Below are positions 1 through 64,000 of a DNA stretch of 64,000 nucleotides, piece after piece. The number at the start of each line of letters is the position of its first letter. Positions within the stretch are counted from its first letter, which is position 1. The notes under the pieces are model-generated. The model worked only from the letters and a program-made list of their open reading frames with translations. It had not been told where the DNA came from and searched no databases. The stretch comes from a virus, in IMG/VR virus record IMGVR_UViG_3300010160_000025, positions 1-64,000 of that record; one strand, given 5' to 3'. Both the position numbers and the translations under genes were made by a program.

Positions 1-3000
1 CATATCTGGCGAAGTAGAAGTATGAAAATTTGCAACGTTTCCAGAGCCTAATCCCCATCCGCCACTTTGCGATACAACGTCATATAGATAATATTGTCCT
101 GCTTGTATGTGTATTGCTGATTGTGATTTTACTGTTGACCCAGTACCAGTAATAACAGTTGGTAATGTTAAATCACCCGTTGTGTCAAAGGTCCAATGAT
201 TGGCATTTACTGTGGCAACAACAACATTACCACCATGATCAATCTTGACAAATTGATCGTCATTGCCTAGATACAGGTCAGTGGTGCCACCGCCTGCGGT
301 CAAGTGTATGTGATCACCTTCGCCTTCAGCAGTTGGATAAATTAGCAATGCTTGATAAACGTTGGCTCCGCCTGCGGGTGTAATTCGAATAGCACCACTA
401 ATGCCACCGCCTTCTGCAATAGTGCCACCAGCTGGTAGTTGTAAAGAACCATCTGTGCCAAAGGTCCATTGATAATCTGGAACCGGCGGCCCTCCAGCAA
501 CTGCACCTGCTTGTATTACCACACCAGTATTGCCATCTGCTGTTATAGCTGAAATCTGTGTTGGGTTGGAAACACTGTCTGTCCACGCGATGCTTGAGCT
601 CCCATCAGCTCCAATTGACCCAAACCCTCCGCTATTTATTATGCTGGTAGTTCCAGGCAATCCACCAGGCAATGTTAGTTTACCATCTGGTTTGAACTGC
701 CATAAGTAATCGCCTACTTCAATATTAACAACACTTGCGTTCAATGCTGCCTGCCAAGCATACCACGCATCTCTTGCGTTCTTAGCTTTAACAACAAGGT
801 CTGCTGGAGGCTGATTAAATGGTGTCCCTAGATACTCTGTTAATTCTTCATAAGTTAGCGGACTACTTATTGGTAGTGTGCAACCCCACGGATATCCAGA
901 ACTATACTCATTTGCTTGCCAGACTTCTTCTAGTATCAGCTGTTCTACCTGATATCGAGCATCCAGACCTGCTATGTCAAGTCCGGTTATAAAATTTAAA
1001 GCCTTCTCCGATTCTAAATTTAAGTTGTTGACGCTGTGTAGCACATCAGTGCCAGTAGGGTCATTAGAGGCAAATGTTGCTCCTGTTCCATTGGGGGCTG
1101 GGAATGTTAACTTACCATCTGAGCCAAATGTCCAGCCTTGTGAATTGTCCACATCGGTCATTATCACTATGTCAGCATTGTCTGATTTGAGTGAGAATGC
1201 ACCCCAGGTTTGTGTTCTAATAATACTAGAGTCTGGCAACTTTGTTGTGCCATCGTCGTCAAATGTCCAAATATTATTTTGAGTTGAAAGTTCAGGAAAG
1301 TTAATACTAACAATGCCTGTTTGGTCTACTGGTATGGTTCCATCTATTCTACCACTATAGCGTTGTCTAGAAAATTGATCGGATTGACCTGCCGCTGTAA
1401 ACAGTTGACTTAATACACTATTAAATGTTTGATTACCAGAGGCAGTTGAATAGGTAACAATAACTGTTCTTCCCAAAGCTAGATTAGTTAATAAAACATA
1501 TATAGGAGCAGGAGCCACAAACAGATTAACTTCGATTTGCTGACTATTACGTTGACGCCATCCAGGGATAACACCAAATCCAATAACAGTTTGGTCGGTT
1601 GAAAACTCAAACCCAGAACCATTCCTTATGATATTATCAGTAGTTAAAGTTTTACTTGTTTGAATACCTAAATTAGAATCTGAGACTTGTGAAATTTTGT
1701 TATCTGGGAATGTTATTGTACCATCAGTGCCAAATGTCCATTTAGGTAATCGTGCAGTACCAGATACTGATACATTTGTAATCACATCATTAACTGTGGT
1801 AACACTTAATAGGCAGTCGTTGGCAGGAGAAGTACCGCCTAAGTCTACACCCGATATTGTATAAGTTGGATTAGTTCCGTTTTGTATAGCTGGAGGATAA
1901 ACACTGGCTGAATATGTCCCATCGTTGTTAACATTAACGATATTAATATAAAAATACCCAGCATAACCACTCAAGTGAACACCATTTACGCTACCATTGC
2001 CACTTGCAAAATAAACGTCGTCAAACGGACCATATGTAGCAGGTAATTTAGTTTGTATTGTTAATGGTGTATTAGATGTGGTAATAGCATTGTTAGGAAA
2101 TGAAGTTGTACCATCTCCGTCAAAGGCCCAACTGTATCCAGGAGGACCTCCAAAGATTTCAAATGCATGATCAGCGCCGCCAATTTTGATTTGACTGTTT
2201 GGTGCAACTGTAGTAGCAAAACTTCCAATGCGAAGTCCAAGATCGCCTTCCACAGCAATCTCACCATAGCTTTGTATTCTTAATATACCATCGGCACCAA
2301 ACTCCCAACCGTTCATTCCATTATCTGTCCAAATGGTTACAGGTTTATCTGCGTTAGAAGATAATAGAGGACCGCCATTTGAATCACCAAGCAAGCCATT
2401 CGGTAATGTTAAACTACCACCTGCTCCAAAAGTCCAACCGTGAGCAGTATCACCGTTGTAGGTATATATTAAAATATCTTTGTCAACAGCACCGTCTATG
2501 ATAAATGCACCTGGTCCGTCGGCAGTGCCAAGAAAGGTGCCTTGTGGGAATGTTAGTCCACCAGCATTATTAAAATGCCAAAGTTTTTGATCTGTATTAT
2601 ATTTTGTACCAATCCAAGCACCGTCGCCGTCTACCCACATCCATGAATCTTCATCACGACCTTGTGGTCCGGCAGTAATACCAGCATAGTTACCTGCTAC
2701 TGATTTTAGTGTAGCACCGTTGATTGTACTTTGATCCGGCAATACAACAACGCCACCATCAGTAACTTCTAATACAAAGTGATTGTTAAGTGCTAGGTTA
2801 GCGGGTCTATTGTATAGTTTGCTAGTGGTAATCTTTCCAGCATCTAATGTGTCGGTAAAGCCTTGGCCAAAGTCTGATATAGATAATCCACCACCTGTTC
2901 CACCGCCTAATACTGTAGTACCGTTGCTGTCTACAATATCACCACCTATTGGCAATGTTAACTTGCCATCTGTGTTAAAAGACCAACTTTTAACAGTGTT

Positions 3001-4080
3001 ACCATCACTAGATGAGATATACGCACCGCCATCGTTTGCTGTCCACATCCAACTGTTTCCATTTAGACTAGATAATCCTGCATAGCCGTCGTTTCCTGGA
3101 TTTGCCTGCAAATAAGTTCCGTCTTGACTGTCACCAATAACTTTACCTCCGGAGGGGAATGTCAAATCACCGCCTGTTCCAAAGAGCCAATCTTTTCGAC
3201 CACCTCCAGCATTTGCCGATAATCTCACTGCACTTTCTGCTGATGTTAAAATAATTTCATCGCCGATGGCAGAAATTTCGCCGCCCTGAACGCCAATATG
3301 CACTCCATCATCTGCTGGAAAGGTCACATATGGACCTGCTCCGCCCACATGCAATACTAACTCGTGAACACCGTTGATTAGTCTATCACCAGTGCCGCCT
3401 GCACCTAGCAAACTATCAACGTCTGTTAGTTGATTAACGTCAAGTGGAATAGAGGGTGTGTTAGTTAAATCTAAATAACTGCCTGAAAATAGAGTTGGTC
3501 TATGAACTAGGTCAAGATAGCTACCACTAAACAATGTTGGTCTGTTAGTTAAAGACAGATAACTGCCGTTAAACAGAGCAGGCTTGTTAGTTAGATCAGT
3601 CCATGATCCTGAAAATGTTGTGTATCCAGCATCATTAGTCAGCTGACTTGTCAGTGTTGGTATTGTAGGTTTATGTGATAACTGTCTATAATCGTTTGAT
3701 GTTGCTACTGCTGATAGTATGGGTTTGTTAAGGATTGAACTAGGACCACTGGCAGCTGACCAGTCTGATTGTACTGGATCGCCATTAGGTGTAGCAACTA
3801 CATCTCCGTTGACTGTTATTGCCCCTTGAACATTAACCGACAGCAGTTTATCACCAATATGTACACCTTCAGGGCTTAGCCATAAGGCATGCCAAGTACG
3901 ATCAATACCGCCTAGATCGTGTTCTCCGCTAGTTGCGGGTCTAACATTAGTCGCAATGTTAAGCAGATCAAGCCCTACATAAAGCTCGCTAAAGTTGTCA
4001 TTTATTTTGCCAAAAGCAACTCGTACAGTATCGCCGTCTCTACCGTTAGGAGTGCCCAGATTAATCAGTTGTTTTGCCAT
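1..4080 (-). CDS. Large fibre-like virion protein with WxF...G.L.LP repeats (C-terminus beyond window)
   Basis: An open frame without stop runs from ATG at 4080 to the left edge (1360 codons seen), so the gene is 3'-truncated by the window. The N-terminus carries the phage fibre signature 'AFGKINDNFSELY' (residues ~22-34). Next come tandem 'LTNKP.LFSGSYLDL'-like units (~145-200). The rest holds about a dozen copies of a W-x-F-x-x-x-G-x-L-x-x-P motif (e.g. WTFGTDGSLQLP, WQFKPDGKLTLP, WSFNTDGKLTLP) spaced irregularly, as in fibre and appendage proteins of marine T4-like phages. I infer a trimeric beta-structured host-recognition or baseplate appendage. It is divergent from the gp14-like gene, with a late-type promoter box at 4109-4116. 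Exact role is unknown; a virion structural role is likely. Confidence 0.8.
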   Translation of the reverse strand, partial: MAKQLINLGTPNGRDGDTVRVAFGKINDNFSELYVGLDLLNIATNVRPATSGEHDLGGIDRTWHALWLSPEGVHIGDKLLSVNVQGAITVNGDVVATPNGDPVQSDWSAASGPSSILNKPILSAVATSNDYRQLSHKPTIPTLTSQLTNDAGYTTFSGSWTDLTNKPALFNGSYLSLTNRPTLFSGSYLDLVHRPTLFSGSYLDLTNTPSIPLDVNQLTDVDSLLGAGGTGDRLINGVHELVLHVGGAGPYVTFPADDGVHIGVQGGEISAIGDEIILTSAESAVRLSANAGGGRKDWLFGTGGDLTFPSGGKVIGDSQDGTYLQANPGNDGYAGLSSLNGNSWMWTANDGGAYISSSDGNTVKSWSFNTDGKLTLPIGGDIVDSNGTTVLGGGTGGGLSISDFGQGFTDTLDAGKITTSKLYNRPANLALNNHFVLEVTDGGVVVLPDQSTINGATLKSVAGNYAGITAGPQGRDEDSWMWVDGDGAWIGTKYNTDQKLWHFNNAGGLTFPQGTFLGTADGPGAFIIDGAVDKDILIYTYNGDTAHGWTFGAGGSLTLPNGLLGDSNGGPLLSSNADKPVTIWTDNGMNGWEFGADGILRIQSYGEIAVEGDLGLRIGSFATTVAPNSQIKIGGADHAFEIFGGPPGYSWAFDGDGTTSFPNNAITTSNTPLTIQTKLPATYGPFDDVYFASGNGSVNGVHLSGYAGYFYINIVNVNNDGTYSASVYPPAIQNGTNPTYTISGVDLGGTSPANDCLLSVTTVNDVITNVSVSGTARLPKWTFGTDGTITFPDNKISQVSDSNLGIQTSKTLTTDNIIRNGSGFEFSTDQTVIGFGVIPGWRQRNSQQIEVNLFVAPAPIYVLLTNLALGRTVIVTYSTASGNQTFNSVLSQLFTAAGQSDQFSRQRYSGRIDGTIPVDQTGIVSINFPELSTQNNIWTFDDDGTTKLPDSSIIRTQTWGAFSLKSDNADIVIMTDVDNSQGWTFGSDGKLTFPAPNGTGATFASNDPTGTDVLHSVNNLNLESEKALNFITGLDIAGLDARYQVEQLILEEVWQANEYSSGYPWGCTLPISSPLTYEELTEYLGTPFNQPPADLVVKAKNARDAWYAWQAALNASVVNIEVGDYLWQFKPDGKLTLPGGLPGTTSIINSGGFGSIGADGSSSIAWTDSVSNPTQISAITADGNTGVVIQAGAVAGGPPVPDYQWTFGTDGSLQLPAGGTIAEGGGISGAIRITPAGGANVYQALLIYPTAEGEGDHIHLTAGGGTTDLYLGNDDQFVKIDHGGNVVVATVNANHWTFDTTGDLTLPTVITGTGSTVKSQSAIHIQAGQYYLYDVVSQSGGWGLGSGNVANFHTSTSPDM

Positions 4081-4108
4081 TTTATAGTAGCCTCATGCTC
4101 GTTACTAG

Positions 4109-4116
4109 TATTTATT
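4109..4116 (-). promoter_or_regulatory. T4-type late promoter box AATAAATA
   Basis: AATAAATA on the minus strand, 29 bases before the fibre gene starting at 4080. It resembles the T4 late consensus TATAAATA. It lies back to back with a plus-strand box at 4123-4130, separated by six bases. Confidence 0.5.
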
Positions 4117-4122
4117 GCATCC

Positions 4123-4130
4123 GATAAATA
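4123..4130 (+). promoter_or_regulatory. T4-type late promoter box GATAAATA
   Basis: GATAAATA on the plus strand, seven bases before the ATG of the gp14-like gene. The short distance would give an almost leaderless mRNA if a T4-like start site is used. With the box at 4109-4116 it forms a compact divergent promoter pair. Confidence 0.5.
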
Positions 4131-4137
4131 TAATACT

Positions 4138-5712
4138 ATGCCAAGACTAAGCCTTTACCGTCCCGAAAAAAGCAAAGATTACAAGTTCTTTGACCGCACT
4201 ATCTATGAAATGTTTCAAGTGGGCGGAGTAGAAGTCCATGTACACAAGTACATCGGGCCCGTAGATCCTACAGATCCATCAAAAGCACTTGGTGCTACAA
4301 CTATTCAAGATGTGCTGTTTTTAGAAAATCGTGATCGCAAATACGATCTAGACATCTATACACTTCGCGGACACTATCAAACACAAGACATTGACTTTAA
4401 CCTAAGTCAGTTTGGCCTATTCTTAACCAATGACACGGTGTTTATGACTGTGCATATTAACAACTCAGTGGATTTGTTAGGACGTAAGATCATGCCCGGT
4501 GACGTATTTGAACTACCCAATCTACGTGAAGAATACATACCCGATATCAATAACCTACGCAACTTTGCAGCCGCAATTAAAAAGTATTATGTAGTAGAAG
4601 AAATCAATCGTGCGGCAGAAGGATTCTCAGCCACATGGTATCCACACTTATATCGTATTAAACTAAAACCTATTACAGCAAGTCAAGAATACTCTGATAT
4701 TCTTAATCAGCCAGCAAATACAGATACCTATGCAGGTGCATTTGATCCTGATAAAACTTATTATCCAGGGCAAACTGTCATGTATAACGGACAAATTTAT
4801 ACAGTTATAAATGCTGTTGGTCCGCAAGGAACACAGCTAACGCCGCCAGATCCTGCCGCCTGGGCCGCAAGCACTGAAAATACACTCGGCGATCTAATGA
4901 GCACTTACAATATATCATTAGAAGTCAATGCGGCTGTGGTTGCAGAAGCAGAAAACGATGCTCCACTAAGTGGCTATGAAACTAGTCAGTATTATACACT
5001 AGCAGTTGATCCCCTAACTGGTCGCAGTTTACTAAACACCGTTGACGACACCGTTGACAGCGTGTCTGATATTGATGGCAATGTAAGTGATATTAATGCG
5101 CCTCCTATTAGGGATGGCTATAAAGGTTATCTAATAGACGACGGTGCGCCTCCTAACGGTCCACTAGCCAGTGATGCACAATTTGGTTTTGGTATACAAT
5201 TTCCCTTTGGTCCCGTTAAAGGCGATACTTTCTTGCGTACAGATTACTTGCCCAATAGACTGTTTTTATGGGACGGAAGTCGTTGGGTTAAACAGGAAGA
5301 TAACGTGCGAATGACCATGACCAACACTGACACACGTCAGACTCTCAAGACCAGCTTTATTAATAATACTGCTGTCAGTGGTATTGACAAAGCAGGTTGG
5401 GATACTCTTGTTGTTGGCAAACCGTTTGATACATCAAGCATTACTACAGTATTCACAGTTAATCCTAGTAGCGTTATTATTGTTACTAGCCTAGATTATA
5501 ATGCTAACTTTAGAGTTGAAGCCTGGTTAAACGAATCTAGCCAAGCACAGAATGTTACAAATCAGAATGTTAGCGGCAAGTTTGGATTTACTATTCCTGA
5601 AACAGTAGTAGAAGGTACAAGAATACGTTACACAGTATTTGCTAAATTTGTTGAACAGCGTCAAGCAGTCAGCAAAGCACTAAGAAAAATTAAACCCGAG
5701 GCGGATCTATAA
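4138..5712 (+). CDS. gp14: Neck protein, gp14-like, with a carbohydrate-binding-like insertion
   Basis: 524 residues from ATG 4138 (MPRLSLYRPEK). A longer frame opens upstream at 3919, but it would overlap the divergent fibre gene and both late-promoter boxes, so 4138 is preferred. The first ~190 residues have the order expected for T4 gp14: an N-terminal Y..I.E segment, 'DVLFLENRDRKYD', a segment with 'FGLFLTND', 'GDVFELPNL' and 'WYPHLYRIKLKPI'. The assignment is supported by the next gene, gp15, because T4 has the order 13-14-15. T4 gp14 is about 256 residues, so this one is about twice as long. Extra sequence after residue ~195 includes 'YYPGQTVMYNGQIYTV', which resembles the CBM5/12-like repeats in the giant fibres of this window. 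Expected role: closing the head-tail junction. Distant similarity is judged by eye. Confidence 0.65.
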   Translation: MPRLSLYRPEKSKDYKFFDRTIYEMFQVGGVEVHVHKYIGPVDPTDPSKALGATTIQDVLFLENRDRKYDLDIYTLRGHYQTQDIDFNLSQFGLFLTNDTVFMTVHINNSVDLLGRKIMPGDVFELPNLREEYIPDINNLRNFAAAIKKYYVVEEINRAAEGFSATWYPHLYRIKLKPITASQEYSDILNQPANTDTYAGAFDPDKTYYPGQTVMYNGQIYTVINAVGPQGTQLTPPDPAAWAASTENTLGDLMSTYNISLEVNAAVVAEAENDAPLSGYETSQYYTLAVDPLTGRSLLNTVDDTVDSVSDIDGNVSDINAPPIRDGYKGYLIDDGAPPNGPLASDAQFGFGIQFPFGPVKGDTFLRTDYLPNRLFLWDGSRWVKQEDNVRMTMTNTDTRQTLKTSFINNTAVSGIDKAGWDTLVVGKPFDTSSITTVFTVNPSSVIIVTSLDYNANFRVEAWLNESSQAQNVTNQNVSGKFGFTIPETVVEGTRIRYTVFAKFVEQRQAVSKALRKIKPEADL

Positions 5713-7058
5713 TGCAGTGGTTCTACGATGGACAAATCCGACGTTATGTTGGACAACTAATCCGCATGTTAAGCGGCTACAAATACCAAGACGGTACTGG
5801 TAAGCAAATCGTTGTGCCTGTGTTATATGGTGACATGAGTCGTCAAGTTGCTAGTATATTGAATAGCAACAGCGAAAATAAAATGCCAAGTGCTCCACGT
5901 ATTGCTGTTTATATTAGCAATGTACAACTAGATCGAACACGTCTTGCAGATGCTACACATATCAGCAAAGTGAATATTCGAGAGCGTGAAAAAATATACG
6001 ATAACACTGGCGCATTTATTGGTTACAGTCAAAATCAAGGTAGTGGTTATACCGTAGAACGCCTAATGCCTACGCCCTACAAGCTGACAGTTAAAGCAGA
6101 CATATGGTCAACTAACACAGATCAAAAACTACAAATCATGGAACAGATCATGATGATGTTTAATCCCAGTTTAGAAATACAGACTACAGATAACTATGTA
6201 GACTGGACTAGTTTGAGTGTGGTTGAACTTACTGACATTACATTTACTAGTCGTCAAGTTCCGCAGGGAACAGAAAGCGAAATAGACATTGGCACATTAA
6301 CATTAGAAACTCCTATCTGGATCAGTGCCCCAAGCAAGGTTAAACGTCTTGGTGTTATTCATGATATTGTAATGAACATACACGATAATGAATATACATT
6401 TGAAACACAAGAAACTGTGACAATTGGTGGATTTAATATATTTGTGTTCAATGAGGGCGGAAATTACTATGCAGAATTGCTAGATCCAAGCTCAGTTATA
6501 GAAGCATTGCCGGACATTGGCGATACGCTATGGAAAAAACACGGCAATGATTTAAACTGGCGTTTACTATTAGATCAGTATACTAATTTTAAAGCAGGAA
6601 GTAGTCAGTTGTTTTTAACGCAGCCTAACGGCAACGAAGTTATAGGCACAGTAGCACTTAATCCTGTAAATGAAACTAGACTAAGTATTACCTTTGATCG
6701 AGACACTTACAATACTAACACAGTTATTGCAGGTCCTGCACGTAATAGTGCCAACTGGGGTACTGTAGATGCTATAGTTAATCCTGAAACATATAATCCA
6801 GGAACTCCCTTAGAAGGCCAACGTGTGTTATTGTTAAATGATATACCTGAAAATACACCAGCATGGAATACGTTTACAGCAAGTGCTAATAGTATTGTAG
6901 AATTTGACGGCACTGTGTGGACTAAATTAGTGCCACCCGAGGGCATTGTCTATACTACAAACATTCGCACTGGCGTACAATACAAGTACGAAGACGGTGA
7001 GTGGACTCGTGCATTTGAAGGTGACTATTCAAAAGGATCCTGGCGCCTAGTAATCTAA
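5712..7058 (+). CDS. gp15: Tail sheath terminator/stabiliser gp15, C-terminally extended
   Basis: 448 residues; the start overlaps the gp14-like stop by one base (TAATG). The N-terminus 'MQWFYDGQIRRYVGQLIRM' followed by 'IVVPVLYGDMSRQVASIL' lines up with T4 gp15 ('FYNSSFRRYATLMGDLF', then 'IRVPITYASKEHFM'). The segment 'PTPYKLTVKADIWSTNTDQ' and 'MEQIMMMFNPSLEIQTTD' corresponds to the gp15 core beta-alpha unit. gp15 forms the hexameric ring that caps the tail tube and sheath and binds gp14 and gp13. T4 gp15 is 272 residues. The ~190 extra C-terminal residues here (from about 250) are not recognised, and contain a late 'GVQYKYEDGEWTRAFEGDY' segment typical of appendage domains. Confidence 0.78.
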   Translation: MQWFYDGQIRRYVGQLIRMLSGYKYQDGTGKQIVVPVLYGDMSRQVASILNSNSENKMPSAPRIAVYISNVQLDRTRLADATHISKVNIREREKIYDNTGAFIGYSQNQGSGYTVERLMPTPYKLTVKADIWSTNTDQKLQIMEQIMMMFNPSLEIQTTDNYVDWTSLSVVELTDITFTSRQVPQGTESEIDIGTLTLETPIWISAPSKVKRLGVIHDIVMNIHDNEYTFETQETVTIGGFNIFVFNEGGNYYAELLDPSSVIEALPDIGDTLWKKHGNDLNWRLLLDQYTNFKAGSSQLFLTQPNGNEVIGTVALNPVNETRLSITFDRDTYNTNTVIAGPARNSANWGTVDAIVNPETYNPGTPLEGQRVLLLNDIPENTPAWNTFTASANSIVEFDGTVWTKLVPPEGIVYTTNIRTGVQYKYEDGEWTRAFEGDYSKGSWRLVI

Positions 7059-7071
7059 AATAAGTACATAC

Positions 7072-7506
7072 ATGTCAGAACAGATTGTATGTAGTGGCGC
7101 CTTATTTTACGCTAAATCAACTCGCAGATTTCTCCTGCTACAAAAAGCAGAAGGCAAACACGCGGGTACATGGGGCTTAGTTGGTGGCACTAACATAGAA
7201 GGCGAGTCTGCGTGGCAAGGCTTGCAGAGAGAAGTTGTCGAAGAAATAGGCACTATGCCTACTATTCTAAAAACAATTCCATTAGAAACTTTTGTATCTA
7301 ACGATACTATTTTTAACTTCCATACATACTTGTGCGTTATAGACTCTGAGTTTATTCCTACACTTAGCAACGAACACAAAGGTTGGGCATGGGCAACAAT
7401 GGATCATGCTCCAAAACCTCTACACCAAGGACTTCGTAACAGTTTTGGTAACAAGATTATTCGTACAAAACTACAAACAATCTTTGATATAGTAGATTTA
7501 ATCTAA
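7072..7506 (+). CDS. Nudix hydrolase
   Basis: 144 residues with a clear Nudix box: G39-x5-E45-x7-R53-E54-V-V-E57-E58-I-G60 (GX5EX7REUXEEXGU; the final hydrophobic position is Thr). Such enzymes hydrolyse nucleoside diphosphates linked to another moiety, such as dNTP/NTP derivatives, ADP-ribose, NAD, FAD or sugar nucleotides. Substrate cannot be told from the sequence. The gene starts 13 bases after gp15 and is followed one base after its stop by an oxygenase gene, so it is probably cotranscribed with the modification genes. It may supply or clear nucleotides or cofactors for them, but that is inference. Confidence 0.88.
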   Translation: MSEQIVCSGALFYAKSTRRFLLLQKAEGKHAGTWGLVGGTNIEGESAWQGLQREVVEEIGTMPTILKTIPLETFVSNDTIFNFHTYLCVIDSEFIPTLSNEHKGWAWATMDHAPKPLHQGLRNSFGNKIIRTKLQTIFDIVDLI

Positions 7507-7507
7507 C

Positions 7508-8065
7508 ATGTCTCAAGTTATACAATCTTCAGTAAACTTAGCCGAGCATCATCGAACATTTATCGAAACACAAGTTCTCGGAAACTACTTTCCTTGGTAT
7601 TGGGTAGGCGGACAAACTGTAACAGTTCCTCCTTCGCCGGTTCCTACAGGACAAAACTCCCCATACTTTAGTCACACTCTCCTTCGCCGCCCTGAAGACA
7701 GAGACGGCACAGCTAGCGATCGTAGCAAATACTTAGAGCCATTTATTGAAATATTCCATCAGTGGAGTTTGGAAAACAATATTGCCTATTCTAAAATATT
7801 GCGAGCAAACTTAAATCTAAATCTAGTATCATTAGATGGGTTTACTGTGCCACATGTGGATCATGATTATCCCCATTCTAACTTTATCATGTACTTAGAT
7901 GATTGCCCAGATGCTGATACTATAGTTTTTTCTGATGATTTTACACAGTACGATTCGTACAAAGCTATAAAGTATACCGCAATAACATTTAATGCACAAT
8001 GGCATGCCCATAAATATCCCAAACCAGGAACACGCAGAACCGTGTTTGTTCTAACATATATATAA
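7508..8065 (+). CDS. 2OG-Fe(II) oxygenase family protein (HVD type)
   Basis: 185 residues. The double-stranded beta-helix signature is visible: metal ligands H116-x-D118 in 'VPHVDHDYPHSN', a strand 'DADTIVFSDDF', distal His at 166 or 168 in 'WHAHKYP', and Arg 176/177 in 'GTRRTVFVLTYI' expected to bind the 2-oxoglutarate carboxylate. It belongs with three other proteins here (starting at 8798, 16260 and 21505) that share PHVD...GDTI.F...H...R. Such enzymes usually hydroxylate a protein or small molecule while decarboxylating 2OG. One base separates it from the Nudix gene; the next gene follows after one base. Substrate unknown. Confidence 0.8.
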   Translation: MSQVIQSSVNLAEHHRTFIETQVLGNYFPWYWVGGQTVTVPPSPVPTGQNSPYFSHTLLRRPEDRDGTASDRSKYLEPFIEIFHQWSLENNIAYSKILRANLNLNLVSLDGFTVPHVDHDYPHSNFIMYLDDCPDADTIVFSDDFTQYDSYKAIKYTAITFNAQWHAHKYPKPGTRRTVFVLTYI

Positions 8066-8066
8066 G

Positions 8067-8795
8067 ATGTTTAGTTTTTTTAAAAAATCGCCGATTGTTT
8101 TTGCATGTAGTATACCTGCGGTATTACATCGATACCCAGTTGAATTAGCATCTAAAGTAAAACGCAGTTGGATTAAATCTAGTGTGGCTGCTTATAAACA
8201 TCAAGTACAGGCTATTGGAAAAACTCAAAGTGTGGCAGGCACAGCAAAGTGTCCCGGATTACATAACATAATGGGAGAAGGTTATATTCTTCGGTCATGG
8301 TTTGACTTAACTGTACAAACTACTAACGACGAGTATTCTTTTAATTGCACATTTCCGGCAGGCATGTCCAGTGTCTGCAAAGACAATAACTTTAATGAAG
8401 AACTAATATCTTCATTTTCAGGCAAACAACCAAACTTAGCAGTTCCGGTCTCTAACGGTAGTATTAAATCGTTAATCAAGATCAATACCCCATGGGCTGT
8501 AAAGATTCCCAAGGGCTGGAGTATGTTAATGTTGCCAGTTAGTTACGGCGATGATACTCGATTTACAGCAAAGCCAGGTATATTTACTGAGGGCGAGTTT
8601 TATACTATTAACCCTATAATTGAATGGCATGTTAAAAACTCTGTAGAAAAAATAGAAGCAGGTACTCCGCTATTGCAGATGATTCCAATTCGATCAGAGA
8701 AGGCGGAAGCAACTATTCAACTGTTTGACAATAGTTTTTATTTAAATCAAAAATATGCTAATTACGAAACTAATCACAAAAATGTTAGGAGCTAG
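8067..8795 (+). CDS. Unknown protein, halogenase-cluster paralogue family (copy A)
   Basis: 242 residues, function not recognised. It is a paralogue of the proteins at 21598-22323 and 23804-24541. Shared landmarks in order are a Lys/Ser-Cys-Pro/Ser-Gly motif ('KCPGLHNIM'), a 'EGYILRSWFDLTVQT' strand pair, 'NTPWAVKIPKGWSMLMLPV' (compare 'DSPWRIQEKTGVKFIFIQP' in copy B), a Pro-Gly turn, and 'IEAGTPLLQMIPI' before a less conserved tail. The pattern suggests an all-beta, possibly cupin-like fold, but I see no convincing metal triad. No signal peptide or membrane segment. It lies between two 2OG oxygenases; copies B and C lie next to halogenases. I infer a helper or enzyme working with these oxidative enzymes. 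Confidence 0.6.
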   Translation: MFSFFKKSPIVFACSIPAVLHRYPVELASKVKRSWIKSSVAAYKHQVQAIGKTQSVAGTAKCPGLHNIMGEGYILRSWFDLTVQTTNDEYSFNCTFPAGMSSVCKDNNFNEELISSFSGKQPNLAVPVSNGSIKSLIKINTPWAVKIPKGWSMLMLPVSYGDDTRFTAKPGIFTEGEFYTINPIIEWHVKNSVEKIEAGTPLLQMIPIRSEKAEATIQLFDNSFYLNQKYANYETNHKNVRS

Positions 8796-8797
8796 TT

Positions 8798-9346
8798 ATG
8801 ATATTACCAGTTAAAAATCTACTAGGCAGTAACAAACTAATACATCTGCAACAGCAAGTTCGTGCCGAAGGCTTAAACTGGTATTACCTTCCCTATATTG
8901 CTTCAAAGACTGATACTCGCAATGATTACTCTGGAAGTTTTGGCCACTTAATATATCAGCATCAGCAAGGTGCTATTAGTGCGCTATTTGAAGTTACAAA
9001 TCAAATATTATTAGATGCACTTGATGCACAAGGACAGCGACTAGAGAAGTTGTTTCGTATACGATTAGGAATGATTACTAGAGCTCCTTATAATAAAGTT
9101 CATGCACCACATATTGACAGTGACGGGCCGCATCGGACTGGTATATTTTATCCTTATGATTCGTCGGGTGACACCATTGTATACAACGAGCAAACAGTTA
9201 GCGATACATATACTGAACAGTTTAGACATAGCCCAACAGAGAATGTATGGTTTGATTTTGATGGGCGCACATTCCATAGTTCCTCTGCGCCCACTGAGCA
9301 CGAAACTAGATTAGTATTAACTTTTAATTATCTTATATATGAATAA
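8798..9346 (+). CDS. 2OG-Fe(II) oxygenase family protein (HID type)
   Basis: 182 residues with H105-x-D107 in 'HAPHIDSDGPHRTG', the strand 'SGDTIVYN', distal H160 in 'GRTFHSS' and R171 in 'ETRLVLTFNYL', a full 2OG-Fe(II) dioxygenase set. An AGGAG ribosome site lies about ten bases before the ATG. The stop overlaps the start of the next oxygenase by eight bases, so the two are probably translationally coupled. Same subgroup as the proteins starting at 7508, 16260 and 21505. Substrate unknown; hydroxylation of an amino-acid side chain or small metabolite is the usual chemistry. Confidence 0.8.
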   Translation: MILPVKNLLGSNKLIHLQQQVRAEGLNWYYLPYIASKTDTRNDYSGSFGHLIYQHQQGAISALFEVTNQILLDALDAQGQRLEKLFRIRLGMITRAPYNKVHAPHIDSDGPHRTGIFYPYDSSGDTIVYNEQTVSDTYTEQFRHSPTENVWFDFDGRTFHSSSAPTEHETRLVLTFNYLIYE

Positions 9347-9989
9347 CCCCATAGTTGAATTAAATGTGTTAGAACAGACTAACATTTTAAGAATTAAATC
9401 TGCTTTTACAAAAGAACAGTGTTTAGAAATTACTAAACAAATTCTTGATTATAAAAACAATGCACCACTTGAGTTAGGAACTAATCAAAATGCTAATCCA
9501 GGTTGTTGGTTAGGTAGGCCGCATTTTCACGGTGGTTTTTCTCCTAATATAGAACAACTACTAATAGATACTTTCAAAGAATCCTGCGATTTATATTATC
9601 AATCAATGCCTAAGCCTGCTAATATTACTAGGCCTAACATAGATAGTATCGATGCAAATAGTTTAGAAGTATGGGCTTGGGCTAATGTCAACGAGCCAGG
9701 AGCAGAGAATAGGGAACATATGCATAATGGCGGATTCATCAGCGGTGTAGCTTATTTTCAAGCAGAAAATACCGGATACATAGAGTTCATGCCCTACAAC
9801 TACACATATAAAATGACACATCAAGCATGGCCCTATACTGGCGTATCGTATTACTACCCAGAAAACGGTGACATTATATTGTTTCCAAGTTTTCTGTTGC
9901 ATAAGATTGAAAGAAATCCCAGTGATAAGCAACGAGTCAATATGGCCTTTAACGCAACGATACCCGGAGTTGGCGGTCTTGCATATTAA
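9339..9989 (+). CDS. 2OG-Fe(II) oxygenase, 2OG-FeII_Oxy_5-like
   Basis: 216 residues resembling the putative 2OG-Fe(II) family PF13759/TIGR02466. It has 'VWAWANVNEPG', then H127-x-H129 in 'REHMHNGGFISGVAYF', 'ENGDIILFPSFLLHKIE' with distal H188, and R199 in 'KQRVNMAFNATIP'. The family often has an H-x-H where classical enzymes have H-x-D. Three relatives are encoded in this window (starting at 17520, 20217 and 61471). The gene overlaps the preceding oxygenase by eight bases and is followed by an 80-base gap before groES, where TTAAATAA near 10028 may be a late-type promoter. Target unknown. Confidence 0.8.
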   Translation: MNNPIVELNVLEQTNILRIKSAFTKEQCLEITKQILDYKNNAPLELGTNQNANPGCWLGRPHFHGGFSPNIEQLLIDTFKESCDLYYQSMPKPANITRPNIDSIDANSLEVWAWANVNEPGAENREHMHNGGFISGVAYFQAENTGYIEFMPYNYTYKMTHQAWPYTGVSYYYPENGDIILFPSFLLHKIERNPSDKQRVNMAFNATIPGVGGLAY

Positions 9990-10069
9990 AACTAGTCCAA
10001 ATCTAACAAAATAGAATCTGCATTACCTTAAATAAGCAGATAGGAATTTTAATCAAGATAGGAGAAAAA

Positions 10070-12038
<1,969 letters not shown>

Positions 12039-12052
12039 TAAACTGTAGTAAT

Positions 12053-12082
12053 AAAAAAAGCAACCTTAGCGGTTGCTTTTTT
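12053..12082. terminator. Bidirectional Rho-independent terminator after groEL
   Basis: Stem AGCAACC / GGTTGCT with loop TTAGC, flanked by seven A on the left and six T on the right. It therefore ends groEL transcription on the plus strand and the 12101-14615 block on the minus strand. Confidence 0.92.
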
Positions 12083-12100
12083 ATTGACTAAAAAGTCTCC

Positions 12101-12538
12101 TTATGGTTTTTCAGGCCAGCGAACTTCCCATGGGAATGTCAGTTGATTTGGTACATCTCTTAAGTCTGCTCTATACCCCTGAAACGCTATCTGTTTTTCG
12201 CTAGATAATCTCGTTTGTCCCGCTGGAGTTTCAGTCCAATCAGATGCGATTAATAGTTGATCGCGTTTTTCGCGAATTTCGGCTTCAAGCTCTTCTTGCT
12301 CTTTAGGCTGAGTTTGAAAACTGCCCATGCCGTGACTAAGTTCTCCGTACTCGCCAGCTTGTAACTTTTCTAACAGAGCTTTAGAAAACTCGTTACGTGC
12401 TCGTTTCCATGCTACGAATTCTACCGGGTTGGAGCATCCTTTAAATAGAACATGGCACCAAATAGTGTCTACAACACCGGTCATATGTTCTCTTACTGGA
12501 ACTTCAACTACATCATCAATTGTGAATACTTTTACCAT
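12101..12538 (-). CDS. Tail fibre assembly chaperone (Tfa-like / Phage_tail_APC)
   Basis: 145 residues. The C-terminal ~45 residues match the phage tail assembly chaperone pattern: 'RDQLLIASDWTETPAG', then 'AFQGYRADLRDVP' and the ending 'FPWEVRWPEKP' (family pattern: lL..sDWT...YR..LRd.p...WP.kP). Such proteins help fold or trimerise tail fibres and are not always part of the virion. The middle part is Glu/Lys-rich and probably helical. GGAG lies before the ATG, and a TATAAATA box overlaps the stop codon of the upstream oxygenase gene. Given the giant fibre genes in this window, they are the natural clients, but which fibre it serves is not shown. Confidence 0.75.
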   Translation of the reverse strand: MVKVFTIDDVVEVPVREHMTGVVDTIWCHVLFKGCSNPVEFVAWKRARNEFSKALLEKLQAGEYGELSHGMGSFQTQPKEQEELEAEIREKRDQLLIASDWTETPAGQTRLSSEKQIAFQGYRADLRDVPNQLTFPWEVRWPEKP

Positions 12539-12565
12539 AATATCTCCGTAAATAACTTTACTGTG

Positions 12566-12573
12566 TATTTATA
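12566..12573 (-). promoter_or_regulatory. T4-type late promoter box TATAAATA
   Basis: Perfect TATAAATA on the minus strand, 27 bases before the tail assembly chaperone ATG and overlapping the stop codon of the upstream gene. A second related box, CATAAATA, lies at 12579-12586. Confidence 0.6.
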
Positions 12574-13231
12574 CTTTGTATTTATGTTTCCAACCAATTC
12601 CCGGTCGGTTATCAAATGCAAATTTAGGATAAAAAGGACCGTTTTTATCAATATAGTGAAAAAATGCTTGAACTTGATAGCTACCCGGAGAGGCAACAAA
12701 CGGATCTCTCCAATGCTCAACATCACACCCTCTATAAACTATGATATCGCCCGGATTTTGTTTGATACATTGTCCAGGGTTATTTCCGCTAATAAATTCC
12801 CCGTTTGGTCCAAAACTTACTTTTGTAGATTCTTTATCAACGTACATGCCCCAGTTATAACTAGGATCAGAAACTATATAATTATTGCCAAGGCATACTG
12901 TTGTACTAATTTCGCAACTCTCTCGGTCTTTGTGTCGTTTTAGATCTGCACCAGGGCGATATACTCGATAATAGGTATACGTAGGACACAGAGATAACCC
13001 TGTATTTTTTTCCATAATGGGTAACAAGAAGTGAAGTAGTGTTTCCATTAAGGTATCAGAGTAAACAGAATGAACTCCTGCTACTTGTGCGTCTGCGCCT
13101 TCGGGAGTAAACTCACATTCTTCTTTTAACAAAGCATATTTGGTTGCTACTCTGCATATGTCGGCAGGTAATACTGATTTTAAATCCAAATAACTGTCTT
13201 GTTTAAATTGTTCAGGGTTTGTCATTTCCAT
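12569..13231 (-). CDS. 2OG-Fe(II) oxygenase-like protein (HKD type)
   Basis: 220 residues from ATG 13231 (MEMTNPEQF), chosen because AGGA lies five bases upstream; ATG 13225, in ATGA overlap with the upstream stop, is an alternative, and a third start at 13252 is less likely. Ligands: H100-x-D102 in 'DLKRHKDRESCEIS' and H173 in 'CDVEHWRDPF', followed by the strand 'YQVQAFFHYID'. The Arg usually binding 2OG is not obvious, as in several viral relatives. 'NPGDIIVYRG' precedes the distal His. The protein is likely a prolyl-hydroxylase-fold enzyme; substrate unknown. Cotranscribed with two similar genes upstream. Confidence 0.72.
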   Translation of the reverse strand: MEMTNPEQFKQDSYLDLKSVLPADICRVATKYALLKEECEFTPEGADAQVAGVHSVYSDTLMETLLHFLLPIMEKNTGLSLCPTYTYYRVYRPGADLKRHKDRESCEISTTVCLGNNYIVSDPSYNWGMYVDKESTKVSFGPNGEFISGNNPGQCIKQNPGDIIVYRGCDVEHWRDPFVASPGSYQVQAFFHYIDKNGPFYPKFAFDNRPGIGWKHKYKV

Positions 13232-14007
13232 GGTTTTCCTAAATTCCAACACACTAGACTAAATCTAGTACCCTTTGTAACCGGCGTTACTTGGTGATGT
13301 ACATGTGAAGGGAATACTACTATAGATCCTTTTGGTCTTATTTCTGTGCATAAATGATATCGGTCAGGACGGTGAGGACCAAGATCAAATCGTAGATTAC
13401 CTCCAGAATACTGTGCCGGATCGTTAAGACTAACAGTAACACTTAGTTTTCTAATTTTACCTACCATTTGTTGATTGGTTGTTCGATGAAACTCTTCGGG
13501 CATTTCTGCGCCGCCCATGTCAATCATTGGTGTGCCGTCTTGATTTTTATGAATAGCATGAATCTCAGGATCAAAATTGTCATAAACGTGTTCATTAGCA
13601 TCAGTGTGCCAGCCATAAAATTGACCTTTACTATATTTTGTAAACTGAAAATTCTCAGTATAATCCCAATCAAAATTCCACCCTGCGCTAGCATTCGCTT
13701 TATGTATATACGGCCATATCAGTTGGTATAATGACGGATCATCTAAAAACGTCACATTTGAATCTCTAACATAAACTGATGCAGGATCTATCTTTTTTTT
13801 CTGTAGACCAGATACTGTATGGTCCTGTACAGGGACTGTACTATTTTCATTTTTTTGTCTCCAGCCGCCCACTGTTGCATTAGTGATATCTTTTCCAAAT
13901 GTTTCTTCTTGGTCGGCCATCTTATTAAGACCAATTTCAATAATTTGATCGCAAACCTCAGGCGGAATAGCCGAAATAAAAAACCAATAATAGTATTTTA
14001 AAATCAC
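13222..14007 (-). CDS. 2OG-Fe(II) oxygenase, PKHD/prolyl-4-hydroxylase type
   Basis: 261 residues with a complete P4Hc/PKHD-type site: H134-x-D136 in 'GQFYGWHTDANEHVYD', the strand 'RKLSVTVSLNDPAQYSGG' with 'NLRFDLG', 'GSIVVFPSHVHHQVTPVT' with distal H238, and R248 in 'KGTRFSLVCW'. This subtype is common in T4-like marine phages and is related to enzymes that hydroxylate proline or other residues in proteins. The start overlaps the stop of the gene at 14004-14615 by four bases, and its stop overlaps the next start, so the three genes form one operon. Confidence 0.88.
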   Translation of the reverse strand: MILKYYYWFFISAIPPEVCDQIIEIGLNKMADQEETFGKDITNATVGGWRQKNENSTVPVQDHTVSGLQKKKIDPASVYVRDSNVTFLDDPSLYQLIWPYIHKANASAGWNFDWDYTENFQFTKYSKGQFYGWHTDANEHVYDNFDPEIHAIHKNQDGTPMIDMGGAEMPEEFHRTTNQQMVGKIRKLSVTVSLNDPAQYSGGNLRFDLGPHRPDRYHLCTEIRPKGSIVVFPSHVHHQVTPVTKGTRFSLVCWNLGKPWK

Positions 14008-14615
14008 TTAAACAAAGCTCCGTGTACACTACCAATGATGAATTTTGCATTGCCTTTTGTAATTTTATTAATTTTAAATGCAGTGTATGATGGAAATACC
14101 AAACAAACACCCCTATCATTAATGCCGGCATTTTTGGTGTCTACATTTAAAAATTCAATCTCGCCGCCATCGTATTCAGTTGGATCGGTTAGATTAATAA
14201 TAAACGTTAGTTTTCTAGAAGGAGCCATTGGGTTTAATTCCATGTGCCAGTTATACTCATCGCCTTCTGAATATTTAAAAATTTGTGGAAAATCTTGATC
14301 TATGATTCCAAGCAAGTTAAAATCATATACATTATCGTTGGCATCTTTAGTAACTGTTCTAATATCTAAAAATGGAAAACCCTGTACATCTCCACGAAGT
14401 TTTTGTCTACTTGCTGAATGTAATGCTTTGTCCCCAACTACTTTGGTGGGCAACCATAGTTCCTCAATACAGCTATTTAAAATAGTATCGCACTGCTCAG
14501 GAGTAAAGACATCTGATTTATTAACGGATACAATATCTAAAGAGGCAAGTTTGGCAGTTACTGCGTAGTCTGTGAACTGGTCGGTATTACTTAGTTCTAA
14601 ATTTTCGTCTGACAT
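14004..14615 (-). CDS. 2OG-oxygenase-fold protein with degenerate active site
   Basis: 203 residues aligned by eye with its neighbour at 13222-14007: 'NWHMELNPMAPSRKLTFIINL', 'YDGGEIEF' and 'GVCLVFPSYTAFKINKITKGN'. The proximal pair is H124-x-E126 rather than H-x-D. The distal His is replaced by F180, and the 2OG-binding Arg by A190. The fold should be kept, but Fe(II)/2OG catalysis by the usual mechanism is doubtful. It could be a pseudoenzyme subunit pairing with the intact neighbour, or a binding protein. The gene overlaps the next by four bases. AGGAG lies before the ATG, and a GATAAGTA box is at 14641-14648. Confidence 0.7.
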   Translation of the reverse strand: MSDENLELSNTDQFTDYAVTAKLASLDIVSVNKSDVFTPEQCDTILNSCIEELWLPTKVVGDKALHSASRQKLRGDVQGFPFLDIRTVTKDANDNVYDFNLLGIIDQDFPQIFKYSEGDEYNWHMELNPMAPSRKLTFIINLTDPTEYDGGEIEFLNVDTKNAGINDRGVCLVFPSYTAFKINKITKGNAKFIIGSVHGALFK

Positions 14616-14640
14616 AAAGTCACTCCTGTAAAATATATTG

Positions 14641-14648
14641 TACTTATC
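14641..14648 (-). promoter_or_regulatory. Late-promoter-like box GATAAGTA
   Basis: GATAAGTA on the minus strand, 25 bases upstream of the oxygenase-fold operon starting at 14615. The same variant precedes the giant fibre gene starting at 50773. It differs from the TATAAATA consensus at two positions. Confidence 0.35.
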
Positions 14649-14691
14649 TGTATTGATCTGGGGGAGAAATATTTTTGACTTATTGCATATA

Positions 14692-14699
14692 CATAAATA
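14692..14699 (+). promoter_or_regulatory. T4-type late promoter box CATAAATA
   Basis: CATAAATA on the plus strand, 26 bases before the first halogenase ATG. It shares the divergent 110-base gap with the minus-strand box at 14641-14648. Confidence 0.45.
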
Positions 14700-14725
14700 T
14701 TTTTATTAACTACAAGGGATATTAA

Positions 14726-16279
14726 ATGCATATTGTTATAGTAGGAGGCGGAACCGCTGGTTGGGCAACAGCTCTATTAACAGCTAGTCGACATCCAAAT
14801 CACCAAATTACAGTAATTGAGTCTTCAAAAATTGGCATTATAGGAGTTGGTGAAAGCACCACTGGAAGATTGACAGATGTGCTGACTAATTTTATCTACG
14901 ATTTAGGCTGCGACCATGACGAATTTATCGTTGAGACTGGTGCTACCTTAAAATATGCAATCAAACACAAGGGATGGACCAGCGACATAGACGATTATTA
15001 TATTGGGCCAATCGACGGATCTTGGACCAAAGACAGCATTCCAGACCCTATGTTTAACTGGGGTATTAATAATTTAACCGATAAAGAACTGATAAATGTA
15101 TCGCAATGTGGTTTTTGGATTGACCAAGGCATGTCAAACTTCAATAAAGATAATGTGTTTGATAATTCTAGACATGCAATGCACGTAGATGCACATCTTG
15201 TGGGGAAATATTTTAAAAAAGTATGTTTAAGAAACAACAATGCTAGGCATATTGACAGCCAAGTACTAGATGTAAATCTACATCCCGAAAGCGGAGTTAT
15301 CGAATCTGTAGTTCTGCAAAATGGTGACACAATCAACGGCGATTTTTTCATTGACTGTTCTGGATTTAATAAAGTGTTGATGAATAAGTTAGGCGGTAAG
15401 TGGGTCAGCTATCAAGACAATTTACCAGTCAACACAGGACTACCATTCCAGTTAAAATATCTTGACGGAGAAATGCCAGAATCCTATACCACTGCATGGG
15501 CACAGAGTGCAGGATGGATGTGGCAAATTCCCCTGATGGATCGCAAAGGCTGCGGTTATGTGTTTGACGATAGATTTACAACTCCCGAAAAAGCACAGGA
15601 CGAGATTGAAATGCGTCTTGGTAGAAAAATAGATCCTATCAAAGTTATAAAGTTTAATACCGGCAGACAAGAATCTGCATGGATTAAAAACTGTATAACC
15701 ATTGGACTAAGTAGTGCATTTTTAGAACCATTAGAAGCTACATCTATTCATACAACAATAGTACAAGCACAGTGGTTTGTGTTTGAGTATCTAAAAGGTA
15801 CCGTAGAAGAAACTATAAACGAAGGTTCACGACGATTATACAATCAGCGTACTCGTACTATTTTTGACGATACTCGTGATTTTCTAGTAATGCATTACAT
15901 GGGCAATCGACGCGATAGTGAGTTTTGGAAGTACATTGGAACAGGAGCAACTAAAACTGAGTTTGTAGAAAATTTAATGTTATCAGCTAAAACAAAAATG
16001 CCAACTGCCGCAGATTTTCCGCAGTATAGTGGAAGTGCAGGTTGGGCGTTATACAGTTATGTAATGGCTGGTTTAAATTTACTAAACAAGAAAGGTGCAT
16101 GGGATAACGAGATGAGTCACAAGTTACCAAAGTACGGAGAATTGCGTTCATTATCTACAGAGATGCATTATAATATGCAAGACTTATGGACGTCTGAGAT
16201 GAAAAATAGACATTCATATAATGATTTTATAAAACATTTTAGACAACTACGGAAACAATATGGCTTTTCAGATATCTAA
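14726..16279 (+). CDS. Flavin-dependent halogenase, tryptophan-halogenase family (copy 1)
   Basis: 517 residues, full length for PF04820. The FAD-binding GGGTAGW is at 7-13 and 'GVGESTTG' at ~40-47. K76 in 'GATLKYAIK' matches the catalytic lysine (K79 in PrnA). The signature WMWQIP is at 264-269, and 'EPLEATS' at 334-340 holds the catalytic Glu equivalent E337 (PrnA E346). The residue after it is Ala, where PrnA has Ser347. The enzyme should use FADH2, O2 and halide to make HOCl or HOBr and halogenate an electron-rich ring. A flavin reductase partner is not seen in the window. It is coupled to an oxygenase gene that overlaps its end by 20 bases. The substrate need not be tryptophan. Confidence 0.93.
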   Translation: MHIVIVGGGTAGWATALLTASRHPNHQITVIESSKIGIIGVGESTTGRLTDVLTNFIYDLGCDHDEFIVETGATLKYAIKHKGWTSDIDDYYIGPIDGSWTKDSIPDPMFNWGINNLTDKELINVSQCGFWIDQGMSNFNKDNVFDNSRHAMHVDAHLVGKYFKKVCLRNNNARHIDSQVLDVNLHPESGVIESVVLQNGDTINGDFFIDCSGFNKVLMNKLGGKWVSYQDNLPVNTGLPFQLKYLDGEMPESYTTAWAQSAGWMWQIPLMDRKGCGYVFDDRFTTPEKAQDEIEMRLGRKIDPIKVIKFNTGRQESAWIKNCITIGLSSAFLEPLEATSIHTTIVQAQWFVFEYLKGTVEETINEGSRRLYNQRTRTIFDDTRDFLVMHYMGNRRDSEFWKYIGTGATKTEFVENLMLSAKTKMPTAADFPQYSGSAGWALYSYVMAGLNLLNKKGAWDNEMSHKLPKYGELRSLSTEMHYNMQDLWTSEMKNRHSYNDFIKHFRQLRKQYGFSDI

Positions 16280-16916
16280 TATTAAAGATGAGATCTTAGT
16301 AGTTGAGAATGTTGTTCCGCTACAATTACAAGATGCTATTATAGAAAGAGTACAAGGTGATCAGCATTTTCCCTGGTTCTTGTTGCATAGGATAGGGCAT
16401 CCTGATTATTTTGGGCCTGGTACAACACCTAACTATGCAGATTCCAATATCACAGACGATGTTGGGTTTTTTCACATGGCGTTTGATGGCAACGCCGCGA
16501 GCCCGCATTATGACTTTTTTAGATCTATATTAGATTTTTTTGCGGAAAAGGTAGATATCAAAATTAAAAATATACTTAGAATAAGATTGCGATATACTCA
16601 CAAAGGACAACATCACTCCAATAGCAAGTATTCAGCGCCACACGTTGATTTTAACACAGGTCAGCCATATTATACACTAGTGTATTATGTGGCCAACAGT
16701 GACGGGGATACTATTATCTTTGATAAGATTTTTCACCCTGAGCAAGAAGTATACGATCCAGCATTTGCCGATCCACTCCCTGAGCTGTTAAGAGTCACTC
16801 CTAAAAAAGGTTCTGGTTTATTTTTTAACGGTCATCGATATCATTCCGGAAACTATCCAATTGACTACAGTTCTAGAATAGTCATTAACTTTGATTTTGA
16901 AATCACGAAAAATTAA
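16260..16916 (+). CDS. 2OG-Fe(II) oxygenase family protein (HVD type)
   Basis: 218 residues with H128-x-D130 in 'SAPHVDFNTGQ', 'SDGDTIIFDKIF', distal H195 in 'GHRYHSGNYP' and R206 in 'SSRIVINFDF'. It starts inside the last 20 bases of halogenase copy 1, which implies translational coupling and a related job. It is closest in pattern to the proteins starting at 7508, 8798 and 21505. The 3' end overlaps by 14 bases the convergent oxygenase gene on the other strand. Possible role: hydroxylating the same substrate as the halogenase; this is inference. Confidence 0.82.
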   Translation: MAFQISNIKDEILVVENVVPLQLQDAIIERVQGDQHFPWFLLHRIGHPDYFGPGTTPNYADSNITDDVGFFHMAFDGNAASPHYDFFRSILDFFAEKVDIKIKNILRIRLRYTHKGQHHSNSKYSAPHVDFNTGQPYYTLVYYVANSDGDTIIFDKIFHPEQEVYDPAFADPLPELLRVTPKKGSGLFFNGHRYHSGNYPIDYSSRIVINFDFEITKN

Positions 16917-17520
16917 AAGATAGTGATACTCGGCGGTCGTCTTCGTCTGTTGTCATATTTTGTTCTACATAATGACTGAGATGGCCGGGAAATAATATTA
17001 ACATTCCTTCCGCTGGTACAAACCAATGTTCTGTATTAGTTCTACTGTTGTTAGTGTTTAACTTTTCATCGTAGATAATTTTAGTTAAAAAATTCATTCT
17101 GTCAGCTTCATTTTGTGCCCGTGTAAAATATATATTTCCACTATCTTTAGGAACTTTTAAGTAGTACACTCCACTAATAAAAGAAGAGCCGTGAGTATGT
17201 TCTCGGTTATATGTATATTTTGGATTTACATTATACCAATAACTAATTTTATCAGGTGAACAGGGTAGTTGCCAAGATTTAATAACTATTTTTGCGGCGG
17301 GAACTATATATTTTTCAAAAAGTTGCATTACGGGGTAGTTATCATAGTTGGGATTCCCCATCGCCAATGACTGCCACCCGCCAACATTACTTCTAATATT
17401 TCCCGGACTAGTTTGTTGCATTTGAAAGATGCTGTCAGTAATGCCCTGATTGTCCACTCCTTTTAAATAAGTAGTAAAGCAGGAAGAAACAAATAGTAAA
17501 TTTTCTTGTAGTGTAGTCAT
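16903..17520 (-). CDS. 2OG-Fe(II) oxygenase, 2OG-FeII_Oxy_5-like
   Basis: 205 residues from ATG 17520 (MTTLQEN). An upstream ATG at 17538 would put the TATAAATA box inside the gene, so 17520 is preferred. Landmarks: 'SYWYNVNPKYTYNREHTHG' with H108-x-H110, 'SGVYYLKVPKDSGNIYF', 'AEGMLILFPGHLSHYVEQN' with H183, and 'DRRVSLSFNFS'. This is the PF13759 pattern with all key residues. It is a single-gene unit on the minus strand between two plus-strand halogenase units, overlapping the end of the upstream oxygenase. Substrate unknown. Confidence 0.85.
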   Translation of the reverse strand: MTTLQENLLFVSSCFTTYLKGVDNQGITDSIFQMQQTSPGNIRSNVGGWQSLAMGNPNYDNYPVMQLFEKYIVPAAKIVIKSWQLPCSPDKISYWYNVNPKYTYNREHTHGSSFISGVYYLKVPKDSGNIYFTRAQNEADRMNFLTKIIYDEKLNTNNSRTNTEHWFVPAEGMLILFPGHLSHYVEQNMTTDEDDRRVSLSFNFS

Positions 17521-17525
17521 GAAAA

Positions 17526-17533
17526 TATTTATA
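17526..17533 (-). promoter_or_regulatory. T4-type late promoter box TATAAATA
   Basis: Perfect TATAAATA on the minus strand, five bases from the preferred ATG at 17520. As at 4123 and 21513 the distance to the start codon is very short. Confidence 0.5.
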
Positions 17534-17549
17534 AACATCGGCCTTTAAA

Positions 17550-19022
17550 ATGAACAAACTTGAAAAGATATCAATCATCGGTGGCGGCACGGCTGGCTTT
17601 GTTGCAGCCTTGATTTTAAAGACTAGATTCCCTCAAAAAACTATAGAAGTTATACGATCTACAAAAATTGGTATCATTGGTGTAGGCGAGGGCAGTACTG
17701 AACATTGGACAGAGTTTGTAAACTATATCGGTGTTAATCCCCGTGCAGTAATCTCCCATTGCGATGCTACATTTAAATCTGGAATTATGTTTAAGGGGTG
17801 GGGGAAGCACGACTACTTACATAGTATAGGCCCAGAATCTGATATTAGAAACGGGCAATACCAAGCAGTATACGGTAAACTAATATCAGAAGGTGCACCA
17901 AAAGAGCTGTTTAATCCAAGCCTTGCATGGCAGAATAGAATATTTGAACATCAGCTAGATCCAAATGAAATTTTACCCTACAATCAGTTTCATTTTAACA
18001 CTAACAAGCTGAACGAGTTTCTCACAACCGTGGCTAAACTAAAAGATATTAATGTTATAGATGATGAAATCGTTGATATTGAACTAAATGATCAAGGCGA
18101 AATTAAAAAAGTAATAGGAGAAAAACAATCCTACGAAGCAGATTTTTACATTGACAGTACAGGTTTTAAAAAAATATTAATTTCTAAGTTAGGTGCTAAA
18201 TGGCAAAGTTATAGTGAATATTTAAAAATGAATTCTGCTATAGTATTTCCAATAGAGGACACAGAAGAGTATAATATGTGGACTGTGGCGCAGGCAATGG
18301 ACTATGGCTGGATGTTTAAAATACCAGTTTGGGGACGTAGCGGCAATGGTTATATATTTGACAGTAACTATATCACACCGCAACAGGCCCAGGAAGAAGT
18401 TGAAAAGTTTCTAGGACACTCTATCACTGTTGGTAAACATTTGACATTTGATCCGGGCGCTTTAGATCAAGTATGGATCAAAAACTGCTGTGCTATTGGA
18501 CTAAGTGCAAGTTTTGTAGAACCGTTAGAAGCAACTAGTATTGGCTCAAGTATTCAACAATCATTTTTATTAATGCATCGTTTACCGAACTATAATGAAA
18601 AAACTATAAAAAGATATAACAAGGATGTTTCTGATATATTGACCAATATACGAGATTTTGTTATTCTTCATTATATAACCAATAGAAACGATACAGATTT
18701 TTGGAAAGATGTTGCTAAAATAAAACTTCCCGATAGCTTATCTGAGAATTTAGAAAAGTGGCGCAACAATCTGCCTATAGCAGAAGACTTTCGCGGAACA
18801 ACTGATTATGTCATGTTTAGAGAATCGCACTACATACATGTTCTCAACGGATTACGATTGTTTAATCAAGAAAATATTCGTCGAGAATATAAGATGCAAG
18901 CTCTTAAAATACAAGAGTGGGCCGACAGTGTAGTTAGAGAAAAACAAACATTTGAAAAACTCCACCCAAGTATTGGGCATAAAGAGTTTATAGGGCGCAC
19001 ACGTAATCTAGTTAAAAAATAA
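17550..19022 (+). CDS. Flavin-dependent halogenase, tryptophan-halogenase family (copy 2)
   Basis: 490 residues. FAD loop GGGTAGF at 11-17, 'GVGEGSTE' at ~44-51, lysine K76 in 'DATFKSGIMFKGW', and 'FVEPLEATS' with catalytic Glu equivalent E327. The signature at 254-259 is WMFKIP, with Phe in place of the second Trp of WxWxIP. In PrnA-type enzymes that motif keeps the flavin site from acting as a monooxygenase. Copies 1 and 2 share EPLEATS, while copies 3 and 4 have EPLESTG, so two subgroups are present. The gene stands alone on the plus strand, flanked by oxygenases on the minus strand, and its end overlaps the gene at 19008 by 15 bases. Confidence 0.9.
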   Translation: MNKLEKISIIGGGTAGFVAALILKTRFPQKTIEVIRSTKIGIIGVGEGSTEHWTEFVNYIGVNPRAVISHCDATFKSGIMFKGWGKHDYLHSIGPESDIRNGQYQAVYGKLISEGAPKELFNPSLAWQNRIFEHQLDPNEILPYNQFHFNTNKLNEFLTTVAKLKDINVIDDEIVDIELNDQGEIKKVIGEKQSYEADFYIDSTGFKKILISKLGAKWQSYSEYLKMNSAIVFPIEDTEEYNMWTVAQAMDYGWMFKIPVWGRSGNGYIFDSNYITPQQAQEEVEKFLGHSITVGKHLTFDPGALDQVWIKNCCAIGLSASFVEPLEATSIGSSIQQSFLLMHRLPNYNEKTIKRYNKDVSDILTNIRDFVILHYITNRNDTDFWKDVAKIKLPDSLSENLEKWRNNLPIAEDFRGTTDYVMFRESHYIHVLNGLRLFNQENIRREYKMQALKIQEWADSVVREKQTFEKLHPSIGHKEFIGRTRNLVKK

Positions 19023-19634
19023 TACTTGATTAATACGATGTATATTAAAAAATTCATTGGATGAAATATCCATCCCATGTAAAAATTTTGCGCCGTCAAA
19101 CATTATTAGTCGATTAAACTTTCCATCTAACTGTTTTATAATTTTATATTTGTTTTTTGGACGCCAGGGTGCAAAATGCTCAGGCGTATCCCACTCGTCT
19201 AGAGCAATCTGCTCGTATAGGTTGGTAACTCCCCCGCTGGCATTTAAATATATAATAGCATTATAACCCAGATCTCGATGCGGGCCCCAATAGTTATTTT
19301 TATAGTCGTTAAATTCTGTATCAATAAACTTAATGCAGTTTGTGTTAACTGTTCCAGGAGATCTTAGTGGTTGATTGCATATTATTGATAGCCCTATGCT
19401 AATTTCCTTAAACTGTTCATTATAAAAATTATGTCGACGATCTGTAAAATGTATATTATTAAATGATGGCGTTTCTTTTTCTTTCCAAAGTTTGGCAGGC
19501 TCTGTTAGAAACAAATAAGATAATAACTCATCTGGATATTTGTAAAAATCATCCATGATATATATGTTGGAGTCTTGAAACTTTTCTACTGTTATATTTT
19601 CAAGATTGTTAGTTTCAAAAATTTTATTTAACAT
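19008..19634 (-). CDS. 2OG-Fe(II) oxygenase-fold protein, DUF6445-like
   Basis: 208 residues. H119-x-D121 in 'NYWGPHRDLGYNAIIYLN', 'GGVTNLYEQ', 'NRLIMFDGAKFLHGMD' with distal H186, and R200 in 'FNIHRINQVLFF' give a complete jelly-roll dioxygenase set. The arrangement 'PHxD...NLY...MFdg..fHg' recalls the DUF6445 family, known from marine bacteria and phages near halogenases and oxygenases; that name is from memory and not checked. It starts one base after the stop of the next oxygenase upstream. Substrate unknown. Confidence 0.72.
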   Translation of the reverse strand: MLNKIFETNNLENITVEKFQDSNIYIMDDFYKYPDELLSYLFLTEPAKLWKEKETPSFNNIHFTDRRHNFYNEQFKEISIGLSIICNQPLRSPGTVNTNCIKFIDTEFNDYKNNYWGPHRDLGYNAIIYLNASGGVTNLYEQIALDEWDTPEHFAPWRPKNKYKIIKQLDGKFNRLIMFDGAKFLHGMDISSNEFFNIHRINQVLFFN

Positions 19635-19635
19635 G

Positions 19636-20217
19636 CTAATTAAAGTTCATTGCTATCGATATTCGATTCTCAGTATTTGTTCCAGGTTCTACCATGTGAC
19701 GAAGGTATGATCTAAAAATTAATAAAGATCCAACTTTAGGAGGATATCCTATTCTTGAAAAACTCAACTGGTTTCTTGAGGGTATATTTTTTATAGGGCA
19801 CATGTCAGGTTCTTTAGGATCTTCAAAAACAATTTCGCCTGACCCTTCAGGCGCACTAACATAATATACTGCACTGAAAACAGATCCATTGTGTGTGTGA
19901 AATTCTTGAAAGTTTTTTCCGGTAGATACATTTGCCCATGCGCCACCGTTTATATAGGATCCAGTTGACCCGTGCATTTTTGAAAATTCGTATATATGCT
20001 CAGTAACTGCGACTATCAGCGGTTTGAAAAGCGGATCAGTTCTTAAATCATAGGTACAGTGTGTATTGTACGTGTCACCGATCCATCCGTCGCCGCCATT
20101 GGGAATGGTTTCTTGCAATTTTAGTATAGCAGTTTCCCATATTTTATTTTGTTCCTTTGTGAATAAATCAGATTGATGATATATTGCCACTGGAAACCAT
20201 AATGCTACTTCAGCCAT
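19636..20217 (-). CDS. 2OG-Fe(II) oxygenase, 2OG-FeII_Oxy_5-like
   Basis: 193 residues matching PF13759: 'GGAWANVSTGKNFQEFHTHN' with H107-x-H109, 'FSAVYYVSAPEGSGEIVFEDP', 'VGSLLIFRSYLRHMVEPGT' with H174, and R185 in 'ENRISIAMNFN'. The usual LFPS is IFRS here. A GGCGGAT stretch before the ATG may serve as a ribosome site. It lies in a four-gene minus-strand operon (21505 to 19008) together with a methyltransferase and two other oxygenases. Confidence 0.85.
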   Translation of the reverse strand: MAEVALWFPVAIYHQSDLFTKEQNKIWETAILKLQETIPNGGDGWIGDTYNTHCTYDLRTDPLFKPLIVAVTEHIYEFSKMHGSTGSYINGGAWANVSTGKNFQEFHTHNGSVFSAVYYVSAPEGSGEIVFEDPKEPDMCPIKNIPSRNQLSFSRIGYPPKVGSLLIFRSYLRHMVEPGTNTENRISIAMNFN

Positions 20218-20244
20218 TTTTATCCGCCCATATATTATTTTGAG

Positions 20245-20922
20245 TCATGCATATATCTCATATATTGGATAGTTTGCGTTTTTTTTAAAAACTGTAAAAC
20301 TATTTTGTATTTTTTTGTGCGGTTCTACAAACGTTATCATTTCAAACTCGTCACTTAGCTTGTTTTTTAGTTTAATCTCTGCTAAAAACAAGCGACCAAA
20401 AGCATTACCTGCTGTACTATGTATGATTATAATGCCACCAGGTAGTAACTGTTTGTAGGCACAATCAAACAAGTAAGCATACTCGGCGCCACTGCCAAAG
20501 TCTAACCAAATAAAGTCATATTTGTTGTGCTGAGTACTTATAGTTTTTAAAAACTCAAGACCTTCGTCAGTAACAAACTCAACTAATGTGTTTAAGTTTT
20601 CTTGTTTTAATATTTCAGGAACATCGTCAACTGCATAATCTTGATTAAATGTATCAACAACGGTAAATTTAGGATTATATCTGTTTTCCATAAACGCATT
20701 ATCTTTGTTGTTTATAAAAAATTCGTTGGGTTGTTTACTGTAATCTTCTTTTTTGATATCGTCGATTGCCTTTGCTAAAAATAAAGTTGAGTATCCTGCA
20801 CCAATTTCTAATATATTTTGAGGACGACAGCATCTAATCATTGAATACAAAAATACAGAAACTTCTTCTGTTAAGAAGTTTTTTGATAAAAGTTCAGTGT
20901 ATCGTGTATTGATTAATGACAT
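20245..20922 (-). CDS. SAM-dependent methyltransferase, class I (O-methyltransferase-like)
   Basis: 225 residues. Motif I 'NILEIGAGYSTLFLA' at ~36-50 is the SAM-binding glycine loop. 'KFTVVDTF' follows where an acidic residue for the ribose is expected. 'YDFIWLDFGSGAEYAYLFD' and 'LLPGGIIIIHST' form the next strands, as in the Methyltransf_24 / catechol-O-methyltransferase-like group. The substrate is not predictable; such enzymes often methylate hydroxyl groups, including ones made by oxygenases. The start follows the stop of the neighbouring oxygenase after one base, so it is translationally linked to it. A methyl cap on a hydroxylated product would fit the context but is inference. Confidence 0.82.
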   Translation of the reverse strand: MSLINTRYTELLSKNFLTEEVSVFLYSMIRCCRPQNILEIGAGYSTLFLAKAIDDIKKEDYSKQPNEFFINNKDNAFMENRYNPKFTVVDTFNQDYAVDDVPEILKQENLNTLVEFVTDEGLEFLKTISTQHNKYDFIWLDFGSGAEYAYLFDCAYKQLLPGGIIIIHSTAGNAFGRLFLAEIKLKNKLSDEFEMITFVEPHKKIQNSFTVFKKNANYPIYEIYA

Positions 20923-20923
20923 G

Positions 20924-21505
20924 TTATAGGGGTTCTAAGTTAATATTAAGTATTACTCGTCTATTACTATTGATTGGATTACTAGCAGTATGATATCTAA
21001 GTCCGTTAAATGCTATTAGCCTATTTGCCTTAGGTGAAATACGTTGTTTAGTAGTAAATGTTGTTGGCCTATCCAATATTGTAAATTGTTGATTAAAAAA
21101 CCAAGTATCGCCATCAGAGTCGTTAAGATAAAAGATTAATACATCGTGGGGACACGGGTAATCTACATGTGGAATATTATAATTTTCAGATGTAAATCCA
21201 ACCTTTGGAGTTTTTTGACTTAGTCTAGCTCTCACTAGATGATCCCTTGTGTATCCTAATTCGTCTTCTAACCGGGCCATAAAAATATCAAGCCATTTAT
21301 ATGTAAAACTCTCAATACCAGATTGTCGGTCATATATTATATGGTGCAGGCCGTCTGTTTCAATGGCCATTGGATCTATTACATGATTTTCTTCGGGAGC
21401 GATTGATACCGTTTCAGCATAGAACCATGGAAACTCTTCGCTAAGAACCGCGCGGTGCCATCGATTAAAGTCGTCCAGTGGCAAAAAATTATCTATTATG
21501 TGCAT
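20924..21505 (-). CDS. 2OG-Fe(II) oxygenase family protein (HVD type)
   Basis: 193 residues with H113-x-D115 in 'NIPHVDYPCPHDVLIFYLN', 'SDGDTWFFNQQF', H172 in 'GLRYHTASNP' and R182/183 in 'NRRVILNINL'. First gene of the minus-strand operon that continues with a methyltransferase and two more oxygenases. A perfect TATAAATA lies seven bases before the ATG. Same subgroup as the proteins starting at 7508, 8798 and 16260. Substrate unknown. Confidence 0.84.
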   Translation of the reverse strand: MHIIDNFLPLDDFNRWHRAVLSEEFPWFYAETVSIAPEENHVIDPMAIETDGLHHIIYDRQSGIESFTYKWLDIFMARLEDELGYTRDHLVRARLSQKTPKVGFTSENYNIPHVDYPCPHDVLIFYLNDSDGDTWFFNQQFTILDRPTTFTTKQRISPKANRLIAFNGLRYHTASNPINSNRRVILNINLEPL

Positions 21506-21512
21506 AGTTTAA

Positions 21513-21520
21513 TATTTATA
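21513..21520 (-). promoter_or_regulatory. T4-type late promoter box TATAAATA
   Basis: Perfect TATAAATA on the minus strand, seven bases before the oxygenase ATG at 21505. In the same 92-base divergent gap, TATAAGTA at 21547-21554 on the plus strand could drive the genes from 21598. Confidence 0.55.
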
Positions 21521-21597
21521 AAATATTTTGTGGGGCTGTAAAAAAATATAAGTACTACTATGAATCACTGTATACTTGCTATTATTTAGGATCCAAA

Positions 21598-22323
21598 ATG
21601 TTTGATATTTTTTTTAAAAGAAAGAAAATAGTTATAGACTGCTTTACTACCAACATAAATGCTCATAAGCTATTTCCTATACAACGTGCCGCAAGATTTT
21701 ATCCAGAATGGTGGAAGCAATTACCAAAAAGTGAAATGATAGAAAATAATGTTGGTTTACTAGTTGAGCGGCCAACAATAAAATCGTGTAGCGGGATTAA
21801 TAACTTGTATCAAGAAGGATTTGTGATCCCTTTATGGAGCGATGTAGTTATACAAACACGTGGCTTGAACTATTTGTTTACATTTGCTGATGGTGTTAGT
21901 TCGTTACCTTATCACAATTTAGACCAGTTAGGTTCAGATTTTTACGGATTTCTAAATATCAAATTTGATTCTCCTTGGAGAATACAAGAAAAAACAGGTG
22001 TTAAGTTTATCTTTATACAGCCTAGTTGGAATAATCCGATAGATTTGTTTAACAGCCATGCACTTCCGGGAGTTGTTGAATTTAAACATCAGCACACTAG
22101 CAATATAAACATGCTGATGTCTCGCCAACAACGATATCAGTGGGATGCTGGAAGGCCGTTGGCCCATGTAATACCAATTACTGATCAAGATATAGAAGTC
22201 AAAACACATCTAGTCGGCGAAGTTGAAGCTAGAGCTATGCAAGTTTTTAACCAACGTTCTCCATTTTTTTCAGGTTCGTACAAAAAGACTAAACAAATTA
22301 ATAAAGGAGTATGTCCGTTTTGA
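21598..22323 (+). CDS. Unknown protein, halogenase-cluster paralogue family (copy B)
   Basis: 241 residues, not recognised. Landmarks shared with copy A (8067) are 'IKSCSGINNLYQEGFVIP', 'WSDVVIQTRGLNYLFTFADG', 'DSPWRIQEKTGVKFIFIQP', 'LPGVVEFKHQHTSNINML', and 'WDAGRPLAHVIPI'. The tail 'QRSPFFSGSYKKTKQ' then 'KGVCPF' recalls the end of copy C ('NKKRCPYDK'). AGGA lies before the ATG. The last 13 bases overlap the start of halogenase copy 3, so the two are made together. The repeated coupling with halogenases suggests a dedicated partner, perhaps a substrate-binding, scaffold or reductase-like protein, but no cofactor motif is visible. Confidence 0.6.
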   Translation: MFDIFFKRKKIVIDCFTTNINAHKLFPIQRAARFYPEWWKQLPKSEMIENNVGLLVERPTIKSCSGINNLYQEGFVIPLWSDVVIQTRGLNYLFTFADGVSSLPYHNLDQLGSDFYGFLNIKFDSPWRIQEKTGVKFIFIQPSWNNPIDLFNSHALPGVVEFKHQHTSNINMLMSRQQRYQWDAGRPLAHVIPITDQDIEVKTHLVGEVEARAMQVFNQRSPFFSGSYKKTKQINKGVCPF

Positions 22324-23807
22324 AAATATCTAGCATAGTAATAGTTGGTGGTGGAACTAGCGGATGGCTCACAGCCGCTTACTTGTCAAATGCCTGTCCG
22401 GAAGTCTCTATAACAGTAATTGACAAAGAGATAGGAACTCCCATTGGAGTTGGGGAAGCTACCTTATTAAATTTTAAACCATTCATGGAAGAATGTGGAT
22501 TTGAAGTTGATGATTGGTTTTCTAAAATAGATGCTGGTTATAAATCTGGGATTTTATTCACAAACTGGTGTAAATCAAATCACGAAATTTGGCACCCGTT
22601 TTATAAAGGAAATCGAACAGTATCGATTGGCAATACAAAAAACAAACCGGTATACATGCACGATGTATGGTCAAAAGCACAACATCTTGATTTTAAGAAA
22701 TACAGTTTAGGCTACTACGAAGCATCTATTGATCACAATGTTGTTGATTCGTCAAGTTTGCACAACTATGCTTTTCATGTTGACTGCGGCAAGTTGGTTA
22801 CATACATTCAAGAAAAAATAAAAGATAAAATTAATATTATTCGTTCAGACGTTGTCAATGTTGTAGTTAATGATAGCGGCGGGGTCAAGCATTTAGAACT
22901 AAAAAATGGCAGTACAATCACTACTGATTTGTTTGTTGACTGTACTGGGTTTAAAAATCTATTAAGAGCTCCTAAAAAACGAGTTGATTTGACGGATCGC
23001 TTATTTGTCAATACCGCAGTGGTATGCCAAGTTCCTTATAAAGATCGCCCTGAAGAATTTAAACCATATGCTGTTTGTGATGCAGTGGATCATGGATGGA
23101 TATGGAAGATAGGTGTTAGTAGTCGTATAGGTAGCGGGTTAGTGTTTAACCGTGATCTTACCAGTATCGATGAAGCCAAACAATGTTTTGCAGATTACTG
23201 GAAAGGCCGAGTAGATATAGATAAAATTCGAGTGATTGATTGGACTCCGTTCTATAATAAAGATCAGTGGGAAGATAATGTTGTCAGTATTGGACTAAGT
23301 GCTGGATTTATTGAGCCACTGGAAAGTACAGGAATAGGGTTAATCACTGCTGGTATCACACAATTAAACAATGTTGTTAGAGAACAATATTATGACCAAG
23401 ACAATGTTGATTTTTTTAATCTACAAATGAAATTATATTTTGAAGACTGTGTTGATTTTGTATCAGGACATTATGCTAACAACAACAGAACAAGTAAGTT
23501 TTGGAATTTTGTCAAAGATAAATTTGAGCCTTCTGAAAAAATGAAATATTTTATTGAACATCTTGCTGACCCCACTATCAATATACCCTACAATGGCAAG
23601 TTTAACTTGATATTTGCAGGGGTTAACTGGTCGCTGATGTTATTACAACTTGGTTATCCTGTTGCTCCAAGAGATATCGATATCACAGATGAGCAAGCTG
23701 AAGAACTATTGATCAAGAACTATTTAAAATATGAAAAACATAAACATGTATGGTCTCGACCACATAGTTTAGAAGTAGATAGATTATCAGAAATAAGTAA
23801 ATTATGA
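22311..23807 (+). CDS. Flavin-dependent halogenase, tryptophan-halogenase family (copy 3)
   Basis: 498 residues. FAD loop GGGTSGW at 13-19, 'IGVGEATLLNF' at ~45-55, lysine K78 in 'DAGYKSGILFTNW', and 'GFIEPLESTG' with catalytic Glu equivalent E338 followed by Ser, as in PrnA (E346-S347). The signature at 263-268 reads WIWKIG: both Trp are kept, but the final Pro is Gly. An AAAGGAG site lies about six bases upstream of the ATG within copy B. The stop overlaps the next gene by four bases (ATGA). This gives a tight operon: copy B, halogenase 3, copy C, halogenase 4. Confidence 0.92.
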   Translation: MSVLKISSIVIVGGGTSGWLTAAYLSNACPEVSITVIDKEIGTPIGVGEATLLNFKPFMEECGFEVDDWFSKIDAGYKSGILFTNWCKSNHEIWHPFYKGNRTVSIGNTKNKPVYMHDVWSKAQHLDFKKYSLGYYEASIDHNVVDSSSLHNYAFHVDCGKLVTYIQEKIKDKINIIRSDVVNVVVNDSGGVKHLELKNGSTITTDLFVDCTGFKNLLRAPKKRVDLTDRLFVNTAVVCQVPYKDRPEEFKPYAVCDAVDHGWIWKIGVSSRIGSGLVFNRDLTSIDEAKQCFADYWKGRVDIDKIRVIDWTPFYNKDQWEDNVVSIGLSAGFIEPLESTGIGLITAGITQLNNVVREQYYDQDNVDFFNLQMKLYFEDCVDFVSGHYANNNRTSKFWNFVKDKFEPSEKMKYFIEHLADPTINIPYNGKFNLIFAGVNWSLMLLQLGYPVAPRDIDITDEQAEELLIKNYLKYEKHKHVWSRPHSLEVDRLSEISKL

Positions 23808-24541
23808 AAATAGTCAAATGGTCGTTCAATACCAGTCACGAATGGGATGTTGACCACCCGGAGTGCATTAAACCATTAGTAGATGGAGATTATTATCCGT
23901 TCAAACATCTAACTAAAGAAGCCACTGCTGTTAGAAAAGGCGCAACATTTTTAAAATGTCCGGCGCATACTGATTTTTTAAAAAATACATTTATATTCTG
24001 TGCTCCGTTTGACATAACAATAGAGCTTGATATAAAAGATGAAGGTGCAAGTAGGATATTTTGTGAAAACATTACCCAAGAACAATTTGAAAAATTAATT
24101 GATATGCGATTTTTATACAATGTTGACCGAGGTATTAATCCTTATCCGATTGTGGGTATTGATTGGTTGACTACTTTTCAAACTGACGAGTCTATGCTGT
24201 TACAAGTTTTTCCAGCTTTCATGCATCGTAATGATTTTACCGAAAAAGCAACAGTAGTCCCGGGGGAGTACGATATTAGCAAATGGACTAGGCCCGTTGA
24301 ATGTGTTTTTGAAGTTCGATCAAATGTTGAAAAGATTGTTATTAAAAAAGGTGATGCTATTTCTTATTTTAAATTTCACAGTGATGAAATCGTTAAACTT
24401 GAAAATCAACCAACACCGTGGCCAGATATACATCAGTGTAATGAAATACGTAATCAAAATGTATTCCGTCCTTTGAAAGAAAGATATCAGGCATTGGTTG
24501 AAGACAATAAAAAAAGGTGTCCGTATGATAAGCAAGATTAA
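23804..24541 (+). CDS. Unknown protein, halogenase-cluster paralogue family (copy C)
   Basis: 245 residues, not recognised. It is the most divergent of the three paralogues, but keeps the order 'FLKCPAHTDFLKNTFIF', a Trp-centred 'GIDWLTTFQTDESMLLQVFP' region, 'VVPGEYDISKW', 'IVIKKGDAISYFKF' and a Lys/Cys-rich end 'ERYQALVEDNKKRCPYD'. Predicted mostly beta, soluble, without signal peptide. It is sandwiched between halogenases 3 and 4, overlapping the former by four bases and the latter by 17 bases when the start at 24525 is used. Role unknown; the position argues for a partner of halogenase function. Confidence 0.6.
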   Translation: MKIVKWSFNTSHEWDVDHPECIKPLVDGDYYPFKHLTKEATAVRKGATFLKCPAHTDFLKNTFIFCAPFDITIELDIKDEGASRIFCENITQEQFEKLIDMRFLYNVDRGINPYPIVGIDWLTTFQTDESMLLQVFPAFMHRNDFTEKATVVPGEYDISKWTRPVECVFEVRSNVEKIVIKKGDAISYFKFHSDEIVKLENQPTPWPDIHQCNEIRNQNVFRPLKERYQALVEDNKKRCPYDKQD

Positions 24542-26087
24542 TAATATTGTAGTTGTTGGTGGTGGTAGTGCCGGTTGGATAGTGGCTACTACTCTGATAT
24601 CTCAGTTGCCCAATACTAAAATTACAGTGATTGAAAGTCCAAACATACCAACTGTTGGGGTAGGGGAAAGCACTATCGGTGGCATACGTGCATGGCTAAG
24701 ATTAGTTGGAATAAAAGACAATGATTTTATGTCTGCTTGTGATGCCAGTTACAAGCTAGCCATCAAATTTAATAATTTTTACAAACAAGATTCAGGGGCT
24801 TGGTATTATCCGTTTGGCGCTCCCTATTTGAAAGATACTATGCACGGGAGAGATGACTGGTTTATTAAAAAAACGCTGTATCCTAACACCCCAACAGAAG
24901 ATTATGCAAACACGTATTATTCTCAAATGGCTCTAGTTAATTCTAATACAATTCTTACAAACAATTTAGATCTAGATGGTTTTGATTTTTATAATCATAC
25001 AGCATTTCATTTTGATGCGGCCAAATTGGGAATATGGTTACGTGATCAATATTGTAAACCAAAAGGTATTAATCATATCGCCGCTGAAGTTGTAGAAATA
25101 ACACAGGATGATTCTGGAATTAAAGAACTTATATTGAGTTCAGGTGAAACAGTAACAGCTGATCTGTTTGTGGACTGTACTGGATTTAAATCATTGCTAC
25201 TGGGAGATGCACTGCAAGTTCCATTCAAAAGTTATGAACACCTATTGCCTAACAATCGTGCATGGGCCACTAGAATTGAATATACTGATAAAGAAAAACA
25301 ATTGGACTCAGTTACAGACTGTACTGCGTTAGATAACGGCTGGGTTTGGAATATACCTCTATGGAGTAGGATTGGCACTGGCTACGTTTACAGTGATAAA
25401 TTTATTAGTCCAGAACAAGCCAAACTAGATTTTATTACACATTTGCAATCAAAAGGGTACGATACTAAACATTGCGAATTTAGAGATATTAATATACGTG
25501 TAGGCATGCATGAAAAATTATGGGTTAAAAATGTAGTGGCTCTAGGTCTCAGTGCGGCTTTTATTGAACCATTAGAAAGTACTGGATTACTTACTACGCA
25601 CGATTTTGCTAAAACTTTGTGTAATGTGTTATTACGTGGTAGTGTTAGCCAATGGGATCGAGACGAGTTTAATTTAAAATGTGAAGATGAGTTTAACTAC
25701 TGGGCACAATTTGTAAGTATGCATTATGCATTGAGTCATCGAGACGATAGTGAATACTGGAGAGCCATTAGTAGGAAATCATTTACAGACTTAACACCAT
25801 TTGTTAATAAAATGCAAACTCAAGGTTTGTATTTTCAAACTATGTATCAAAAAAACTTTGTAAAATTTTTCCAAGACGACAACGGTATTAATTGCTTGGC
25901 GGCAGGAATGAACTGGAATCCCAACGACTATGTAACATTACGCAGTATATTTGCTGTTGGTACAGATCTAAGAGAAGAGTTTGGTCTAATTATTATGCGA
26001 TTAACTGAAAGACAAACAAAATGGAAAGAGGCTGTAAAAACAGCCCCTAGTCTATATCAGTATCTTAAAGATAAGTTTTATAGTTAA
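24525..26087 (+). CDS. Flavin-dependent halogenase, tryptophan-halogenase family (copy 4)
   Basis: 520 residues from ATG 24525 (MISKINNIVVVGGG). The frame is open from 24498, but 24525 has AGGTG six bases upstream and puts the FAD loop near the N-terminus, as in the other copies. GGGSAGW at 12-18, 'GVGESTIGG' at ~45-53, lysine K77 in 'DASYKLAIKF', WVWNIP at 273-278 (complete WxWxIP), and 'FIEPLESTG' with catalytic Glu equivalent E351 followed by Ser. All active-site landmarks of PrnA/RebH-type halogenases are present. The 3' end overlaps by four bases the convergent glycine-rich fibre gene. Confidence 0.94.
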   Translation: MISKINNIVVVGGGSAGWIVATTLISQLPNTKITVIESPNIPTVGVGESTIGGIRAWLRLVGIKDNDFMSACDASYKLAIKFNNFYKQDSGAWYYPFGAPYLKDTMHGRDDWFIKKTLYPNTPTEDYANTYYSQMALVNSNTILTNNLDLDGFDFYNHTAFHFDAAKLGIWLRDQYCKPKGINHIAAEVVEITQDDSGIKELILSSGETVTADLFVDCTGFKSLLLGDALQVPFKSYEHLLPNNRAWATRIEYTDKEKQLDSVTDCTALDNGWVWNIPLWSRIGTGYVYSDKFISPEQAKLDFITHLQSKGYDTKHCEFRDINIRVGMHEKLWVKNVVALGLSAAFIEPLESTGLLTTHDFAKTLCNVLLRGSVSQWDRDEFNLKCEDEFNYWAQFVSMHYALSHRDDSEYWRAISRKSFTDLTPFVNKMQTQGLYFQTMYQKNFVKFFQDDNGINCLAAGMNWNPNDYVTLRSIFAVGTDLREEFGLIIMRLTERQTKWKEAVKTAPSLYQYLKDKFYS

Positions 26088-27205
26088 TACTTGACAATAA
26101 CAACACCCGATCCACCGTCTGCACCATGTTGTCCGCCGCCACCGCCACCACCAGTATTAGCACCGCCAGTACCGCCTCGTGCTGTAGGTTGTCCGTTTTG
26201 ACCGGCATTAAACGACATACCGCCACCTACACCGTGTCTAGTTGGAGGAGCACCATATGGTCCAGCATGGTGACTCGATCCACCACCGCCACCACCAATG
26301 CCGCCATTATAGTGGCCAAACCCGTAGTGTGCGCCACCTGCGCCACCACCACCAAAATACATAACGCTGTTTAATATATCACTGGCAGCACCTGCACCAC
26401 CATTGTGGTCACAGCCGTTAAAACTGCTTCGACGATTAGTTCGTGTATCTGGAGCATCGGTGCCGCGGCCACCTGCACCACCACCGCCACCGCCCAGGTG
26501 AGCGTTGTCAGTTTCTTGATTGAAACGAACACCACTTCCGCCTGGAAATCCTTGACCCGCAGTACCAATACCCCCATAACTGCGAGTACGGTTATCAACG
26601 CCGTCACCAGTATTAGCGCCGCCGCCTCCTGTTGCACCAGAGCGACCCGGGGTATCAGTACGACCAATGGCACCCGGACTAGAATGACTCCAACTGCCAC
26701 CTCCACCGCCACCCAGTGCAGTTAATGATCCAAATACTGAGTTACCGCCATTTGGTCCTGCCACAGTAGGACTACGTCCGCCACCGCCGCCACCTACTGT
26801 GACAGGAACTCCGCTACCGTTTGTTACTGCATAGGATCGACTTTGAATGACTCCGCCACCGCCGCCACCACCGCACCAGTCATAGCCACTTGAGCCACCA
26901 CCACCGACTACTAGTACTTGCACATTTCCACTAAATGTTGGCGTAAATGTAGCAGTACCAACTGTGCTAAAAATATGTACAATACCGTTAGTCGTGTAAA
27001 ATATGCTGTCTCCGCCTGTGCCGATTAAGCCTGGTGAAAAGCCAGTTACTGGTCTCCATGCGGCACCGTCATAAAACTCTAAAGTATTAGATCCACTGGC
27101 TGTGCTGAATCGAATCTTTCCGGCAGCGCCTGCTGTACTTTGCGTTTGATTTGGCAAAGTCACTGCGGTAGTATTGTTAAACGTGGTATTTTGTAATATT
27201 GCCAT
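26084..27205 (-). CDS. Glycine-rich adhesin-like tail fibre protein (paralogue 1)
   Basis: 373 residues. The N-terminal ~90 residues ('SAGAAGKIRFSTASGSNTLEFYDGAAWRPVTG') form a fibre-attachment type domain shared by three tandem paralogues. A strand-rich bridge 'FTPTFSGNVQVLVVGGGGSS' follows. The remaining ~260 residues are dominated by glycine runs (GGGGGGGV, GGGGGGSW, GGGGGAGG) separated by short variable loops, ending 'SGVVIVKY'. This layout resembles the gp38-like adhesin of T-even phages such as S16, where polyglycine-II helices carry receptor-binding loops. Inference: a distal fibre-tip adhesin. Last gene of the long minus-strand virion operon. Confidence 0.75.
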   Translation of the reverse strand: MAILQNTTFNNTTAVTLPNQTQSTAGAAGKIRFSTASGSNTLEFYDGAAWRPVTGFSPGLIGTGGDSIFYTTNGIVHIFSTVGTATFTPTFSGNVQVLVVGGGGSSGYDWCGGGGGGGVIQSRSYAVTNGSGVPVTVGGGGGGRSPTVAGPNGGNSVFGSLTALGGGGGGSWSHSSPGAIGRTDTPGRSGATGGGGANTGDGVDNRTRSYGGIGTAGQGFPGGSGVRFNQETDNAHLGGGGGGAGGRGTDAPDTRTNRRSSFNGCDHNGGAGAASDILNSVMYFGGGGAGGAHYGFGHYNGGIGGGGGGSSHHAGPYGAPPTRHGVGGGMSFNAGQNGQPTARGGTGGANTGGGGGGGQHGADGGSGVVIVKY

Positions 27206-27218
27206 TTTTTATTCTCTA

Positions 27219-28367
27219 TTAGTATCTTACGATCACAATGCCTGCACCGCCGGCTGATCCATGGTTGCCATATTGGTACTGTGTTCCGCCGCCGCCGCCA
27301 CCTGTGTTGGCTCCACCATCACCTGCATTATTCTGTGCTGTACATGCGCCACCTGCATTTAGTGCCATGCCGCCACCTGGGCCATTAAAAAAGTTTGCGC
27401 CGGGCTGACGTGGGTTTCCGTGTTGTATACCAGCACCTCCACCTCCACCAATACCGCCTGCGGCTGCTGTAGTTCCGTTAGCTTGGTGAATAGCACCACC
27501 ACCACCGCCGCCCCAGTATAGGGTATAACCTAAAATATCACTGGCTGCTCCTGGTCCGCCATGTCCAAGACCGCCTTCGTGTGCATCGTCTGCGGCATTC
27601 ATGCCAGCTCCGCCAGCTCCGCCACCACCACCATTTGTGTGAGTATTATCGCCTTGGTTATTAAATCTCACACCACTTCCACCTGGGAAGCCTTGACCTT
27701 GAACGCCGAGGCCGCCAAAACATCGTTGACGGCTATCTGCAGGACCGTAACCGTATGGGTTTCCAGATCCATGGTCAGTAGTACATCCACCACCACCCGA
27801 ACCACCAGGTTGTCCTGCTTGACCGTCCCATGATCCGCCAGCTCCGCCACCATAACTAGTGATTGAACCAAATACTGAATTACTGCCAGTGTTTCCTCTA
27901 TTTGGAAAACTTGGACGAGGGGCTCCTGCTCCTACTGTAATAGGAATACCTGTGCCGCTTGATACTGAATATGCTCTGTTATAGATTACTCCACCACCAC
28001 CACCACCGCCACCAAGGTGAGATCCACCACTTCCGCCACCTGCGATTACTAACACTTCTACGGTGCCAGTGAATGCCGGTGTAAATGTAAAGTTACCCGT
28101 TGAGGTAAACATGTGTACTACGCCACTGGCTCTGTTGGCATTATTTGCAGTTGAATACATGATAGTATCACCGCCTGTGCCGATTGACCCTTTACTGATA
28201 CCAGTAACAGGTTTCCATCCAGTAGCATCATAAAATTCTAGTAAGTTACTTGCAGTATTAACACGAATCATGCCGGCTGTAGGCGAGCCCGGTCTATTAC
28301 CAGTAGTACTAATCGGTAATGTTACAGATCCAGTTTGATTAAAACTTGTTGTTTGTAGTTGTGCCAT
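27219..28367 (-). CDS. Glycine-rich adhesin-like tail fibre protein (paralogue 2)
   Basis: 382 residues, same plan as its two neighbours: 'GSPTAGMIRVNTASNLLEFYD' and 'GWKPVTGISKGSIGTGGDT', then 'GTVEVLVIAGGGSGGSHLGG', glycine-run region, and end 'GIVIVRY'. The loops between glycine runs differ from the other copies (e.g. 'HTNGGGGGAGGAGMNAADDA'), while the runs and the segment 'GQGFPGGSGVRFNNQGDNTH' are kept. This is what is expected for adhesins with variable binding loops on a fixed frame. Thirteen bases separate it from paralogue 1. AGAGAAG lies before the ATG. Confidence 0.75.
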   Translation of the reverse strand: MAQLQTTSFNQTGSVTLPISTTGNRPGSPTAGMIRVNTASNLLEFYDATGWKPVTGISKGSIGTGGDTIMYSTANNANRASGVVHMFTSTGNFTFTPAFTGTVEVLVIAGGGSGGSHLGGGGGGGGVIYNRAYSVSSGTGIPITVGAGAPRPSFPNRGNTGSNSVFGSITSYGGGAGGSWDGQAGQPGGSGGGGCTTDHGSGNPYGYGPADSRQRCFGGLGVQGQGFPGGSGVRFNNQGDNTHTNGGGGGAGGAGMNAADDAHEGGLGHGGPGAASDILGYTLYWGGGGGGAIHQANGTTAAAGGIGGGGGAGIQHGNPRQPGANFFNGPGGGMALNAGGACTAQNNAGDGGANTGGGGGGTQYQYGNHGSAGGAGIVIVRY

Positions 28368-28380
28368 TTATTCTTCTCTG

Positions 28381-29466
28381 TTAGTATCTTACGACAACAA
28401 TGCCGGAACCGCCAACGTTTCCACCACCACCGCCACCACCGCCACCACCGCCTGTGTTGGTTCCACCTGCACCGCCGCCAGTGCCGTGTGAGCCGTTTTG
28501 TGTAGCATCACCGCCTCGATTTAGTGCTTGTCCACCACCAAATCCGCAAGCTCTTGGTAATGGAGTTCCAGGATAATAGTGGGTAGCTCCGCCACCACCA
28601 CCACCAATACCGCCTTCGTCACCACCGCCGTCACAAATATGTGCGCCTGATGCGCCGCCTCCGCCCCAGTACAATACTTCACCTAAAATATCACTGGCTG
28701 CTCCGGGGCCACCTTGACTACTCATTCTGCTGTTACAATCAGGGGCATCACATCCGGGGCCACCTGCTCCGCCGCCACCGCCGGCGTGGTGTGTATTTTC
28801 ACCGTCATCGTTGTAACGTACACCTGATCCGCCTGGAAATCCCTGTCCTTGAGTTCCTAATCCGCCTGAAACACGGAAACGACTGCCGTCTGCACTAGTA
28901 CATCCTGCTCCGCCACCTGATCCGCCATTTCCGCCTGGGTTAGTTTGGTCCCAATAGCCCGAGCCGCCGCCGCCATAACTGGTGATTGATCCAAATGTTG
29001 AGTTTCCGCCGGCAGCAACTGCGGCAGGTGTACCTTGGTTTGAATTTCCTGCTCCACCGCCACCTACACTGAGAGAAATTCCTACGCCTGCACTAACTGG
29101 GTAAGAGCGTTGGAATACCATTCCGCCACCGCCACCACCGCCGTTCCAACCACCACCACTGTTGCCTCCTCCGCCGATTACTAGTACCTGTACATATCCA
29201 GTGTGCGCTGGAGTAAATGTTGCAGAGCCCACAGCGGTAAATGTATGACAGATTCCGCCGTTGCGTAATTGAGTAGTGCCGCCGCTGCCGATAATACCGT
29301 TACTGTATCCAGTTACTGGTCGCCAGTTTGTACCGTCGTAATATTCCAATAACCCAAAATCAGTATTGTAACGCATCATTCCGGATGATGGACTTGCTGG
29401 TCGCTGTGCTGTTGAGCCTGACGGTAATGTTAAGTCGGTAAATGAGGATGCTTGTAGCTGTGCCAT
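28381..29466 (-). CDS. Glycine-rich adhesin-like tail fibre protein (paralogue 3)
   Basis: 361 residues. N-terminal 'SSGMMRYNTDFGLLEYYDG' and 'TNWRPVTGYSNGIIGSGG', bridge 'GYVQVLVIGGGGNSGGG', then glycine runs up to eleven residues long near the C-terminus and end 'SGIVVVRY'. The shared 'GTQGQGFPGGSGVRYN' block identifies it as a paralogue of the two downstream genes. It follows directly after the S74-chaperone fibre gene (three bases apart). A receptor-binding tip role is inferred. Confidence 0.75.
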   Translation of the reverse strand: MAQLQASSFTDLTLPSGSTAQRPASPSSGMMRYNTDFGLLEYYDGTNWRPVTGYSNGIIGSGGTTQLRNGGICHTFTAVGSATFTPAHTGYVQVLVIGGGGNSGGGWNGGGGGGGMVFQRSYPVSAGVGISLSVGGGGAGNSNQGTPAAVAAGGNSTFGSITSYGGGGSGYWDQTNPGGNGGSGGGAGCTSADGSRFRVSGGLGTQGQGFPGGSGVRYNDDGENTHHAGGGGGAGGPGCDAPDCNSRMSSQGGPGAASDILGEVLYWGGGGASGAHICDGGGDEGGIGGGGGGATHYYPGTPLPRACGFGGGQALNRGGDATQNGSHGTGGGAGGTNTGGGGGGGGGGGNVGGSGIVVVRY

Positions 29467-29468
29467 TT

Positions 29469-30623
29469 TTACTTATTACCTTTTGTTTTGTTCTTACCTT
29501 TTAGTTGATCAATTTCTGCTTGAAGTGTTTTAACACACTCGATTAGATAAGCACTAATCTTAGTATAGTGAATACCATAAGGTTTACCTTTTTCATCTAA
29601 TGCAACTAAATCTGGAGCGAACTTGTAAACTTCTTCAGCAATTAAACCTGCTTCGTGTTTTTTATTATCTTTACGATCATATGTAACACCGGTTAACTGT
29701 AGGATAGCATCTAATGCACCGTTGATTGGATTAATATTTTCTTTAAATGCAATACTAGAAGTTTCAACTAAACCAACTGTATATATTGTACCGCTGACAC
29801 CTAAACCGCCTGTAACGTTTACTGAGTTAGTGGCATCAGTAGCAGTTGTACCTTGTCCGCCTTGCGTAAATGTTGTTAAACCGTTGGCGGCCAGTGTAGT
29901 AAATGCGCCGGAACGTCTAGTTGATCCGCCGATGGCCATGTTGTCAATAGATCCAACAGTTCCAGGGCTAATAGTAACTGAACCAGTGCCAGAGGGACTT
30001 AGTGTCACGTTGGCATTTGCAGGGCTAAATGTCACTGTGTTGTTAGCGCCTAGGGTTGTAAACAATCCAGATCCGCGTGTAGTAGCACCAATAGTGCTAA
30101 AGTTACCAGCGGCTGCGGTAGTAACGCCAATAGCGGTGTTATCAATACTACTAGCTGTTGTAGGGTTAATAGTTAACGCACCTGCTGGGTTAATAGTTAC
30201 TGTGCCAGTTCCTGTTGGACTGATAGTCACGTTGGCATTTGCAGGATTTAATGATACTGTAGACGTTGCTGTTAGTGTTGTTCCGCTTAATGGGCCACCA
30301 ACGTTAACTACTGCTACCCAGTTGGTCCCGTCGCTGTATACTACCATTGAAGTATTAGCGGCCATAGCTTGCGTAGTAGCGTTGCCAGCAGTTCCGTATC
30401 CAATAAATTTGCCAAGACCGACAGTACTAAATGACAAAGTAACTACGCCACTTGTAGCATTGTAAAATGTCTGGCTGCTTCCGTTGAATAATACTGGATC
30501 ACCGATCGTTACAGTATAAGGAGCAGTGCCAGTAAATTTAGTAAAAATACCTTGTGTAGGTGAATCAACTGACGCTGTTGTTGTAGTTGTAGTTGATGGT
30601 AATACCGTATTATAACGTGCCAT
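29469..30623 (-). CDS. Tail fibre protein with C-terminal S74 intramolecular chaperone
   Basis: 384 residues. Residues ~1-280 are Thr/Asn/Gly-rich beta repeats with near-repeats 'NANVTISPTGTGTVTI', 'NANVTLSPSGTGSVTI' and 'FTTLGANNTVTF'. Residues ~284-370 match the peptidase S74 / endosialidase chaperone domain: 'TSSIAFKENINPING', 'LTGVTYDRKDNKKHEAGLI', 'AEEVYKFAPDLVALDEKG' and 'YTKISAYLIECVKTLQ' leading into a coiled coil 'AEIDQLKGK'. In this family the domain trimerises the fibre and cuts itself off at a Ser in the SS-(I/F) motif with a Lys helper. Both residues are present, so self-cleavage is expected. Confidence 0.85.
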   Translation of the reverse strand: MARYNTVLPSTTTTTTASVDSPTQGIFTKFTGTAPYTVTIGDPVLFNGSSQTFYNATSGVVTLSFSTVGLGKFIGYGTAGNATTQAMAANTSMVVYSDGTNWVAVVNVGGPLSGTTLTATSTVSLNPANANVTISPTGTGTVTINPAGALTINPTTASSIDNTAIGVTTAAAGNFSTIGATTRGSGLFTTLGANNTVTFSPANANVTLSPSGTGSVTISPGTVGSIDNMAIGGSTRRSGAFTTLAANGLTTFTQGGQGTTATDATNSVNVTGGLGVSGTIYTVGLVETSSIAFKENINPINGALDAILQLTGVTYDRKDNKKHEAGLIAEEVYKFAPDLVALDEKGKPYGIHYTKISAYLIECVKTLQAEIDQLKGKNKTKGNK

Positions 30624-30647
30624 GTTTTATCTCTCTTATAGTTCTAA

Positions 30648-31001
30648 TTATGATGTTGCAGTTTCAATGCCGTAAATGTTAACATTCACTGCGGCAGTTG
30701 AAGCATATGCAACAATATATTTTGCACCGGTTGCCGCAGCCATTACTAATCCAGTACGTTCAAATACCCCTTTTGGTGGAACTACAGTATCGTATTCAAT
30801 AGCTTCGCTAGTAACCAATGTTCCTGTAGGTGAACCTGCGGTTCCTAAACTAGTACCAATATACAAACGAATAGTTGCCGCTACAGTACCTGTATTGGTA
30901 AAGCTAACGTTAACTACGCTGTATGTGTTGTTAGGTACTGTGTACGTAGTAGTAGCAGTTGTTGCTCCTAATGTACCTGTGTATAAAATTCCTGTTGCCA
31001 T
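30648..31001 (-). CDS. Small beta-structured virion protein (type 1)
   Basis: 117 residues: 'YTVPNNTYSVVNVSFTNTG', 'ATIRLYIGT', 'EAIEYDTVVPPKGVFERTGL' and 'AKYIVAYASTAAVNVNIYGI'. The pattern is a compact beta-sandwich repeated in the small proteins at 51200 and 58203, each beside a fibre gene. Exact role unknown; possibly a fibre-associated or decoration protein. GGAG precedes the ATG by about ten bases. It lies between the giant fibre and the S74 fibre, all in one operon. Confidence 0.6.
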   Translation of the reverse strand: MATGILYTGTLGATTATTTYTVPNNTYSVVNVSFTNTGTVAATIRLYIGTSLGTAGSPTGTLVTSEAIEYDTVVPPKGVFERTGLVMAAATGAKYIVAYASTAAVNVNIYGIETATS

Positions 31002-31025
31002 GTTATTTTCTCCAAATTTTTATGT

Positions 31026-34000
31026 TTATCGTTGGCCAAAGAATACAAGAGCTACAGGAGCCCCATCTATTCCACCCTGAAATGTCATCTTGCTTGTTAT
31101 CAAGATTTGTGCATTGTTAGTATTACTTATCGTATTTCCAGCAATATATATCTGTCCCGAAGTTATTGTATTTACGTTTAATGAGCTCTGGCCTCCACCA
31201 ATTTGGGCTGTAATAAACGCTTTAATAGCTTTCTGCGTTGGAACTACGCTGTCACTGTTAGCTGTAAAGTAGGGATCTGTACTGAACTGAGTAATAGTTG
31301 CTGATCCAACTCCTAAACTAACTGATCCAAGTGTCAAAGATTGTAGTCCTGACAAATTAAACGCACTAGCGTTCAATGTAGCAGTACCAGTTGACTGTTG
31401 AACTCCAAACAAGTTACCAACGTTGAAGTTACCGTCTTGATCAGTACTTGTAAAGAACACTCGTCCACCACCTACAAATAACTGTTGGTTAGCTGATACA
31501 GCTTTAGTAGCATCAACATACGGATAGTTAGTTGCTGAGAAACCACCTGTACCAATATACAAGAAGTCATGTCCAGTTAAACGAACGTTACTATATGACA
31601 AGTTAGTTGTAATCAAGTCATTGTGTGTAGGTGCTAATAGTGTTGACAATCCAGGATTAATCTGGAATGTAGCAGTATAGTTACCCGGGATACCTAATAT
31701 ATTAGTTACACTAACTAGTTTGTACCAACGACTTGTTCCAGTAATACTACTAAACACCACGTTACAACCTGCTGTTGGGATTTGATATAATCCGGTCACG
31801 TTGACATATGTACCTACTTGATATAGGTCAGCATATCCGTCACCTAAGTAACTTGCTGTAGCAGTTGTGTTAGCAATACCACGATTAGCAAAACTTGGAT
31901 TACCTAAAGCACCATTGCCAATACGTGCTGCCAATGGCGCTGTGTTAACCTTGTTAGGGTCAGTTTGTGTCATGATTGGACCAGCAAAATATGTCATGCT
32001 AGTCGGTGTTGACGCTGTTAGTGCAAATATACTTCCGCCTGCTACAGTAGATATTTGGAATGTTCCTGCTAGACCACCTGTACTTGTTGGTGTGCCTTTA
32101 ACAAAATAGTATGTTCCTGCAACGATGCCGCCTGAGCTTGCACCAAATACTATAGGTTGATTTGCTGTTAAGTTTGTAATATTATCAACTGTGATAGTAC
32201 CAGTACTTGTTGTACTTGTTGCTGTAACAATACCGCGTGGATAACCACTTCCCGGTTCAATCATACGAACTTCAGTAACTGCATTATTGACAATCTTGAT
32301 ACGACCTTGTGCTCTTGCACCAGTTCTAATTCTAGTAGCTGTCTTACCACTTGTATTAGATACTGCTACCCAAGTTGGTACACGACCTAGTGTAGCGTCA
32401 ACTGGATTACCAAATGCTAAACCTAACCAGTTGCTTGAACTTGGCATGCCTGTTGCATAGTAGGTCCAGTTTACGCCGTCTGGACTGGTTGCACATGCTT
32501 GACTTGATGTTGCAATAGCTATAAACAAGCCTTGACCGTATTTAATTCTACTCCAAGTTGTTACACCGTTTGCGTACAATGGATTATTTACTGCGGTAAC
32601 CCATGTGTTATTTGCGGCATATGACGGACTTGTGGTCCATGCACCTTGTTGCCAGTTAATGGTATAACAAATAGTACCGTCACTAGCTAATGCAATGAAT
32701 CGGCCGTTACCGTAGGCAATACTTGCCCAAGTCTTGCTTGGCAATGTTGCACCAGCATACCATTTTGTCGGATCTGAACCAGTGAATGAACTTACGGTTC
32801 CTCCAATAGCACAGAATACTCCGGCGCCGTAGGCAATATAACCATAACCGGATGAGTTAGCGGTAATGTTGCTTGATTGATCTGACCAAGTAGTACTTGA
32901 CAAACTGCTTGAGCTACCTGGTGAGTATGATACTGCCACTGCTGAACTTGTTCCACCAATTGCGATATACAAGTTATTACCATACGCTAGAGATCTAAGG
33001 TTAGTTTTACCAGTATTACCAGCAGTAGACGACCATGTTGCTCCTTGGTCTGTACTGTATGCCGCAGAGTTTGTAGAAGTAGAAATAGCCATAAATGCCG
33101 CGTTTGCGTCAGTTACTGTTACTGTTGGAGTTGTTACATACCCGTAGCCTGTTTGTGATATGGTATAACCAATCACACCATAGCCTGCGGCATTTGTATT
33201 TGTATTAGCTCCAGAAACTGCTAATGTACCAACATAAGTTAATGCCACACCGTATGTACCGCTTGCTCCAACACCGCTTGCTCCATATCCAGATTTACCA
33301 TAAAATGAGTTAGTAAATGTTGGCTTAGTAGAACTAAATGTTCCGCTTCCGCCTGCTAGATAATAGTTGGTTACAGCCGGACTTACTGTTGTGTCGACTG
33401 CTGAGTAGTATGACCCGCTTGTTGCGGCGCCGCCTGAGCTCCAACCAGTGGCAGTGAACGGTGGTGCAATAGTTACTATTGGTGATGTATAGTACCCAGA
33501 ACCATATGTTGTAGCTGTAATGCTTGATAAACTGCTAGTAACTGCTGTAACTACTGGGCTTGAATATACACTACCAGTAATGATCATGTCAACTGCTTGT
33601 ATGGATCCGTTTAGTACTCGAGCTGTTGCAGTTGCTCCTGTTCCATTAGCATCTGTAATCACAATAGTCGGCGGTGTTAGATAGTTATATCCACCGTTAA
33701 CTACTGTAACACTTATAATTTGTCCTGCTACGTTAGTACCGACTGCGCCAACTACCGCAGATAGTATTGCGCCACTTCCGCCAAGCCCGCCAACTACAGG
33801 TGTAGCTACTGCATTTTGGCCGCCACCGTAAACAACTCTGCCCCAAGTAGAACTTGCATCTGTTGGTAGTGCGCCGCCTGCGGCCCATGTTGTGCCATCT
33901 GTAGTTTTTGCAGTTGAGGCAACACCTGTTGCATTTGATATAGCAACGAATGTGCCTTGACCGTATGCCACACTAGACCAAGTTGTACTAACTGCCGCTG

Positions 34001-37000
34001 TCATAGTGATTGCAGTACTTGTAAATCCTGGAGCAGTATATGATAGTGTTGGTTCAATAGTGTATGCTGATGTAGCATCTAACAATGGTTGAATAGTAGT
34101 GCCTGGAACAACATGATCCCATCCTGCTTCGTATACAGGAACTGCAACGCTACCACTTAAATCTGTACTTGCTAAGTTTTGACTTACACTAACAGTCCAA
34201 GTTGACCCTGCGCCGCTACCTGATTGATTAGCAACAATATATGTGTTGGCTAATATTGATCCGCCTGTTAGTAACATACCTGGGTAGATTGTACCCGATG
34301 TTAATCCGCCCACAGTTAGAGTCGTTCCAATAATGATCGACGATGTTGTTACTGCGGTAGTTGCACTAGTAGCTGTTAATGTAATACCAGTTCCAGCTGA
34401 TGCATTAGCAGCCGATGTACAAAGTTTAAATGTAGTGCCGTTTACTACGTTTGCAAAATAAACTGTTGGAGTATATACTGCTGTAGATCCCGAACCAGTT
34501 ACACTTAACCCGCCAATGGCAGCGCCCAAGTATATTGGTTGCCCTGTAAACATAGTTGCTGTACTTGCTACTGTAAATACCGTAGTTGAGTTAGTTGTGA
34601 TTGTTAGTGTTGCAAAGTTTGGTCGAACTATGTTAGCAAGTTTGCTAGACTGTGCGTAGCCGATAATATTAGCAAACTGTCCAACACCGGTACCGCCAAT
34701 AAGCTGTATTCTCATACCAATATAAGCTGAACTTAGTTGAATATCCGAGTTAGCAATCGATACTGTTCCTACGGTACCAGTTTGTGCTACGTTACTTGCT
34801 GTTAGATAGTTACTACCACCAATACCTTGACCGTTGTTTAGGTCAACTAGACGTGTTTCAAATACCGCTGAATCACGGAACTCGTCCTGTACTGTTACGA
34901 TATTATATCCTGCACCATTGATAGTTGGGATCGCATTAGTGTATGCATTACCTGCATTTTCAAATTCTAAGCGAAGAATTTTATCTGTGCTGTCAGTTAC
35001 TACGTTAGTAATATATGCTGGGTTAGCACGATTATTTAAGCGACCATAGATTGGTGTTTCATATGAGTCAATACCTTCAGCAATAACACCATATGTACCA
35101 TATGAACTGTTACCGTTTGTAGCACGGATACGTCCACCGTATTCTGCTAAGTAGCCTGCATATGAATAGTAGGCAAACACTGAAACAAGTTCTGTTAACG
35201 CATTTGAACCAGTACACCATACTCCAATACCGTCTGAAATAATAGTTGTATAGTCGTTAGCAACAATAGATTTGTTACCGCCAGCATGTAACGCCGCATC
35301 AATCTTCATACCACTACAACCAGCGCCAAATAGTGTCACGTTCTGTGTATATGGTGAACGATTGCTAATCCATGCGCCACTGTCCTGTGGTCCAAATCCT
35401 GCGTCAAGACTTGAATACGAACCTGCTGTAGGACGTTTGGTTCCTAGTGCATTAGGCAATGTCATTGCTCCAGAAAGACCGTTTAATGTCATATTTCTTA
35501 AACCAGTACCGTTACGTAGATGGAATAAGTCATTGGATGTTGACCCTGCTTGTGCTGCCAAGTATATTTGTACGGCTCTTGTTGATTTATAGTTACCAGT
35601 TAGTGCTAAATCATAAACTAATGCATCAATATACTGATTAGCATCACGGATACATTTTGTTGAGGACATGTAATAACTAACAGTCATAGTACCTAAACCA
35701 CCTGATAATGTTTTAGCAGTCTGCGGTCCTGTGCCAGGTACTGTTGTTGTAATAGTAAATGTTGTAGTGCTTGGTGTTGTTAATACCCAATATACTGTGC
35801 CTAGTGCAATAGAAAGATCAATAGATGACCCTGTATTACTAAACACCACTGGGTCATTTACTGTTAAGTTATGTGCTCCGCTAGTTGTAATGGTTCCATT
35901 TGACACTGTAGTGGTAACTGTTGCAGTGTATATAGATTGCACATAAGCAACCATTTCACTAGCTAAGAATGTTTTATTAGCACGGATAACTTCTGCACCT
36001 TGTATTGTAGACAATGTATTATTGTAACCAGTAACAGAACCATATGATCCTGTTGGGTTGTTCCAAGGTTGGATAGTACCGTTAGTGTTCTTATCACAAA
36101 TACCTTGATTGATTGGCATACCGGCAGTAGCTGTGGCTGTTAATCCTGTTAAAGAATTTGTAATCGTTAATGCAGTACCGCTCTTATAAGTAGCTGTAAC
36201 TGTGATACTTGTTCCGGCTGCTGGATATGTTCCAGCTGTTACACTGTTAATCCAATAGATATTACCCGGAGTTAGACCACCAGCGGCATCAAATGTTGCT
36301 GTTAGTGTTAAGCCAGTAGCATTAGTTAGTGTAATAGCTGATCCACCAAATGTTGCGGCAATGGTAATAGTACTACTTACTATTGATTGAACATAATAAC
36401 GTTGGTTAGCTACAATGCTTGAAGCTGTGCCGCTTGCCTGTGGAGCATATCCTGTAAACCAAACACGTTGTCCTACAGCTACGCCAGTGACACTTGACAG
36501 CGTAATTGCATTACTTGTAATAGCTGTTGCTGTTGTGGTAATGTTTGCTGGTAATCCAGTGAAAGTAATTGGCATGTTAACATACATGCCAGCATTAGTT
36601 GCTACTGTGATCAAGTTTGTACTTGTAGTTACGGCAGTAACTGGTATAGTTGTTCCGCTAGCTGTAATACTTGTAGTTAGAGCAAGTCCGCCGTAGATAC
36701 CATACACAACTGCTGTCATTGCTCCAGTAGCAGTACTGTTAATAGCAAATACTGATCCAAGATATGTTTGGCTAACTGTAAACTGTGTTGAGCTTAATAC
36801 TTGTTTAATATAGTATGTGCCAGCTACAAGATTACTAATACTTGTTCCTGTAAGTGTGATAACTAATCCCGGAACATATCCACTTGTACTACCTGCTGTA
36901 AGAATATTAGTATATGTAGTTCCGTTTAATACTACACTTGTAGTTACATTAATAATACTTGTAGTAGTTGAGGCTGCTGACTGATTATAGTTCAATAACC

Positions 37001-40000
37001 ATGTTGTTCCACTTCCTGAAACAATGCTTGTTCCATTAGCTATACCAGTTCCTGAAAGGGTCATGCCAATAGCAAGAGTTCCTACAAGAGTGGCAGCATT
37101 AACAACTAGCTGTGTGCCAGTAATGGTACCAGTAAATGTTGCTGTACTTGTAGGCTGTCCATAAATCTGTGCGACCATTTCGTCAACCACAGTTTGTGTT
37201 TGTACAACAGCACCGTTTGATGCCAATAGTTTTACACGCTCACCGATAAATCCAAGAGCGCCATATGTAGAATCTGCAAGGCTAGTATGTAATGTAGCAA
37301 CTGAAGGAACTAAACTGTTATATAAACGTCCAGATTGAATACTTTGGAAGTTGCCGCCAAACAATACGTCATATGCTAGTGCTGAAACTACATATCCTGC
37401 ATCACGGTTTGTTAATGTTAGGATAGGGCTTTCATTTTGATAGAAACGTGTGACCCATGATTGAGCATCGTTAGCAACTTCGCTTGCACGAGCTTGGATA
37501 GCATCGAACGATCCTTTATTTGCTGTGGTTGCTAGTGCATATGCTCCAGATACTATTGGAGTAATAGCTAGTGTAGAACCAGTAGCTGTTGCTGTCTGAC
37601 TTATGCTAACTGTCCAAAGCAAGTTAGAACCTGCTGTAATATAGGTGCCTACAGCAACCGATCCGCCTGTAACAATCTGTCCAATTTTAACAGTACCTGT
37701 AACAGAACTTACAGTTAGTGTTGTCCCACTGATAGTACCAGTAAATGTTGCGGCTGATGTGTCAGGAGCGCCATTGTTAATCCAATATAGTATATCAGCA
37801 ACCCGAGCCTGTGCAAATGATGCCGATACCGCAGATCCAGCTGTACCAGTTGTATATTGTGTAGTGGTGTTTCCTGTGCTACGTGTTACACTTGTCTTCT
37901 GAACAATTTGTCCAAGGATAACAGATAATCTAGATACTGCTTCTTGCACACCAAGTAGATATGGTGGAACTAATTGTGCAGTATTCAAACTGTAATATGA
38001 GCTTCCGGTAATCAATGATTGGCTATTACATCCATATGTCATATCATAACAGATTGCGTCAAGCATATTAGTTAAGTCGCGCAATGTTTCTGCTTTGTAA
38101 GTATCACTGTAAGAACTCCACTGTGCTGAGCCAGTTAAAACTCCATCTGTGTTCAAGAAACTTACAATTTCATCTTTGATAAACTGATAGTTAGCTTGAA
38201 TTAATGTTACTGCATCGCCATAGTTTGCTAGATATGATGAGTTATATCCAGTAACCGTTGGCATGCTGATTGCTGGTTGGTGTAACAACCCTTTTGGATA
38301 ATTTGGATTTGTTGGGCCAGTGATAACGCCGCCGCCTGCAAACATATCTTGAATAATTCTAATATTAGTTACAACAAGATTAACCGCTGATGTATTTCCA
38401 GTATCGCCTGCAGGTAATGTTTTTACCTGTGTTGCTGTGTTGCCACTAGTAGCTGTTACGGTGCTGTTGGCCACTAGGTCTGACAGTACTGATTGTACAC
38501 GCTGTAATGCCACTGCTGTTTTAGGTTTGTCGCTAACCAAATATTGATTAGCACTTGAAACTTGAACAATGGTACTACGTAACTCGTCACCAACAATGGC
38601 AGTATATGTTGGAACTACGATAGGACCGTATTCGTTGTATGTACCAGTTTTTAAATAAATTGTTGTATTTGGACGTAATAGTTGAGGGATACTTCCATAA
38701 GAGCTTGCTGATATTGAACTAGTAATAATACTTGCTAGTCCTTGTACTATTGTTAATGCACTGCTTTCAACTACAGTAGTTGCCACACCGGTAATATTTT
38801 GAATAGCTTTTGTGCTAACACCGTTTACTGTTTGATAGTTAACTGCCGGTGCTGAGTTAGACAGTACCGCAGGGAATAATGTGTCTTTTAAGTATATTAA
38901 ACTTCCTGCAAATACTGGCGCTTGTTGCGTAGTTCCTGTGCTAGTGAATGTTGTTAGTGTTTTAAAATATGCTTGTGTTGCAGTTTCAGTATATAAGTTG
39001 CCGCCGTGAGTTAAGTCAAATATAATTCCGTCAACTACTGTTCCGGTGTCGCGTTCAGCTTTGCTTTGTACGTAGTTAAAGGCTGCAACTGATGCTGTGC
39101 TACTACTAGCACTGATTGCTCGAGTTATACCAGATTGATACGCTTCGCTAATTGTAAATGTTGTTGTAGAAGGAATTGTGTTTACATAATATACAGTTCC
39201 TGCGGTTATGCCGCCGGTGGCTGCTGAGAATGTAATAGGCATTCCGTAATACATGTTAGCAGTAGTTATCTGACTAGTGGTGCTTGAGCCGCCAACAATA
39301 AATGTATTTCCGCTTCCGCTAGTGCCAGTTACATTAAATGAATAGTTAACTTGAATAAAGTTGTTAACTTCTTTCATCATAAACTGTTTGTTAAGTTTTA
39401 ATAATAATCCGGCATTGGTATTTAGATAACCGTCTTCAATTTGTCGGCAAGCATATAATAATGTTGCCCATGGTTTATCTAGTGTTAGGCCTTGTCCGTT
39501 TCCAGTAGTATCAGTACCGCTTGGAGCAACATAAACGATGTTTTGTAGTTGTCCGTAGTACGACCATGCTGGCTGATTACCATTAACACGTAGTACTTGT
39601 CCGTCTGTACCGATTGGTAAACGTACAGGACCAGTAGTACCGTAGTATACCATGTCACCTTGTGTTGTCAATGCGCCTGTATCTGCTCCGCTTGACAAAA
39701 TATTCCAATAAGTTGCAGTTGTGTCGCTAATAGGATCGTTTACACCAGTAGAACCAATGTGAACACTGATACAGATGTAACTGCTGTTTCCATAATAAAC
39801 TGCATCGCCTGCAACATAAGTAACACCTGTTTTCCAAGTTGATGCATATCCGCTAGAAACTGTAACAGTGCCAATAGGACCTGTACCACCACCGCCAGTA
39901 ATAGTTGCTACTTTAACAATTAGATCATTACCTGGAGTTGCACCGCCTAAGGCGCTGCCTAAAATCTTTAATGTATCATTGACTGTATACCCTGTTCCTG

Positions 40001-41390
40001 CAGTACTACCAATAACTGCTGAATATGCAGTTCCTGTGCGGGTCACAGTGAATGTTGGGCTTCCGCTGCCAGTTGCACTTACGTTTGAGCTTGCAACGTT
40101 TGTGTAGGTTGTGTTAGCGGACGATGCCCAACGGATACCAGAACTTAATTTATTCCAGTATGTAGAATATGGAGGACTTGGATTAGTTGTAGCAGTTATT
40201 GACTGACTTGTTGTAGTACTTGTTATAACAAATACTGAGCCTGCAAGCCCACTAGGTGCTGTTGCACTGACTGTAAAGTGTGTACTATCAACAATAGTTT
40301 TTACATAGTATGTTGCAGTATTGCTTAATCCGCCAACTGCTGATGCAAATGTAACAGGTATGTTAACAGATAGAACGCTTGTATTACCGCTTGTTGTAAT
40401 TTGATTAGGACGAGTTGGGTCGGTACTGATAGTTGTACCTGTAACAGTTAATGTTTGAACACTGTTATCGACAGTAGCGGCATAGGTATAACCGCCTAAT
40501 GTTACAACATTACCAATCTTATAAGATGTAGCTGAAGTCCATTCGCCAGAATATACTAGTCCAGGTGTAAATAGTTTCCAATAGGTAGTTGCTGTACTTG
40601 GATTTTGTGGGCTTGCTGATCCATTATTTACTACGGCAGTATATGTATTACCGCCATATGATACAACATCGCCTGCTAGGTAATCACTAGATGAGCTCCA
40701 TGCGCCGCCAAATTGGAATCCGTTGACAAAAATAGCAAACTTGTCTGTATCAATAGCTGTGCCGGTTGATGTATGATAAGCAGTGCAAATCCATAAGTTT
40801 GCTCCGGACTTGACAACGTCATTTATTTTATATCTTACACTGCTACCGCTCCAGTTTCCAAGATATGAAAGACTCTGATTGAATAAATCCCAGTTTGCAC
40901 TATCGGCTTCTAAGCCACTAGCGGCTGTTGAAGCACTAGTATGTTGTGTTTTACAAACGTAACTACTTCCACCGTAGTAGACTAAATCACGAACTTTGTA
41001 TCGTGTACTGGTTGTCCATGCACCTAACCATTTGAATCCTGCAGAGAATGTATCCCATTTACTTAGATCATCTTCTAAGTAAGTTTGACTAGTATGTGCT
41101 GTTTTACAAATGTAAACAGTTGCTCCCCAGATGACAATGTCGCCTGGATTATAATAGGTAGTACCGGCCCAGGTATTTCTCCATGTTGAACCGTCAGCAA
41201 TCAAGTTCCACTTGGTGACTCCGGGAATGCCTGCTAAATCTGTAGCAAATGCTGCCGAACTAGTATGACTTATTACACAAATGAAAGTTTTTCCGCCATT
41301 TGTAACAACGTCATCAACAACATAGCTGTGACTTGCTGTCCATGTACCCTGATACACAAACTTAATTCTACCTAATTTAAATTCTGCCAT
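31026..41390 (-). CDS. Giant tail fibre / appendage protein, 3454 residues
   Basis: 3454 residues in one frame. Residues ~10-310 and again ~515-565 hold seven copies of a ~45-residue W...Y..gDvV.ygg..Y.c..hts module that resembles CBM5/12 carbohydrate-binding domains (e.g. 'TSTRYKVRDLVYYGGSSYVC'). Pectate-lyase-like segments follow ('YLKTGTYNEYGPIVVPTYTA' near 917; 'IVANDYTTIISDGIGVWCTG' with 'GGRIRATNGNSSYGTYGVIA' near 2060). Many short 'STTTFTIS' beta modules come between. Residues ~2460-2990 carry sialidase/BNR-like 'W..iaYGnGrFiAla' repeats. The C-terminus has 'VPTQKAIKAFITAQIGGG', typical of fibre trimer ends. A paralogue of 3109 residues lies upstream. Likely a host-surface-binding fibre. 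Late box GATAAATA at 41411-41418. Confidence 0.82.
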   Translation of the reverse strand: MAEFKLGRIKFVYQGTWTASHSYVVDDVVTNGGKTFICVISHTSSAAFATDLAGIPGVTKWNLIADGSTWRNTWAGTTYYNPGDIVIWGATVYICKTAHTSQTYLEDDLSKWDTFSAGFKWLGAWTTSTRYKVRDLVYYGGSSYVCKTQHTSASTAASGLEADSANWDLFNQSLSYLGNWSGSSVRYKINDVVKSGANLWICTAYHTSTGTAIDTDKFAIFVNGFQFGGAWSSSSDYLAGDVVSYGGNTYTAVVNNGSASPQNPSTATTYWKLFTPGLVYSGEWTSATSYKIGNVVTLGGYTYAATVDNSVQTLTVTGTTISTDPTRPNQITTSGNTSVLSVNIPVTFASAVGGLSNTATYYVKTIVDSTHFTVSATAPSGLAGSVFVITSTTTSQSITATTNPSPPYSTYWNKLSSGIRWASSANTTYTNVASSNVSATGSGSPTFTVTRTGTAYSAVIGSTAGTGYTVNDTLKILGSALGGATPGNDLIVKVATITGGGGTGPIGTVTVSSGYASTWKTGVTYVAGDAVYYGNSSYICISVHIGSTGVNDPISDTTATYWNILSSGADTGALTTQGDMVYYGTTGPVRLPIGTDGQVLRVNGNQPAWSYYGQLQNIVYVAPSGTDTTGNGQGLTLDKPWATLLYACRQIEDGYLNTNAGLLLKLNKQFMMKEVNNFIQVNYSFNVTGTSGSGNTFIVGGSSTTSQITTANMYYGMPITFSAATGGITAGTVYYVNTIPSTTTFTISEAYQSGITRAISASSSTASVAAFNYVQSKAERDTGTVVDGIIFDLTHGGNLYTETATQAYFKTLTTFTSTGTTQQAPVFAGSLIYLKDTLFPAVLSNSAPAVNYQTVNGVSTKAIQNITGVATTVVESSALTIVQGLASIITSSISASSYGSIPQLLRPNTTIYLKTGTYNEYGPIVVPTYTAIVGDELRSTIVQVSSANQYLVSDKPKTAVALQRVQSVLSDLVANSTVTATSGNTATQVKTLPAGDTGNTSAVNLVVTNIRIIQDMFAGGGVITGPTNPNYPKGLLHQPAISMPTVTGYNSSYLANYGDAVTLIQANYQFIKDEIVSFLNTDGVLTGSAQWSSYSDTYKAETLRDLTNMLDAICYDMTYGCNSQSLITGSSYYSLNTAQLVPPYLLGVQEAVSRLSVILGQIVQKTSVTRSTGNTTTQYTTGTAGSAVSASFAQARVADILYWINNGAPDTSAATFTGTISGTTLTVSSVTGTVKIGQIVTGGSVAVGTYITAGSNLLWTVSISQTATATGSTLAITPIVSGAYALATTANKGSFDAIQARASEVANDAQSWVTRFYQNESPILTLTNRDAGYVVSALAYDVLFGGNFQSIQSGRLYNSLVPSVATLHTSLADSTYGALGFIGERVKLLASNGAVVQTQTVVDEMVAQIYGQPTSTATFTGTITGTQLVVNAATLVGTLAIGMTLSGTGIANGTSIVSGSGTTWLLNYNQSAASTTTSIINVTTSVVLNGTTYTNILTAGSTSGYVPGLVITLTGTSISNLVAGTYYIKQVLSSTQFTVSQTYLGSVFAINSTATGAMTAVVYGIYGGLALTTSITASGTTIPVTAVTTSTNLITVATNAGMYVNMPITFTGLPANITTTATAITSNAITLSSVTGVAVGQRVWFTGYAPQASGTASSIVANQRYYVQSIVSSTITIAATFGGSAITLTNATGLTLTATFDAAGGLTPGNIYWINSVTAGTYPAAGTSITVTATYKSGTALTITNSLTGLTATATAGMPINQGICDKNTNGTIQPWNNPTGSYGSVTGYNNTLSTIQGAEVIRANKTFLASEMVAYVQSIYTATVTTTVSNGTITTSGAHNLTVNDPVVFSNTGSSIDLSIALGTVYWVLTTPSTTTFTITTTVPGTGPQTAKTLSGGLGTMTVSYYMSSTKCIRDANQYIDALVYDLALTGNYKSTRAVQIYLAAQAGSTSNDLFHLRNGTGLRNMTLNGLSGAMTLPNALGTKRPTAGSYSSLDAGFGPQDSGAWISNRSPYTQNVTLFGAGCSGMKIDAALHAGGNKSIVANDYTTIISDGIGVWCTGSNALTELVSVFAYYSYAGYLAEYGGRIRATNGNSSYGTYGVIAEGIDSYETPIYGRLNNRANPAYITNVVTDSTDKILRLEFENAGNAYTNAIPTINGAGYNIVTVQDEFRDSAVFETRLVDLNNGQGIGGSNYLTASNVAQTGTVGTVSIANSDIQLSSAYIGMRIQLIGGTGVGQFANIIGYAQSSKLANIVRPNFATLTITTNSTTVFTVASTATMFTGQPIYLGAAIGGLSVTGSGSTAVYTPTVYFANVVNGTTFKLCTSAANASAGTGITLTATSATTAVTTSSIIIGTTLTVGGLTSGTIYPGMLLTGGSILANTYIVANQSGSGAGSTWTVSVSQNLASTDLSGSVAVPVYEAGWDHVVPGTTIQPLLDATSAYTIEPTLSYTAPGFTSTAITMTAAVSTTWSSVAYGQGTFVAISNATGVASTAKTTDGTTWAAGGALPTDASSTWGRVVYGGGQNAVATPVVGGLGGSGAILSAVVGAVGTNVAGQIISVTVVNGGYNYLTPPTIVITDANGTGATATARVLNGSIQAVDMIITGSVYSSPVVTAVTSSLSSITATTYGSGYYTSPIVTIAPPFTATGWSSGGAATSGSYYSAVDTTVSPAVTNYYLAGGSGTFSSTKPTFTNSFYGKSGYGASGVGASGTYGVALTYVGTLAVSGANTNTNAAGYGVIGYTISQTGYGYVTTPTVTVTDANAAFMAISTSTNSAAYSTDQGATWSSTAGNTGKTNLRSLAYGNNLYIAIGGTSSAVAVSYSPGSSSSLSSTTWSDQSSNITANSSGYGYIAYGAGVFCAIGGTVSSFTGSDPTKWYAGATLPSKTWASIAYGNGRFIALASDGTICYTINWQQGAWTTSPSYAANNTWVTAVNNPLYANGVTTWSRIKYGQGLFIAIATSSQACATSPDGVNWTYYATGMPSSSNWLGLAFGNPVDATLGRVPTWVAVSNTSGKTATRIRTGARAQGRIKIVNNAVTEVRMIEPGSGYPRGIVTATSTTSTGTITVDNITNLTANQPIVFGASSGGIVAGTYYFVKGTPTSTGGLAGTFQISTVAGGSIFALTASTPTSMTYFAGPIMTQTDPNKVNTAPLAARIGNGALGNPSFANRGIANTTATASYLGDGYADLYQVGTYVNVTGLYQIPTAGCNVVFSSITGTSRWYKLVSVTNILGIPGNYTATFQINPGLSTLLAPTHNDLITTNLSYSNVRLTGHDFLYIGTGGFSATNYPYVDATKAVSANQQLFVGGGRVFFTSTDQDGNFNVGNLFGVQQSTGTATLNASAFNLSGLQSLTLGSVSLGVGSATITQFSTDPYFTANSDSVVPTQKAIKAFITAQIGGGQSSLNVNTITSGQIYIAGNTISNTNNAQILITSKMTFQGGIDGAPVALVFFGQR

Positions 41391-41410
41391 TTTATATCAT
41401 CCTCTGATAG

Positions 41411-41418
41411 TATTTATC
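41411..41418 (-). promoter_or_regulatory. T4-type late promoter box GATAAATA
   Basis: GATAAATA on the minus strand, 20 bases before the giant fibre gene at 41390, with AGAGGA between as ribosome site. Confidence 0.5.
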
Positions 41419-41443
41419 TTTGTTGTATTTCTTATGTTTGTAA

Positions 41444-44400
41444 TTAACGATTTCTTGCGCTTCTCATAAACATGTCTAATGCTGCCATACCGCCATCTAC
41501 TTTAGAACCAGGAATATAGACCTTATTAACCATTTTAATGTCGGATCCGACTAGTCCAGGTGCAACCGTCGATTTCATATAGTTTGGACCACCAACACTT
41601 ATTGTACCTGCAATAAAGTTACCGGTATAGGTATTTGCACCACCCTGACTTAAACGGCCTGTTAAGTAAGATTTAACTGCTCGCTGTGTCGAGATTATTG
41701 CGTCAGAGTTGGCTGCAAATGTGTTGTCTGTACTAAACTGCGTTACAACTACACTCGAGTTACCTACAGCAATACCGCCTAGACTCAATGTTTGTAGACC
41801 GGTTAGTCCAAACTGTGTTGCACTTAGGGTAACTGTACCAGTTGCCTGCTGTACTCCAAATAATCCACCAACACTAAAGTTACCGTTTTCGTCTGTGCTT
41901 GAATAGAATACGTGTCCCTGATTGGTTTCAACTGCTTGATTTTGAATTTGAGCAGTTGTAATATCAGTATATGGATAGTTAGCTGTGGCCTTATTACCTG
42001 TACCAACTAACAAGAAGTCATGGTTAGTTACACGACACTGACTATATAGTTGGCGTAACTGAATGGCAGTTCCGTGTGCCGGACTCTTTGCTGTAGTCAT
42101 CTCAGGAGACACTTGAATAGTTGCTTCAATAAACGGAGCTGTGGTTCCAAATACTGCACTTGCACTAGTTACTTTATAAATCTGACTGTTCCCTGCAATA
42201 GATAAGTTGCTGCCAACCAACGGTACTGATGCTAGATTACTGACAATCAAGTTTAATCCTATCTGATATGTATCAGCATAACCATCTCCAGTAATAGTTA
42301 CCACTGTAGACGTTGTACTGTATCCAGTTCCTCTATTGATAAATGTTGGGTTGGCTATTGCGCCGTTGCCGACTCGAGGAGTTAATGTAGCAGATACTGA
42401 TACGTTATAATCTATAAGACTGATAGTAGGAGTTGTTAGTGCTGGATCATAGTTTGAGCCAGTTTCCCATAATGACAATGCAGTGATTACGCCCGAATTA
42501 ATAGTTGGGCGGCCCTGTGCCTTTGCACCTTCACTAATCGCTGTTGCATTTCCTGATTGACTACCGTCGCCAGTTAGTGTTGCAAACACTCCAATGTTTG
42601 AACTAGTTATTCCAAATACTATTGAGTCAATACTTCCGTAAGTTAGTGTTCTATTAGTCCAAGAAATACCGTGCTCGCTTGCCCATGCCGATGTACTGTC
42701 TGAGTTAATGGCAACAAATACTCCTTGGCCGTATCTTACCTTAGTAGCAGACATATAGTTTAATGATTGGGTCCAGTTAGCGCCGTCAAAACTAATTGCT
42801 GAACGTAGACCTGTGCCAGATTGAACTGCCACAAACTTGTTATTACCAAATGACACGCTAGTATATGCTGGTGCTCCTACTGAGAATGTTAACCCACTAG
42901 GTGTACCAGAGCTTGTTGTTATAGCATTAGTACCGGCAATAGCGTGTGCATATGTATCTGATAGTACAAATGTTGATTTACCGTCAGTAGCACTGATATA
43001 GTATGTGCCGTTTGTTACTGCACCGTATGTACCGGACGGAGTTAAGTTTGCACCAGTGATAACTACCGACTGTCCAACAACTAACTGCGTGGTTGTTGTT
43101 GTGCAAGTAAACTGTCCAGCACCACCGGCAATACTAACACCACTAAGTATAACATTGCTAGTTGGTAATGTTGACAATGTCCAACTAATACCGTTGGTGC
43201 TCCATGCGCTTTGTCCGTTACTATTAATAGCAAGGAATATTCCTGAACCATATGTTAAACTAACCCATGATCCTATTGAGCTAGTGATAGCTGTACTTCC
43301 ATTAATATCATCAAAGTGCATTAACAGCATGGTATTTGCATCTGGTGTAAAGGCAAACAATGAGGGCGTAAATGTGGTTGAGTATCTAGAAACGCCTCTA
43401 GTAACTCTTACTTCGTCAATATAACCAGTAGCAAAAGTTCCTCCTGTCCGTGATGCTCCTATTACTATAGGGCGTGCCGCATAGGCATTAGCATCTGTAT
43501 AAGTTGTTGGCGTTAGTGTTCCGTTGACAAACATCCTAGTTATTCCGCTAGACCTTGATATTGCTACATGGTTCCAAGATCCTGCTGAGCAGGCCACACT
43601 AGATGTAATCTGATAAGCATTGTTGACAAATAATCTTATATTTCCAGATGTATTCATCTCTAAATAGATTGCCGCATCATTTGAGGTACTACGTTGATCA
43701 AATAGTACTTGTTGTGTACCTAATGCAGTTGGTCTCCAGAAAAATTCAATTGTAAAATCTTCGTTATTATAGGCAAAGCGTGTATCACTTGCTACAGTAA
43801 CGTAACTTGAACCGTTTAAAGATAAACTAGAAATTCCAAACTTTTGTTGTGCAGTACTTATTACCGGTGTGCCGGTTAATGTTGTCGGCGTACTGCTTGG
43901 CAAACTACTTGCTGTCCATGTTTGTCCTTGATTTGTTGAGTAGGCTGCACGAGTGTTATCGCTACTAATGGCAACAAAAGTTCCGTTGCCGTACATGATT
44001 TTACTCCAAGTAGAAGTAGAAGGTAATGAACTTTGTCTCCAGCCTAATCCGTTTGAATTAGAATATGCCGCAATAGAGGCACCACCGTTAGCTGTTCCCA
44101 ATGCTATCCAATAGTTATTTCCGTAGGCAATAGTAGACCATGCTGTTATCCCTGTTGGTAATTTTATTGAAGTCCATGTTGCCCCGTCAGTTGATGATGC
44201 ACCAATAGTACCAGTTGTTGGAATAGCTATAAAATAGTTATTTCCGTAGGCAACACTAGTAAAAGATGCTCCACCAACTAGTGATGTTGCTACTGTTCCT
44301 GAAGTCTGTGAATACGGCGGAGCCGATGCTACAGTTCTAGGTTCAATAAAGTATGCACTTGTAGAATCTAGTGATATCACTGGAGGAGTTCCTGGAGTAA

Positions 44401-47400
44401 TATTATCCCATCCACTTGCGGCCATTCTCATATTACCTACACCAGTAGTTAATGTGATTGGAGTTCCTGCCTGTGCTGTGCTGATTGATAAAGTTGGATT
44501 TTGTCCGCTTGTTAAGGCAGTTATGTAATAAATGGTATAAGAGTTTACTCCGCCAAATAGACTAGTTGAGAATGTTCCATTCATAGTACTAATGTTTCCA
44601 ATACTATGTGTAACTACTGTCTTGGCTCCGGTAGTAGTTAGTGTCATTGACCCAGTACCGCCTCCTAATGTCAGCGGTTCCGGGCATGTTCTTGCCTGTA
44701 TTAAACCACTTCTATTAGTCAATATATACGGGTTTGTTTTATCTGAGCTGATTGTAATTTTATTAGTAACAGCATTAATTGTTAAAATATAGTATACAGT
44801 TTCAGGAGCAATGTTACCAAATGTTCTTCCTGCCTGTATTCCGCTGAATATTATAGGTTGTCCTGCAATAAATCCAGTTACGTCATCAACTGTAACTAGG
44901 TTAGTGCTGAACTCTGTATTAGTTACAGTTGTTCTAATAATGCTAGATGCAAGATTAAAGCTGGCAGCATCAACAATATTGCTGATATAATAAACTACGC
45001 CTGGTTGAATTGCCGCGTCAAATATTGTTCCGCTGAACACTACTGGAGTCATTGGCACTAACGACGTTGTTGTGGCTTTTACTTGATTAATAGGAGTACT
45101 AACTGGCGTACCAACAGTTTCAACAGTAGTTAACTTTACAAGAGTCGTAGATATTGTAAAGTTATTTGAGTCAACGATCTCGTTAATATAATAGTTTGTT
45201 CCTAGTACTACACCACCTAATGCTACACCGGTGAACTGTATAGGAATATTTGGAACCATATTTGCAGTTGGTGCTTTAATGTATCCAGAATATCTTGGAT
45301 AAGACATAGTCTGAGAACCAGTTGCTACGTTATTTAGATCAATAGGGTTACCCGATAGCGTAGTTGATATTTGTATTGCATTATTCACATAATCGATATC
45401 GGTAATATAATATTGGTATCCTGGAGTGATGTTAAAAGGACCTTCGCCGAATGTTACTGGCATGTTCAATAATAAACTAGCAGTAGGTATAGAAATGGTG
45501 TTTATAGTACCTCCAGCAGTGGCAGTAGCAACCACAGTGTCAACAGATGTTGATGTTGCCGTTGTTGTATAGTAAGTTGGAATAAACTGTACTGCTTGAT
45601 TTACATACCACGGGCTTACGTCAGTTCCTGATGCCAATGTTAGTAAGTTATTAGCCGGTGTTGAGTTATATGTTGATGTTATTATAGTTAACGGATCATA
45701 ACTTTCTTTTAATACCAGTGCTGTTTTAGTAGCAATACCATTTGAGTCAACTCCAGCGGCATTGTTATAGTATGAAATAAATCCATACTGGCCTGCTCCT
45801 GTTCCTGAGTTAATAAAAACACGCATACCAAGATAGTTATAAAGTCCTTGATCAGTTGATGCTAGTTTAATACTATAAGTGCCACCGTCTTGGGCAGTAT
45901 TTGAGCTATTGGCATATCCTGCTCCGCCGGTAAAACCATTGTTGTCTGTTGTAATCCTTGCATTAAATATTGCTTGACTGCGAGGTTCGTCTCCAGATAA
46001 TACAGCATTAGCACCTGCTCCTACTACTTCATAGTTTGCATATGCTGTAAATCTATTAGTTGTTGTTTCAAGATAGAACTTTGGAGAAACTGTATTGCCT
46101 GATATTTCTACTTGGCTTCCGTAAATTATTGAATAAGTGTTTGCTATAGGTGCATTGGCGCCTTGTGGGAAAAACTTAAATGTTAAAGTATTATTAACGC
46201 CTACTGAGTCACTAACTGAGAACCAAACTCTATACCAACCATTTACTAGAGTTTTTTGTGCGCCATAACTAGTTGGTAATATTCCGCCATTTGCTGAACT
46301 TGTAAGACTTGTTCCGCTATACGGTGTCACTGTGTGACTAGATACGTTATAGTTAATACCGCTGGTCACTGTAGTTGTTCCAGAAAACACAGCTTGAATA
46401 TCAACACTTGCTGATGTTCCTGCATATACATATAGACTTAATGTATATGCTTGACTGCTACCAAAAGGTACAGTTCCTGTTGATGCTGAAATAGTAGAAA
46501 TACTAGTACCTGATAAGTTACCTACAACAATTGTTAAATCATTATCAGTATCTATTCCGCCAAGCACTGACCCTTTAATAAGGATATTATTTCCTGTTTG
46601 ATATAGTGATCCTCCTGTATTTACTGTTACTACATATGCAGTAGGTGTAACGGTAATATTAAATGTTGCACTGTTGCCAGGAGCACCTTCCTGAGTAGCG
46701 CCGCTAATATTAGTATATGTGTACCCTGCTGGATTGATTTCTATAATTTGTTGTATATAGCCTGTACCTTGAGTTCCTGTTGATCCTGTAAGTAACCATG
46801 CTTCTGTATAACCTGTTGGTGCAGTACTATTTTTAATAAACGATAAGTTAGCATCGTTAGTCCAAGTTGTAAGAAACTCATTACTATATTTTAGCATATT
46901 AGTTACAGGTGTATAATATCCTGAACCGGCATTGTTATAGTTTAACTTTAATAGTTGGTCAGTTGTACCAAACGCACTGGTAACAGTAGCTTGAACTTGT
47001 TGTGATTGGTTATTTACTGTTCCGCTTAACGGAACTTCTGTTAAGTCATAGCCTTCACTAACAACTCCAAATGTACCATATGAGCTATTACCGTTGGCTG
47101 AACGAATACGCCCGCCAGCTTCTGCAAAATATCCGGCATAGGCATAGTATGAGAATACTGAAATAGCTTCTGTAATCGCGCCAGGGCCTGTACACCAAAT
47201 ACCAATACCGTCACTTATTACCATGGTATAGTCATTAGATACAATCGATTTACTTCCGCCGTTGTGTAATGTACCATCTATCTTGATGCCAGTGGCGCCA
47301 TCACCAAATACTGTTAAGTTTTGTGCATATGGACTTTTACGAATAATCCAGACACTAGTATCGTTTGGTCCGTTTCCTGGATCTAAACTAGTATATGCAG

Positions 47401-50400
47401 GGCCGGTTGGTCTTGCAGTTGTATATTGATTAACGCCAGTAATTGTTCCTTTTAATCCGTATAATGACAAGTTACGAATGGTTGTTCCGTTACGCATTAA
47501 GAACATGTTCTTTAAACAGTCTCCTGCATAGACTGTCATACTACCGCTGCCGTTTTCAAACTGCACCAGATTTCCGCTAGCAGTAAGTGTTCGAATAGTG
47601 CCGCCTACTGATTGATTAGCCGGTACAAATACATATCCGTCAGCTAAGGGGTATCCTATACATAAAGTAATAGTAGCAATACTATTAACATTTTGAGAGA
47701 AAGCATATACATAGGTATTATTTGCAACGGCAACACCTGTTATTTTCATTCCAACTGCTAGTGATGTAATGTTAATAACATTTGATATAATATTACTGCC
47801 GATAACACCACTGCCTGTAAATGTAAATGTGGGTCCATCATTTATTTGTAATGACGTGCTAGTAATACTACTGCCCACAACATAATATGTTTGTCCTGAT
47901 GTTATTCCGCCAAACGATGTTATTGCATTGTTAACTGGAGGACTAATAAACTGCAATGGCATTTGATCTGTTAATCCCACAGTACTGTTGACAACCATAG
48001 TATTTGCAGTTGCCGGGTTGCCGGTAGCAATAGTGTCAGTACAATACATTGTAATGTTAGTTGCTGGTTGGACTACTGAACTTCGTAGTTCGTCACCAAC
48101 AATTGAAACGTTTTCTGGAATAACAATGGGTAACTGTTCACTGTATGTTCCGGTCTTAACATTAATTATTGCAGTGATTCCTGTGTTAGAACTAGGTACT
48201 AGGTAAGTATTTTGATTAGTTAATGCTGTAGTAACTATAGACATTAGACTTGAAATATTAGTAGCTATATTAGTTTCAGCGGCAAAACTGTTGTTAATAG
48301 TTTGATACACAACACTAGTTGCGGCTACTCCATTAGTTGTTTGATAGTTAACAGCTGGCACAGTATTAGTTACAACACTCTGCATCAATGATAACAAATA
48401 GTTAAGTGCTGGACTGTAATAAACAACAGAGGCTGCGGTTAAACTGTTTATAAACTGATCTTTAGTACCAACAAAGAAATATGATAAGGTAGCCGCGACT
48501 ATTTGACTATTGCCACCTCGTTTTAAATCGTAAATCACTGCATCAATAATTCTTTCAGCATCGCGTTGGGTGTAGTTTATATCCCATAGACTATCTGCAC
48601 TAAATGGACTGTTGTTTTGTTGCATTTGATAAAACATCCATTGTAGCATTTCTGCGACCATAAATCCTTTGTTGGCTTTTAATAATGCCACTGCATTTGG
48701 AAAATAAAATCCTGCTGTGACAGTGTCGCAAGCATATCTAATGCTTTTCCAAGGTTGATCCCATGTTCTACCAAAATGTGCAGAGTCAATACCACTGTAT
48801 GCGTCAACATAGTATACTGATGCTACTACGTTTGTTTTTTTCCAGTTGGGTACGTCAGTTAATACAGCTAATACGTATGTGTCAATCTCGCCAAGTGGAC
48901 TAGTAATAGGCAATACGCTAGGTTTTCCGTCTTTGAATGTTCTTAAATCGCCTTGAACATTTAGCGAGTTATTAAGATCATGTGCAATTAACAGTATCCA
49001 ATTAGATGCTCTAGTATCTTGATCAGGACTGATAGTCAGTGATGACGATTGGTAGTTTATACAGACATATGTACCGTTAGCCCAAGAAACTACATCACCA
49101 ACAAAATAAGTATTTCCAGAAGCCCAGCGATTGGCCCATTGTTGTCCAGGGATTAACAAAGACCAATAGACTGAGTTTATACCAACTAATGATACTACTT
49201 GACCATCAGTTATAGTAGCATCTGGTGCTTTTGATAATGTAATGTAGTGGTTAGTCCCAGTAATAGTGGTTGATGTTGCAGTTTGGTTAGTTGCAACAGT
49301 CCAGGTATTTCCTGATCCAGCACTAATATATGCGCCCGATGTTATACCACTTCCTGAAAGTTCCATGCCAATCTCAAACGTACCAGTGATACTGCCAGAT
49401 AGTGTTAAAACACTAGCATTAGCTAGAATTATTGTAGTCGGTGTTAGAGTACTATATGTTCCAGGGTCAATAGCATAACTCAATGTGATGCTAGTGGTAG
49501 AACTAGCTGTACATAATACAGTAGCATTGGTGTTAAGATTACTGTTGCCGCTTACAACATACTGCACACCAGTAGCTGGCGCAGATGCTTGTGTTGGTAT
49601 TGCATATGTTACTAGATAAGGACCTGTTCCTGTTTTAGATGTAAAGGAACTGATAGTTATACTTGTTGGCGCTGTGAGAGTAGCTGTGGCCGATGCTGTG
49701 TTAGTTACAACAGTTGATACTTTTTGTCCGCTAAAAAAACTATCGCTTGATAGTGTCATTCCTGGAGAAATATTAGTAACGGATGACACATTTAGTTTAG
49801 TTCCTGAACTACCAACAGCAACATAACTAGTACTCACAGTAGCAGTATTAGGATCTTGTGCAGTACTGTTTGCAGTTGCTTTATACAAAAGACCATTACG
49901 TGCTACTAGGTCTCCAGGCATATAACTAGCGCCAGACGTCCAAGTATTTCTTGAGTTGTATCCAATATTAAACAATGACCAGTTGGCAGTACTAGTGTTT
50001 GGAGAGTTACTTAGATTGTTTGCTGTTTTGCTGATGTATGCATTGCCGCCAAACAAGACTGAGTCGCCAATTTGATATGTAGTTGCATTTGACCATATCA
50101 GTTTAAATAACTGCCCTGGAGTATACATACTAAAGTTACTAGCATTGAATGTAGAACTTGCCGAGTGATACTGTGTGCAAATGTAAATATTGCCGTTAAG
50201 TTTAACTAAGTCGTTTAGTTTGTATCGTGTGCCAGAACTCCATGCGCCTTTATAATCAACGCCAGAGTAATATACAGTCCAGTTTGCTGAATTTGTTTCA
50301 AGTCCAAGAATATTATCGGCAGCACTGGTATGATTAGCTGTACATTTATAAACAATGCCGCCATATTTTACAACATCGTTAACACCGTAAATTGTGTTAG

Positions 50401-50773
50401 TAGTCCATGTTGTTTTCCACCCATCAGACTCTGTATATTCAGTCCAGTTTGCCACATCGGCCGCAAAAGTAGTACTAGTATGTGCAGTTGATGAGTAGTA
50501 AACTTTGCCGCCAAAAACAACAATATGTCCGACACCGTATGAGTAGTTAGTTAGCCACGGACCTGTCCATGTCTTACCGTCAACTACCAGTGCCCAGCAA
50601 GGAAAAGTAGCATACAAATCTGTATAAAAATTTGCGCTGGATGTATTTGGAATTAGGCAAGTGTATGCTTTACCGTCATTAAGAATTACATCGTCTCGTG
50701 CGTATACAGTACTAGGAGCCCATGCGCCTGCCCATGTATATCGTAGTCTACCTATCTTAAATTCTGCTGCCAT
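41444..50773 (-). CDS. Giant tail fibre / appendage protein, 3109 residues, with LamG-like domain
   Basis: 3109 residues, paralogous to the 3454-residue protein along most of its length. Seven CBM5/12-like modules (e.g. 'TNTIYGVNDVVKYGGIVYKC', 'SGTRYKLNDLVKLNGNIYIC') make up residues ~10-310 plus one near 560. A beta-helix start 'NVKTGTYSEQLPIVIPENVS' follows, then the shared block 'IVSNDYTMVISDGIGIWCTG'. Propeller-like 'W..i.YGnG.FvAis' repeats occupy ~2150-2285 and ~2510-2720. Between them, at ~2310-2490, is a concanavalin/LamG-type jelly-roll ('LNGSSYVTVASDTRF', 'DFTIEFFWRPT', 'WNHVAISRSSGITRMFVNGT', 'GYIDEVRVTRGVSRY') missing from the other giant. The C-terminus has 'ISTQRAVKSYLTGRLSQGG'. 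Likely a fibre binding host glycans. Confidence 0.82.
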   Translation of the reverse strand: MAAEFKIGRLRYTWAGAWAPSTVYARDDVILNDGKAYTCLIPNTSSANFYTDLYATFPCWALVVDGKTWTGPWLTNYSYGVGHIVVFGGKVYYSSTAHTSTTFAADVANWTEYTESDGWKTTWTTNTIYGVNDVVKYGGIVYKCTANHTSAADNILGLETNSANWTVYYSGVDYKGAWSSGTRYKLNDLVKLNGNIYICTQYHSASSTFNASNFSMYTPGQLFKLIWSNATTYQIGDSVLFGGNAYISKTANNLSNSPNTSTANWSLFNIGYNSRNTWTSGASYMPGDLVARNGLLYKATANSTAQDPNTATVSTSYVAVGSSGTKLNVSSVTNISPGMTLSSDSFFSGQKVSTVVTNTASATATLTAPTSITISSFTSKTGTGPYLVTYAIPTQASAPATGVQYVVSGNSNLNTNATVLCTASSTTSITLSYAIDPGTYSTLTPTTIILANASVLTLSGSITGTFEIGMELSGSGITSGAYISAGSGNTWTVATNQTATSTTITGTNHYITLSKAPDATITDGQVVSLVGINSVYWSLLIPGQQWANRWASGNTYFVGDVVSWANGTYVCINYQSSSLTISPDQDTRASNWILLIAHDLNNSLNVQGDLRTFKDGKPSVLPITSPLGEIDTYVLAVLTDVPNWKKTNVVASVYYVDAYSGIDSAHFGRTWDQPWKSIRYACDTVTAGFYFPNAVALLKANKGFMVAEMLQWMFYQMQQNNSPFSADSLWDINYTQRDAERIIDAVIYDLKRGGNSQIVAATLSYFFVGTKDQFINSLTAASVVYYSPALNYLLSLMQSVVTNTVPAVNYQTTNGVAATSVVYQTINNSFAAETNIATNISSLMSIVTTALTNQNTYLVPSSNTGITAIINVKTGTYSEQLPIVIPENVSIVGDELRSSVVQPATNITMYCTDTIATGNPATANTMVVNSTVGLTDQMPLQFISPPVNNAITSFGGITSGQTYYVVGSSITSTSLQINDGPTFTFTGSGVIGSNIISNVINITSLAVGMKITGVAVANNTYVYAFSQNVNSIATITLCIGYPLADGYVFVPANQSVGGTIRTLTASGNLVQFENGSGSMTVYAGDCLKNMFLMRNGTTIRNLSLYGLKGTITGVNQYTTARPTGPAYTSLDPGNGPNDTSVWIIRKSPYAQNLTVFGDGATGIKIDGTLHNGGSKSIVSNDYTMVISDGIGIWCTGPGAITEAISVFSYYAYAGYFAEAGGRIRSANGNSSYGTFGVVSEGYDLTEVPLSGTVNNQSQQVQATVTSAFGTTDQLLKLNYNNAGSGYYTPVTNMLKYSNEFLTTWTNDANLSFIKNSTAPTGYTEAWLLTGSTGTQGTGYIQQIIEINPAGYTYTNISGATQEGAPGNSATFNITVTPTAYVVTVNTGGSLYQTGNNILIKGSVLGGIDTDNDLTIVVGNLSGTSISTISASTGTVPFGSSQAYTLSLYVYAGTSASVDIQAVFSGTTTVTSGINYNVSSHTVTPYSGTSLTSSANGGILPTSYGAQKTLVNGWYRVWFSVSDSVGVNNTLTFKFFPQGANAPIANTYSIIYGSQVEISGNTVSPKFYLETTTNRFTAYANYEVVGAGANAVLSGDEPRSQAIFNARITTDNNGFTGGAGYANSSNTAQDGGTYSIKLASTDQGLYNYLGMRVFINSGTGAGQYGFISYYNNAAGVDSNGIATKTALVLKESYDPLTIITSTYNSTPANNLLTLASGTDVSPWYVNQAVQFIPTYYTTTATSTSVDTVVATATAGGTINTISIPTASLLLNMPVTFGEGPFNITPGYQYYITDIDYVNNAIQISTTLSGNPIDLNNVATGSQTMSYPRYSGYIKAPTANMVPNIPIQFTGVALGGVVLGTNYYINEIVDSNNFTISTTLVKLTTVETVGTPVSTPINQVKATTTSLVPMTPVVFSGTIFDAAIQPGVVYYISNIVDAASFNLASSIIRTTVTNTEFSTNLVTVDDVTGFIAGQPIIFSGIQAGRTFGNIAPETVYYILTINAVTNKITISSDKTNPYILTNRSGLIQARTCPEPLTLGGGTGSMTLTTTGAKTVVTHSIGNISTMNGTFSTSLFGGVNSYTIYYITALTSGQNPTLSISTAQAGTPITLTTGVGNMRMAASGWDNITPGTPPVISLDSTSAYFIEPRTVASAPPYSQTSGTVATSLVGGASFTSVAYGNNYFIAIPTTGTIGASSTDGATWTSIKLPTGITAWSTIAYGNNYWIALGTANGGASIAAYSNSNGLGWRQSSLPSTSTWSKIMYGNGTFVAISSDNTRAAYSTNQGQTWTASSLPSSTPTTLTGTPVISTAQQKFGISSLSLNGSSYVTVASDTRFAYNNEDFTIEFFWRPTALGTQQVLFDQRSTSNDAAIYLEMNTSGNIRLFVNNAYQITSSVACSAGSWNHVAISRSSGITRMFVNGTLTPTTYTDANAYAARPIVIGASRTGGTFATGYIDEVRVTRGVSRYSTTFTPSLFAFTPDANTMLLMHFDDINGSTAITSSIGSWVSLTYGSGIFLAINSNGQSAWSTNGISWTLSTLPTSNVILSGVSIAGGAGQFTCTTTTTQLVVGQSVVITGANLTPSGTYGAVTNGTYYISATDGKSTFVLSDTYAHAIAGTNAITTSSGTPSGLTFSVGAPAYTSVSFGNNKFVAVQSGTGLRSAISFDGANWTQSLNYMSATKVRYGQGVFVAINSDSTSAWASEHGISWTNRTLTYGSIDSIVFGITSSNIGVFATLTGDGSQSGNATAISEGAKAQGRPTINSGVITALSLWETGSNYDPALTTPTISLIDYNVSVSATLTPRVGNGAIANPTFINRGTGYSTTSTVVTITGDGYADTYQIGLNLIVSNLASVPLVGSNLSIAGNSQIYKVTSASAVFGTTAPFIEATIQVSPEMTTAKSPAHGTAIQLRQLYSQCRVTNHDFLLVGTGNKATANYPYTDITTAQIQNQAVETNQGHVFYSSTDENGNFSVGGLFGVQQATGTVTLSATQFGLTGLQTLSLGGIAVGNSSVVVTQFSTDNTFAANSDAIISTQRAVKSYLTGRLSQGGANTYTGNFIAGTISVGGPNYMKSTVAPGLVGSDIKMVNKVYIPGSKVDGGMAALDMFMRSARNR

Positions 50774-50797
50774 GTTATATTTTCCTTATCTCTCTAT

Positions 50798-50805
50798 TAC
50801 TTATC
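50798..50805 (-). promoter_or_regulatory. Late-promoter-like box GATAAGTA
   Basis: GATAAGTA on the minus strand, 24 bases before the 3109-residue fibre gene. Same variant as at 14641-14648. AAGGAA lies between it and the ATG. Confidence 0.35.
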
Positions 50806-50813
50806 TGTTTGTT

Positions 50814-51188
50814 TTAACTTACAATTTGGCTTTGATCATATACATATGCTTGATTAATTCTTACCACTAGTTCGCCGTTAGCGTTGATATAGTAATAACA
50901 ATTTTTACCGTCAAATCGATATTGGTCAAATGTTAAATTTGGATAGGGACGACTGTGATCAGTTGCTAATCGACCATCAAAGAAATCAATACCATACTCA
51001 AAATTTTCAAAATTTCCATCGTTTGGTCCCGGTGCATTTAGTGTAATTGTATCAAAATCTTTGAGCTGGTCAATTTTATAAAAATAAAGTGTACCGTCAT
51101 CTGTGCGTTGTAGTCCGTAGAAAAATCTAGGATTACCTTCACCTAATATATCATTTAAACTAAGTTCGCCGCCTGCATAATAAGTCAT
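50814..51188 (-). CDS. Unknown small virion-operon protein
   Basis: 124 residues, not recognised. 'MTYYAGGELSLNDILGEGN', 'FYGLQRTDDGTLYFYKID', 'NYEYGIDFF'-like aromatic strands and 'FDQYRFDGKNCYYYINANGE' then 'LVVRINQAYVYDQSQIVS' suggest an aromatic-rich beta domain. AAGGAA precedes the ATG. It lies 11 bases after the small beta protein at 51200 and before the 3109-residue fibre, so a structural or fibre-linked role is probable. Confidence 0.55.
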   Translation of the reverse strand: MTYYAGGELSLNDILGEGNPRFFYGLQRTDDGTLYFYKIDQLKDFDTITLNAPGPNDGNFENFEYGIDFFDGRLATDHSRPYPNLTFDQYRFDGKNCYYYINANGELVVRINQAYVYDQSQIVS

Positions 51189-51199
51189 AATCTTTTCCT

Positions 51200-51544
51200 T
51201 TAAACTATTTCAACGTAGCTCATTACCAAATCTAAACTACTATCAAAGTTTGCACTCATCTTAATACTTGTGGATGGTCCCAATACTAACTTTTCACCGC
51301 CGTTAACTACTCTCAAACTTTGATTAGGCGGTATAACAACTTCTTTTATGAAGTATGCTGTAACTGGACTTCCGCTGTTGCCTGTTGGATCCGTTAATCT
51401 AATATTGGCCAGCACAATACCGTTGGTCATGTTGGTCAAACTAAGACCAATAACAGTAGTCTTTGCGTTTGCGCCTGTGGTTAAGATAGTAGACTCCACT
51501 GTTCCTAAACCTGTTTTTAATACGTTTTTAAAATTCGTTGCCAT
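51200..51544 (-). CDS. Small beta-structured virion protein (type 2)
   Basis: 114 residues: 'NVLKTGLGTVESTILTTGA', 'KTTVIGLSLTNMT', 'VLANIRLTDPTG', 'YFIKEVVIPPNQSLRVVNGG', 'EKLVLGPSTSIKMSA', 'DLVMSYVEIV'. The strand order and the 'vPP...l...G..i' turn match the small proteins at 30648 and 58203. In marine T4-like phages such proteins accompany fibre genes. Function not established. Confidence 0.6.
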   Translation of the reverse strand: MATNFKNVLKTGLGTVESTILTTGANAKTTVIGLSLTNMTNGIVLANIRLTDPTGNSGSPVTAYFIKEVVIPPNQSLRVVNGGEKLVLGPSTSIKMSANFDSSLDLVMSYVEIV

Positions 51545-51551
51545 TTTTCTA

Positions 51552-54434
51552 TTATCCTAACATTATTGCGGACGTGATGCCCAAACTTTCTGCTTCTGCG
51601 GCAGTTACGCCGCCAACTGTTCCTGCTATACCTGACCAATACGTTCCAGTATAGACTTCAACTCTGCCGTCTGTGGTATTATATCTAACCATACCTGTTT
51701 CTACGATTGCGGGTCTAGAATCTGTGTTTCCTACTGGGATAACAAATCCGCCACTGCCACCTATTTTAAAATAACCAGTACCTGTATTTGATATTTCAGT
51801 AACACTGTCAGCAATAATATTACTTATCAAATTTCCCCGAACTTCAAAATTCCCAATTTGTACAGTTGCATCTAGTACTAAATCTGTGCCAGATGTTGTT
51901 GTGGCAATGGTGTTTCCGTCAATTTTAATATTTTCAAACTGTGCGTATCCAGTAGTAGTTAGTGTGCCTGTGATATTAGTAACGCCAGTTTGTATATAAT
52001 CACCAGTTTGTGTGTAGTTACCTGCATGTGCTACAGTGCCCGTTACTGTAGTATTGTTTAGAGTTGTAGTACCATTAACTGTTAGGTCTCTTGTGATAAC
52101 AACATCGTTTGAAGGGATTGATATAATGCCACTACCATTAGCCTCTAATACTAAATTGGTGTTGGGTAAACTTGTGGTAATAGTGTTATTGCTGATATTA
52201 ATACTGCTAACATTTATTTCATTAGTATATAAGTATTTCCATCTTAGACTATTACTGCCCAAGTCATATGTGTTAGTAGTGCTTGGTAATAAATCACTAG
52301 TTACTCCGGCAACAAAACTCACAGAATCAGTTGTTTGATCGCCAACTTGTATATTGCCACCTATGGTAACATTGCCAACTACATCAAGATTTCCTGCAAT
52401 GTTTACATTGTTAGTAAAGTTGATTTGATCGTTAGCACTGGTAATGTTTATAGGGCCAGTTGTACTGCTAAATGTATTACCAGTTAGTCTTAGATTACCT
52501 GTTTCAATTTTTACGCCGTCAATGTAGGTAGTGTTAGCACCGTTGGTAAATGTTACTCCGGCGTCTGATTGAATATTAACACTAGCATCGGTAAACTGCA
52601 CTGTGCCGTTTTGTTGATTAACATAAAATAAATCGCCAACACGGAAATCACCTTTATGATCAACTGAGTTGTAATAAATCTTTGCGCCACTGGCTTCTGT
52701 TATTTCATTGTCTTGAACCACAAATGTTACATCATTATCACTGCGTTTGCCTGCACCAATGTATGCTAAATTATGTCCAATCAAATAAGCAATTACTCCT
52801 GCTCCTACACCATATACTCCATAGTTACCATAAACAGTAGCAGAGCCAATAGCACGGACCTCAACACCAAAATCACTGTAATCAACTAATGTAAACTTGG
52901 TAGCGGTTGCTCCGTTCGTGGTGTTACGAATATCTTGAGATAATGTTCCGCCAACTACTAGTCCTGTGATTTTTCCAGTTAGATAAATTTTTCCGTCAGT
53001 GTCTTTTTTAGCAATAGTTCCGCTGGCTAGTACTGTAACTCCGTCAGTGTCATAGTAACTTACAGTATTGCCAACGTTAAATGTTCCTGTAGTGCCGCTT
53101 AGGCGTAGTGCTGTTTTGCCGGCGTTAGCAAAGCCTGTTGCGCCACTGTATAGATACATGCCTTTATCAGCAAAGTAGCTAAAGCTGTTTAACCACTCAA
53201 CACGAGTACCGTTAGTTGCTGACAGGCATTCTTGATTTGGTGTAAAGAATGTTACACTATGGAATAAGCAGGCAGCTTCTTTGCTGGCAATGTTAGCAAC
53301 TGATCCATCTAATAGAATGCCTTTACCTGCATCATTGCTGTCAAATCCGTAAGGATCTCCCTCACTAGTTACACTACCTCTACTAATAACTGTGACGTTT
53401 CTAACGTATGGACTGCGAGTAGTTACTGTAAAATTGTTAGCAAAACGGAATGCATACCCAGTATTATTTGTAGCATTATATCTGTAACCTGTAATGGTTA
53501 AGTCTTCAACAGTTGTTTCACCGTTGAGCAAAAATGCATCTTTATCCACAGTTCCTACTGTGGGCTGTATAGTTACCGAGCGCAGACTTTCGCCTTTAAC
53601 TGTTACACCCACAGGCACTGTTAAGGGAAATATTTCAGTGTATGTACCTGGGTATAAGAAAATAGTATCTCCGCTGGCGGCTACTGTTATTGCTTTCTTT
53701 AAGCTGGCAAATGGATCGTTTTGATGTGTGCCAGTATTAGTGTCAGTACCGTTAGTAGCAACATAATATATTTTACCCTGGCGTAAAGTTAGTTGTATTC
53801 CGTCAACTGTTAAGTTGTCAGTGGCAATTGCATCACTATGGATTGTATTAACCCAGATATCTGCCCAACGTTTATTACTTGCTCCCAGCGTAAATGTGTT
53901 GTCAGTATTTGGGATTATATTGCTATTGATGTCAGCGTTGAATACAATATTATCTGTATTTGCATCGCCGATTGTAATATCACCGTCTGCTGTGATACTG
54001 CCTGTAGCATGAAGGTTGCCGTGAACAGTGGTGTCTGCAAATAGTTCAACTGTTCCAGTAGGACGTAGTTCTAAATTAGTACCGGCAGTATTAGTTGAAA
54101 TAGTATTAGCATCTAATGTAACTGCATCTATTTTAAGTTTATTTTGGTATACTATTGCGGCACCGTTAAATCCTGTAAGATTTAAAATGCCTGTTGAACT
54201 GCTGAAAGTATTACCAGATATGGTAATATTGCTGACATTTAAAGTGTCAGTTTCTAAATATGTTGTTCTTGTTGTGCCGTTTACCTGCAGGTCATGTGTC
54301 GGTGCGTTAGTGTTCACGCCGATACGCATGTGATTCACATCGAGATATAGAAGGTCTGTCTCAAACGCTAAATCAACTCCGTCACGAAGCAGATTTGCCT
54401 TTAAGAGCGGACCGGAAATTCGACCAATGGACAT
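51552..54434 (-). CDS. Beta-helix tail fibre protein, 960 residues
   Basis: Start 'MSIGRISGPLLKANLLRDG' is shared with the 911-residue paralogue upstream and is a typical marine T4-like fibre N-terminus. Residues ~110-200 hold 'GNLHATGSITADGDITIGD'-type repeats. A pectate-lyase-like right-handed helix begins near 225 ('KIYYVATNGTDTNTGTHQND', 'ASGDTIFLYPGTYTEIFPLT', 'VKGESLRSVTIQP'). The second half repeats the 'GNLDVVGNVTIGGNIQVGDQ' and 'LPSTTNTYDLGSNSLRWKYL' type. The C-terminal cap is 'TGMVRYNTTDGRVEVYTGTY'. Probably a trimeric fibre whose helix may bind or cleave polysaccharide; no catalytic residues were identified. AGGAG precedes the ATG after a structured 120-base leader. Confidence 0.82.
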   Translation of the reverse strand: MSIGRISGPLLKANLLRDGVDLAFETDLLYLDVNHMRIGVNTNAPTHDLQVNGTTRTTYLETDTLNVSNITISGNTFSSSTGILNLTGFNGAAIVYQNKLKIDAVTLDANTISTNTAGTNLELRPTGTVELFADTTVHGNLHATGSITADGDITIGDANTDNIVFNADINSNIIPNTDNTFTLGASNKRWADIWVNTIHSDAIATDNLTVDGIQLTLRQGKIYYVATNGTDTNTGTHQNDPFASLKKAITVAASGDTIFLYPGTYTEIFPLTVPVGVTVKGESLRSVTIQPTVGTVDKDAFLLNGETTVEDLTITGYRYNATNNTGYAFRFANNFTVTTRSPYVRNVTVISRGSVTSEGDPYGFDSNDAGKGILLDGSVANIASKEAACLFHSVTFFTPNQECLSATNGTRVEWLNSFSYFADKGMYLYSGATGFANAGKTALRLSGTTGTFNVGNTVSYYDTDGVTVLASGTIAKKDTDGKIYLTGKITGLVVGGTLSQDIRNTTNGATATKFTLVDYSDFGVEVRAIGSATVYGNYGVYGVGAGVIAYLIGHNLAYIGAGKRSDNDVTFVVQDNEITEASGAKIYYNSVDHKGDFRVGDLFYVNQQNGTVQFTDASVNIQSDAGVTFTNGANTTYIDGVKIETGNLRLTGNTFSSTTGPINITSANDQINFTNNVNIAGNLDVVGNVTIGGNIQVGDQTTDSVSFVAGVTSDLLPSTTNTYDLGSNSLRWKYLYTNEINVSSINISNNTITTSLPNTNLVLEANGSGIISIPSNDVVITRDLTVNGTTTLNNTTVTGTVAHAGNYTQTGDYIQTGVTNITGTLTTTGYAQFENIKIDGNTIATTTSGTDLVLDATVQIGNFEVRGNLISNIIADSVTEISNTGTGYFKIGGSGGFVIPVGNTDSRPAIVETGMVRYNTTDGRVEVYTGTYWSGIAGTVGGVTAAEAESLGITSAIMLG

Positions 54435-54461
54435 GCGCTCTCCTAATGACCCCGCGTTTCA

Positions 54462-54542
54462 CGGTTAACCGAATTCTCATCCCTTGCGGGCTCTATGCTG
54501 GTTTACCACAGGTTGGTATCGGGGGTTTATTGGTCAAACCCC
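54462..54542 (-). promoter_or_regulatory. Structured 5' leader of the 960-residue fibre gene
   Basis: The minus-strand leader between the late box (54553-54560) and the ATG (54434) can fold into a row of stem-loops: GGGGTTT/AAACCCC with a 7-base loop (54522-54542), CCC-GCAA-GGG with a GNRA loop (54481-54490), and CGG-TTAA-CCG (54462-54471). None has a U-run, so this is not a plain terminator. It may control stability or translation; not matched to a known riboswitch. Confidence 0.4.
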
Positions 54543-54552
54543 TCAGTAATAT

Positions 54553-54560
54553 TATTTATC
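54553..54560 (-). promoter_or_regulatory. T4-type late promoter box GATAAATA
   Basis: GATAAATA on the minus strand, just before the end of the 911-residue fibre gene and 118 bases upstream of the 960-residue fibre ATG, giving an unusually long leader for this genome. Confidence 0.45.
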
Positions 54561-54571
54561 TGTTTGGAGAT

Positions 54572-57307
54572 TTAGCCCAGGATTATGCCCCATAACCCAA
54601 GGACTGCTTCGACTTCTTCGTAGGATATTTCTGCGGCAAGGCCTTTAGCTGGTATCCACCCGTTATCTCCCTCTGAGGGGTTTCCTGAATATACTTCTGC
54701 GGCTGCTACAGGATCTTGTACAAATTCAATAACAACATTGTTGTTTATTCTAAACTGTCCAACCTCAGGAGCAGGCTCTCTAGTTGCGCTATTACCAATA
54801 GGTATAGCCAATGCGCCCATGTTGGCAAATTTAATGTATCCTGCGCCAGTGTTGGCAAATTGTATTTTTTTACTTAGAGTAGGACCGTTTAAAGTCAATA
54901 CATCTGTTCCTGATTTGAATGAAACACTACCTGTTGCAGATGCTAAGATAATGTTGGTACTTGATAATGTGGTTCCAGATGTGTCTATATTTGCAAAAGT
55001 TCCGCCTGCGCTGGTTATAACTTGACCAGTTATATGTGTATTACCTGTTCGTGTATTTGTAGTTGGTATTGATGTTAGAGTATTTTCAGCGGATAACGGT
55101 ATAGAATCTTCAGTTAAGATAATACCAAAATTTTCAGTCTGGTAAAGTTGCCCTAATATTGTACTGCTTACATAGTTTCCGGTATGCGTAACATTATTAG
55201 AAATTATAGTATTTGAGAAATAACTATTTCCTGAGACAGTTAGATTATTATCTATTAAAACACTAGTACTATTAGATTTAATTTTATTTGTAGATGTTAA
55301 TACAAGATTTCCGCTAGTTGTAGTAATACCGTTTGTAGATAAGTTTATGTTTGCTGTTTGAGAGTTTAAGCTATATAAATTTTTCCACTTTTGGTCAGGT
55401 GTTCCGGATCCCAAGTCATAGGTGCCAGTAGTCTTAGGCAGTATATCGCTAGATACTTCTGATGCAAAGTTAACCGTATCTGTAGTTTGATTGCCAACAG
55501 TTAGTGTGCCTTCAACTTTAATATTGCCGCTAGTATATAAGTCTTTAGCAAATTGTACATTTTGTGTCAGTGTAGAAAGTCCATTTGCAGGTGTTATTTC
55601 AAACGATCGACTACGAGTAAGAATAGTGTTATCTCGAAGTGTAAAATCACCAATATCTATTTTACTATAATCTATAAACGTTTGATTAGGGGCTGTGCCA
55701 ATAATTAGTCTACTAGCACCGGTTACTACAGCTGAAGCAATATCTATTGATGTTGTGCCCTTATCAAAGTCAACATAAAACTGATCGCCTACTCTAAAGT
55801 TACCTTGTTGATCAACACTTTGATAATAAATTTTACCGCTATTAAGTTCTACAGTTTCGTTGGCTTGTATGACCAGGGTTTGATCGTTGCTGGAGTCTAA
55901 GCCTGTGCCAACATAACCAAAGTTATATTCAATCAAGTACATTAGAGTATTTGTACCGTCTGCTACGGCACCGTAAGTTCCATAAACGCTGGCACTGGCA
56001 ATAGCACGTACTTCAGCACCAAACTTAACTCCCAGTCCGGCTAGTCCTAAAACACCCTGTGTGGCATATAGGCCACGATAGGCAAAGTAGGTAAATGAGT
56101 TTAACCATTCTACACGGACACCGTTGGTCATTGTTAGAGCATCAACGCCCGGAGTAATAAATGTACAGGTGTGGAACAACATTGCGGCTTCATATGTAGT
56201 GGCATCACACGTACTACCGTCTACTAAAGCGCCTTTACCCGCATTAACTCCGCTGGTAATAACTGAAACGTTTTGTATATAGGGACTTCGAGTAGTTGTT
56301 TTTGCGTTTGCCGCAAAGCTAAATGCATATCCTTGATAAAAATTACTAACTGTTAGATCACTAACTGCGGTTTCACCATTAAGTAAAAATGCATTGTTGG
56401 TATTGGTTCCGCTAGTTGGCTGTACTGTAACTGCTCGTAGTCCTGCGCCTTTTATAGTTACCCCCACAGGAACTGTTAAGGGAAATATTTCAGTATATGT
56501 ACCTGGATAGATGTGAACCGTGTCACCGCTTGAGGCCACACTTAATGCTTTTTTGACTGTGGCGTAGGGACCATTTTCATGGTTACCTCGATTCGTATCA
56601 GCCCCGTTAGAAGCAACAAACCATATTTTACCTGGACGCAGAATTACACTTATGCCTGCACTGCCAATTGTATTAGCTACAAGTGCTTGGCCGTTGACAT
56701 GAGCAGTGTAAATGTCTGCCCAACGTTTGCCTCCAATGGCTAAATCGCTACCTAATGAATAGGTAATATCCAGATCTGGAATAATATTGCTGTTAACGTC
56801 TGCACTAAATGCCACATTGTCGCTGTTATTGTTACCAAATATCACACTGCCATCTGCTGTGATATTTCCTGTAGCATGTAGATTTCCTGTAATATTTGTG
56901 TCAGCATATATTTCTAAAGTGCCAGTTGGACTTAGATTAATGTTAGTAGCTGGCGTATATGTTGATATTGCATGTCCGGTAATTTCTAAGTTATCAGTTT
57001 TAATATTGTGAGCGTTGACATAATCACTACCCGATAAGACCACAGTTCCGCTGATTGCTTTTATTAGTTCATCTGGGCCAATTTCTAAATTACCAACATT
57101 GATCTTTGGAGCATCAATTATAATGAAGTCAGTACGCAGGGTGCCGTTAACAAAAAGTTCCTTGTTGATAGGGGTACTGTTAATGCTTAATGTTTTACCT
57201 GTGACGTCTAGATATAGTAACTGATTTTCAAATCTTAGATCATTACCATCTCGCAATAAATTTGCGTTAAGTAACGGACCTGAAATTCGACCAAGCTGTT
57301 TAGACAT
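54572..57307 (-). CDS. Beta-helix tail fibre protein, 911 residues
   Basis: Paralogue of the 960-residue fibre. Start 'MSKQLGRISGPLLNANLLRD'. 'TGNLHATGNITADGSVIFGN' and 'SLGSDLAIGGKRWADIYTAH' lead to a pectate-lyase-like helix from about residue 230 ('KIWFVASNGADTNRGNHENG', 'ASSGDTVHIYPGTYTEIFPL', 'VTIKGAGLRAVTVQPTSG'), a shared 'NGVRVEWLNSFTYFAYRG' block, and a beta-rich C-terminal half ending 'EVEAVLGLWGIILG'. The 960-residue copy has an additional ~60-residue piece after 'GLAGLG'-like sequence. Fibre or appendage role; substrate unknown. Late box AATAAATA at 57343-57350. Confidence 0.82.
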   Translation of the reverse strand: MSKQLGRISGPLLNANLLRDGNDLRFENQLLYLDVTGKTLSINSTPINKELFVNGTLRTDFIIIDAPKINVGNLEIGPDELIKAISGTVVLSGSDYVNAHNIKTDNLEITGHAISTYTPATNINLSPTGTLEIYADTNITGNLHATGNITADGSVIFGNNNSDNVAFSADVNSNIIPDLDITYSLGSDLAIGGKRWADIYTAHVNGQALVANTIGSAGISVILRPGKIWFVASNGADTNRGNHENGPYATVKKALSVASSGDTVHIYPGTYTEIFPLTVPVGVTIKGAGLRAVTVQPTSGTNTNNAFLLNGETAVSDLTVSNFYQGYAFSFAANAKTTTRSPYIQNVSVITSGVNAGKGALVDGSTCDATTYEAAMLFHTCTFITPGVDALTMTNGVRVEWLNSFTYFAYRGLYATQGVLGLAGLGVKFGAEVRAIASASVYGTYGAVADGTNTLMYLIEYNFGYVGTGLDSSNDQTLVIQANETVELNSGKIYYQSVDQQGNFRVGDQFYVDFDKGTTSIDIASAVVTGASRLIIGTAPNQTFIDYSKIDIGDFTLRDNTILTRSRSFEITPANGLSTLTQNVQFAKDLYTSGNIKVEGTLTVGNQTTDTVNFASEVSSDILPKTTGTYDLGSGTPDQKWKNLYSLNSQTANINLSTNGITTTSGNLVLTSTNKIKSNSTSVLIDNNLTVSGNSYFSNTIISNNVTHTGNYVSSTILGQLYQTENFGIILTEDSIPLSAENTLTSIPTTNTRTGNTHITGQVITSAGGTFANIDTSGTTLSSTNIILASATGSVSFKSGTDVLTLNGPTLSKKIQFANTGAGYIKFANMGALAIPIGNSATREPAPEVGQFRINNNVVIEFVQDPVAAAEVYSGNPSEGDNGWIPAKGLAAEISYEEVEAVLGLWGIILG

Positions 57308-57319
57308 AGATAATCCCCG

Positions 57320-57334
57320 GGTACTAGCAGTACC
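57320..57334 (-). repeat. Leader stem-loop GGTAC/GTACC
   Basis: Stem of five base pairs with a five-base loop between the late box and the ATG of the 911-residue fibre. Possible mRNA stability element; no U-run. Confidence 0.35.
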
Positions 57335-57342
57335 TTATAGTA

Positions 57343-57350
57343 TATTTATT
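57343..57350 (-). promoter_or_regulatory. T4-type late promoter box AATAAATA
   Basis: AATAAATA on the minus strand, in the 53-base gap upstream of the 911-residue fibre gene. Confidence 0.5.
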
Positions 57351-57360
57351 GGGATTTAGA

Positions 57361-58203
57361 TTAACGGTCGAAACCGTGCAGTACAGTCACGTGCTTGGGA
57401 TCTACAGTACCTAGTGGAACTGGACCTTGGAATTGTAGGTAATAGCCTGTTGGATATGCGGCTCCTGCAAATGTTTGTCCCGTTGTTGCACTACTTAATC
57501 CAAGTATAGTAATAGCAGTGCCTGCTGATTCGTTAGCTACTGTTTGGCTAACTGTTATGTCACTAGCAGTTACATTGGTAATTGTATACGTACCGCTGTT
57601 ACTGTTACTGCCCGTTACTGTGATAGTTTGTCCGTTGCGGAAACCGCGATCAACCCAATTAACAGTTGCAGTATTTGAACTATGAATTTTGTTACTAGGC
57701 GGGCTATCTACACGAACAAAACTGATGACCGTATCAGTTACACGGCAGGGATTTTGTAAAATTACATAGTTAGTGGTATGTAACTGCATGACGTTTTCAA
57801 CAAATACTAATAGGTTAGCGCCTGACCATGTTGATTTATCGTCAACTAAATCTGTTGTTGGAGGTGCTGGGTTTAAAGGACCAAATATGTATTCTACGTC
57901 GTCACCGGTACCAAGATCCTGTTGTACAATCTGAGTAGATTCTTTATAACGAAGACTGCGCCATGCGGCACGGCCGCCGGCACCTTGATATACTTCTAAT
58001 TCGTTTGATGTAGTATTGTATCTTAATTGACCAAGACTTGTTGGGTTAATGCTGTCAACACCGCCAGGACGCTGACCAGTAGTTCCTTTTGGAACTCGAA
58101 CTGCATTAGAAGTACCCAGTGTAATTTCATTGCTGATCTGTACAGCAATACTATCGTCTTTTACATTACGAAAGTTAATTTGGCTTTTCTTTAAAAACTT
58201 CAT
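57361..58203 (-). CDS. Virion structural / fibre-base protein
   Basis: 280 residues from ATG 58203 (MKFLKKSQINF). The frame is open to 58257, but the ATG at 58203 overlaps the upstream stop (TAATG), as usual in this operon, and the extra N-terminal stretch is Cys-rich and unlike a virion protein. Landmarks: 'DSIAVQISNEITLGTSNAVR', 'GQRPGGVDSINPTSLGQLRY', 'TTSNELEVYQGAGGRAAWRS' and 'PTGYYLQFQGPVPLGTVDPK', ending 'HVTVLHGFDR'. The 'G.LRYNTTsnelEVYqg..W' motif is the fibre attachment type also seen in the glycine-rich and beta-helix fibres. Probable structural component; exact role unknown. Confidence 0.65.
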   Translation of the reverse strand: MKFLKKSQINFRNVKDDSIAVQISNEITLGTSNAVRVPKGTTGQRPGGVDSINPTSLGQLRYNTTSNELEVYQGAGGRAAWRSLRYKESTQIVQQDLGTGDDVEYIFGPLNPAPPTTDLVDDKSTWSGANLLVFVENVMQLHTTNYVILQNPCRVTDTVISFVRVDSPPSNKIHSSNTATVNWVDRGFRNGQTITVTGSNSNSGTYTITNVTASDITVSQTVANESAGTAITILGLSSATTGQTFAGAAYPTGYYLQFQGPVPLGTVDPKHVTVLHGFDR

Positions 58204-58520
58204 TAGCTTACTCTCATAGCACTTACTGTAGAGGCAACTGCATCGTCTGCAGAGCAAGTTGCATGTATTCTGTCGCCGCCGTTTAACACAAATTTTTCTG
58301 TGTCAAAGGTAAATGTTTCACTTGCTGGTAACTCTAACTGTTTAATAACTAAACTTGCATTACTTACAGCGCCACCACTTGGTACAGCATATACATTAAT
58401 AGTTACAGTTGATGCAGAATAGTTGCAAAACATCACACAGGTAATTGCATACTCTACGTCAGCAGGGCATAAAAATAAATTATTTCCGCCAGTACTTAGT
58501 GTTTGATTATTGATTGCCAT
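58203..58520 (-). CDS. Small beta-structured virion protein (type 3)
   Basis: 105 residues: 'LSTGGNNLFLCPADVEYAIT', 'MFCNYSASTVTINVYAVPSG', 'LVIKQLELPASETFTFDTEK' and 'FVLNGGDRIHATCSADDAVA'. The strand pattern matches the proteins at 30648 and 51200, although identity is low. The stop overlaps the next start in TAATG. A structural or decoration role next to fibres is inferred. Confidence 0.6.
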   Translation of the reverse strand: MAINNQTLSTGGNNLFLCPADVEYAITCVMFCNYSASTVTINVYAVPSGGAVSNASLVIKQLELPASETFTFDTEKFVLNGGDRIHATCSADDAVASTVSAMRVS

Positions 58521-58529
58521 TTTGTGTCC

Positions 58530-59585
58530 TTAAAATATCATACTGTAGGCTAATGCTTTTCTACGGCTGACTAATTCATCTCTTGTTGTTTCATTATTTA
58601 CAAAATATATACCAGTGCCGCCAAATGTTTCTGGCTTAGTGTAGAGCACAATGCTACCAGGTGACTGAGCAGGATCTTCTGCGGCTGTTGTAATTTTTAA
58701 ATCGTCATCAACTGTTACTGAGCCAGTACCTGCGGCTCTTAGTACTAGATCTAATCCTAGATCAGTTGTAGCTATGGTACCATTTGAGAAACTAAAATTC
58801 TGTGTGGTAAATGCGTCAATTTTAAATTCAGCATTTATTACACCGTTTATCAGCAATGAAGCTTTGCTTTCTGCTTCGCCGTTTTGTGTATCAAATACTT
58901 GAAAGCGTGTATTACTACGTGCAATAAAATTTGGAGGAGTTGTATTAAAGTATCCTGCAATAGCACCGTTGACCCACTTTACGTTTGGTATTGCTTCTTC
59001 ATAAGCTATTTGATTTTCTTCAACATACAGCTTATTATTAATTCTGTCTGCGTAATTGACTACGCCGTGTACTGCAATAATAGCAGTGCCTGTGCCTGTT
59101 TCGCCAGGATGTGGACTTGGACCAAGTAAATTTAAATTTTGATCTTTGTCGTTGGTAGTAATACTGTTAGTACGTATGCCTGTTAGTAGGGTATTCTTTG
59201 TTTTAAAAACAAAAGCGCCTTGTTTATTACTGTTGGTTTGATTGTCAAACCACCATAGGCTTTCACTGAACAACATCTGTCCAGCACTATAAACACCACG
59301 ACCTATTTCAATGCCAGCTTCACCAGTAGCGGATAAAATTCCGCTACCAGTGGGCTGTCCATTTTCGCCAAGTTGATTATTGACTACAATGATATTGTCA
59401 ACTATTGATACTGTGCTTGACTTTACTGTTGTGGTATTGCCGTAAACCGTTAGGTCACCTGTAACAATAACATTACCGGGACTTGCACCAACGTCTAAAG
59501 TAATAACGCCATTGCTGTCGTCTTGTCCGTTGTAACGAACTTTAACCTTATAGTCGGAATCGTTTACTTGTATAATTCTTGACAT
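58530..59585 (-). CDS. Virion structural / fibre-like protein, 351 residues
   Basis: 351 residues. 'MSRIIQVNDSDYKVKVRYNG' start, 'GNVIVTGDLTVYGNTTTVKS' and 'STVSIVDNIIVVNNQLGENG' (a beta-prism-like GDLTV.GNTTTV motif common in fibres and appendages of cyanophage-like T4 relatives), 'SGILSATGEAGIEIGRG', 'LWWFDNQTNSNKQGAFVFKT', 'LGLDLVLRAAGTGSVTVDDD', and an Arg/Lys-rich end 'RDELVSRRKALAYSMIF'. AAGGAT precedes the ATG, after a strong hairpin at 59598-59615. It probably belongs to the virion, perhaps as a head or tail appendage. Confidence 0.65.
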   Translation of the reverse strand: MSRIIQVNDSDYKVKVRYNGQDDSNGVITLDVGASPGNVIVTGDLTVYGNTTTVKSSTVSIVDNIIVVNNQLGENGQPTGSGILSATGEAGIEIGRGVYSAGQMLFSESLWWFDNQTNSNKQGAFVFKTKNTLLTGIRTNSITTNDKDQNLNLLGPSPHPGETGTGTAIIAVHGVVNYADRINNKLYVEENQIAYEEAIPNVKWVNGAIAGYFNTTPPNFIARSNTRFQVFDTQNGEAESKASLLINGVINAEFKIDAFTTQNFSFSNGTIATTDLGLDLVLRAAGTGSVTVDDDLKITTAAEDPAQSPGSIVLYTKPETFGGTGIYFVNNETTRDELVSRRKALAYSMIF

Positions 59586-59597
59586 GTTTTATCCTTG

Positions 59598-59615
59598 TAG
59601 GGGCCGAAGCCCCTA
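59598..59615 (-). terminator. Intergenic UUCG hairpin without U-run (attenuator or stabiliser)
   Basis: On the minus strand TAGGGGC-TTCG-GCCCCTA: seven base pairs closed by a very stable UUCG tetraloop, directly between the 432- and 351-residue genes. No T-run follows, so it more likely stabilises the upstream mRNA or attenuates than fully terminates. Confidence 0.55.
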
Positions 59616-59621
59616 TTACTA

Positions 59622-60920
59622 TTAAGCGTTTTCTATAGTTACTGTTGACTCATCAGTAGAACTGAAAGTCCATCTTGCTGACTCGCCGTTAGCAAACAAC
59701 CAAGTTTCTTCGTTGTTTACATTCTGAATCAATCTTGCTCTGTGTGCTGTTAGTTTAGTAACAAAGTAAGTATTACCATTGTAATCAGTAGCAGTAATAT
59801 ATGCTTGATTTTCAGCAGGTGTATCATCTGCAACTAGTTTGCAAACTGCAATACCGTTTGCTGTCTTAACTTTGTAACGACGAGCTGATACTTGACGAAT
59901 AATGTCGCCAACTGCAACACTAGCTTCAACATCAACTTTAGCGCGAATGATGATTGCATTTTCTTGATTAGTTGCTGAACCAACTAGACCGCTGTCAGTT
60001 GTTAATACCATAGTGCCAGTTGCACGAGTTTCGCTTAGTCCAGCGTCTGCGGCTGTAAATGTAACTGTTTCTGTACCACGATAGCCAGAACCTTTTTCAG
60101 TTACTTGAATAGTGTTGACACCGTAGTATACATTTAAAGTACAACCTGCGGCTGTGCTTGCTGATAAATCAGCGTGTGTTACCGAAGTTGTATTTGCACT
60201 ACCGGCAACAATTGGATAGACTCCAGCTACTAATACTGTAACTGTCTTAACACCCCATGAGAAGTTAACTGTCAATCCACGTCCGCCAACTTGATTAGGA
60301 TTTGTTTGACCCACTGTTCCTGTTGGAGGAGTTGTTCCTGTATAGCTACCTGCATTAGTTAAAGTTAAACTTGTAACTACACCACGGTCTGCTGGATATC
60401 CGCCAGTCTCGTCAATAGTTGCTACTGTTAACACAACACCGTTGTCAAAGTTTAATGCATCACCTACAGCATAACCGTTTGCTGTATTGCCATCATTCCC
60501 TGCTACAATAGTAAAACCAGAAACTTTTAATGCGCCAACTGTAAATTTTGCAGGAGTTGTTGGTGAGCCTGTTGTTACTGTTAAAATATCGCCAGTTAAG
60601 TAGTCAGCACCGTTTGGTGTTCCTGATTGAACTACTACACCATGAACTGCTTTTACAGTTACTACATCCGCGACTGCTTGCACACCACCTGGAATTGATG
60701 GTGCACCAATTGCTGTAATGTGTGGAATCTTATTTAAGTAAGCGCCGCTGCCGTATGATGTATCAGCTACTGATGCACCAAATGTAACTCCTGCTACACC
60801 TTCTCCGCCGATGCGATCATCAGCGTAGTTTTGATTGTTTGCGTTATTTCCTGTGATTTGATTACCACCAACACCTACGTTGCGGTTACCAAAATATTTT
60901 TTATTTAGAGGACGAGCCAT
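59622..60920 (-). CDS. Virion structural protein downstream of gp23 (MARPLNKKYFGNRN type)
   Basis: 432 residues. The start 'MARPLNKKYFGNRNVGVGG' and an Asn/Gly-rich stretch are familiar from marine T4-like phages near the capsid gene, where it is usually labelled structural or hypothetical. The middle contains repeated beta modules with 'ADYLTGDILTVTTGSPTTPA', 'TANGYAVGDALNFDNG' and 'VTEKGSGYRGTETVTFTAAD', a 'GY.vGD.l.v.gg' theme also present in the giant fibres. The C-terminus 'EETWLFANGESARWTFSSTD' is compact. AAGGAG precedes the ATG after a three-hairpin leader. Could be a capsid fibre or decoration; not certain. Confidence 0.65.
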   Translation of the reverse strand: MARPLNKKYFGNRNVGVGGNQITGNNANNQNYADDRIGGEGVAGVTFGASVADTSYGSGAYLNKIPHITAIGAPSIPGGVQAVADVVTVKAVHGVVVQSGTPNGADYLTGDILTVTTGSPTTPAKFTVGALKVSGFTIVAGNDGNTANGYAVGDALNFDNGVVLTVATIDETGGYPADRGVVTSLTLTNAGSYTGTTPPTGTVGQTNPNQVGGRGLTVNFSWGVKTVTVLVAGVYPIVAGSANTTSVTHADLSASTAAGCTLNVYYGVNTIQVTEKGSGYRGTETVTFTAADAGLSETRATGTMVLTTDSGLVGSATNQENAIIIRAKVDVEASVAVGDIIRQVSARRYKVKTANGIAVCKLVADDTPAENQAYITATDYNGNTYFVTKLTAHRARLIQNVNNEETWLFANGESARWTFSSTDESTVTIENA

Positions 60921-60942
60921 TTTGTTTTCTCCTTAAGAAATC

Positions 60943-60998
60943 ACGGCGTTCTAGGCCGTACGCGGTTGCTGTTCCGCATAAAACTTGCACCATGCAAG
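60943..60998 (-). promoter_or_regulatory. Three-hairpin 5' leader of the 432-residue virion gene
   Basis: In minus-strand order: CTTGCA-TGG-TGCAAG (60984-60998), GCGG-AACAGCAA-CCGC (60962-60977) and ACGGC-CTAGAAC-GCCGT (60943-60959), between the late box at 61009-61016 and the AAGGAG site. Compact tandem stems suggest a regulatory or stabilising leader. Not matched to a known riboswitch. Confidence 0.45.
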
Positions 60999-61008
60999 CC
61001 ATACAAAG

Positions 61009-61016
61009 TATTTATC
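61009..61016 (-). promoter_or_regulatory. T4-type late promoter box GATAAATA
   Basis: GATAAATA on the minus strand, touching the stop codon of the upstream oxygenase gene and 88 bases before the ATG at 60920. Confidence 0.5.
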
Positions 61017-61471
61017 TAGTTTACTAAGTTAAAGGCTAGGCTTATTCTGTTTTCACTAGATTTGTTGGCTAGTACTCTGTGCTCAGTACCGCTAGGGAAT
61101 ATTAACAACAAGCCTGTATAAGGAGTTATAGCTGATACTTGATTGTTTATTTTAAACTCTATATCTCCGCAGTTCTCGGATGTTTGTAAGTATAATACAC
61201 CTACAGTTGTTGCTGTTCCGTGACTATGCCATCTATGATGCCCACCTGTGGGATTAACATTAAACCAAAATTTATGTACTGGCTTAGATGCAGTCATTGC
61301 AGTGAGACAAGCTGTTACTGTAGATTCTGCCCAGTCTAATTCTTTAAAGTTTCCGTATTGTTTTGACTGCCAACCCGATATATTGCTTCTATTATCTGAA
61401 GGATATTTAGATTGCAGTTTATAGATTTGATCTATAATGTCAGGAACGGCTAACGTGTATTGCTGTATCAT
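61016..61471 (-). CDS. Short 2OG-Fe(II) oxygenase, 2OG-FeII_Oxy_5-like, next to the capsid gene
   Basis: 151 residues from ATG 61471 (MIQQYTL; a TTG one codon earlier is also in frame). 'FWFNVNPTGGHHRWHSHG' with H82-x-H84, 'VGVLYLQTSENCGDIEFKI', 'YTGLLLIFPSGTEHRVLAN' with H131, and R142 in 'ENRISLAFNLVN' make a complete PF13759-like set in a shorter frame than its relatives (193-216). It is separated from gp23 by the capsid terminator, and TTAAATAC at 61475-61482 may be its own promoter. Its position suggests the capsid or the neighbouring virion proteins as target, but this is inference. Confidence 0.82.
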   Translation of the reverse strand: MIQQYTLAVPDIIDQIYKLQSKYPSDNRSNISGWQSKQYGNFKELDWAESTVTACLTAMTASKPVHKFWFNVNPTGGHHRWHSHGTATTVGVLYLQTSENCGDIEFKINNQVSAITPYTGLLLIFPSGTEHRVLANKSSENRISLAFNLVN

Positions 61472-61488
61472 CAAGTATTTAAGTCAAG

Positions 61489-61512
61489 AAAAAGCCCACC
61501 GAAGTGGGCTTT
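61489..61512 (-). terminator. Rho-independent terminator after gp23
   Basis: Minus strand AAAGCCCAC-TTCG-GTGGGCTTT: nine base pairs with a UUCG loop, running into TTTTTCTT. It lies 23 bases after the gp23 stop and probably ends or trims the capsid transcript. Confidence 0.85.
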
Positions 61513-61534
61513 GACTTTATTACTAAGTCAGTGA

Positions 61535-62707
61535 TTAACTGAACTTTAGTTCACCGCTAGTTACTTGAACAGTACCTAGGTAGTCGGCAGCGTTACCTAA
61601 AGATGACGCTGTGTTTGTTAACTCTACATAACCATAACGTGTCATGAATGATACGACTGGTTCGAAAGTTGACGGATCTAAAACAACACCACTGCTCATC
61701 AATGGAATGTATGGGCAATAGAAAGCGGCTGCGTCAGATTCGCTAGAACCTTTGTAACCGATTAGAATGTCGTCTGTACCTGCATAGGTATTAACATAGA
61801 TCTTCATAGCACTATTCAATGTACCAACCATCTTTGTGTTAGTTGGAGCTTCGAATGTACCTTCTGTTGTACGAGCAAATGCGCTAGTAGTTGCAGACTG
61901 TAGAACAGTCAACATTGTTGGGCTAACAACTGCCCAGTTACCAGCACCACGACGTGTACGCTGAGCAATACGGTTAGCAACACGGTTGATTTGAACTGCC
62001 AAAGCGGCGTGTTCGTCACCAACGAATGTAGCTGTACCAGATACATTGCTCTGATCATACGTTTCGTAGTTTTGTGTACCAGCTAATGATGCTAGAGATG
62101 CTAGGATCTCTTGATCGATTTCAGCTGTGATTTCTTGTGCTAGTGCAGCCATGATTTCTGCTTCGATGTCAATGCCTTGTTGGGCTTGTGCATCTTGAGC
62201 AGCCTCGAATGTCCAACGAGCAGACAACTTACGAGTTTTGGCTTCAACTGTTTGCTTCAAGATTTGAATGCTTAGTTTGTTACCTGCTACGCCTTCTAGA
62301 GCGGCTGTTGAGGCAGCACGTCCTGAAGTAGCACCAGAGTAGCTTTCAGCAATCTTGAATGGTGATAGAGCTTCTTCACCAGCTACTGCACCAGATGTTC
62401 CTGCATTGTATGTATCGCTGTAGCGAACACGTAATGTATGGATTTGTCCAACTGGTCCAGTCATTGGTTGTACACCAACTAGTTCATTAGCAATGACTGT
62501 TGGCATTACACGTCTGATCACTGGAAGGATCACACGATTTAGGGTTGCAACGTTACCGGCAGAAGTGGCACCAGCTGTAGCAGATTCTGACAAGTACTTA
62601 CGAGTATTCTCTAAAGTAGTAGCCATTACGCTCTTTTTGGTTCCTTGAAGGCCTTCTAATAGTGCCTCTTTAGTTTCTTGCCAGCGGCTTTCTAGTAGTT
62701 CTGACAT
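61535..62707 (-). CDS. gp23: Major capsid protein gp23
   Basis: 390 residues. The T4 gp23 signature is clear: 'GNVATLNRVILPVIRRVMPT', 'VIANELVGVQPMTGPVGQI', 'IHTLRVRYSD', 'TRKLSARWTFEAAQDAQAQQ', 'GIDIEAEIMAALAQEITAEI', 'RTRRGAGNWAVVSPTMLTVL' and 'FYCPYIPLMSSGVVLDPSTF', ending 'QVTSGELKFS'. T4 gp23 is 521 residues; this is a short version without the large insertion loop, as in marine relatives. The N-terminal ~60 residues are probably removed by the gp21 protease. AAGGAG precedes the ATG, 10 bases after gp22. gp23 forms the hexamers of the head shell; in T4 its folding needs GroEL with gp31. Confidence 0.96.
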   Translation of the reverse strand: MSELLESRWQETKEALLEGLQGTKKSVMATTLENTRKYLSESATAGATSAGNVATLNRVILPVIRRVMPTVIANELVGVQPMTGPVGQIHTLRVRYSDTYNAGTSGAVAGEEALSPFKIAESYSGATSGRAASTAALEGVAGNKLSIQILKQTVEAKTRKLSARWTFEAAQDAQAQQGIDIEAEIMAALAQEITAEIDQEILASLASLAGTQNYETYDQSNVSGTATFVGDEHAALAVQINRVANRIAQRTRRGAGNWAVVSPTMLTVLQSATTSAFARTTEGTFEAPTNTKMVGTLNSAMKIYVNTYAGTDDILIGYKGSSESDAAAFYCPYIPLMSSGVVLDPSTFEPVVSFMTRYGYVELTNTASSLGNAADYLGTVQVTSGELKFS

Positions 62708-62717
62708 AAATTTCTCC

Positions 62718-63809
62718 TTATTTTAATCCAGCTAGGCGACGAATGTCTATTACTTCGCCCTGGCTTTTAGCACTACTAATGCTATGATTTTCTTTATTGC
62801 CTGTGATTTCTTTTGCCTCTACAAGAGCCTTCTTCTTCTCCGGTGTGCTACCGCTGAGTACAGCAGGTAGATATTTGTCAAAACTAGTTCTTAGCTTGGC
62901 AGTTTGCACACTTTCTAGTAACTCACTCATAATCTCTTTCTGATCCTTGTTCAAAGGATTTAGAAGCTCACTCATTACTTCTTTACGAGCCGCAGTAGCT
63001 TGAGCACGAGCAACTTGTTGCTGTGTACTTTCTACTAATGCTTGTTTTTCGGAAATAGCTTGTGTTGCTTCAGCGAGTTGTTTATCTTTTTCTGCAACTA
63101 CTTTCAATAGCTTGCTTGTCTCAGATTTCTCATTTAACAAACTGTGCTGGAATTCAGTAGCATATGCTTCAAAAATCTTACGTCCAAAGTCGTTCTTACG
63201 TGCTTGATCAATGTCTTCTTTAAGTTGTCCGATCTCTTTTGTAAGACCTTTTGTGACAACTGATTCAACAAGCTCAGCACTTTGTTTAACAAACTTGGTT
63301 TTTAATAAACCAAATTGTTCTTTAGCTTCTTTAATGAGACGTACCTTAGTCTCAGCTAAATCTTTCTTATCTTCATAGAAATCAGCGATTTCTTTAGCTA
63401 GAGCTTCTACAATGAAACCTTCCAACTTGGCAAAATTTTCAGCCATAACTTTTTGGTCACTATGTAATTCAGTGATTTCTTTAGCTAGACTATTAAGAAC
63501 AAATCCATTTAGTTTTGTTGAATGTTCACGGATTGCAACAGCATACTTGGCTTTCGCTTCTGCTAGCTGTGCGCGATCTTCTGTGAATTCTTGGATTTCA
63601 GCAGTTAAACGATCAGTAACCATCTTGTCGATAGCTTCGATCATTGTTTGCTTGTCATGTTCGTATTTTTGTGCGAATTCTTCGCGTAGTTGTTGTGTTG
63701 CTTGTTCACGGTTCTCTTGGATCTTTCTATCCCAAGCAGACGTGATGTCAGCTCTGATCTCTTCAGAAATCACATTGTTCTCGAATAATTGTTTAAGTGC
63801 GTCCAACAT
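62718..63809 (-). CDS. gp22: Prohead core scaffolding protein gp22
   Basis: 363 residues, mostly charged coiled coil rich in Glu, Lys, Ala and Gln (e.g. 'DRLTAEIQEFTEDRAQLAEA', 'SEKQALVESTQQQVARAQAT'), with the C-terminal scaffold region 'MSELLNPLNKDQKEIMSELL', 'AKLRTSFDKYLPAVLSG' and 'EAKEITGNKENHSISSAKS'. Length and position directly before gp23 fit the T4 core protein, which is degraded during head maturation. Internal repeats of 'LAKEITEL', 'LAKEIADF' and 'LTKEIGQL' spaced 35-65 residues give a periodic coiled coil. GGGAG lies before the ATG at 63809. Confidence 0.92.
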   Translation of the reverse strand: MLDALKQLFENNVISEEIRADITSAWDRKIQENREQATQQLREEFAQKYEHDKQTMIEAIDKMVTDRLTAEIQEFTEDRAQLAEAKAKYAVAIREHSTKLNGFVLNSLAKEITELHSDQKVMAENFAKLEGFIVEALAKEIADFYEDKKDLAETKVRLIKEAKEQFGLLKTKFVKQSAELVESVVTKGLTKEIGQLKEDIDQARKNDFGRKIFEAYATEFQHSLLNEKSETSKLLKVVAEKDKQLAEATQAISEKQALVESTQQQVARAQATAARKEVMSELLNPLNKDQKEIMSELLESVQTAKLRTSFDKYLPAVLSGSTPEKKKALVEAKEITGNKENHSISSAKSQGEVIDIRRLAGLK

Positions 63810-63825
63810 ATGTGATTCTCCCTTG

Positions 63826-64000
63826 TTATTGGAGTCCGCCTATTATTTTCAATAGACTTTCTTTCAGGTATTTCTGTGCCTTTGCGTCGCCTGATACTTC
63901 TTGTGCTGTTAAAAATGCCTTATAGCCTCCACGAGTATTCATGATATGCTCATAAATGGGCGTTGGATACGCACCTGGGGCTGATGGTTGAGCTACCACA
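63826..64000 (-). CDS. C-terminal end of an upstream gene, probably gp21 prohead protease by position
   Basis: An open minus-strand frame enters from the right edge and ends with TAA at 63826, giving 57 residues that include 'YPTPIYEHIMNTRGGYKAFL' and 'AQKYLKESLLKIIGGLQ'. It stops 17 bases before the gp22 ATG. In T4 the gene before 22 is 21 (prohead protease), so that is the positional guess. The fragment itself has no catalytic motif to confirm it and could belong to another core protein. Confidence 0.5.
   Translation of the reverse strand, partial: VVAQPSAPGAYPTPIYEHIMNTRGGYKAFLTAQEVSGDAKAQKYLKESLLKIIGGLQ

Follow-up and report, generated by a model that had tools for sequence, protein, structure and literature searches.

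No native substrate has come to light for the phage halogenases described since about 2010-2019, VirX1 among them, which are usually classed as auxiliary metabolism. VirX1 of cyanophage Syn10 (PDB 6qgm) was cited as a single viral halogenase in the preliminary description of the DNA studied here, which is misleading, as the VirX1 gene stands in tandem with a second halogenase gene inside a 2OG-rich cassette homologous to the one reported below. The active site of VirX1 is unusually open, and no natural product is listed for the enzyme (PMC8407142). In the Syn10 and S-RIM44 clusters, glycine-rich fibre genes are accompanied by tandem halogenase, U, ox5, oxA and oxB genes, followed in S-RIM44 by neck/gp15. 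In the jumbo cyanophages S-SSM6a and S-SSM7, too, a halogenase and 2OG/cupin enzymes are encoded close to genes for tail fibres and neck, but with carbamoyltransferase, sugar kinase and epimerase genes that are absent from the cassette described here. Halogenase and 2OG gene clusters have been reported previously in cyanophages, and this cassette is a variant of them.

The window (the whole 64,000-nucleotide stretch analysed) belongs to a large T4-like phage of another group than Syn10, its gp23 being nearest to those of jumbo phages (Phosso, PA5oct and Vibrio 2.275.O), not of cyanophages. The cassette, at 7508-26087, includes four intact PF04820 halogenase genes and eleven 2OG-oxygenase-fold genes (Table 1). 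It is bordered by gp15 and a Nudix gene on one side and by convergent fibre genes on the other, so that a block of about 15 genes for predicted halogenation and hydroxylation directly adjoins the host-binding tail-fibre genes. A twelfth 2OG gene, beside gp23 (TIGR02466/2OG_Oxy_5), had already been recognised in the preliminary description. Neither PF04820 nor 2OG families were found in the remaining 88.8 kb of the contig; hence, the clustering is not due to chance. In the Syn10 and S-RIM44 clusters, in contrast, the locus carries two halogenases, every gene lies on the same strand, and GroEL and the oxC/oxD pair are missing, whereas the window has four halogenases from four viral clades, more oxygenases than Syn10, GroES/GroEL and V.

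Table 1. Features of the cassette and adjoining genes in the window.
Feature	Position	Strand	Evidence
Virion structural protein, gp14-like neighbour (boundary, outside cassette)	3919..5712	+	phrog_11591, match from residue 76; GTG start probably too early
Tail sheath stabiliser gp15	5712..7058	+	phrog_11196/227
Nudix hydrolase	7072..7506	+	PF00293 6.9e-15
2OG-fold oxygenase, oxA family	7508..8065	+	phrog_274; HxD..H..R in at least 32/35 orthologues
U-family protein, cassette-specific	8067..8795	+	phrog_7084
2OG-fold oxygenase, oxA family	8798..9346	+	phrog_274; ligands 61-63/63
2OG-Fe(II) oxygenase, Oxy_5 (HxH..H)	9339..9989	+	PF13759 6.5e-17
Co-chaperonin GroES	10070..10384	+	phrog_3188 6.8e-25
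Chaperonin GroEL	10371..12038	+	phrog_5725 1.6e-144
Tail fibre assembly (TFA-type) chaperone	12101..12538	-	phrog_4912 1.5e-15
2OG-fold oxygenase, oxB family	12569..13252	-	phrog_2954 (label 'ferrochelatase' probably wrong); HxD..H in 73/74
2OG-Fe(II) oxygenase, oxC (Oxy_3)	13222..14007	-	PF13640 1.2e-13; H238 60/61, R248 60/61
oxD, conserved pseudo-oxygenase	14004..14615	-	PF13640 3e-07; dN/dS 0.11
Halogenase HAL1	14726..16279	+	PF04820 8.6e-91
2OG-fold oxygenase, oxA family	16260..16916	+	phrog_274; ligands 10/10
2OG-Fe(II) oxygenase, Oxy_5	16903..17538	-	PF13759 3e-20
Halogenase HAL2	17550..19022	+	PF04820 1.3e-95
2OG-fold protein oxE	19008..19634	-	phrog_1644; weak DUF6445; HxD..H..R
2OG-Fe(II) oxygenase, Oxy_5	19636..20217	-	PF13759 7.9e-22
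Methyltransferase (Methyltransf_24)	20245..20922	-	PF13578 2.7e-09
2OG-fold oxygenase, oxA family	20924..21505	-	phrog_274 5.2e-33; TATAAATA 8 bp upstream
U-family protein	21598..22323	+	phrog_7084; structure model pLDDT 85.7
Halogenase HAL3 (WxWxIG motif)	22311..23807	+	PF04820 2.2e-88
V-family protein, between HAL3 and HAL4	23804..24541	+	phrog_17480; structure model pLDDT 91.6
Halogenase HAL4, VirX1 clade	24498..26087	+	PF04820 1.7e-106; best PDB match VirX1 6qgm 1.3e-106; tree; true start likely ATG at 24525
Three tandem glycine-rich fibre-tip proteins (29-32% Gly)	26084-27205, 27219-28367, 28381-29466	-	composition; phrog_2295/863
Tail fibre protein, S74-type chaperone C-terminus	29469..30623	-	phrog_5668/1699
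Small protein marking giantA fibre type	30648..31001	-	
giantA, 3454-aa fibre protein, Trp/Tyr-rich N-terminal repeats	31026..41390	-	
giantB, 3109-aa fibre protein, giantA paralogue	41444..50773	-	
Twelfth 2OG-Fe(II) oxygenase, beside gp23 (2OG_Oxy_5)	61016..61474	-	TIGR02466 2.1e-17

The four halogenase genes are full length (PF04820, E 1e-88 to 1e-106), and HAL1-HAL4 contain the GxGxxG dinucleotide-binding (FAD) loop, the active-site Lys and the EPLE Glu, as the preliminary description had stated. The catalytic Lys and Glu are invariant in all 222 viral halogenase sequences compared, and the loop is kept in 214-218 of them. The WxWxIP motif is exact in HAL1 and HAL4, and reads GWMFKIP in HAL2 and GWIWKIG in HAL3. 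In the tree, HAL4 alone branches with VirX1, with which it shares its fold and catalytic residues at ~38% identity, while HAL1-HAL3 fall in three other viral clades. A search of viral contigs with the single HAL3 sequence recovered one locus. The PF04820 fold and both catalytic residues are also shared with PrnA, RebH, PyrH and Thal, though these tryptophan halogenases belong to small-molecule pathways. Weak fold-level matches were obtained to the more distant relatives LodB, GoxB and QhpG, protein maturases that act on a protein substrate; however, the similarity is very low, far under the cut-off, and these enzymes perform monooxygenation instead of halogenation. No flavin reductase was found in the contig by a PF01613 search.

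Five of the eleven 2OG-fold genes score above the Pfam 2OG cut-offs, and the other six were assigned from PHROG matches together with HxD/H...H(...R) ligands conserved in orthologues. Pfam, PHROG and orthologue ligands thereby uphold the earlier count of eleven such genes, ten with the HxD/H...H iron ligands, which are conserved among orthologues. The exception is oxD, whose third iron ligand is His in 0/16 module copies (Tyr, Trp or Phe instead) vs 43/51 copies outside the module, and which is, by its sequence, a conserved pseudo-enzyme.

The grouping of these genes is also seen in relatives, as an ordered module kept in ~18 non-redundant IMG/VR loci: GroES-GroEL, the tail-fibre chaperone, oxB-oxC-oxD, HAL1, HAL2, HAL3-V-HAL4, glycine-rich fibres and a giant fibre. 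A lack of co-occurrence in relatives, named in the preliminary description as a refuting result, was thus not observed. The recurrent set of halogenase and 2OG genes is under purifying selection, detected for every gene tested (dN/dS ~0.1). A 2OG gene lies within 1 kb in 63/87 halogenase loci, and 58/87 have at least three. The fixed left border of the variable island is gp15, and 32 loci were chosen by gp15 and not by halogenase. In this small sample, with kinship among phages ignored, 2OG genes were present in 12/12 halogenase-positive vs 6/20 halogenase-negative loci (p=8e-5); under the same limits, the giantA-type fibre was found in 8/8 complete 2OG-positive loci vs 1/8 2OG-negative loci, and the association with glycine-rich tips gave p=0.003. 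Cassettes are exchanged between near-identical backbones, tracking one tail-fibre type. Loci L247 and L249, with gp15 96% and 92% identical, have no halogenases or GroEL within the stretch covered, while the same ordered module is present in L275, where gp15 is 54% identical. A related gene set occupies the same position in cyanophages S-RIM44 and Sf-CH11 and in Pelagibacter phage HTVC008M, as well as in Syn10, there beside glycine-rich fibre genes.

Adjacency by itself could reflect an insertion hot-spot beside the fibre genes, where unrelated auxiliary genes accumulate and each enzyme has a separate target (host proteins, 2OG signalling or DNA). The strong variation of the cassette between near-identical backbones is in keeping with this, and 2OG/nitrogen signalling was proposed for cyanophage 2OG enzymes by Sullivan et al. 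2010 (PMC3037559). However, the order of at least 15 genes is preserved across 60-75% identity, HAL3-V-HAL4 are coupled, a pseudo-oxygenase is conserved, and the halogenase-2OG association is strong in a sample not selected by halogenase. A mere hot-spot is therefore improbable.

Both the gene neighbourhood and the way in which the cassette varies with fibre type suggest that tail-fibre proteins are the target. A virion protein as substrate, the change of particular residues and a benefit to the phage are inferred, and we give about an even chance to the cassette being a late, mobile tail-fibre maturation cassette of T4-like phages for the halogenation and hydroxylation of virion adhesins. The FAD-dependent halogenases would run, late in infection, on FADH2, O2 and halide supplied by the host, and Fe(II)/2OG oxygenases would act alongside them on the neighbouring fibre proteins, with the fibre-assembly chaperone and GroES/GroEL assisting. 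They would modify aromatic and aliphatic side chains in the glycine-rich tip adhesins, the giant fibre or both, and the host-binding surface would be altered or stabilised. The glycine-rich tips are the proposed substrates, with giantA as an alternative. This reading is supported by the cassette position, the halogenase-2OG coupling, the fibre co-variation and the cassette exchange, as well as by the invariant Lys/Glu, the low dN/dS, the open active site of VirX1, the protein-maturase relatives and the receptor-binding role of glycine-rich fibre tips (PMC9608196). Further support comes from the fibre-assembly chaperone gene within the module itself and from a late-type TAAATA motif upstream of this gene (18/18 orthologues), GroES (12/18) and giantA. 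Since TATAAATA is rarer than chance across the window (3 observed vs 8.5 expected), its placement alone is informative.

Several observations count against tail-fibre maturation. Locus G037 encodes 10 oxygenases and 2 halogenases, yet has fibre tips that are not rich in glycine; the enzymes are lacking in G039, which has the fibre type; and some cyanophage halogenases are located elsewhere (P-SSM2 and a third copy in S-RIM44). VirX1 also acts on small aromatics in vitro.

Among the glycine-rich tips, a conserved Trp/Tyr/His target column was sought, and only the weak columns H294 and Y382 appeared, in a poor alignment. Collagen-like Gxx repeats were considered as a prolyl-hydroxylase substrate and set aside, the longest run being 6 triplets and none convincing. 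For a glycine-rich fibre protein, tblastn found nothing in the phage collection, probably owing to low-complexity filtering.

Alternatively, during infection the cassette might make or decorate a small molecule, such as a halogenated metabolite derived from an amino acid or indole. The best-studied relatives use free Trp or indoles, and a small molecule was proposed by Iyer et al. 2021 for the 10-gene halogenase/2OG/cupin/carbamoyltransferase cluster of S-SSM6a (PMC7824862). This is nonetheless unlikely, as cassettes follow the fibre type and the cassette genes include no recognisable scaffold synthase, ligase, carrier protein or exporter, which in turn favours a fibre target. There is also scant space for a precursor-peptide gene in a cassette that is almost gapless, with largest gaps of ~80-110 bp, a statement confined to ORFs of at least 80 aa and to precursor genes at this locus. 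Modification of a surface glycan of the host or the phage, or of a host envelope component, for superinfection exclusion or receptor alteration would fit the nearness to adhesin genes and the S-SSM7 halogenase, whose gene neighbours encode a carbamoyltransferase, a sugar kinase, a phosphoheptose isomerase and a nucleotide-sugar epimerase. It is rather less plausible, because the window cassette has no recognised sugar-handling genes and the predicted chemistry fits aromatic side chains better than glycans. Modification of phage DNA bases by the 2OG enzymes is highly improbable: some phage 2OG enzymes, AlkB-like, do act on nucleic acids (PMC7824862), but the Pfam matches here belong to the Oxy_3/Oxy_5 types, and neither TET/JBP nor AlkB was matched. 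We know of no DNA role for halogenases.

A more tentative reading than tail-fibre maturation as such is that T4-like phages have an exchangeable system dedicated to protein halogenation and hydroxylation, with VirX1 as one part, which would tailor tail-fibre adhesins post-translationally. To our knowledge, there is no earlier case of virus-encoded protein halogenation. As the conserved cassette tracks the tail-fibre type, the role of viral halogenases becomes directly testable by mass spectrometry of fibre proteins in cultured phages (Syn10, S-RIM44 and Sf-CH11). If the proposal is true, protein halogenation would enter virus biology, and receptor-binding proteins would gain chemical diversity beyond their sequence that is missed by sequence-based host prediction. 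The loci are also a source of candidate biocatalysts, numbering hundreds of conserved and diverse halogenases and oxygenases.

The place of two enzymes included in the cluster by the preliminary description needs revising. The Nudix gene neighbours gp15 in 28/32 relatives, whether or not the cassette is present, and also in Pseudomonas phage Ettore, and was rejected as a cassette member. The methyltransferase had no match in the other viral loci compared, the sole match being this contig's own copy; its membership is doubtful, and methylation as a conserved step is unsupported.

The stretch also includes GroES/GroEL, the tail-fibre-assembly gene and three U/V-family genes (8067, 21598 and 23804) that had not been named in the preliminary description. 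U and V are two cassette-specific families without assigned function. The structure models of U (21598..22323) and V are beta-rich, with weak dUTPase-like resemblance (for U, Foldseek E 2e-3, TMq 0.3); a dUTPase-like function was not adopted, given the weakness of the matches (E ~2e-3, TMq mostly 0.24-0.39). HAL3 lies upstream of the V gene in 19/27 cases.

The source IMG/VR record is 152,808 bp in length, and the window comprises its bases 1-64000. Between gp15, encoding the tail sheath stabiliser, and the tail-fibre block lie four full-length PF04820 halogenase genes (hal1-4) and eleven 2OG-oxygenase-fold genes. The same interval also encodes GroES/GroEL, a protein for tail-fibre assembly, a methyltransferase and three members of U and V, related families that are uncharacterised. 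The gene count in the preliminary description was correct, including intact ligands in 10 of the 11 2OG-fold genes. A twelfth oxygenase adjoins gp23, apart from the main block, and none of the cassette oxygenase families occurs in the other 88.8 kb of the contig. The PHROG names 'DNA endonuclease V' (phrog_274) and 'ferrochelatase' (phrog_2954) are given to 2OG-fold families whose HxD..H ligands are conserved; both names are probably incorrect, and they carry over into phage annotations.

Positions of features in the window
Feature	Position	Remarks
gp15	5712-7058	left flank of enzyme block
2OG-fold genes labelled phrog_274 / phrog_2954	7508-9346, 12569-13252, 16260-16916, 20924-21505	probably mislabelled
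oxD (p14004)	14004-14615	
Tail-fibre gene block	26084-57307	right flank of enzyme block; strand opposite to gp15
Giant fibre N-terminus	40100-41390	minus strand

The major capsid protein is nearest (67-71%) to those of jumbo T4-like phages, namely Sinorhizobium phage Phosso, Vibrio phage 2.275.O and the PA5oct group. The halogenase matches in the phage collection, none above 60% identity, belong by organism name to cyanophages, to Pelagibacter and Campylobacter phages and to a small number of uncultured or other records, and none is from this jumbo group.

Halogenase searches of IMG/VR with gene maps gave 125 non-redundant loci, of which 87 span 10 kb or more. The preliminary description had proposed looking for the same family set in related viral contigs, and the ordered module was indeed found in ~18 non-redundant loci. 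Its order is Nudix, GroES, GroEL, fibre chaperone, oxB, oxC, oxD, HAL1, oxA, ox5, HAL2, ox5, oxA, (U), HAL3, V and HAL4, followed by three glycine-rich fibre genes, an S74-type fibre, the small protein p30648 and the giant fibre giantA. Most close relatives carry four or five halogenase genes, and internal stop codons are absent. Every one of the 222 halogenase sequences compared has the catalytic Lys and Glu, and median dN/dS is 0.08-0.21 for the halogenases, 0.08-0.15 for the oxygenases and 0.06 for gp15. A tree that includes 55 cellular sequences places the halogenases of the window in four separate viral clades. The sole cellular entry within a viral clade, that of the viral halogenase VirX1, is from Deltaproteobacteria MAG contig JABDFK010000005.1 (8001-9593 of locus L166), possibly phage DNA that was binned in error. 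Besides their full-length halogenases (only one in G026), some loci have a halogenase-like ORF that is divergent and short, at about 390-405 aa (G010:C1:24337-25380, with homologues in G011, G012, G014 and G026).

As a control independent of the halogenase, 32 non-redundant loci with at least 7 kb downstream were anchored on gp15. 2OG genes were present in 12/12 halogenase-positive versus 6/20 halogenase-negative loci (Fisher p=8e-5; small sample, kinship ignored), and in most of the latter gp15-Nudix leads directly or nearly so to another large fibre gene. As Nudix follows gp15 in 28 of the 32 loci, whether the cassette is present or absent, it lies outside the system, and its proposed membership of the cluster is not upheld. 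In 79 cellular halogenase loci the cassette oxygenase families are almost never found, though 30 have at least two halogenases; hence the halogenase-2OG pairing is a phage trait in these samples. Aestuariibacter genomes (L180, L184), with four halogenase matches within about 17 kb and without these 2OG genes, represent a separate cellular multi-halogenase cluster.

The cassette moves between phages and tracks fibre type. The gp15 of L247 and L249 is 96% and 92% identical to that of the window phage, yet neither has halogenases or GroEL in the stretch covered, whereas L275 has the ordered module despite only 54% gp15 identity. In longer stretches, the giantA-type fibre accompanies 8/8 complete 2OG-positive loci and is strongly present in 1/8 2OG-negative loci, and glycine-rich tips are associated with the oxygenases (p=0.003), both comparisons being of small samples with kinship ignored. 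There are two exceptions: G037 has the enzymes and tips that are not glycine-rich, and G039 has the fibre type and no enzymes.

The third iron ligand of oxD is replaced by Tyr, Trp or Phe in 16/16 module copies, and is His in 43/51 sequences outside the module; as judged by sequence, oxD is a conserved pseudo-oxygenase. Its position next to oxC in nearly every module map suggests a non-catalytic partner. The predicted models of U and V are confident (pLDDT 86 and 92, respectively), and their only structural matches are weak ones to dUTPase-like folds.

The N-terminal sequence of VirX1 (PDB 6qgm) exactly matches the gene at 8004-9596 of locus L361, from cyanophage Syn10. Around it are encoded a second halogenase, a member of the U family, glycine-rich proteins (35, 22 and 26% Gly) and a series of 2OG- or cupin-like proteins. 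This characterised 'orphan' halogenase thus sits in a cassette of this kind itself. A review names no natural product for VirX1 and emphasises its open active site (PMC8407142). At 8078-18338 of locus L363, the halogenase of cyanophage S-SSM7 is surrounded by genes for a carbamoyltransferase, a sugar kinase, an isomerase and an epimerase, and hence a part in glycan chemistry is possible for some phage halogenases.

Each of the three TATAAATA sites in the window lies at the start of a cassette gene and shares its strand. The TAAATA core is found upstream of the fibre chaperone in 18/18 orthologues and of GroES in 12/18; within the window it likewise lies ahead of hal1, giantA, bpB and the gp23-side oxygenase. 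The fit to T4-type late transcription is only suggestive, as the core occurs in sense in 89 and in antisense in 55 of 409 upstream windows.

We infer the substrate, the target residues and the benefit to the phage, and argue for a virion protein as substrate, given that the cassette adjoins and co-varies with one fibre type, that a fibre chaperone and chaperonin belong to the module, that late-type motifs are present, and that no small-molecule or glycan machinery was recognised in the window cassette. In known fibres, glycine-rich domains form receptor-binding tips (PMC9608196). No flavin reductase was found in the contig, and FADH2 for the halogenases must therefore come from the host or the unsequenced remainder.

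Halogenase/2OG clusters in cyanophages are already known. The presence of multiple 2OG genes and one or two copies of prnA in each cyanophage was described in 2010 and interpreted as nitrogen signalling (PMC3037559), and the S-SSM6a cluster as secondary-metabolite or capsule chemistry (PMC7824862). Among the open-access papers searched, a set without preprints, subscription articles or the original report on VirX1, none was found that links these cassettes to tail fibres or describes the VirX1 gene neighbourhood. What is new here is a sharper, testable proposal for the function, the tail-fibre link.

At its N-terminus the giant fibre has repeats rich in Trp and Tyr (W..Y..GDVV..GG..Y.C...HTS), which resemble carbohydrate-binding modules. 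Outside the window, the contig (L006) has a 5155-aa ORF next to a glycine-rich protein.

Follow-up and report, generated by a model that had tools for sequence, protein, structure and literature searches.

A phage protein family with a predicted dUTPase fold adjoins flavin-dependent halogenases in some of its branches

In a 64,000-nucleotide stretch of viral DNA (positions 1 to 64,000 of IMG/VR record IMGVR_UViG_3300010160_000025; hereafter the window), two genes for flavin-dependent halogenases alternate with two genes of another kind. Did this run arise by duplication of a two-gene cassette, and what do the proteins paired with the halogenases do? The open reading frames confirm the order copy B, halogenase 3 (hal3), copy C, halogenase 4 (hal4) on one strand. 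The overlaps of 13 (B/hal3), 4 (hal3/C) and 17 bases (C/hal4) reported in a preliminary description are present in the sequence.

21598-22323, + strand: copy B, 241 aa, C-terminal end CPF; phrog_7084-type, predicted dUTPase fold
22311-23807, + strand: hal3, 498 aa; PrnA-like flavin-dependent halogenase
23804-24541, + strand: copy C, 245 aa, C-terminal end CPY; phrog_17480-type, predicted dUTPase fold
24525-26087, + strand: hal4, 520 aa from ATG 24525; VirX1-like flavin-dependent halogenase

The mechanical open reading frame of hal4 begins upstream of ATG 24525, at TTG 24498.

Pfam searches assign hal3 (297.6 bits) and hal4 (357.2 bits) to PF04820, far above the cut-off of 21 bits. The PF04820 score, the GxGxxG motif and the catalytic lysine and glutamate identify both as flavin-dependent tryptophan halogenases; the lysine (K71 column) and glutamate (E345 column) are invariant in all 16 aligned halogenases. 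The closest PDB structure to hal3 is PrnA (E = 7e-61), and hal3 falls in its own clade of the halogenase tree with support of 100/100. The closest structure to hal4 is VirX1 (6qgm, E = 1e-106). The GGG motif is found in all four halogenases of the window. WxWxIP is kept in hal1 and hal4 (WVWNIP in hal4), and the corresponding position reads WMFKIP in hal2 and WIWKIG in hal3, which departs from the expected motif.

The run lies in a cluster with two further PF04820 genes upstream of copy B and 2-oxoglutarate (2OG) oxygenase-like genes; a third member of the B/C family, copy A, is encoded at a distance.

8067-8795, + strand: copy A, third family member, between 2OG-oxygenase-like genes; phrog_7084, BLASTP match to B
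14726-16279, + strand: halogenase 1 (hal1); PF04820, 305 bits
16260-16916, + strand: 2OG-Fe(II) oxygenase-like gene with an HxD motif (HVD); phrog_274 (1e-25), phrog_61 (2OG, 1e-3)
16903-17538, - strand: 2OG-Fe(II) oxygenase; PF13759 (3e-20), phrog_81 (1e-35)
17550-19022, + strand: halogenase 2 (hal2); PF04820, 321 bits
19636-20217, - strand: 2OG-Fe(II) oxygenase-like gene with an HTH motif as in PF13759 relatives; found with a profile seeded with window ORFs
20924-21505, - strand: 2OG-Fe(II) oxygenase-like gene (HVD); phrog_274 (5e-33), PF13640 (8e-4, below cut-off)
26084-29466, - strand: three tandem glycine-rich tail-region proteins, the first matching phrog_2295 and phrog_863 (tail fibre assembly)

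The gene at 20924-21505 lies just upstream of copy B in divergent orientation. The glycine-rich proteins bound the cluster here, and their orthologues do so in eight of nine relatives. This comparison shows that the halogenase and 2OG-oxygenase-like cluster abuts the tail-fibre genes of a T4-like phage. Copy A has no halogenase as a neighbour.

Family relations and assembly of the run

Profile comparisons show that A, B and C are members of a widespread phage family comprising phrog_7084, phrog_17480 and, distantly, DUF6065. The phrog_7084 profile matches A (E = 9.5e-38) and B (E = 2.1e-21) over most of the protein and C at only 0.0099; C matches phrog_17480 (E = 5e-18). A and B are clearly related by BLASTP (E = 1e-13), and B is closer to A than to C. 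B and C were first described as paralogues. They are homologous by profile (hhalign probability 94.7 and E = 6e-8 between the family alignments) and by modelled fold, but the relation is remote and BLASTP detects no similarity (best E = 2.0). Scans of IMG/VR with single-sequence patterns built from B and from A returned no matches, the patterns being too specific, and the IMG/VR relatives were obtained by scanning with family alignments.

None of A, B and C matches DUF6065 (PF19541) even at E = 1. The domain is matched by 3 of 11 phage relatives (best E = 2.9e-6), and the phage profile picks up a protein of Sinorhizobium pSymA that is deposited under the name 'DUF6065 family protein' (E = 2e-39). 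A sample of 146 genomes from one phylum gave one DUF6065 match. The bacterial DUF6065 genes at three loci, one of them unannotated, have no halogenase or 2OG neighbours and give no functional hint, and a literature search found no description of DUF6065.

The preliminary description proposed that a partner and halogenase cassette had been duplicated in tandem. The alternating gene order and the remote homology of B and C fit such an event, but the tree, AU tests and synteny refute it, and a tandem duplication is now scarcely credible. Forcing hal3 and hal4 to be a sister pair gives an AU p = 6e-7, forcing their orthologue groups together gives p = 0.017, and B groups with A instead of C. Among the relatives there are runs of hal3-C-hal4 that lack B, runs of B-hal3-C that lack hal4, and B-hal3-hal3' with C relocated. 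Across the relatives, hal3 is accompanied by B and C, by C only or by B only, hal4 is present or absent, and the hal3-C order is kept in seven. The comparison shows that the B-hal3-C-hal4 run was built one gene at a time, with hal3 conserved and the genes around it independently acquired or lost, and the idea of a duplicated cassette is corrected. A recent duplication yielding B-hal3 and C-hal4 is also wrong, B and C being only remotely homologous.

Predicted fold and remodelled site

B and C were modelled with AlphaFold2 from separate alignments, giving pLDDT = 85.1 and pTM = 0.80 for B and pLDDT = 79.0 and pTM = 0.75 for C. The 50 best Foldseek matches in the PDB are all dUTPases for both the B model (best E = 3.4e-3, probability 1.00) and the C model (best E = 7.0e-4), and the BFVD matches of the B model also include dUTPases. 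The Foldseek E-values are moderate (4e-3 to 7e-4), with TM-scores normalised to the dUTPase of about 0.4-0.6. The B-family profile matches the dUTPase 5y5o by sequence in the motif III-IV region (E = 0.0045). The fold assignment rests on the models because direct hhalign comparison with dUTPases is weak for the B family (E = 0.0043, probability 7.9) and gives no match for the C family. These models predict that B and C share the dUTPase fold.

The predicted active site is extensively altered. Across 46 family members motif II (PRSG) is absent and the corresponding region reads PVxYNN, and motif IV is GTPLxQ with the arginine replaced by proline. Motif V, the C-terminal glycine-rich arm, was not found in family members. 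Motif III (GxxDxxY) retains its aspartate in 36 of 46 relatives and its tyrosine in 24, and the aspartate position is Glu in B and Thr in A. Other residues are invariant: C64, K122 and W127 are present in 46/46 members, and C64, H106, K122, P126, W127 and K163 in 49/49 of the B branch. PF00692 (dUTPase) matches none of A, B and C, and among the 46 relatives the single match, at E = 0.14, does not pass. The absence of most dUTPase catalytic motifs together with the invariance of other residues makes it unlikely, on sequence grounds, that A/B/C-type proteins are ordinary dUTPases. B was also considered as the phage's own dUTPase; the absent motifs disfavour this, although no PF00692 gene was found anywhere in the virus record.

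Halogenase linkage and possible function

Adjacency to halogenases differs between the branches of the family. The scans yielded 211 VirX1-type and 147 B-type hits in total. All 29 non-redundant VirX1-type genes, a sample seeded with halogenase-adjacent members, adjoin a PF04820 gene, compared to 5.2 expected and a maximum of 12 in shuffled gene orders; the gene that overlaps VirX1 is one of the 29. In the C branch 11 of 15 genes do so (expected 4.0, maximum 9). Only 6 of 48 non-redundant B-branch relatives adjoin a halogenase and 42 do not, and the count for mixed other members is 5/18. B-branch genes lie next to 2OG-like genes in 17 of 48 cases (expected 9.8). Where partner and halogenase are adjacent, the arrangement is kept down to about 45% partner identity. 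The preliminary description expected a dedicated partner family and named homologues lying mostly away from halogenases as evidence against it. The expectation gains support in the VirX1-type and C branches, both above the shuffles, but not in the B branch, whose homologues are mostly elsewhere, so that the family as a whole gives a mixed picture.

We favour, with a probability of about one half, the reading that the B/C-family proteins have a remodelled dUTPase fold and serve as accessory proteins in a halogenase/2OG-oxygenase cluster close to the tail-fibre genes. The partner would be an accessory protein of the modification pathway: it would bind the common substrate or tailor it in a further step, using a site to which C64, H106, K122, W127 and K163 belong. 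Virion proteins, metabolites and nucleotides are all candidates for the substrate. In the VirX1 and hal3-C branches the partner may work together with the adjoining halogenase, and in other branches with 2OG oxygenases; reduced flavin would be supplied by the host. A more specific version is doubtful: that a dUTPase-fold protein was rebuilt as the natural halogenase partner, recognising or carrying the VirX1-type substrate, with the same family serving the 2OG oxygenases of the cluster. Gene adjacency alone is no proof of a common pathway.

It is possible, though rather unlikely, that no functional link exists and that halogenases, oxygenases and partners are separate cargo hitchhiking in the host-recognition region. 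In T4-like marine phages that region is hypervariable (PMC7029224). B, C and hal4 are variably present among relatives, and most of the B branch is located elsewhere. However, the 29/29 and 11/15 adjacency far exceeds the shuffles and persists to the partner identity given above, starts and stops overlap, and seven relatives share the hal3-C order.

A role in nucleotide metabolism is also unlikely. The family would then be nucleotide enzymes or binders (divergent dUTPase, dCTP-deaminase-like or counter-defence), and at halogenases either the substrate would be a nucleotide or the neighbourhood incidental. The modelled dUTPase fold and the motif III aspartate of most relatives are consistent with this role, S-CREM1_70 is deposited as a 'triphosphate nucleotidohydrolase', and some relatives located away from halogenases lie near RNR, dUTPase, dCMP deaminase or dGTP diphosphohydrolase genes. 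Against it, PRSG, the motif IV arginine and motif V are absent, B and A lack the motif III aspartate, no member passes PF00692, and early genes form a common background in phages. One relative is close to a true PF00692 dUTPase gene and is therefore not its phage's dUTPase.

The preliminary description listed the missing reductase among the partner's possible roles. A flavin reductase role is rejected as extremely improbable: flavin-dependent halogenases require FADH2 and no PF01613 reductase was found in the virus record, but B and C both model as a dUTPase fold and no Pfam reductase match was found.

Comparison with known systems

The partner family has in common with trimeric dUTPases (PF00692) the predicted fold and a motif III-like hairpin. 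It differs in being about 100 residues longer, in lacking motif II, motif V and the arginine of motif IV, and in having another invariant set (C64, H106, K122, W127 and K163). DUF6065 has the same architecture as the partner family, with A, B and C below the Pfam cut-off. The phrog_7084 and phrog_17480 entries give neither a function nor a fold; this analysis models a dUTPase fold and measures the halogenase link. The two PHROG families gain a predicted fold, and DUF6065 a pointer to one.

Cyanophage S-SSM6a has a cluster of halogenase, 2OGFeDO and cupin genes proposed to function in secondary-metabolite synthesis (PMC7824862). Like the window, it has a halogenase grouped with multiple 2OG enzymes in a single phage cluster; the passage describing it lists carbamoyltransferases and sugar enzymes, with no word of the dUTPase-fold gene (PMC7824862).

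VirX1 of cyanophage Syn10, the nearest PDB relative of hal4, is CPUG_00131, which is the same as 6qgm except for the first residue. Its gene overlaps the downstream phrog_7084-type partner gene CPUG_00130 by 17 bases. In the window, by contrast, the gene of this fold that precedes hal4 belongs to the C type, and hal3 resembles PrnA instead of VirX1. VirX1, a prized biocatalyst, was the first flavin-dependent halogenase from a virus to be characterised, and the substrates that a review lists for it are synthetic aromatics (PMC8407142). Partner relatives lie directly beside VirX1 and its relatives, so the partner is a testable missing piece of the halogenase's role. If the partner does recognise or carry the VirX1-type substrate, it would open a way to finding what VirX1 acts on natively. 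Because this neighbour is conserved, overlaps the halogenase gene and has both a predicted fold and invariant residues, it is a concrete handle on the role of VirX1 in the phage.

Mosaic origin of the four-gene row

Two of the four flavin-dependent halogenases of family PF04820 in the window alternate with partner proteins, copies B and C. The gene order and the overlaps of 13, 4 and 17 bases are as the preliminary description had placed them.

21598-22323, + strand, ORF, copy B (partner protein)
22311-23807, + strand, ORF, halogenase 3 (PrnA-like)
23804-24541, + strand, ORF, copy C (partner protein)
24525-26087, + strand, ORF, halogenase 4 (VirX1-like)

The 152.8-kb virus record contains exactly four PF04820 genes, every one inside the window, together with two B-type partners (copy B and copy A, at 8067-8795, + strand) and one C-type partner. 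Searches of the record found neither a psbA/psbD-type gene (PF00124) nor a flavin reductase (PF01613). Tail-sheath-stabiliser and tail-fibre/baseplate genes flank on both sides, which shows that the phage is T4-like.

The row had been attributed to duplication of a partner-halogenase cassette. In the halogenase tree, halogenase 3 and its orthologues form a separate clade far from halogenase 4, which clusters with VirX1-like enzymes. Forcing the window's halogenases 3 and 4 together cost 549 log-likelihood units (AU p = 6e-7), and forcing all of their orthologues together was also rejected (p = 0.017). The frame of halogenase 2, oxygenase-like genes and halogenase 3 is kept in nine related contigs, and the genes surrounding halogenase 3 differ.

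Gene sets around halogenase 3 (hal3) in related contigs
L093, L094, L145: hal3-C-hal4, without B
L209, L211: B-hal3-C, without hal4
L212: B-hal3, then another halogenase
L214: B, two hal3 copies, C further off
L173: hal3-C and an unrelated halogenase
L175: hal3-C alone

These varying gene sets identify the four-gene row as a mosaic, the comparison not giving the direction of events (gain or loss). The tree, the AU tests and the gene sets of the nine relatives rule out a duplicated two-gene cassette.

L214 has a true tandem duplication of the halogenase 3 type (6756-9697), each copy at 58% to halogenase 3, with C displaced downstream. Halogenase 3 itself (22311-23807) has WIWKIG in place of WxWxIP, as does its L008 orthologue, and may catalyze a different reaction.

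Remote kinship and predicted fold of the partners

The proposed paralogy of B and C proved true but remote. With BLASTP, B did not match C (best E = 2.0), and A matched B with E = 1e-13 and C over a short stretch with E = 8e-4. Comparison of the B-type (46 sequences) and C-type (15 sequences) alignments by hhalign gave a probability of 94.7 and E = 6e-8. The two were assigned to phrog_7084 (B) and phrog_17480 (C). Judged from these alignments, B and C are remote, old paralogues. Copy B ends in GVCPF (22300-22323) and copy C in RCPYDKQD (24515-24541). In the C branch many members have a C-terminal Cys-Pro, and 12 of 15 keep the Cys; cyanophage members have a KCP motif close to the N-terminus instead.

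Copies A, B and C have no Pfam match above cut-offs. The distant family DUF6065 (PF19541) was matched by 3 of 11 relatives (best E = 2.9e-6), and a Sinorhizobium protein annotated as DUF6065 matched the phage profile at 2e-39. AlphaFold2 models were built from separate alignments for B (pLDDT 85.1, pTM 0.80) and C (pLDDT 79.0, pTM 0.75). In PDB structure searches with either model, every one of the best 50 matches listed is a dUTPase (best E = 3.4e-3 with B, 7.0e-4 with C). A viral structure library searched with the B model returned more uncharacterised phage proteins, followed by dUTPases. The B-type sequence profile meets the dUTPase Wsv112 in the motif III-IV region (E = 0.0045), and a direct profile comparison weakly aligns E. 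coli Dut motif III with a hairpin in that region (E = 0.0043, probability 7.9). The relative S-CREM1_70 is deposited as a 'triphosphate nucleotidohydrolase', the same direction as the dUTPase matches. On the predicted models, a dUTPase fold is probable for the partner. Other phage contigs carry the dUTPase-fold gene in tandem, three or four copies at a time (L123:9061-11319, L160:13323-15557 and L235).

The partner family lacks motif II (PRSG) and motif V and has proline (GTPLxQ) in place of the motif IV arginine. Of 46 relatives 36 keep the Asp of motif III; B carries Glu there and A carries Thr. Because of these changes, the partner is probably not a dUTPase. All 46 share C64, K122 and W127 (B numbering), and B's branch has C64, H106, K122, P126, W127 and K163 invariant in 49/49 non-redundant sequences. 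This set looks like a putative site rebuilt for another ligand.

Halogenase and oxygenase neighbours by branch

The tightness of the halogenase link depends on the branch. Six cyanophage genes served as seeds for a scan that yielded at least 80 loci of the VirX1-type branch and 29 non-redundant members. A halogenase lies directly upstream in 29/29 (5.2 expected from shuffled gene orders), a count that speaks for this branch and not the whole family because the seeds were already halogenase-adjacent. A halogenase adjoins 11 of 15 C-branch members (4.0 expected); the other four, on cyanophage-type contigs, each adjoin oxygenase-like genes. B's branch was sampled by its own alignment. Among 48 of its non-redundant loci a halogenase adjoins only 6 (3.8 expected) and 36 have no halogenase whatever; an oxygenase-like gene adjoins 17 (9.8 expected; reached by no shuffle). 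The suggestion that homologues often lie beside PF04820 genes is supported in the VirX1-type and C branches and not supported in B's.

Among cultured phages, the genes closest to copy A are halogenase-adjacent in Syn10, S-RIM44, P-TIM40, Sf-FR1, Sf-FP1 and S-CREM1 and not in Sf-CH8 or S-RIM4. In Syn10, CPUG_00131 is identified as VirX1 by an alignment of 530 residues with PDB 6qgm that differs at the start residue alone; the 3' end of its gene shares 17 bases with the partner gene CPUG_00130. A 188-kb contig filed as Nonlabens xiamenensis (L177, NZ_RMVE01000006.1) has a gene layout like cyanophage P-TIM40 in the region seen and is probably a phage contig within that assembly.

Genomic setting and proposed role

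The halogenase cluster sits between tail-sheath and tail-fibre genes. In related marine phages this position is known as the host-recognition cluster, with variable tail fibres and accessory genes (PMC7029224). Several cluster neighbours are 2OG-Fe(II)-oxygenase-like. The gene at 16903-17538 has independent Pfam support (PF13759, 3e-20); the other oxygenase labels come from weak Pfam/PHROG matches, HxD or HxH motifs and profiles seeded from window ORFs. The proteins at 16260-16916, 20924-21505 and 19008-19634 resemble 2OG-Fe(II) oxygenases or cupin-like proteins, and the labels they carry in PHROG, 'DNA endonuclease V' (phrog_274) and 'minor coat protein' (phrog_1644), are probably wrong. Three tandem glycine-rich paralogues with GGGGG runs (26084-29466) mark the edge of the halogenase cluster in the window, as in most relatives, and are possible receptor-binding tips and substrates of the cluster. 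Close to copy A, in the phage's late structural region, are GroES-like and GroEL genes (10070-12038; phrog_5725 chaperonin groEL, E = 1.6e-144). Two giant - strand ORFs of 3454 and 3109 aa (31026-50773) are followed by baseplate-wedge/tail-fibre genes.

We infer, with a probability of about 0.5, that the dUTPase-fold proteins are accessory to the same modification pathway as the cluster. The partner would bind, present or tailor the substrate for halogenases in the VirX1 and halogenase 3-C branches and for oxygenases elsewhere, with the host providing reduced flavin. A narrower role as substrate carrier or specificity factor, raised earlier, is doubtful. Hitchhiking within a hypervariable region, one of the two chief alternatives, is a rather improbable source of the adjacency, to be set beside both the gene variation at such places and the neighbour counts above shuffled expectation. 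A nucleotide-binding role, the other, is likewise unlikely. The closest two genes per side of 23 B-type genes without a halogenase neighbour include, each once or twice, RNR, a true dUTPase, dCMP deaminase, dGTP diphosphohydrolase, clamp loader and DNA polymerase, and RNR is also close to relatives in HCTV-11 and S-RIM4. Such nucleotide-metabolism and replication genes are common in phages, so these neighbours are a lead to nucleotide binding and not a test of it.

An earlier proposal gave a jumbo cyanophage cluster of halogenase and 2OG genes a role in secondary metabolite production or polysaccharide decoration (PMC7824862). Other authors suggested antibiotic protection through chlorotryptophan (PMC9964418; PMC2984593). 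A literature search found no mention of DUF6065, and the retrieved passages of the one paper that names dUTPase, phage and halogenase together do not connect them. Phage halogenases, the PHROG families and 2OG clusters are already known. As far as our tools show, the predicted dUTPase fold of the B- and C-type partners, their set of invariant residues, the branch-wise measure of the halogenase link, VirX1 included, and the mosaic origin of the four-gene row are new.
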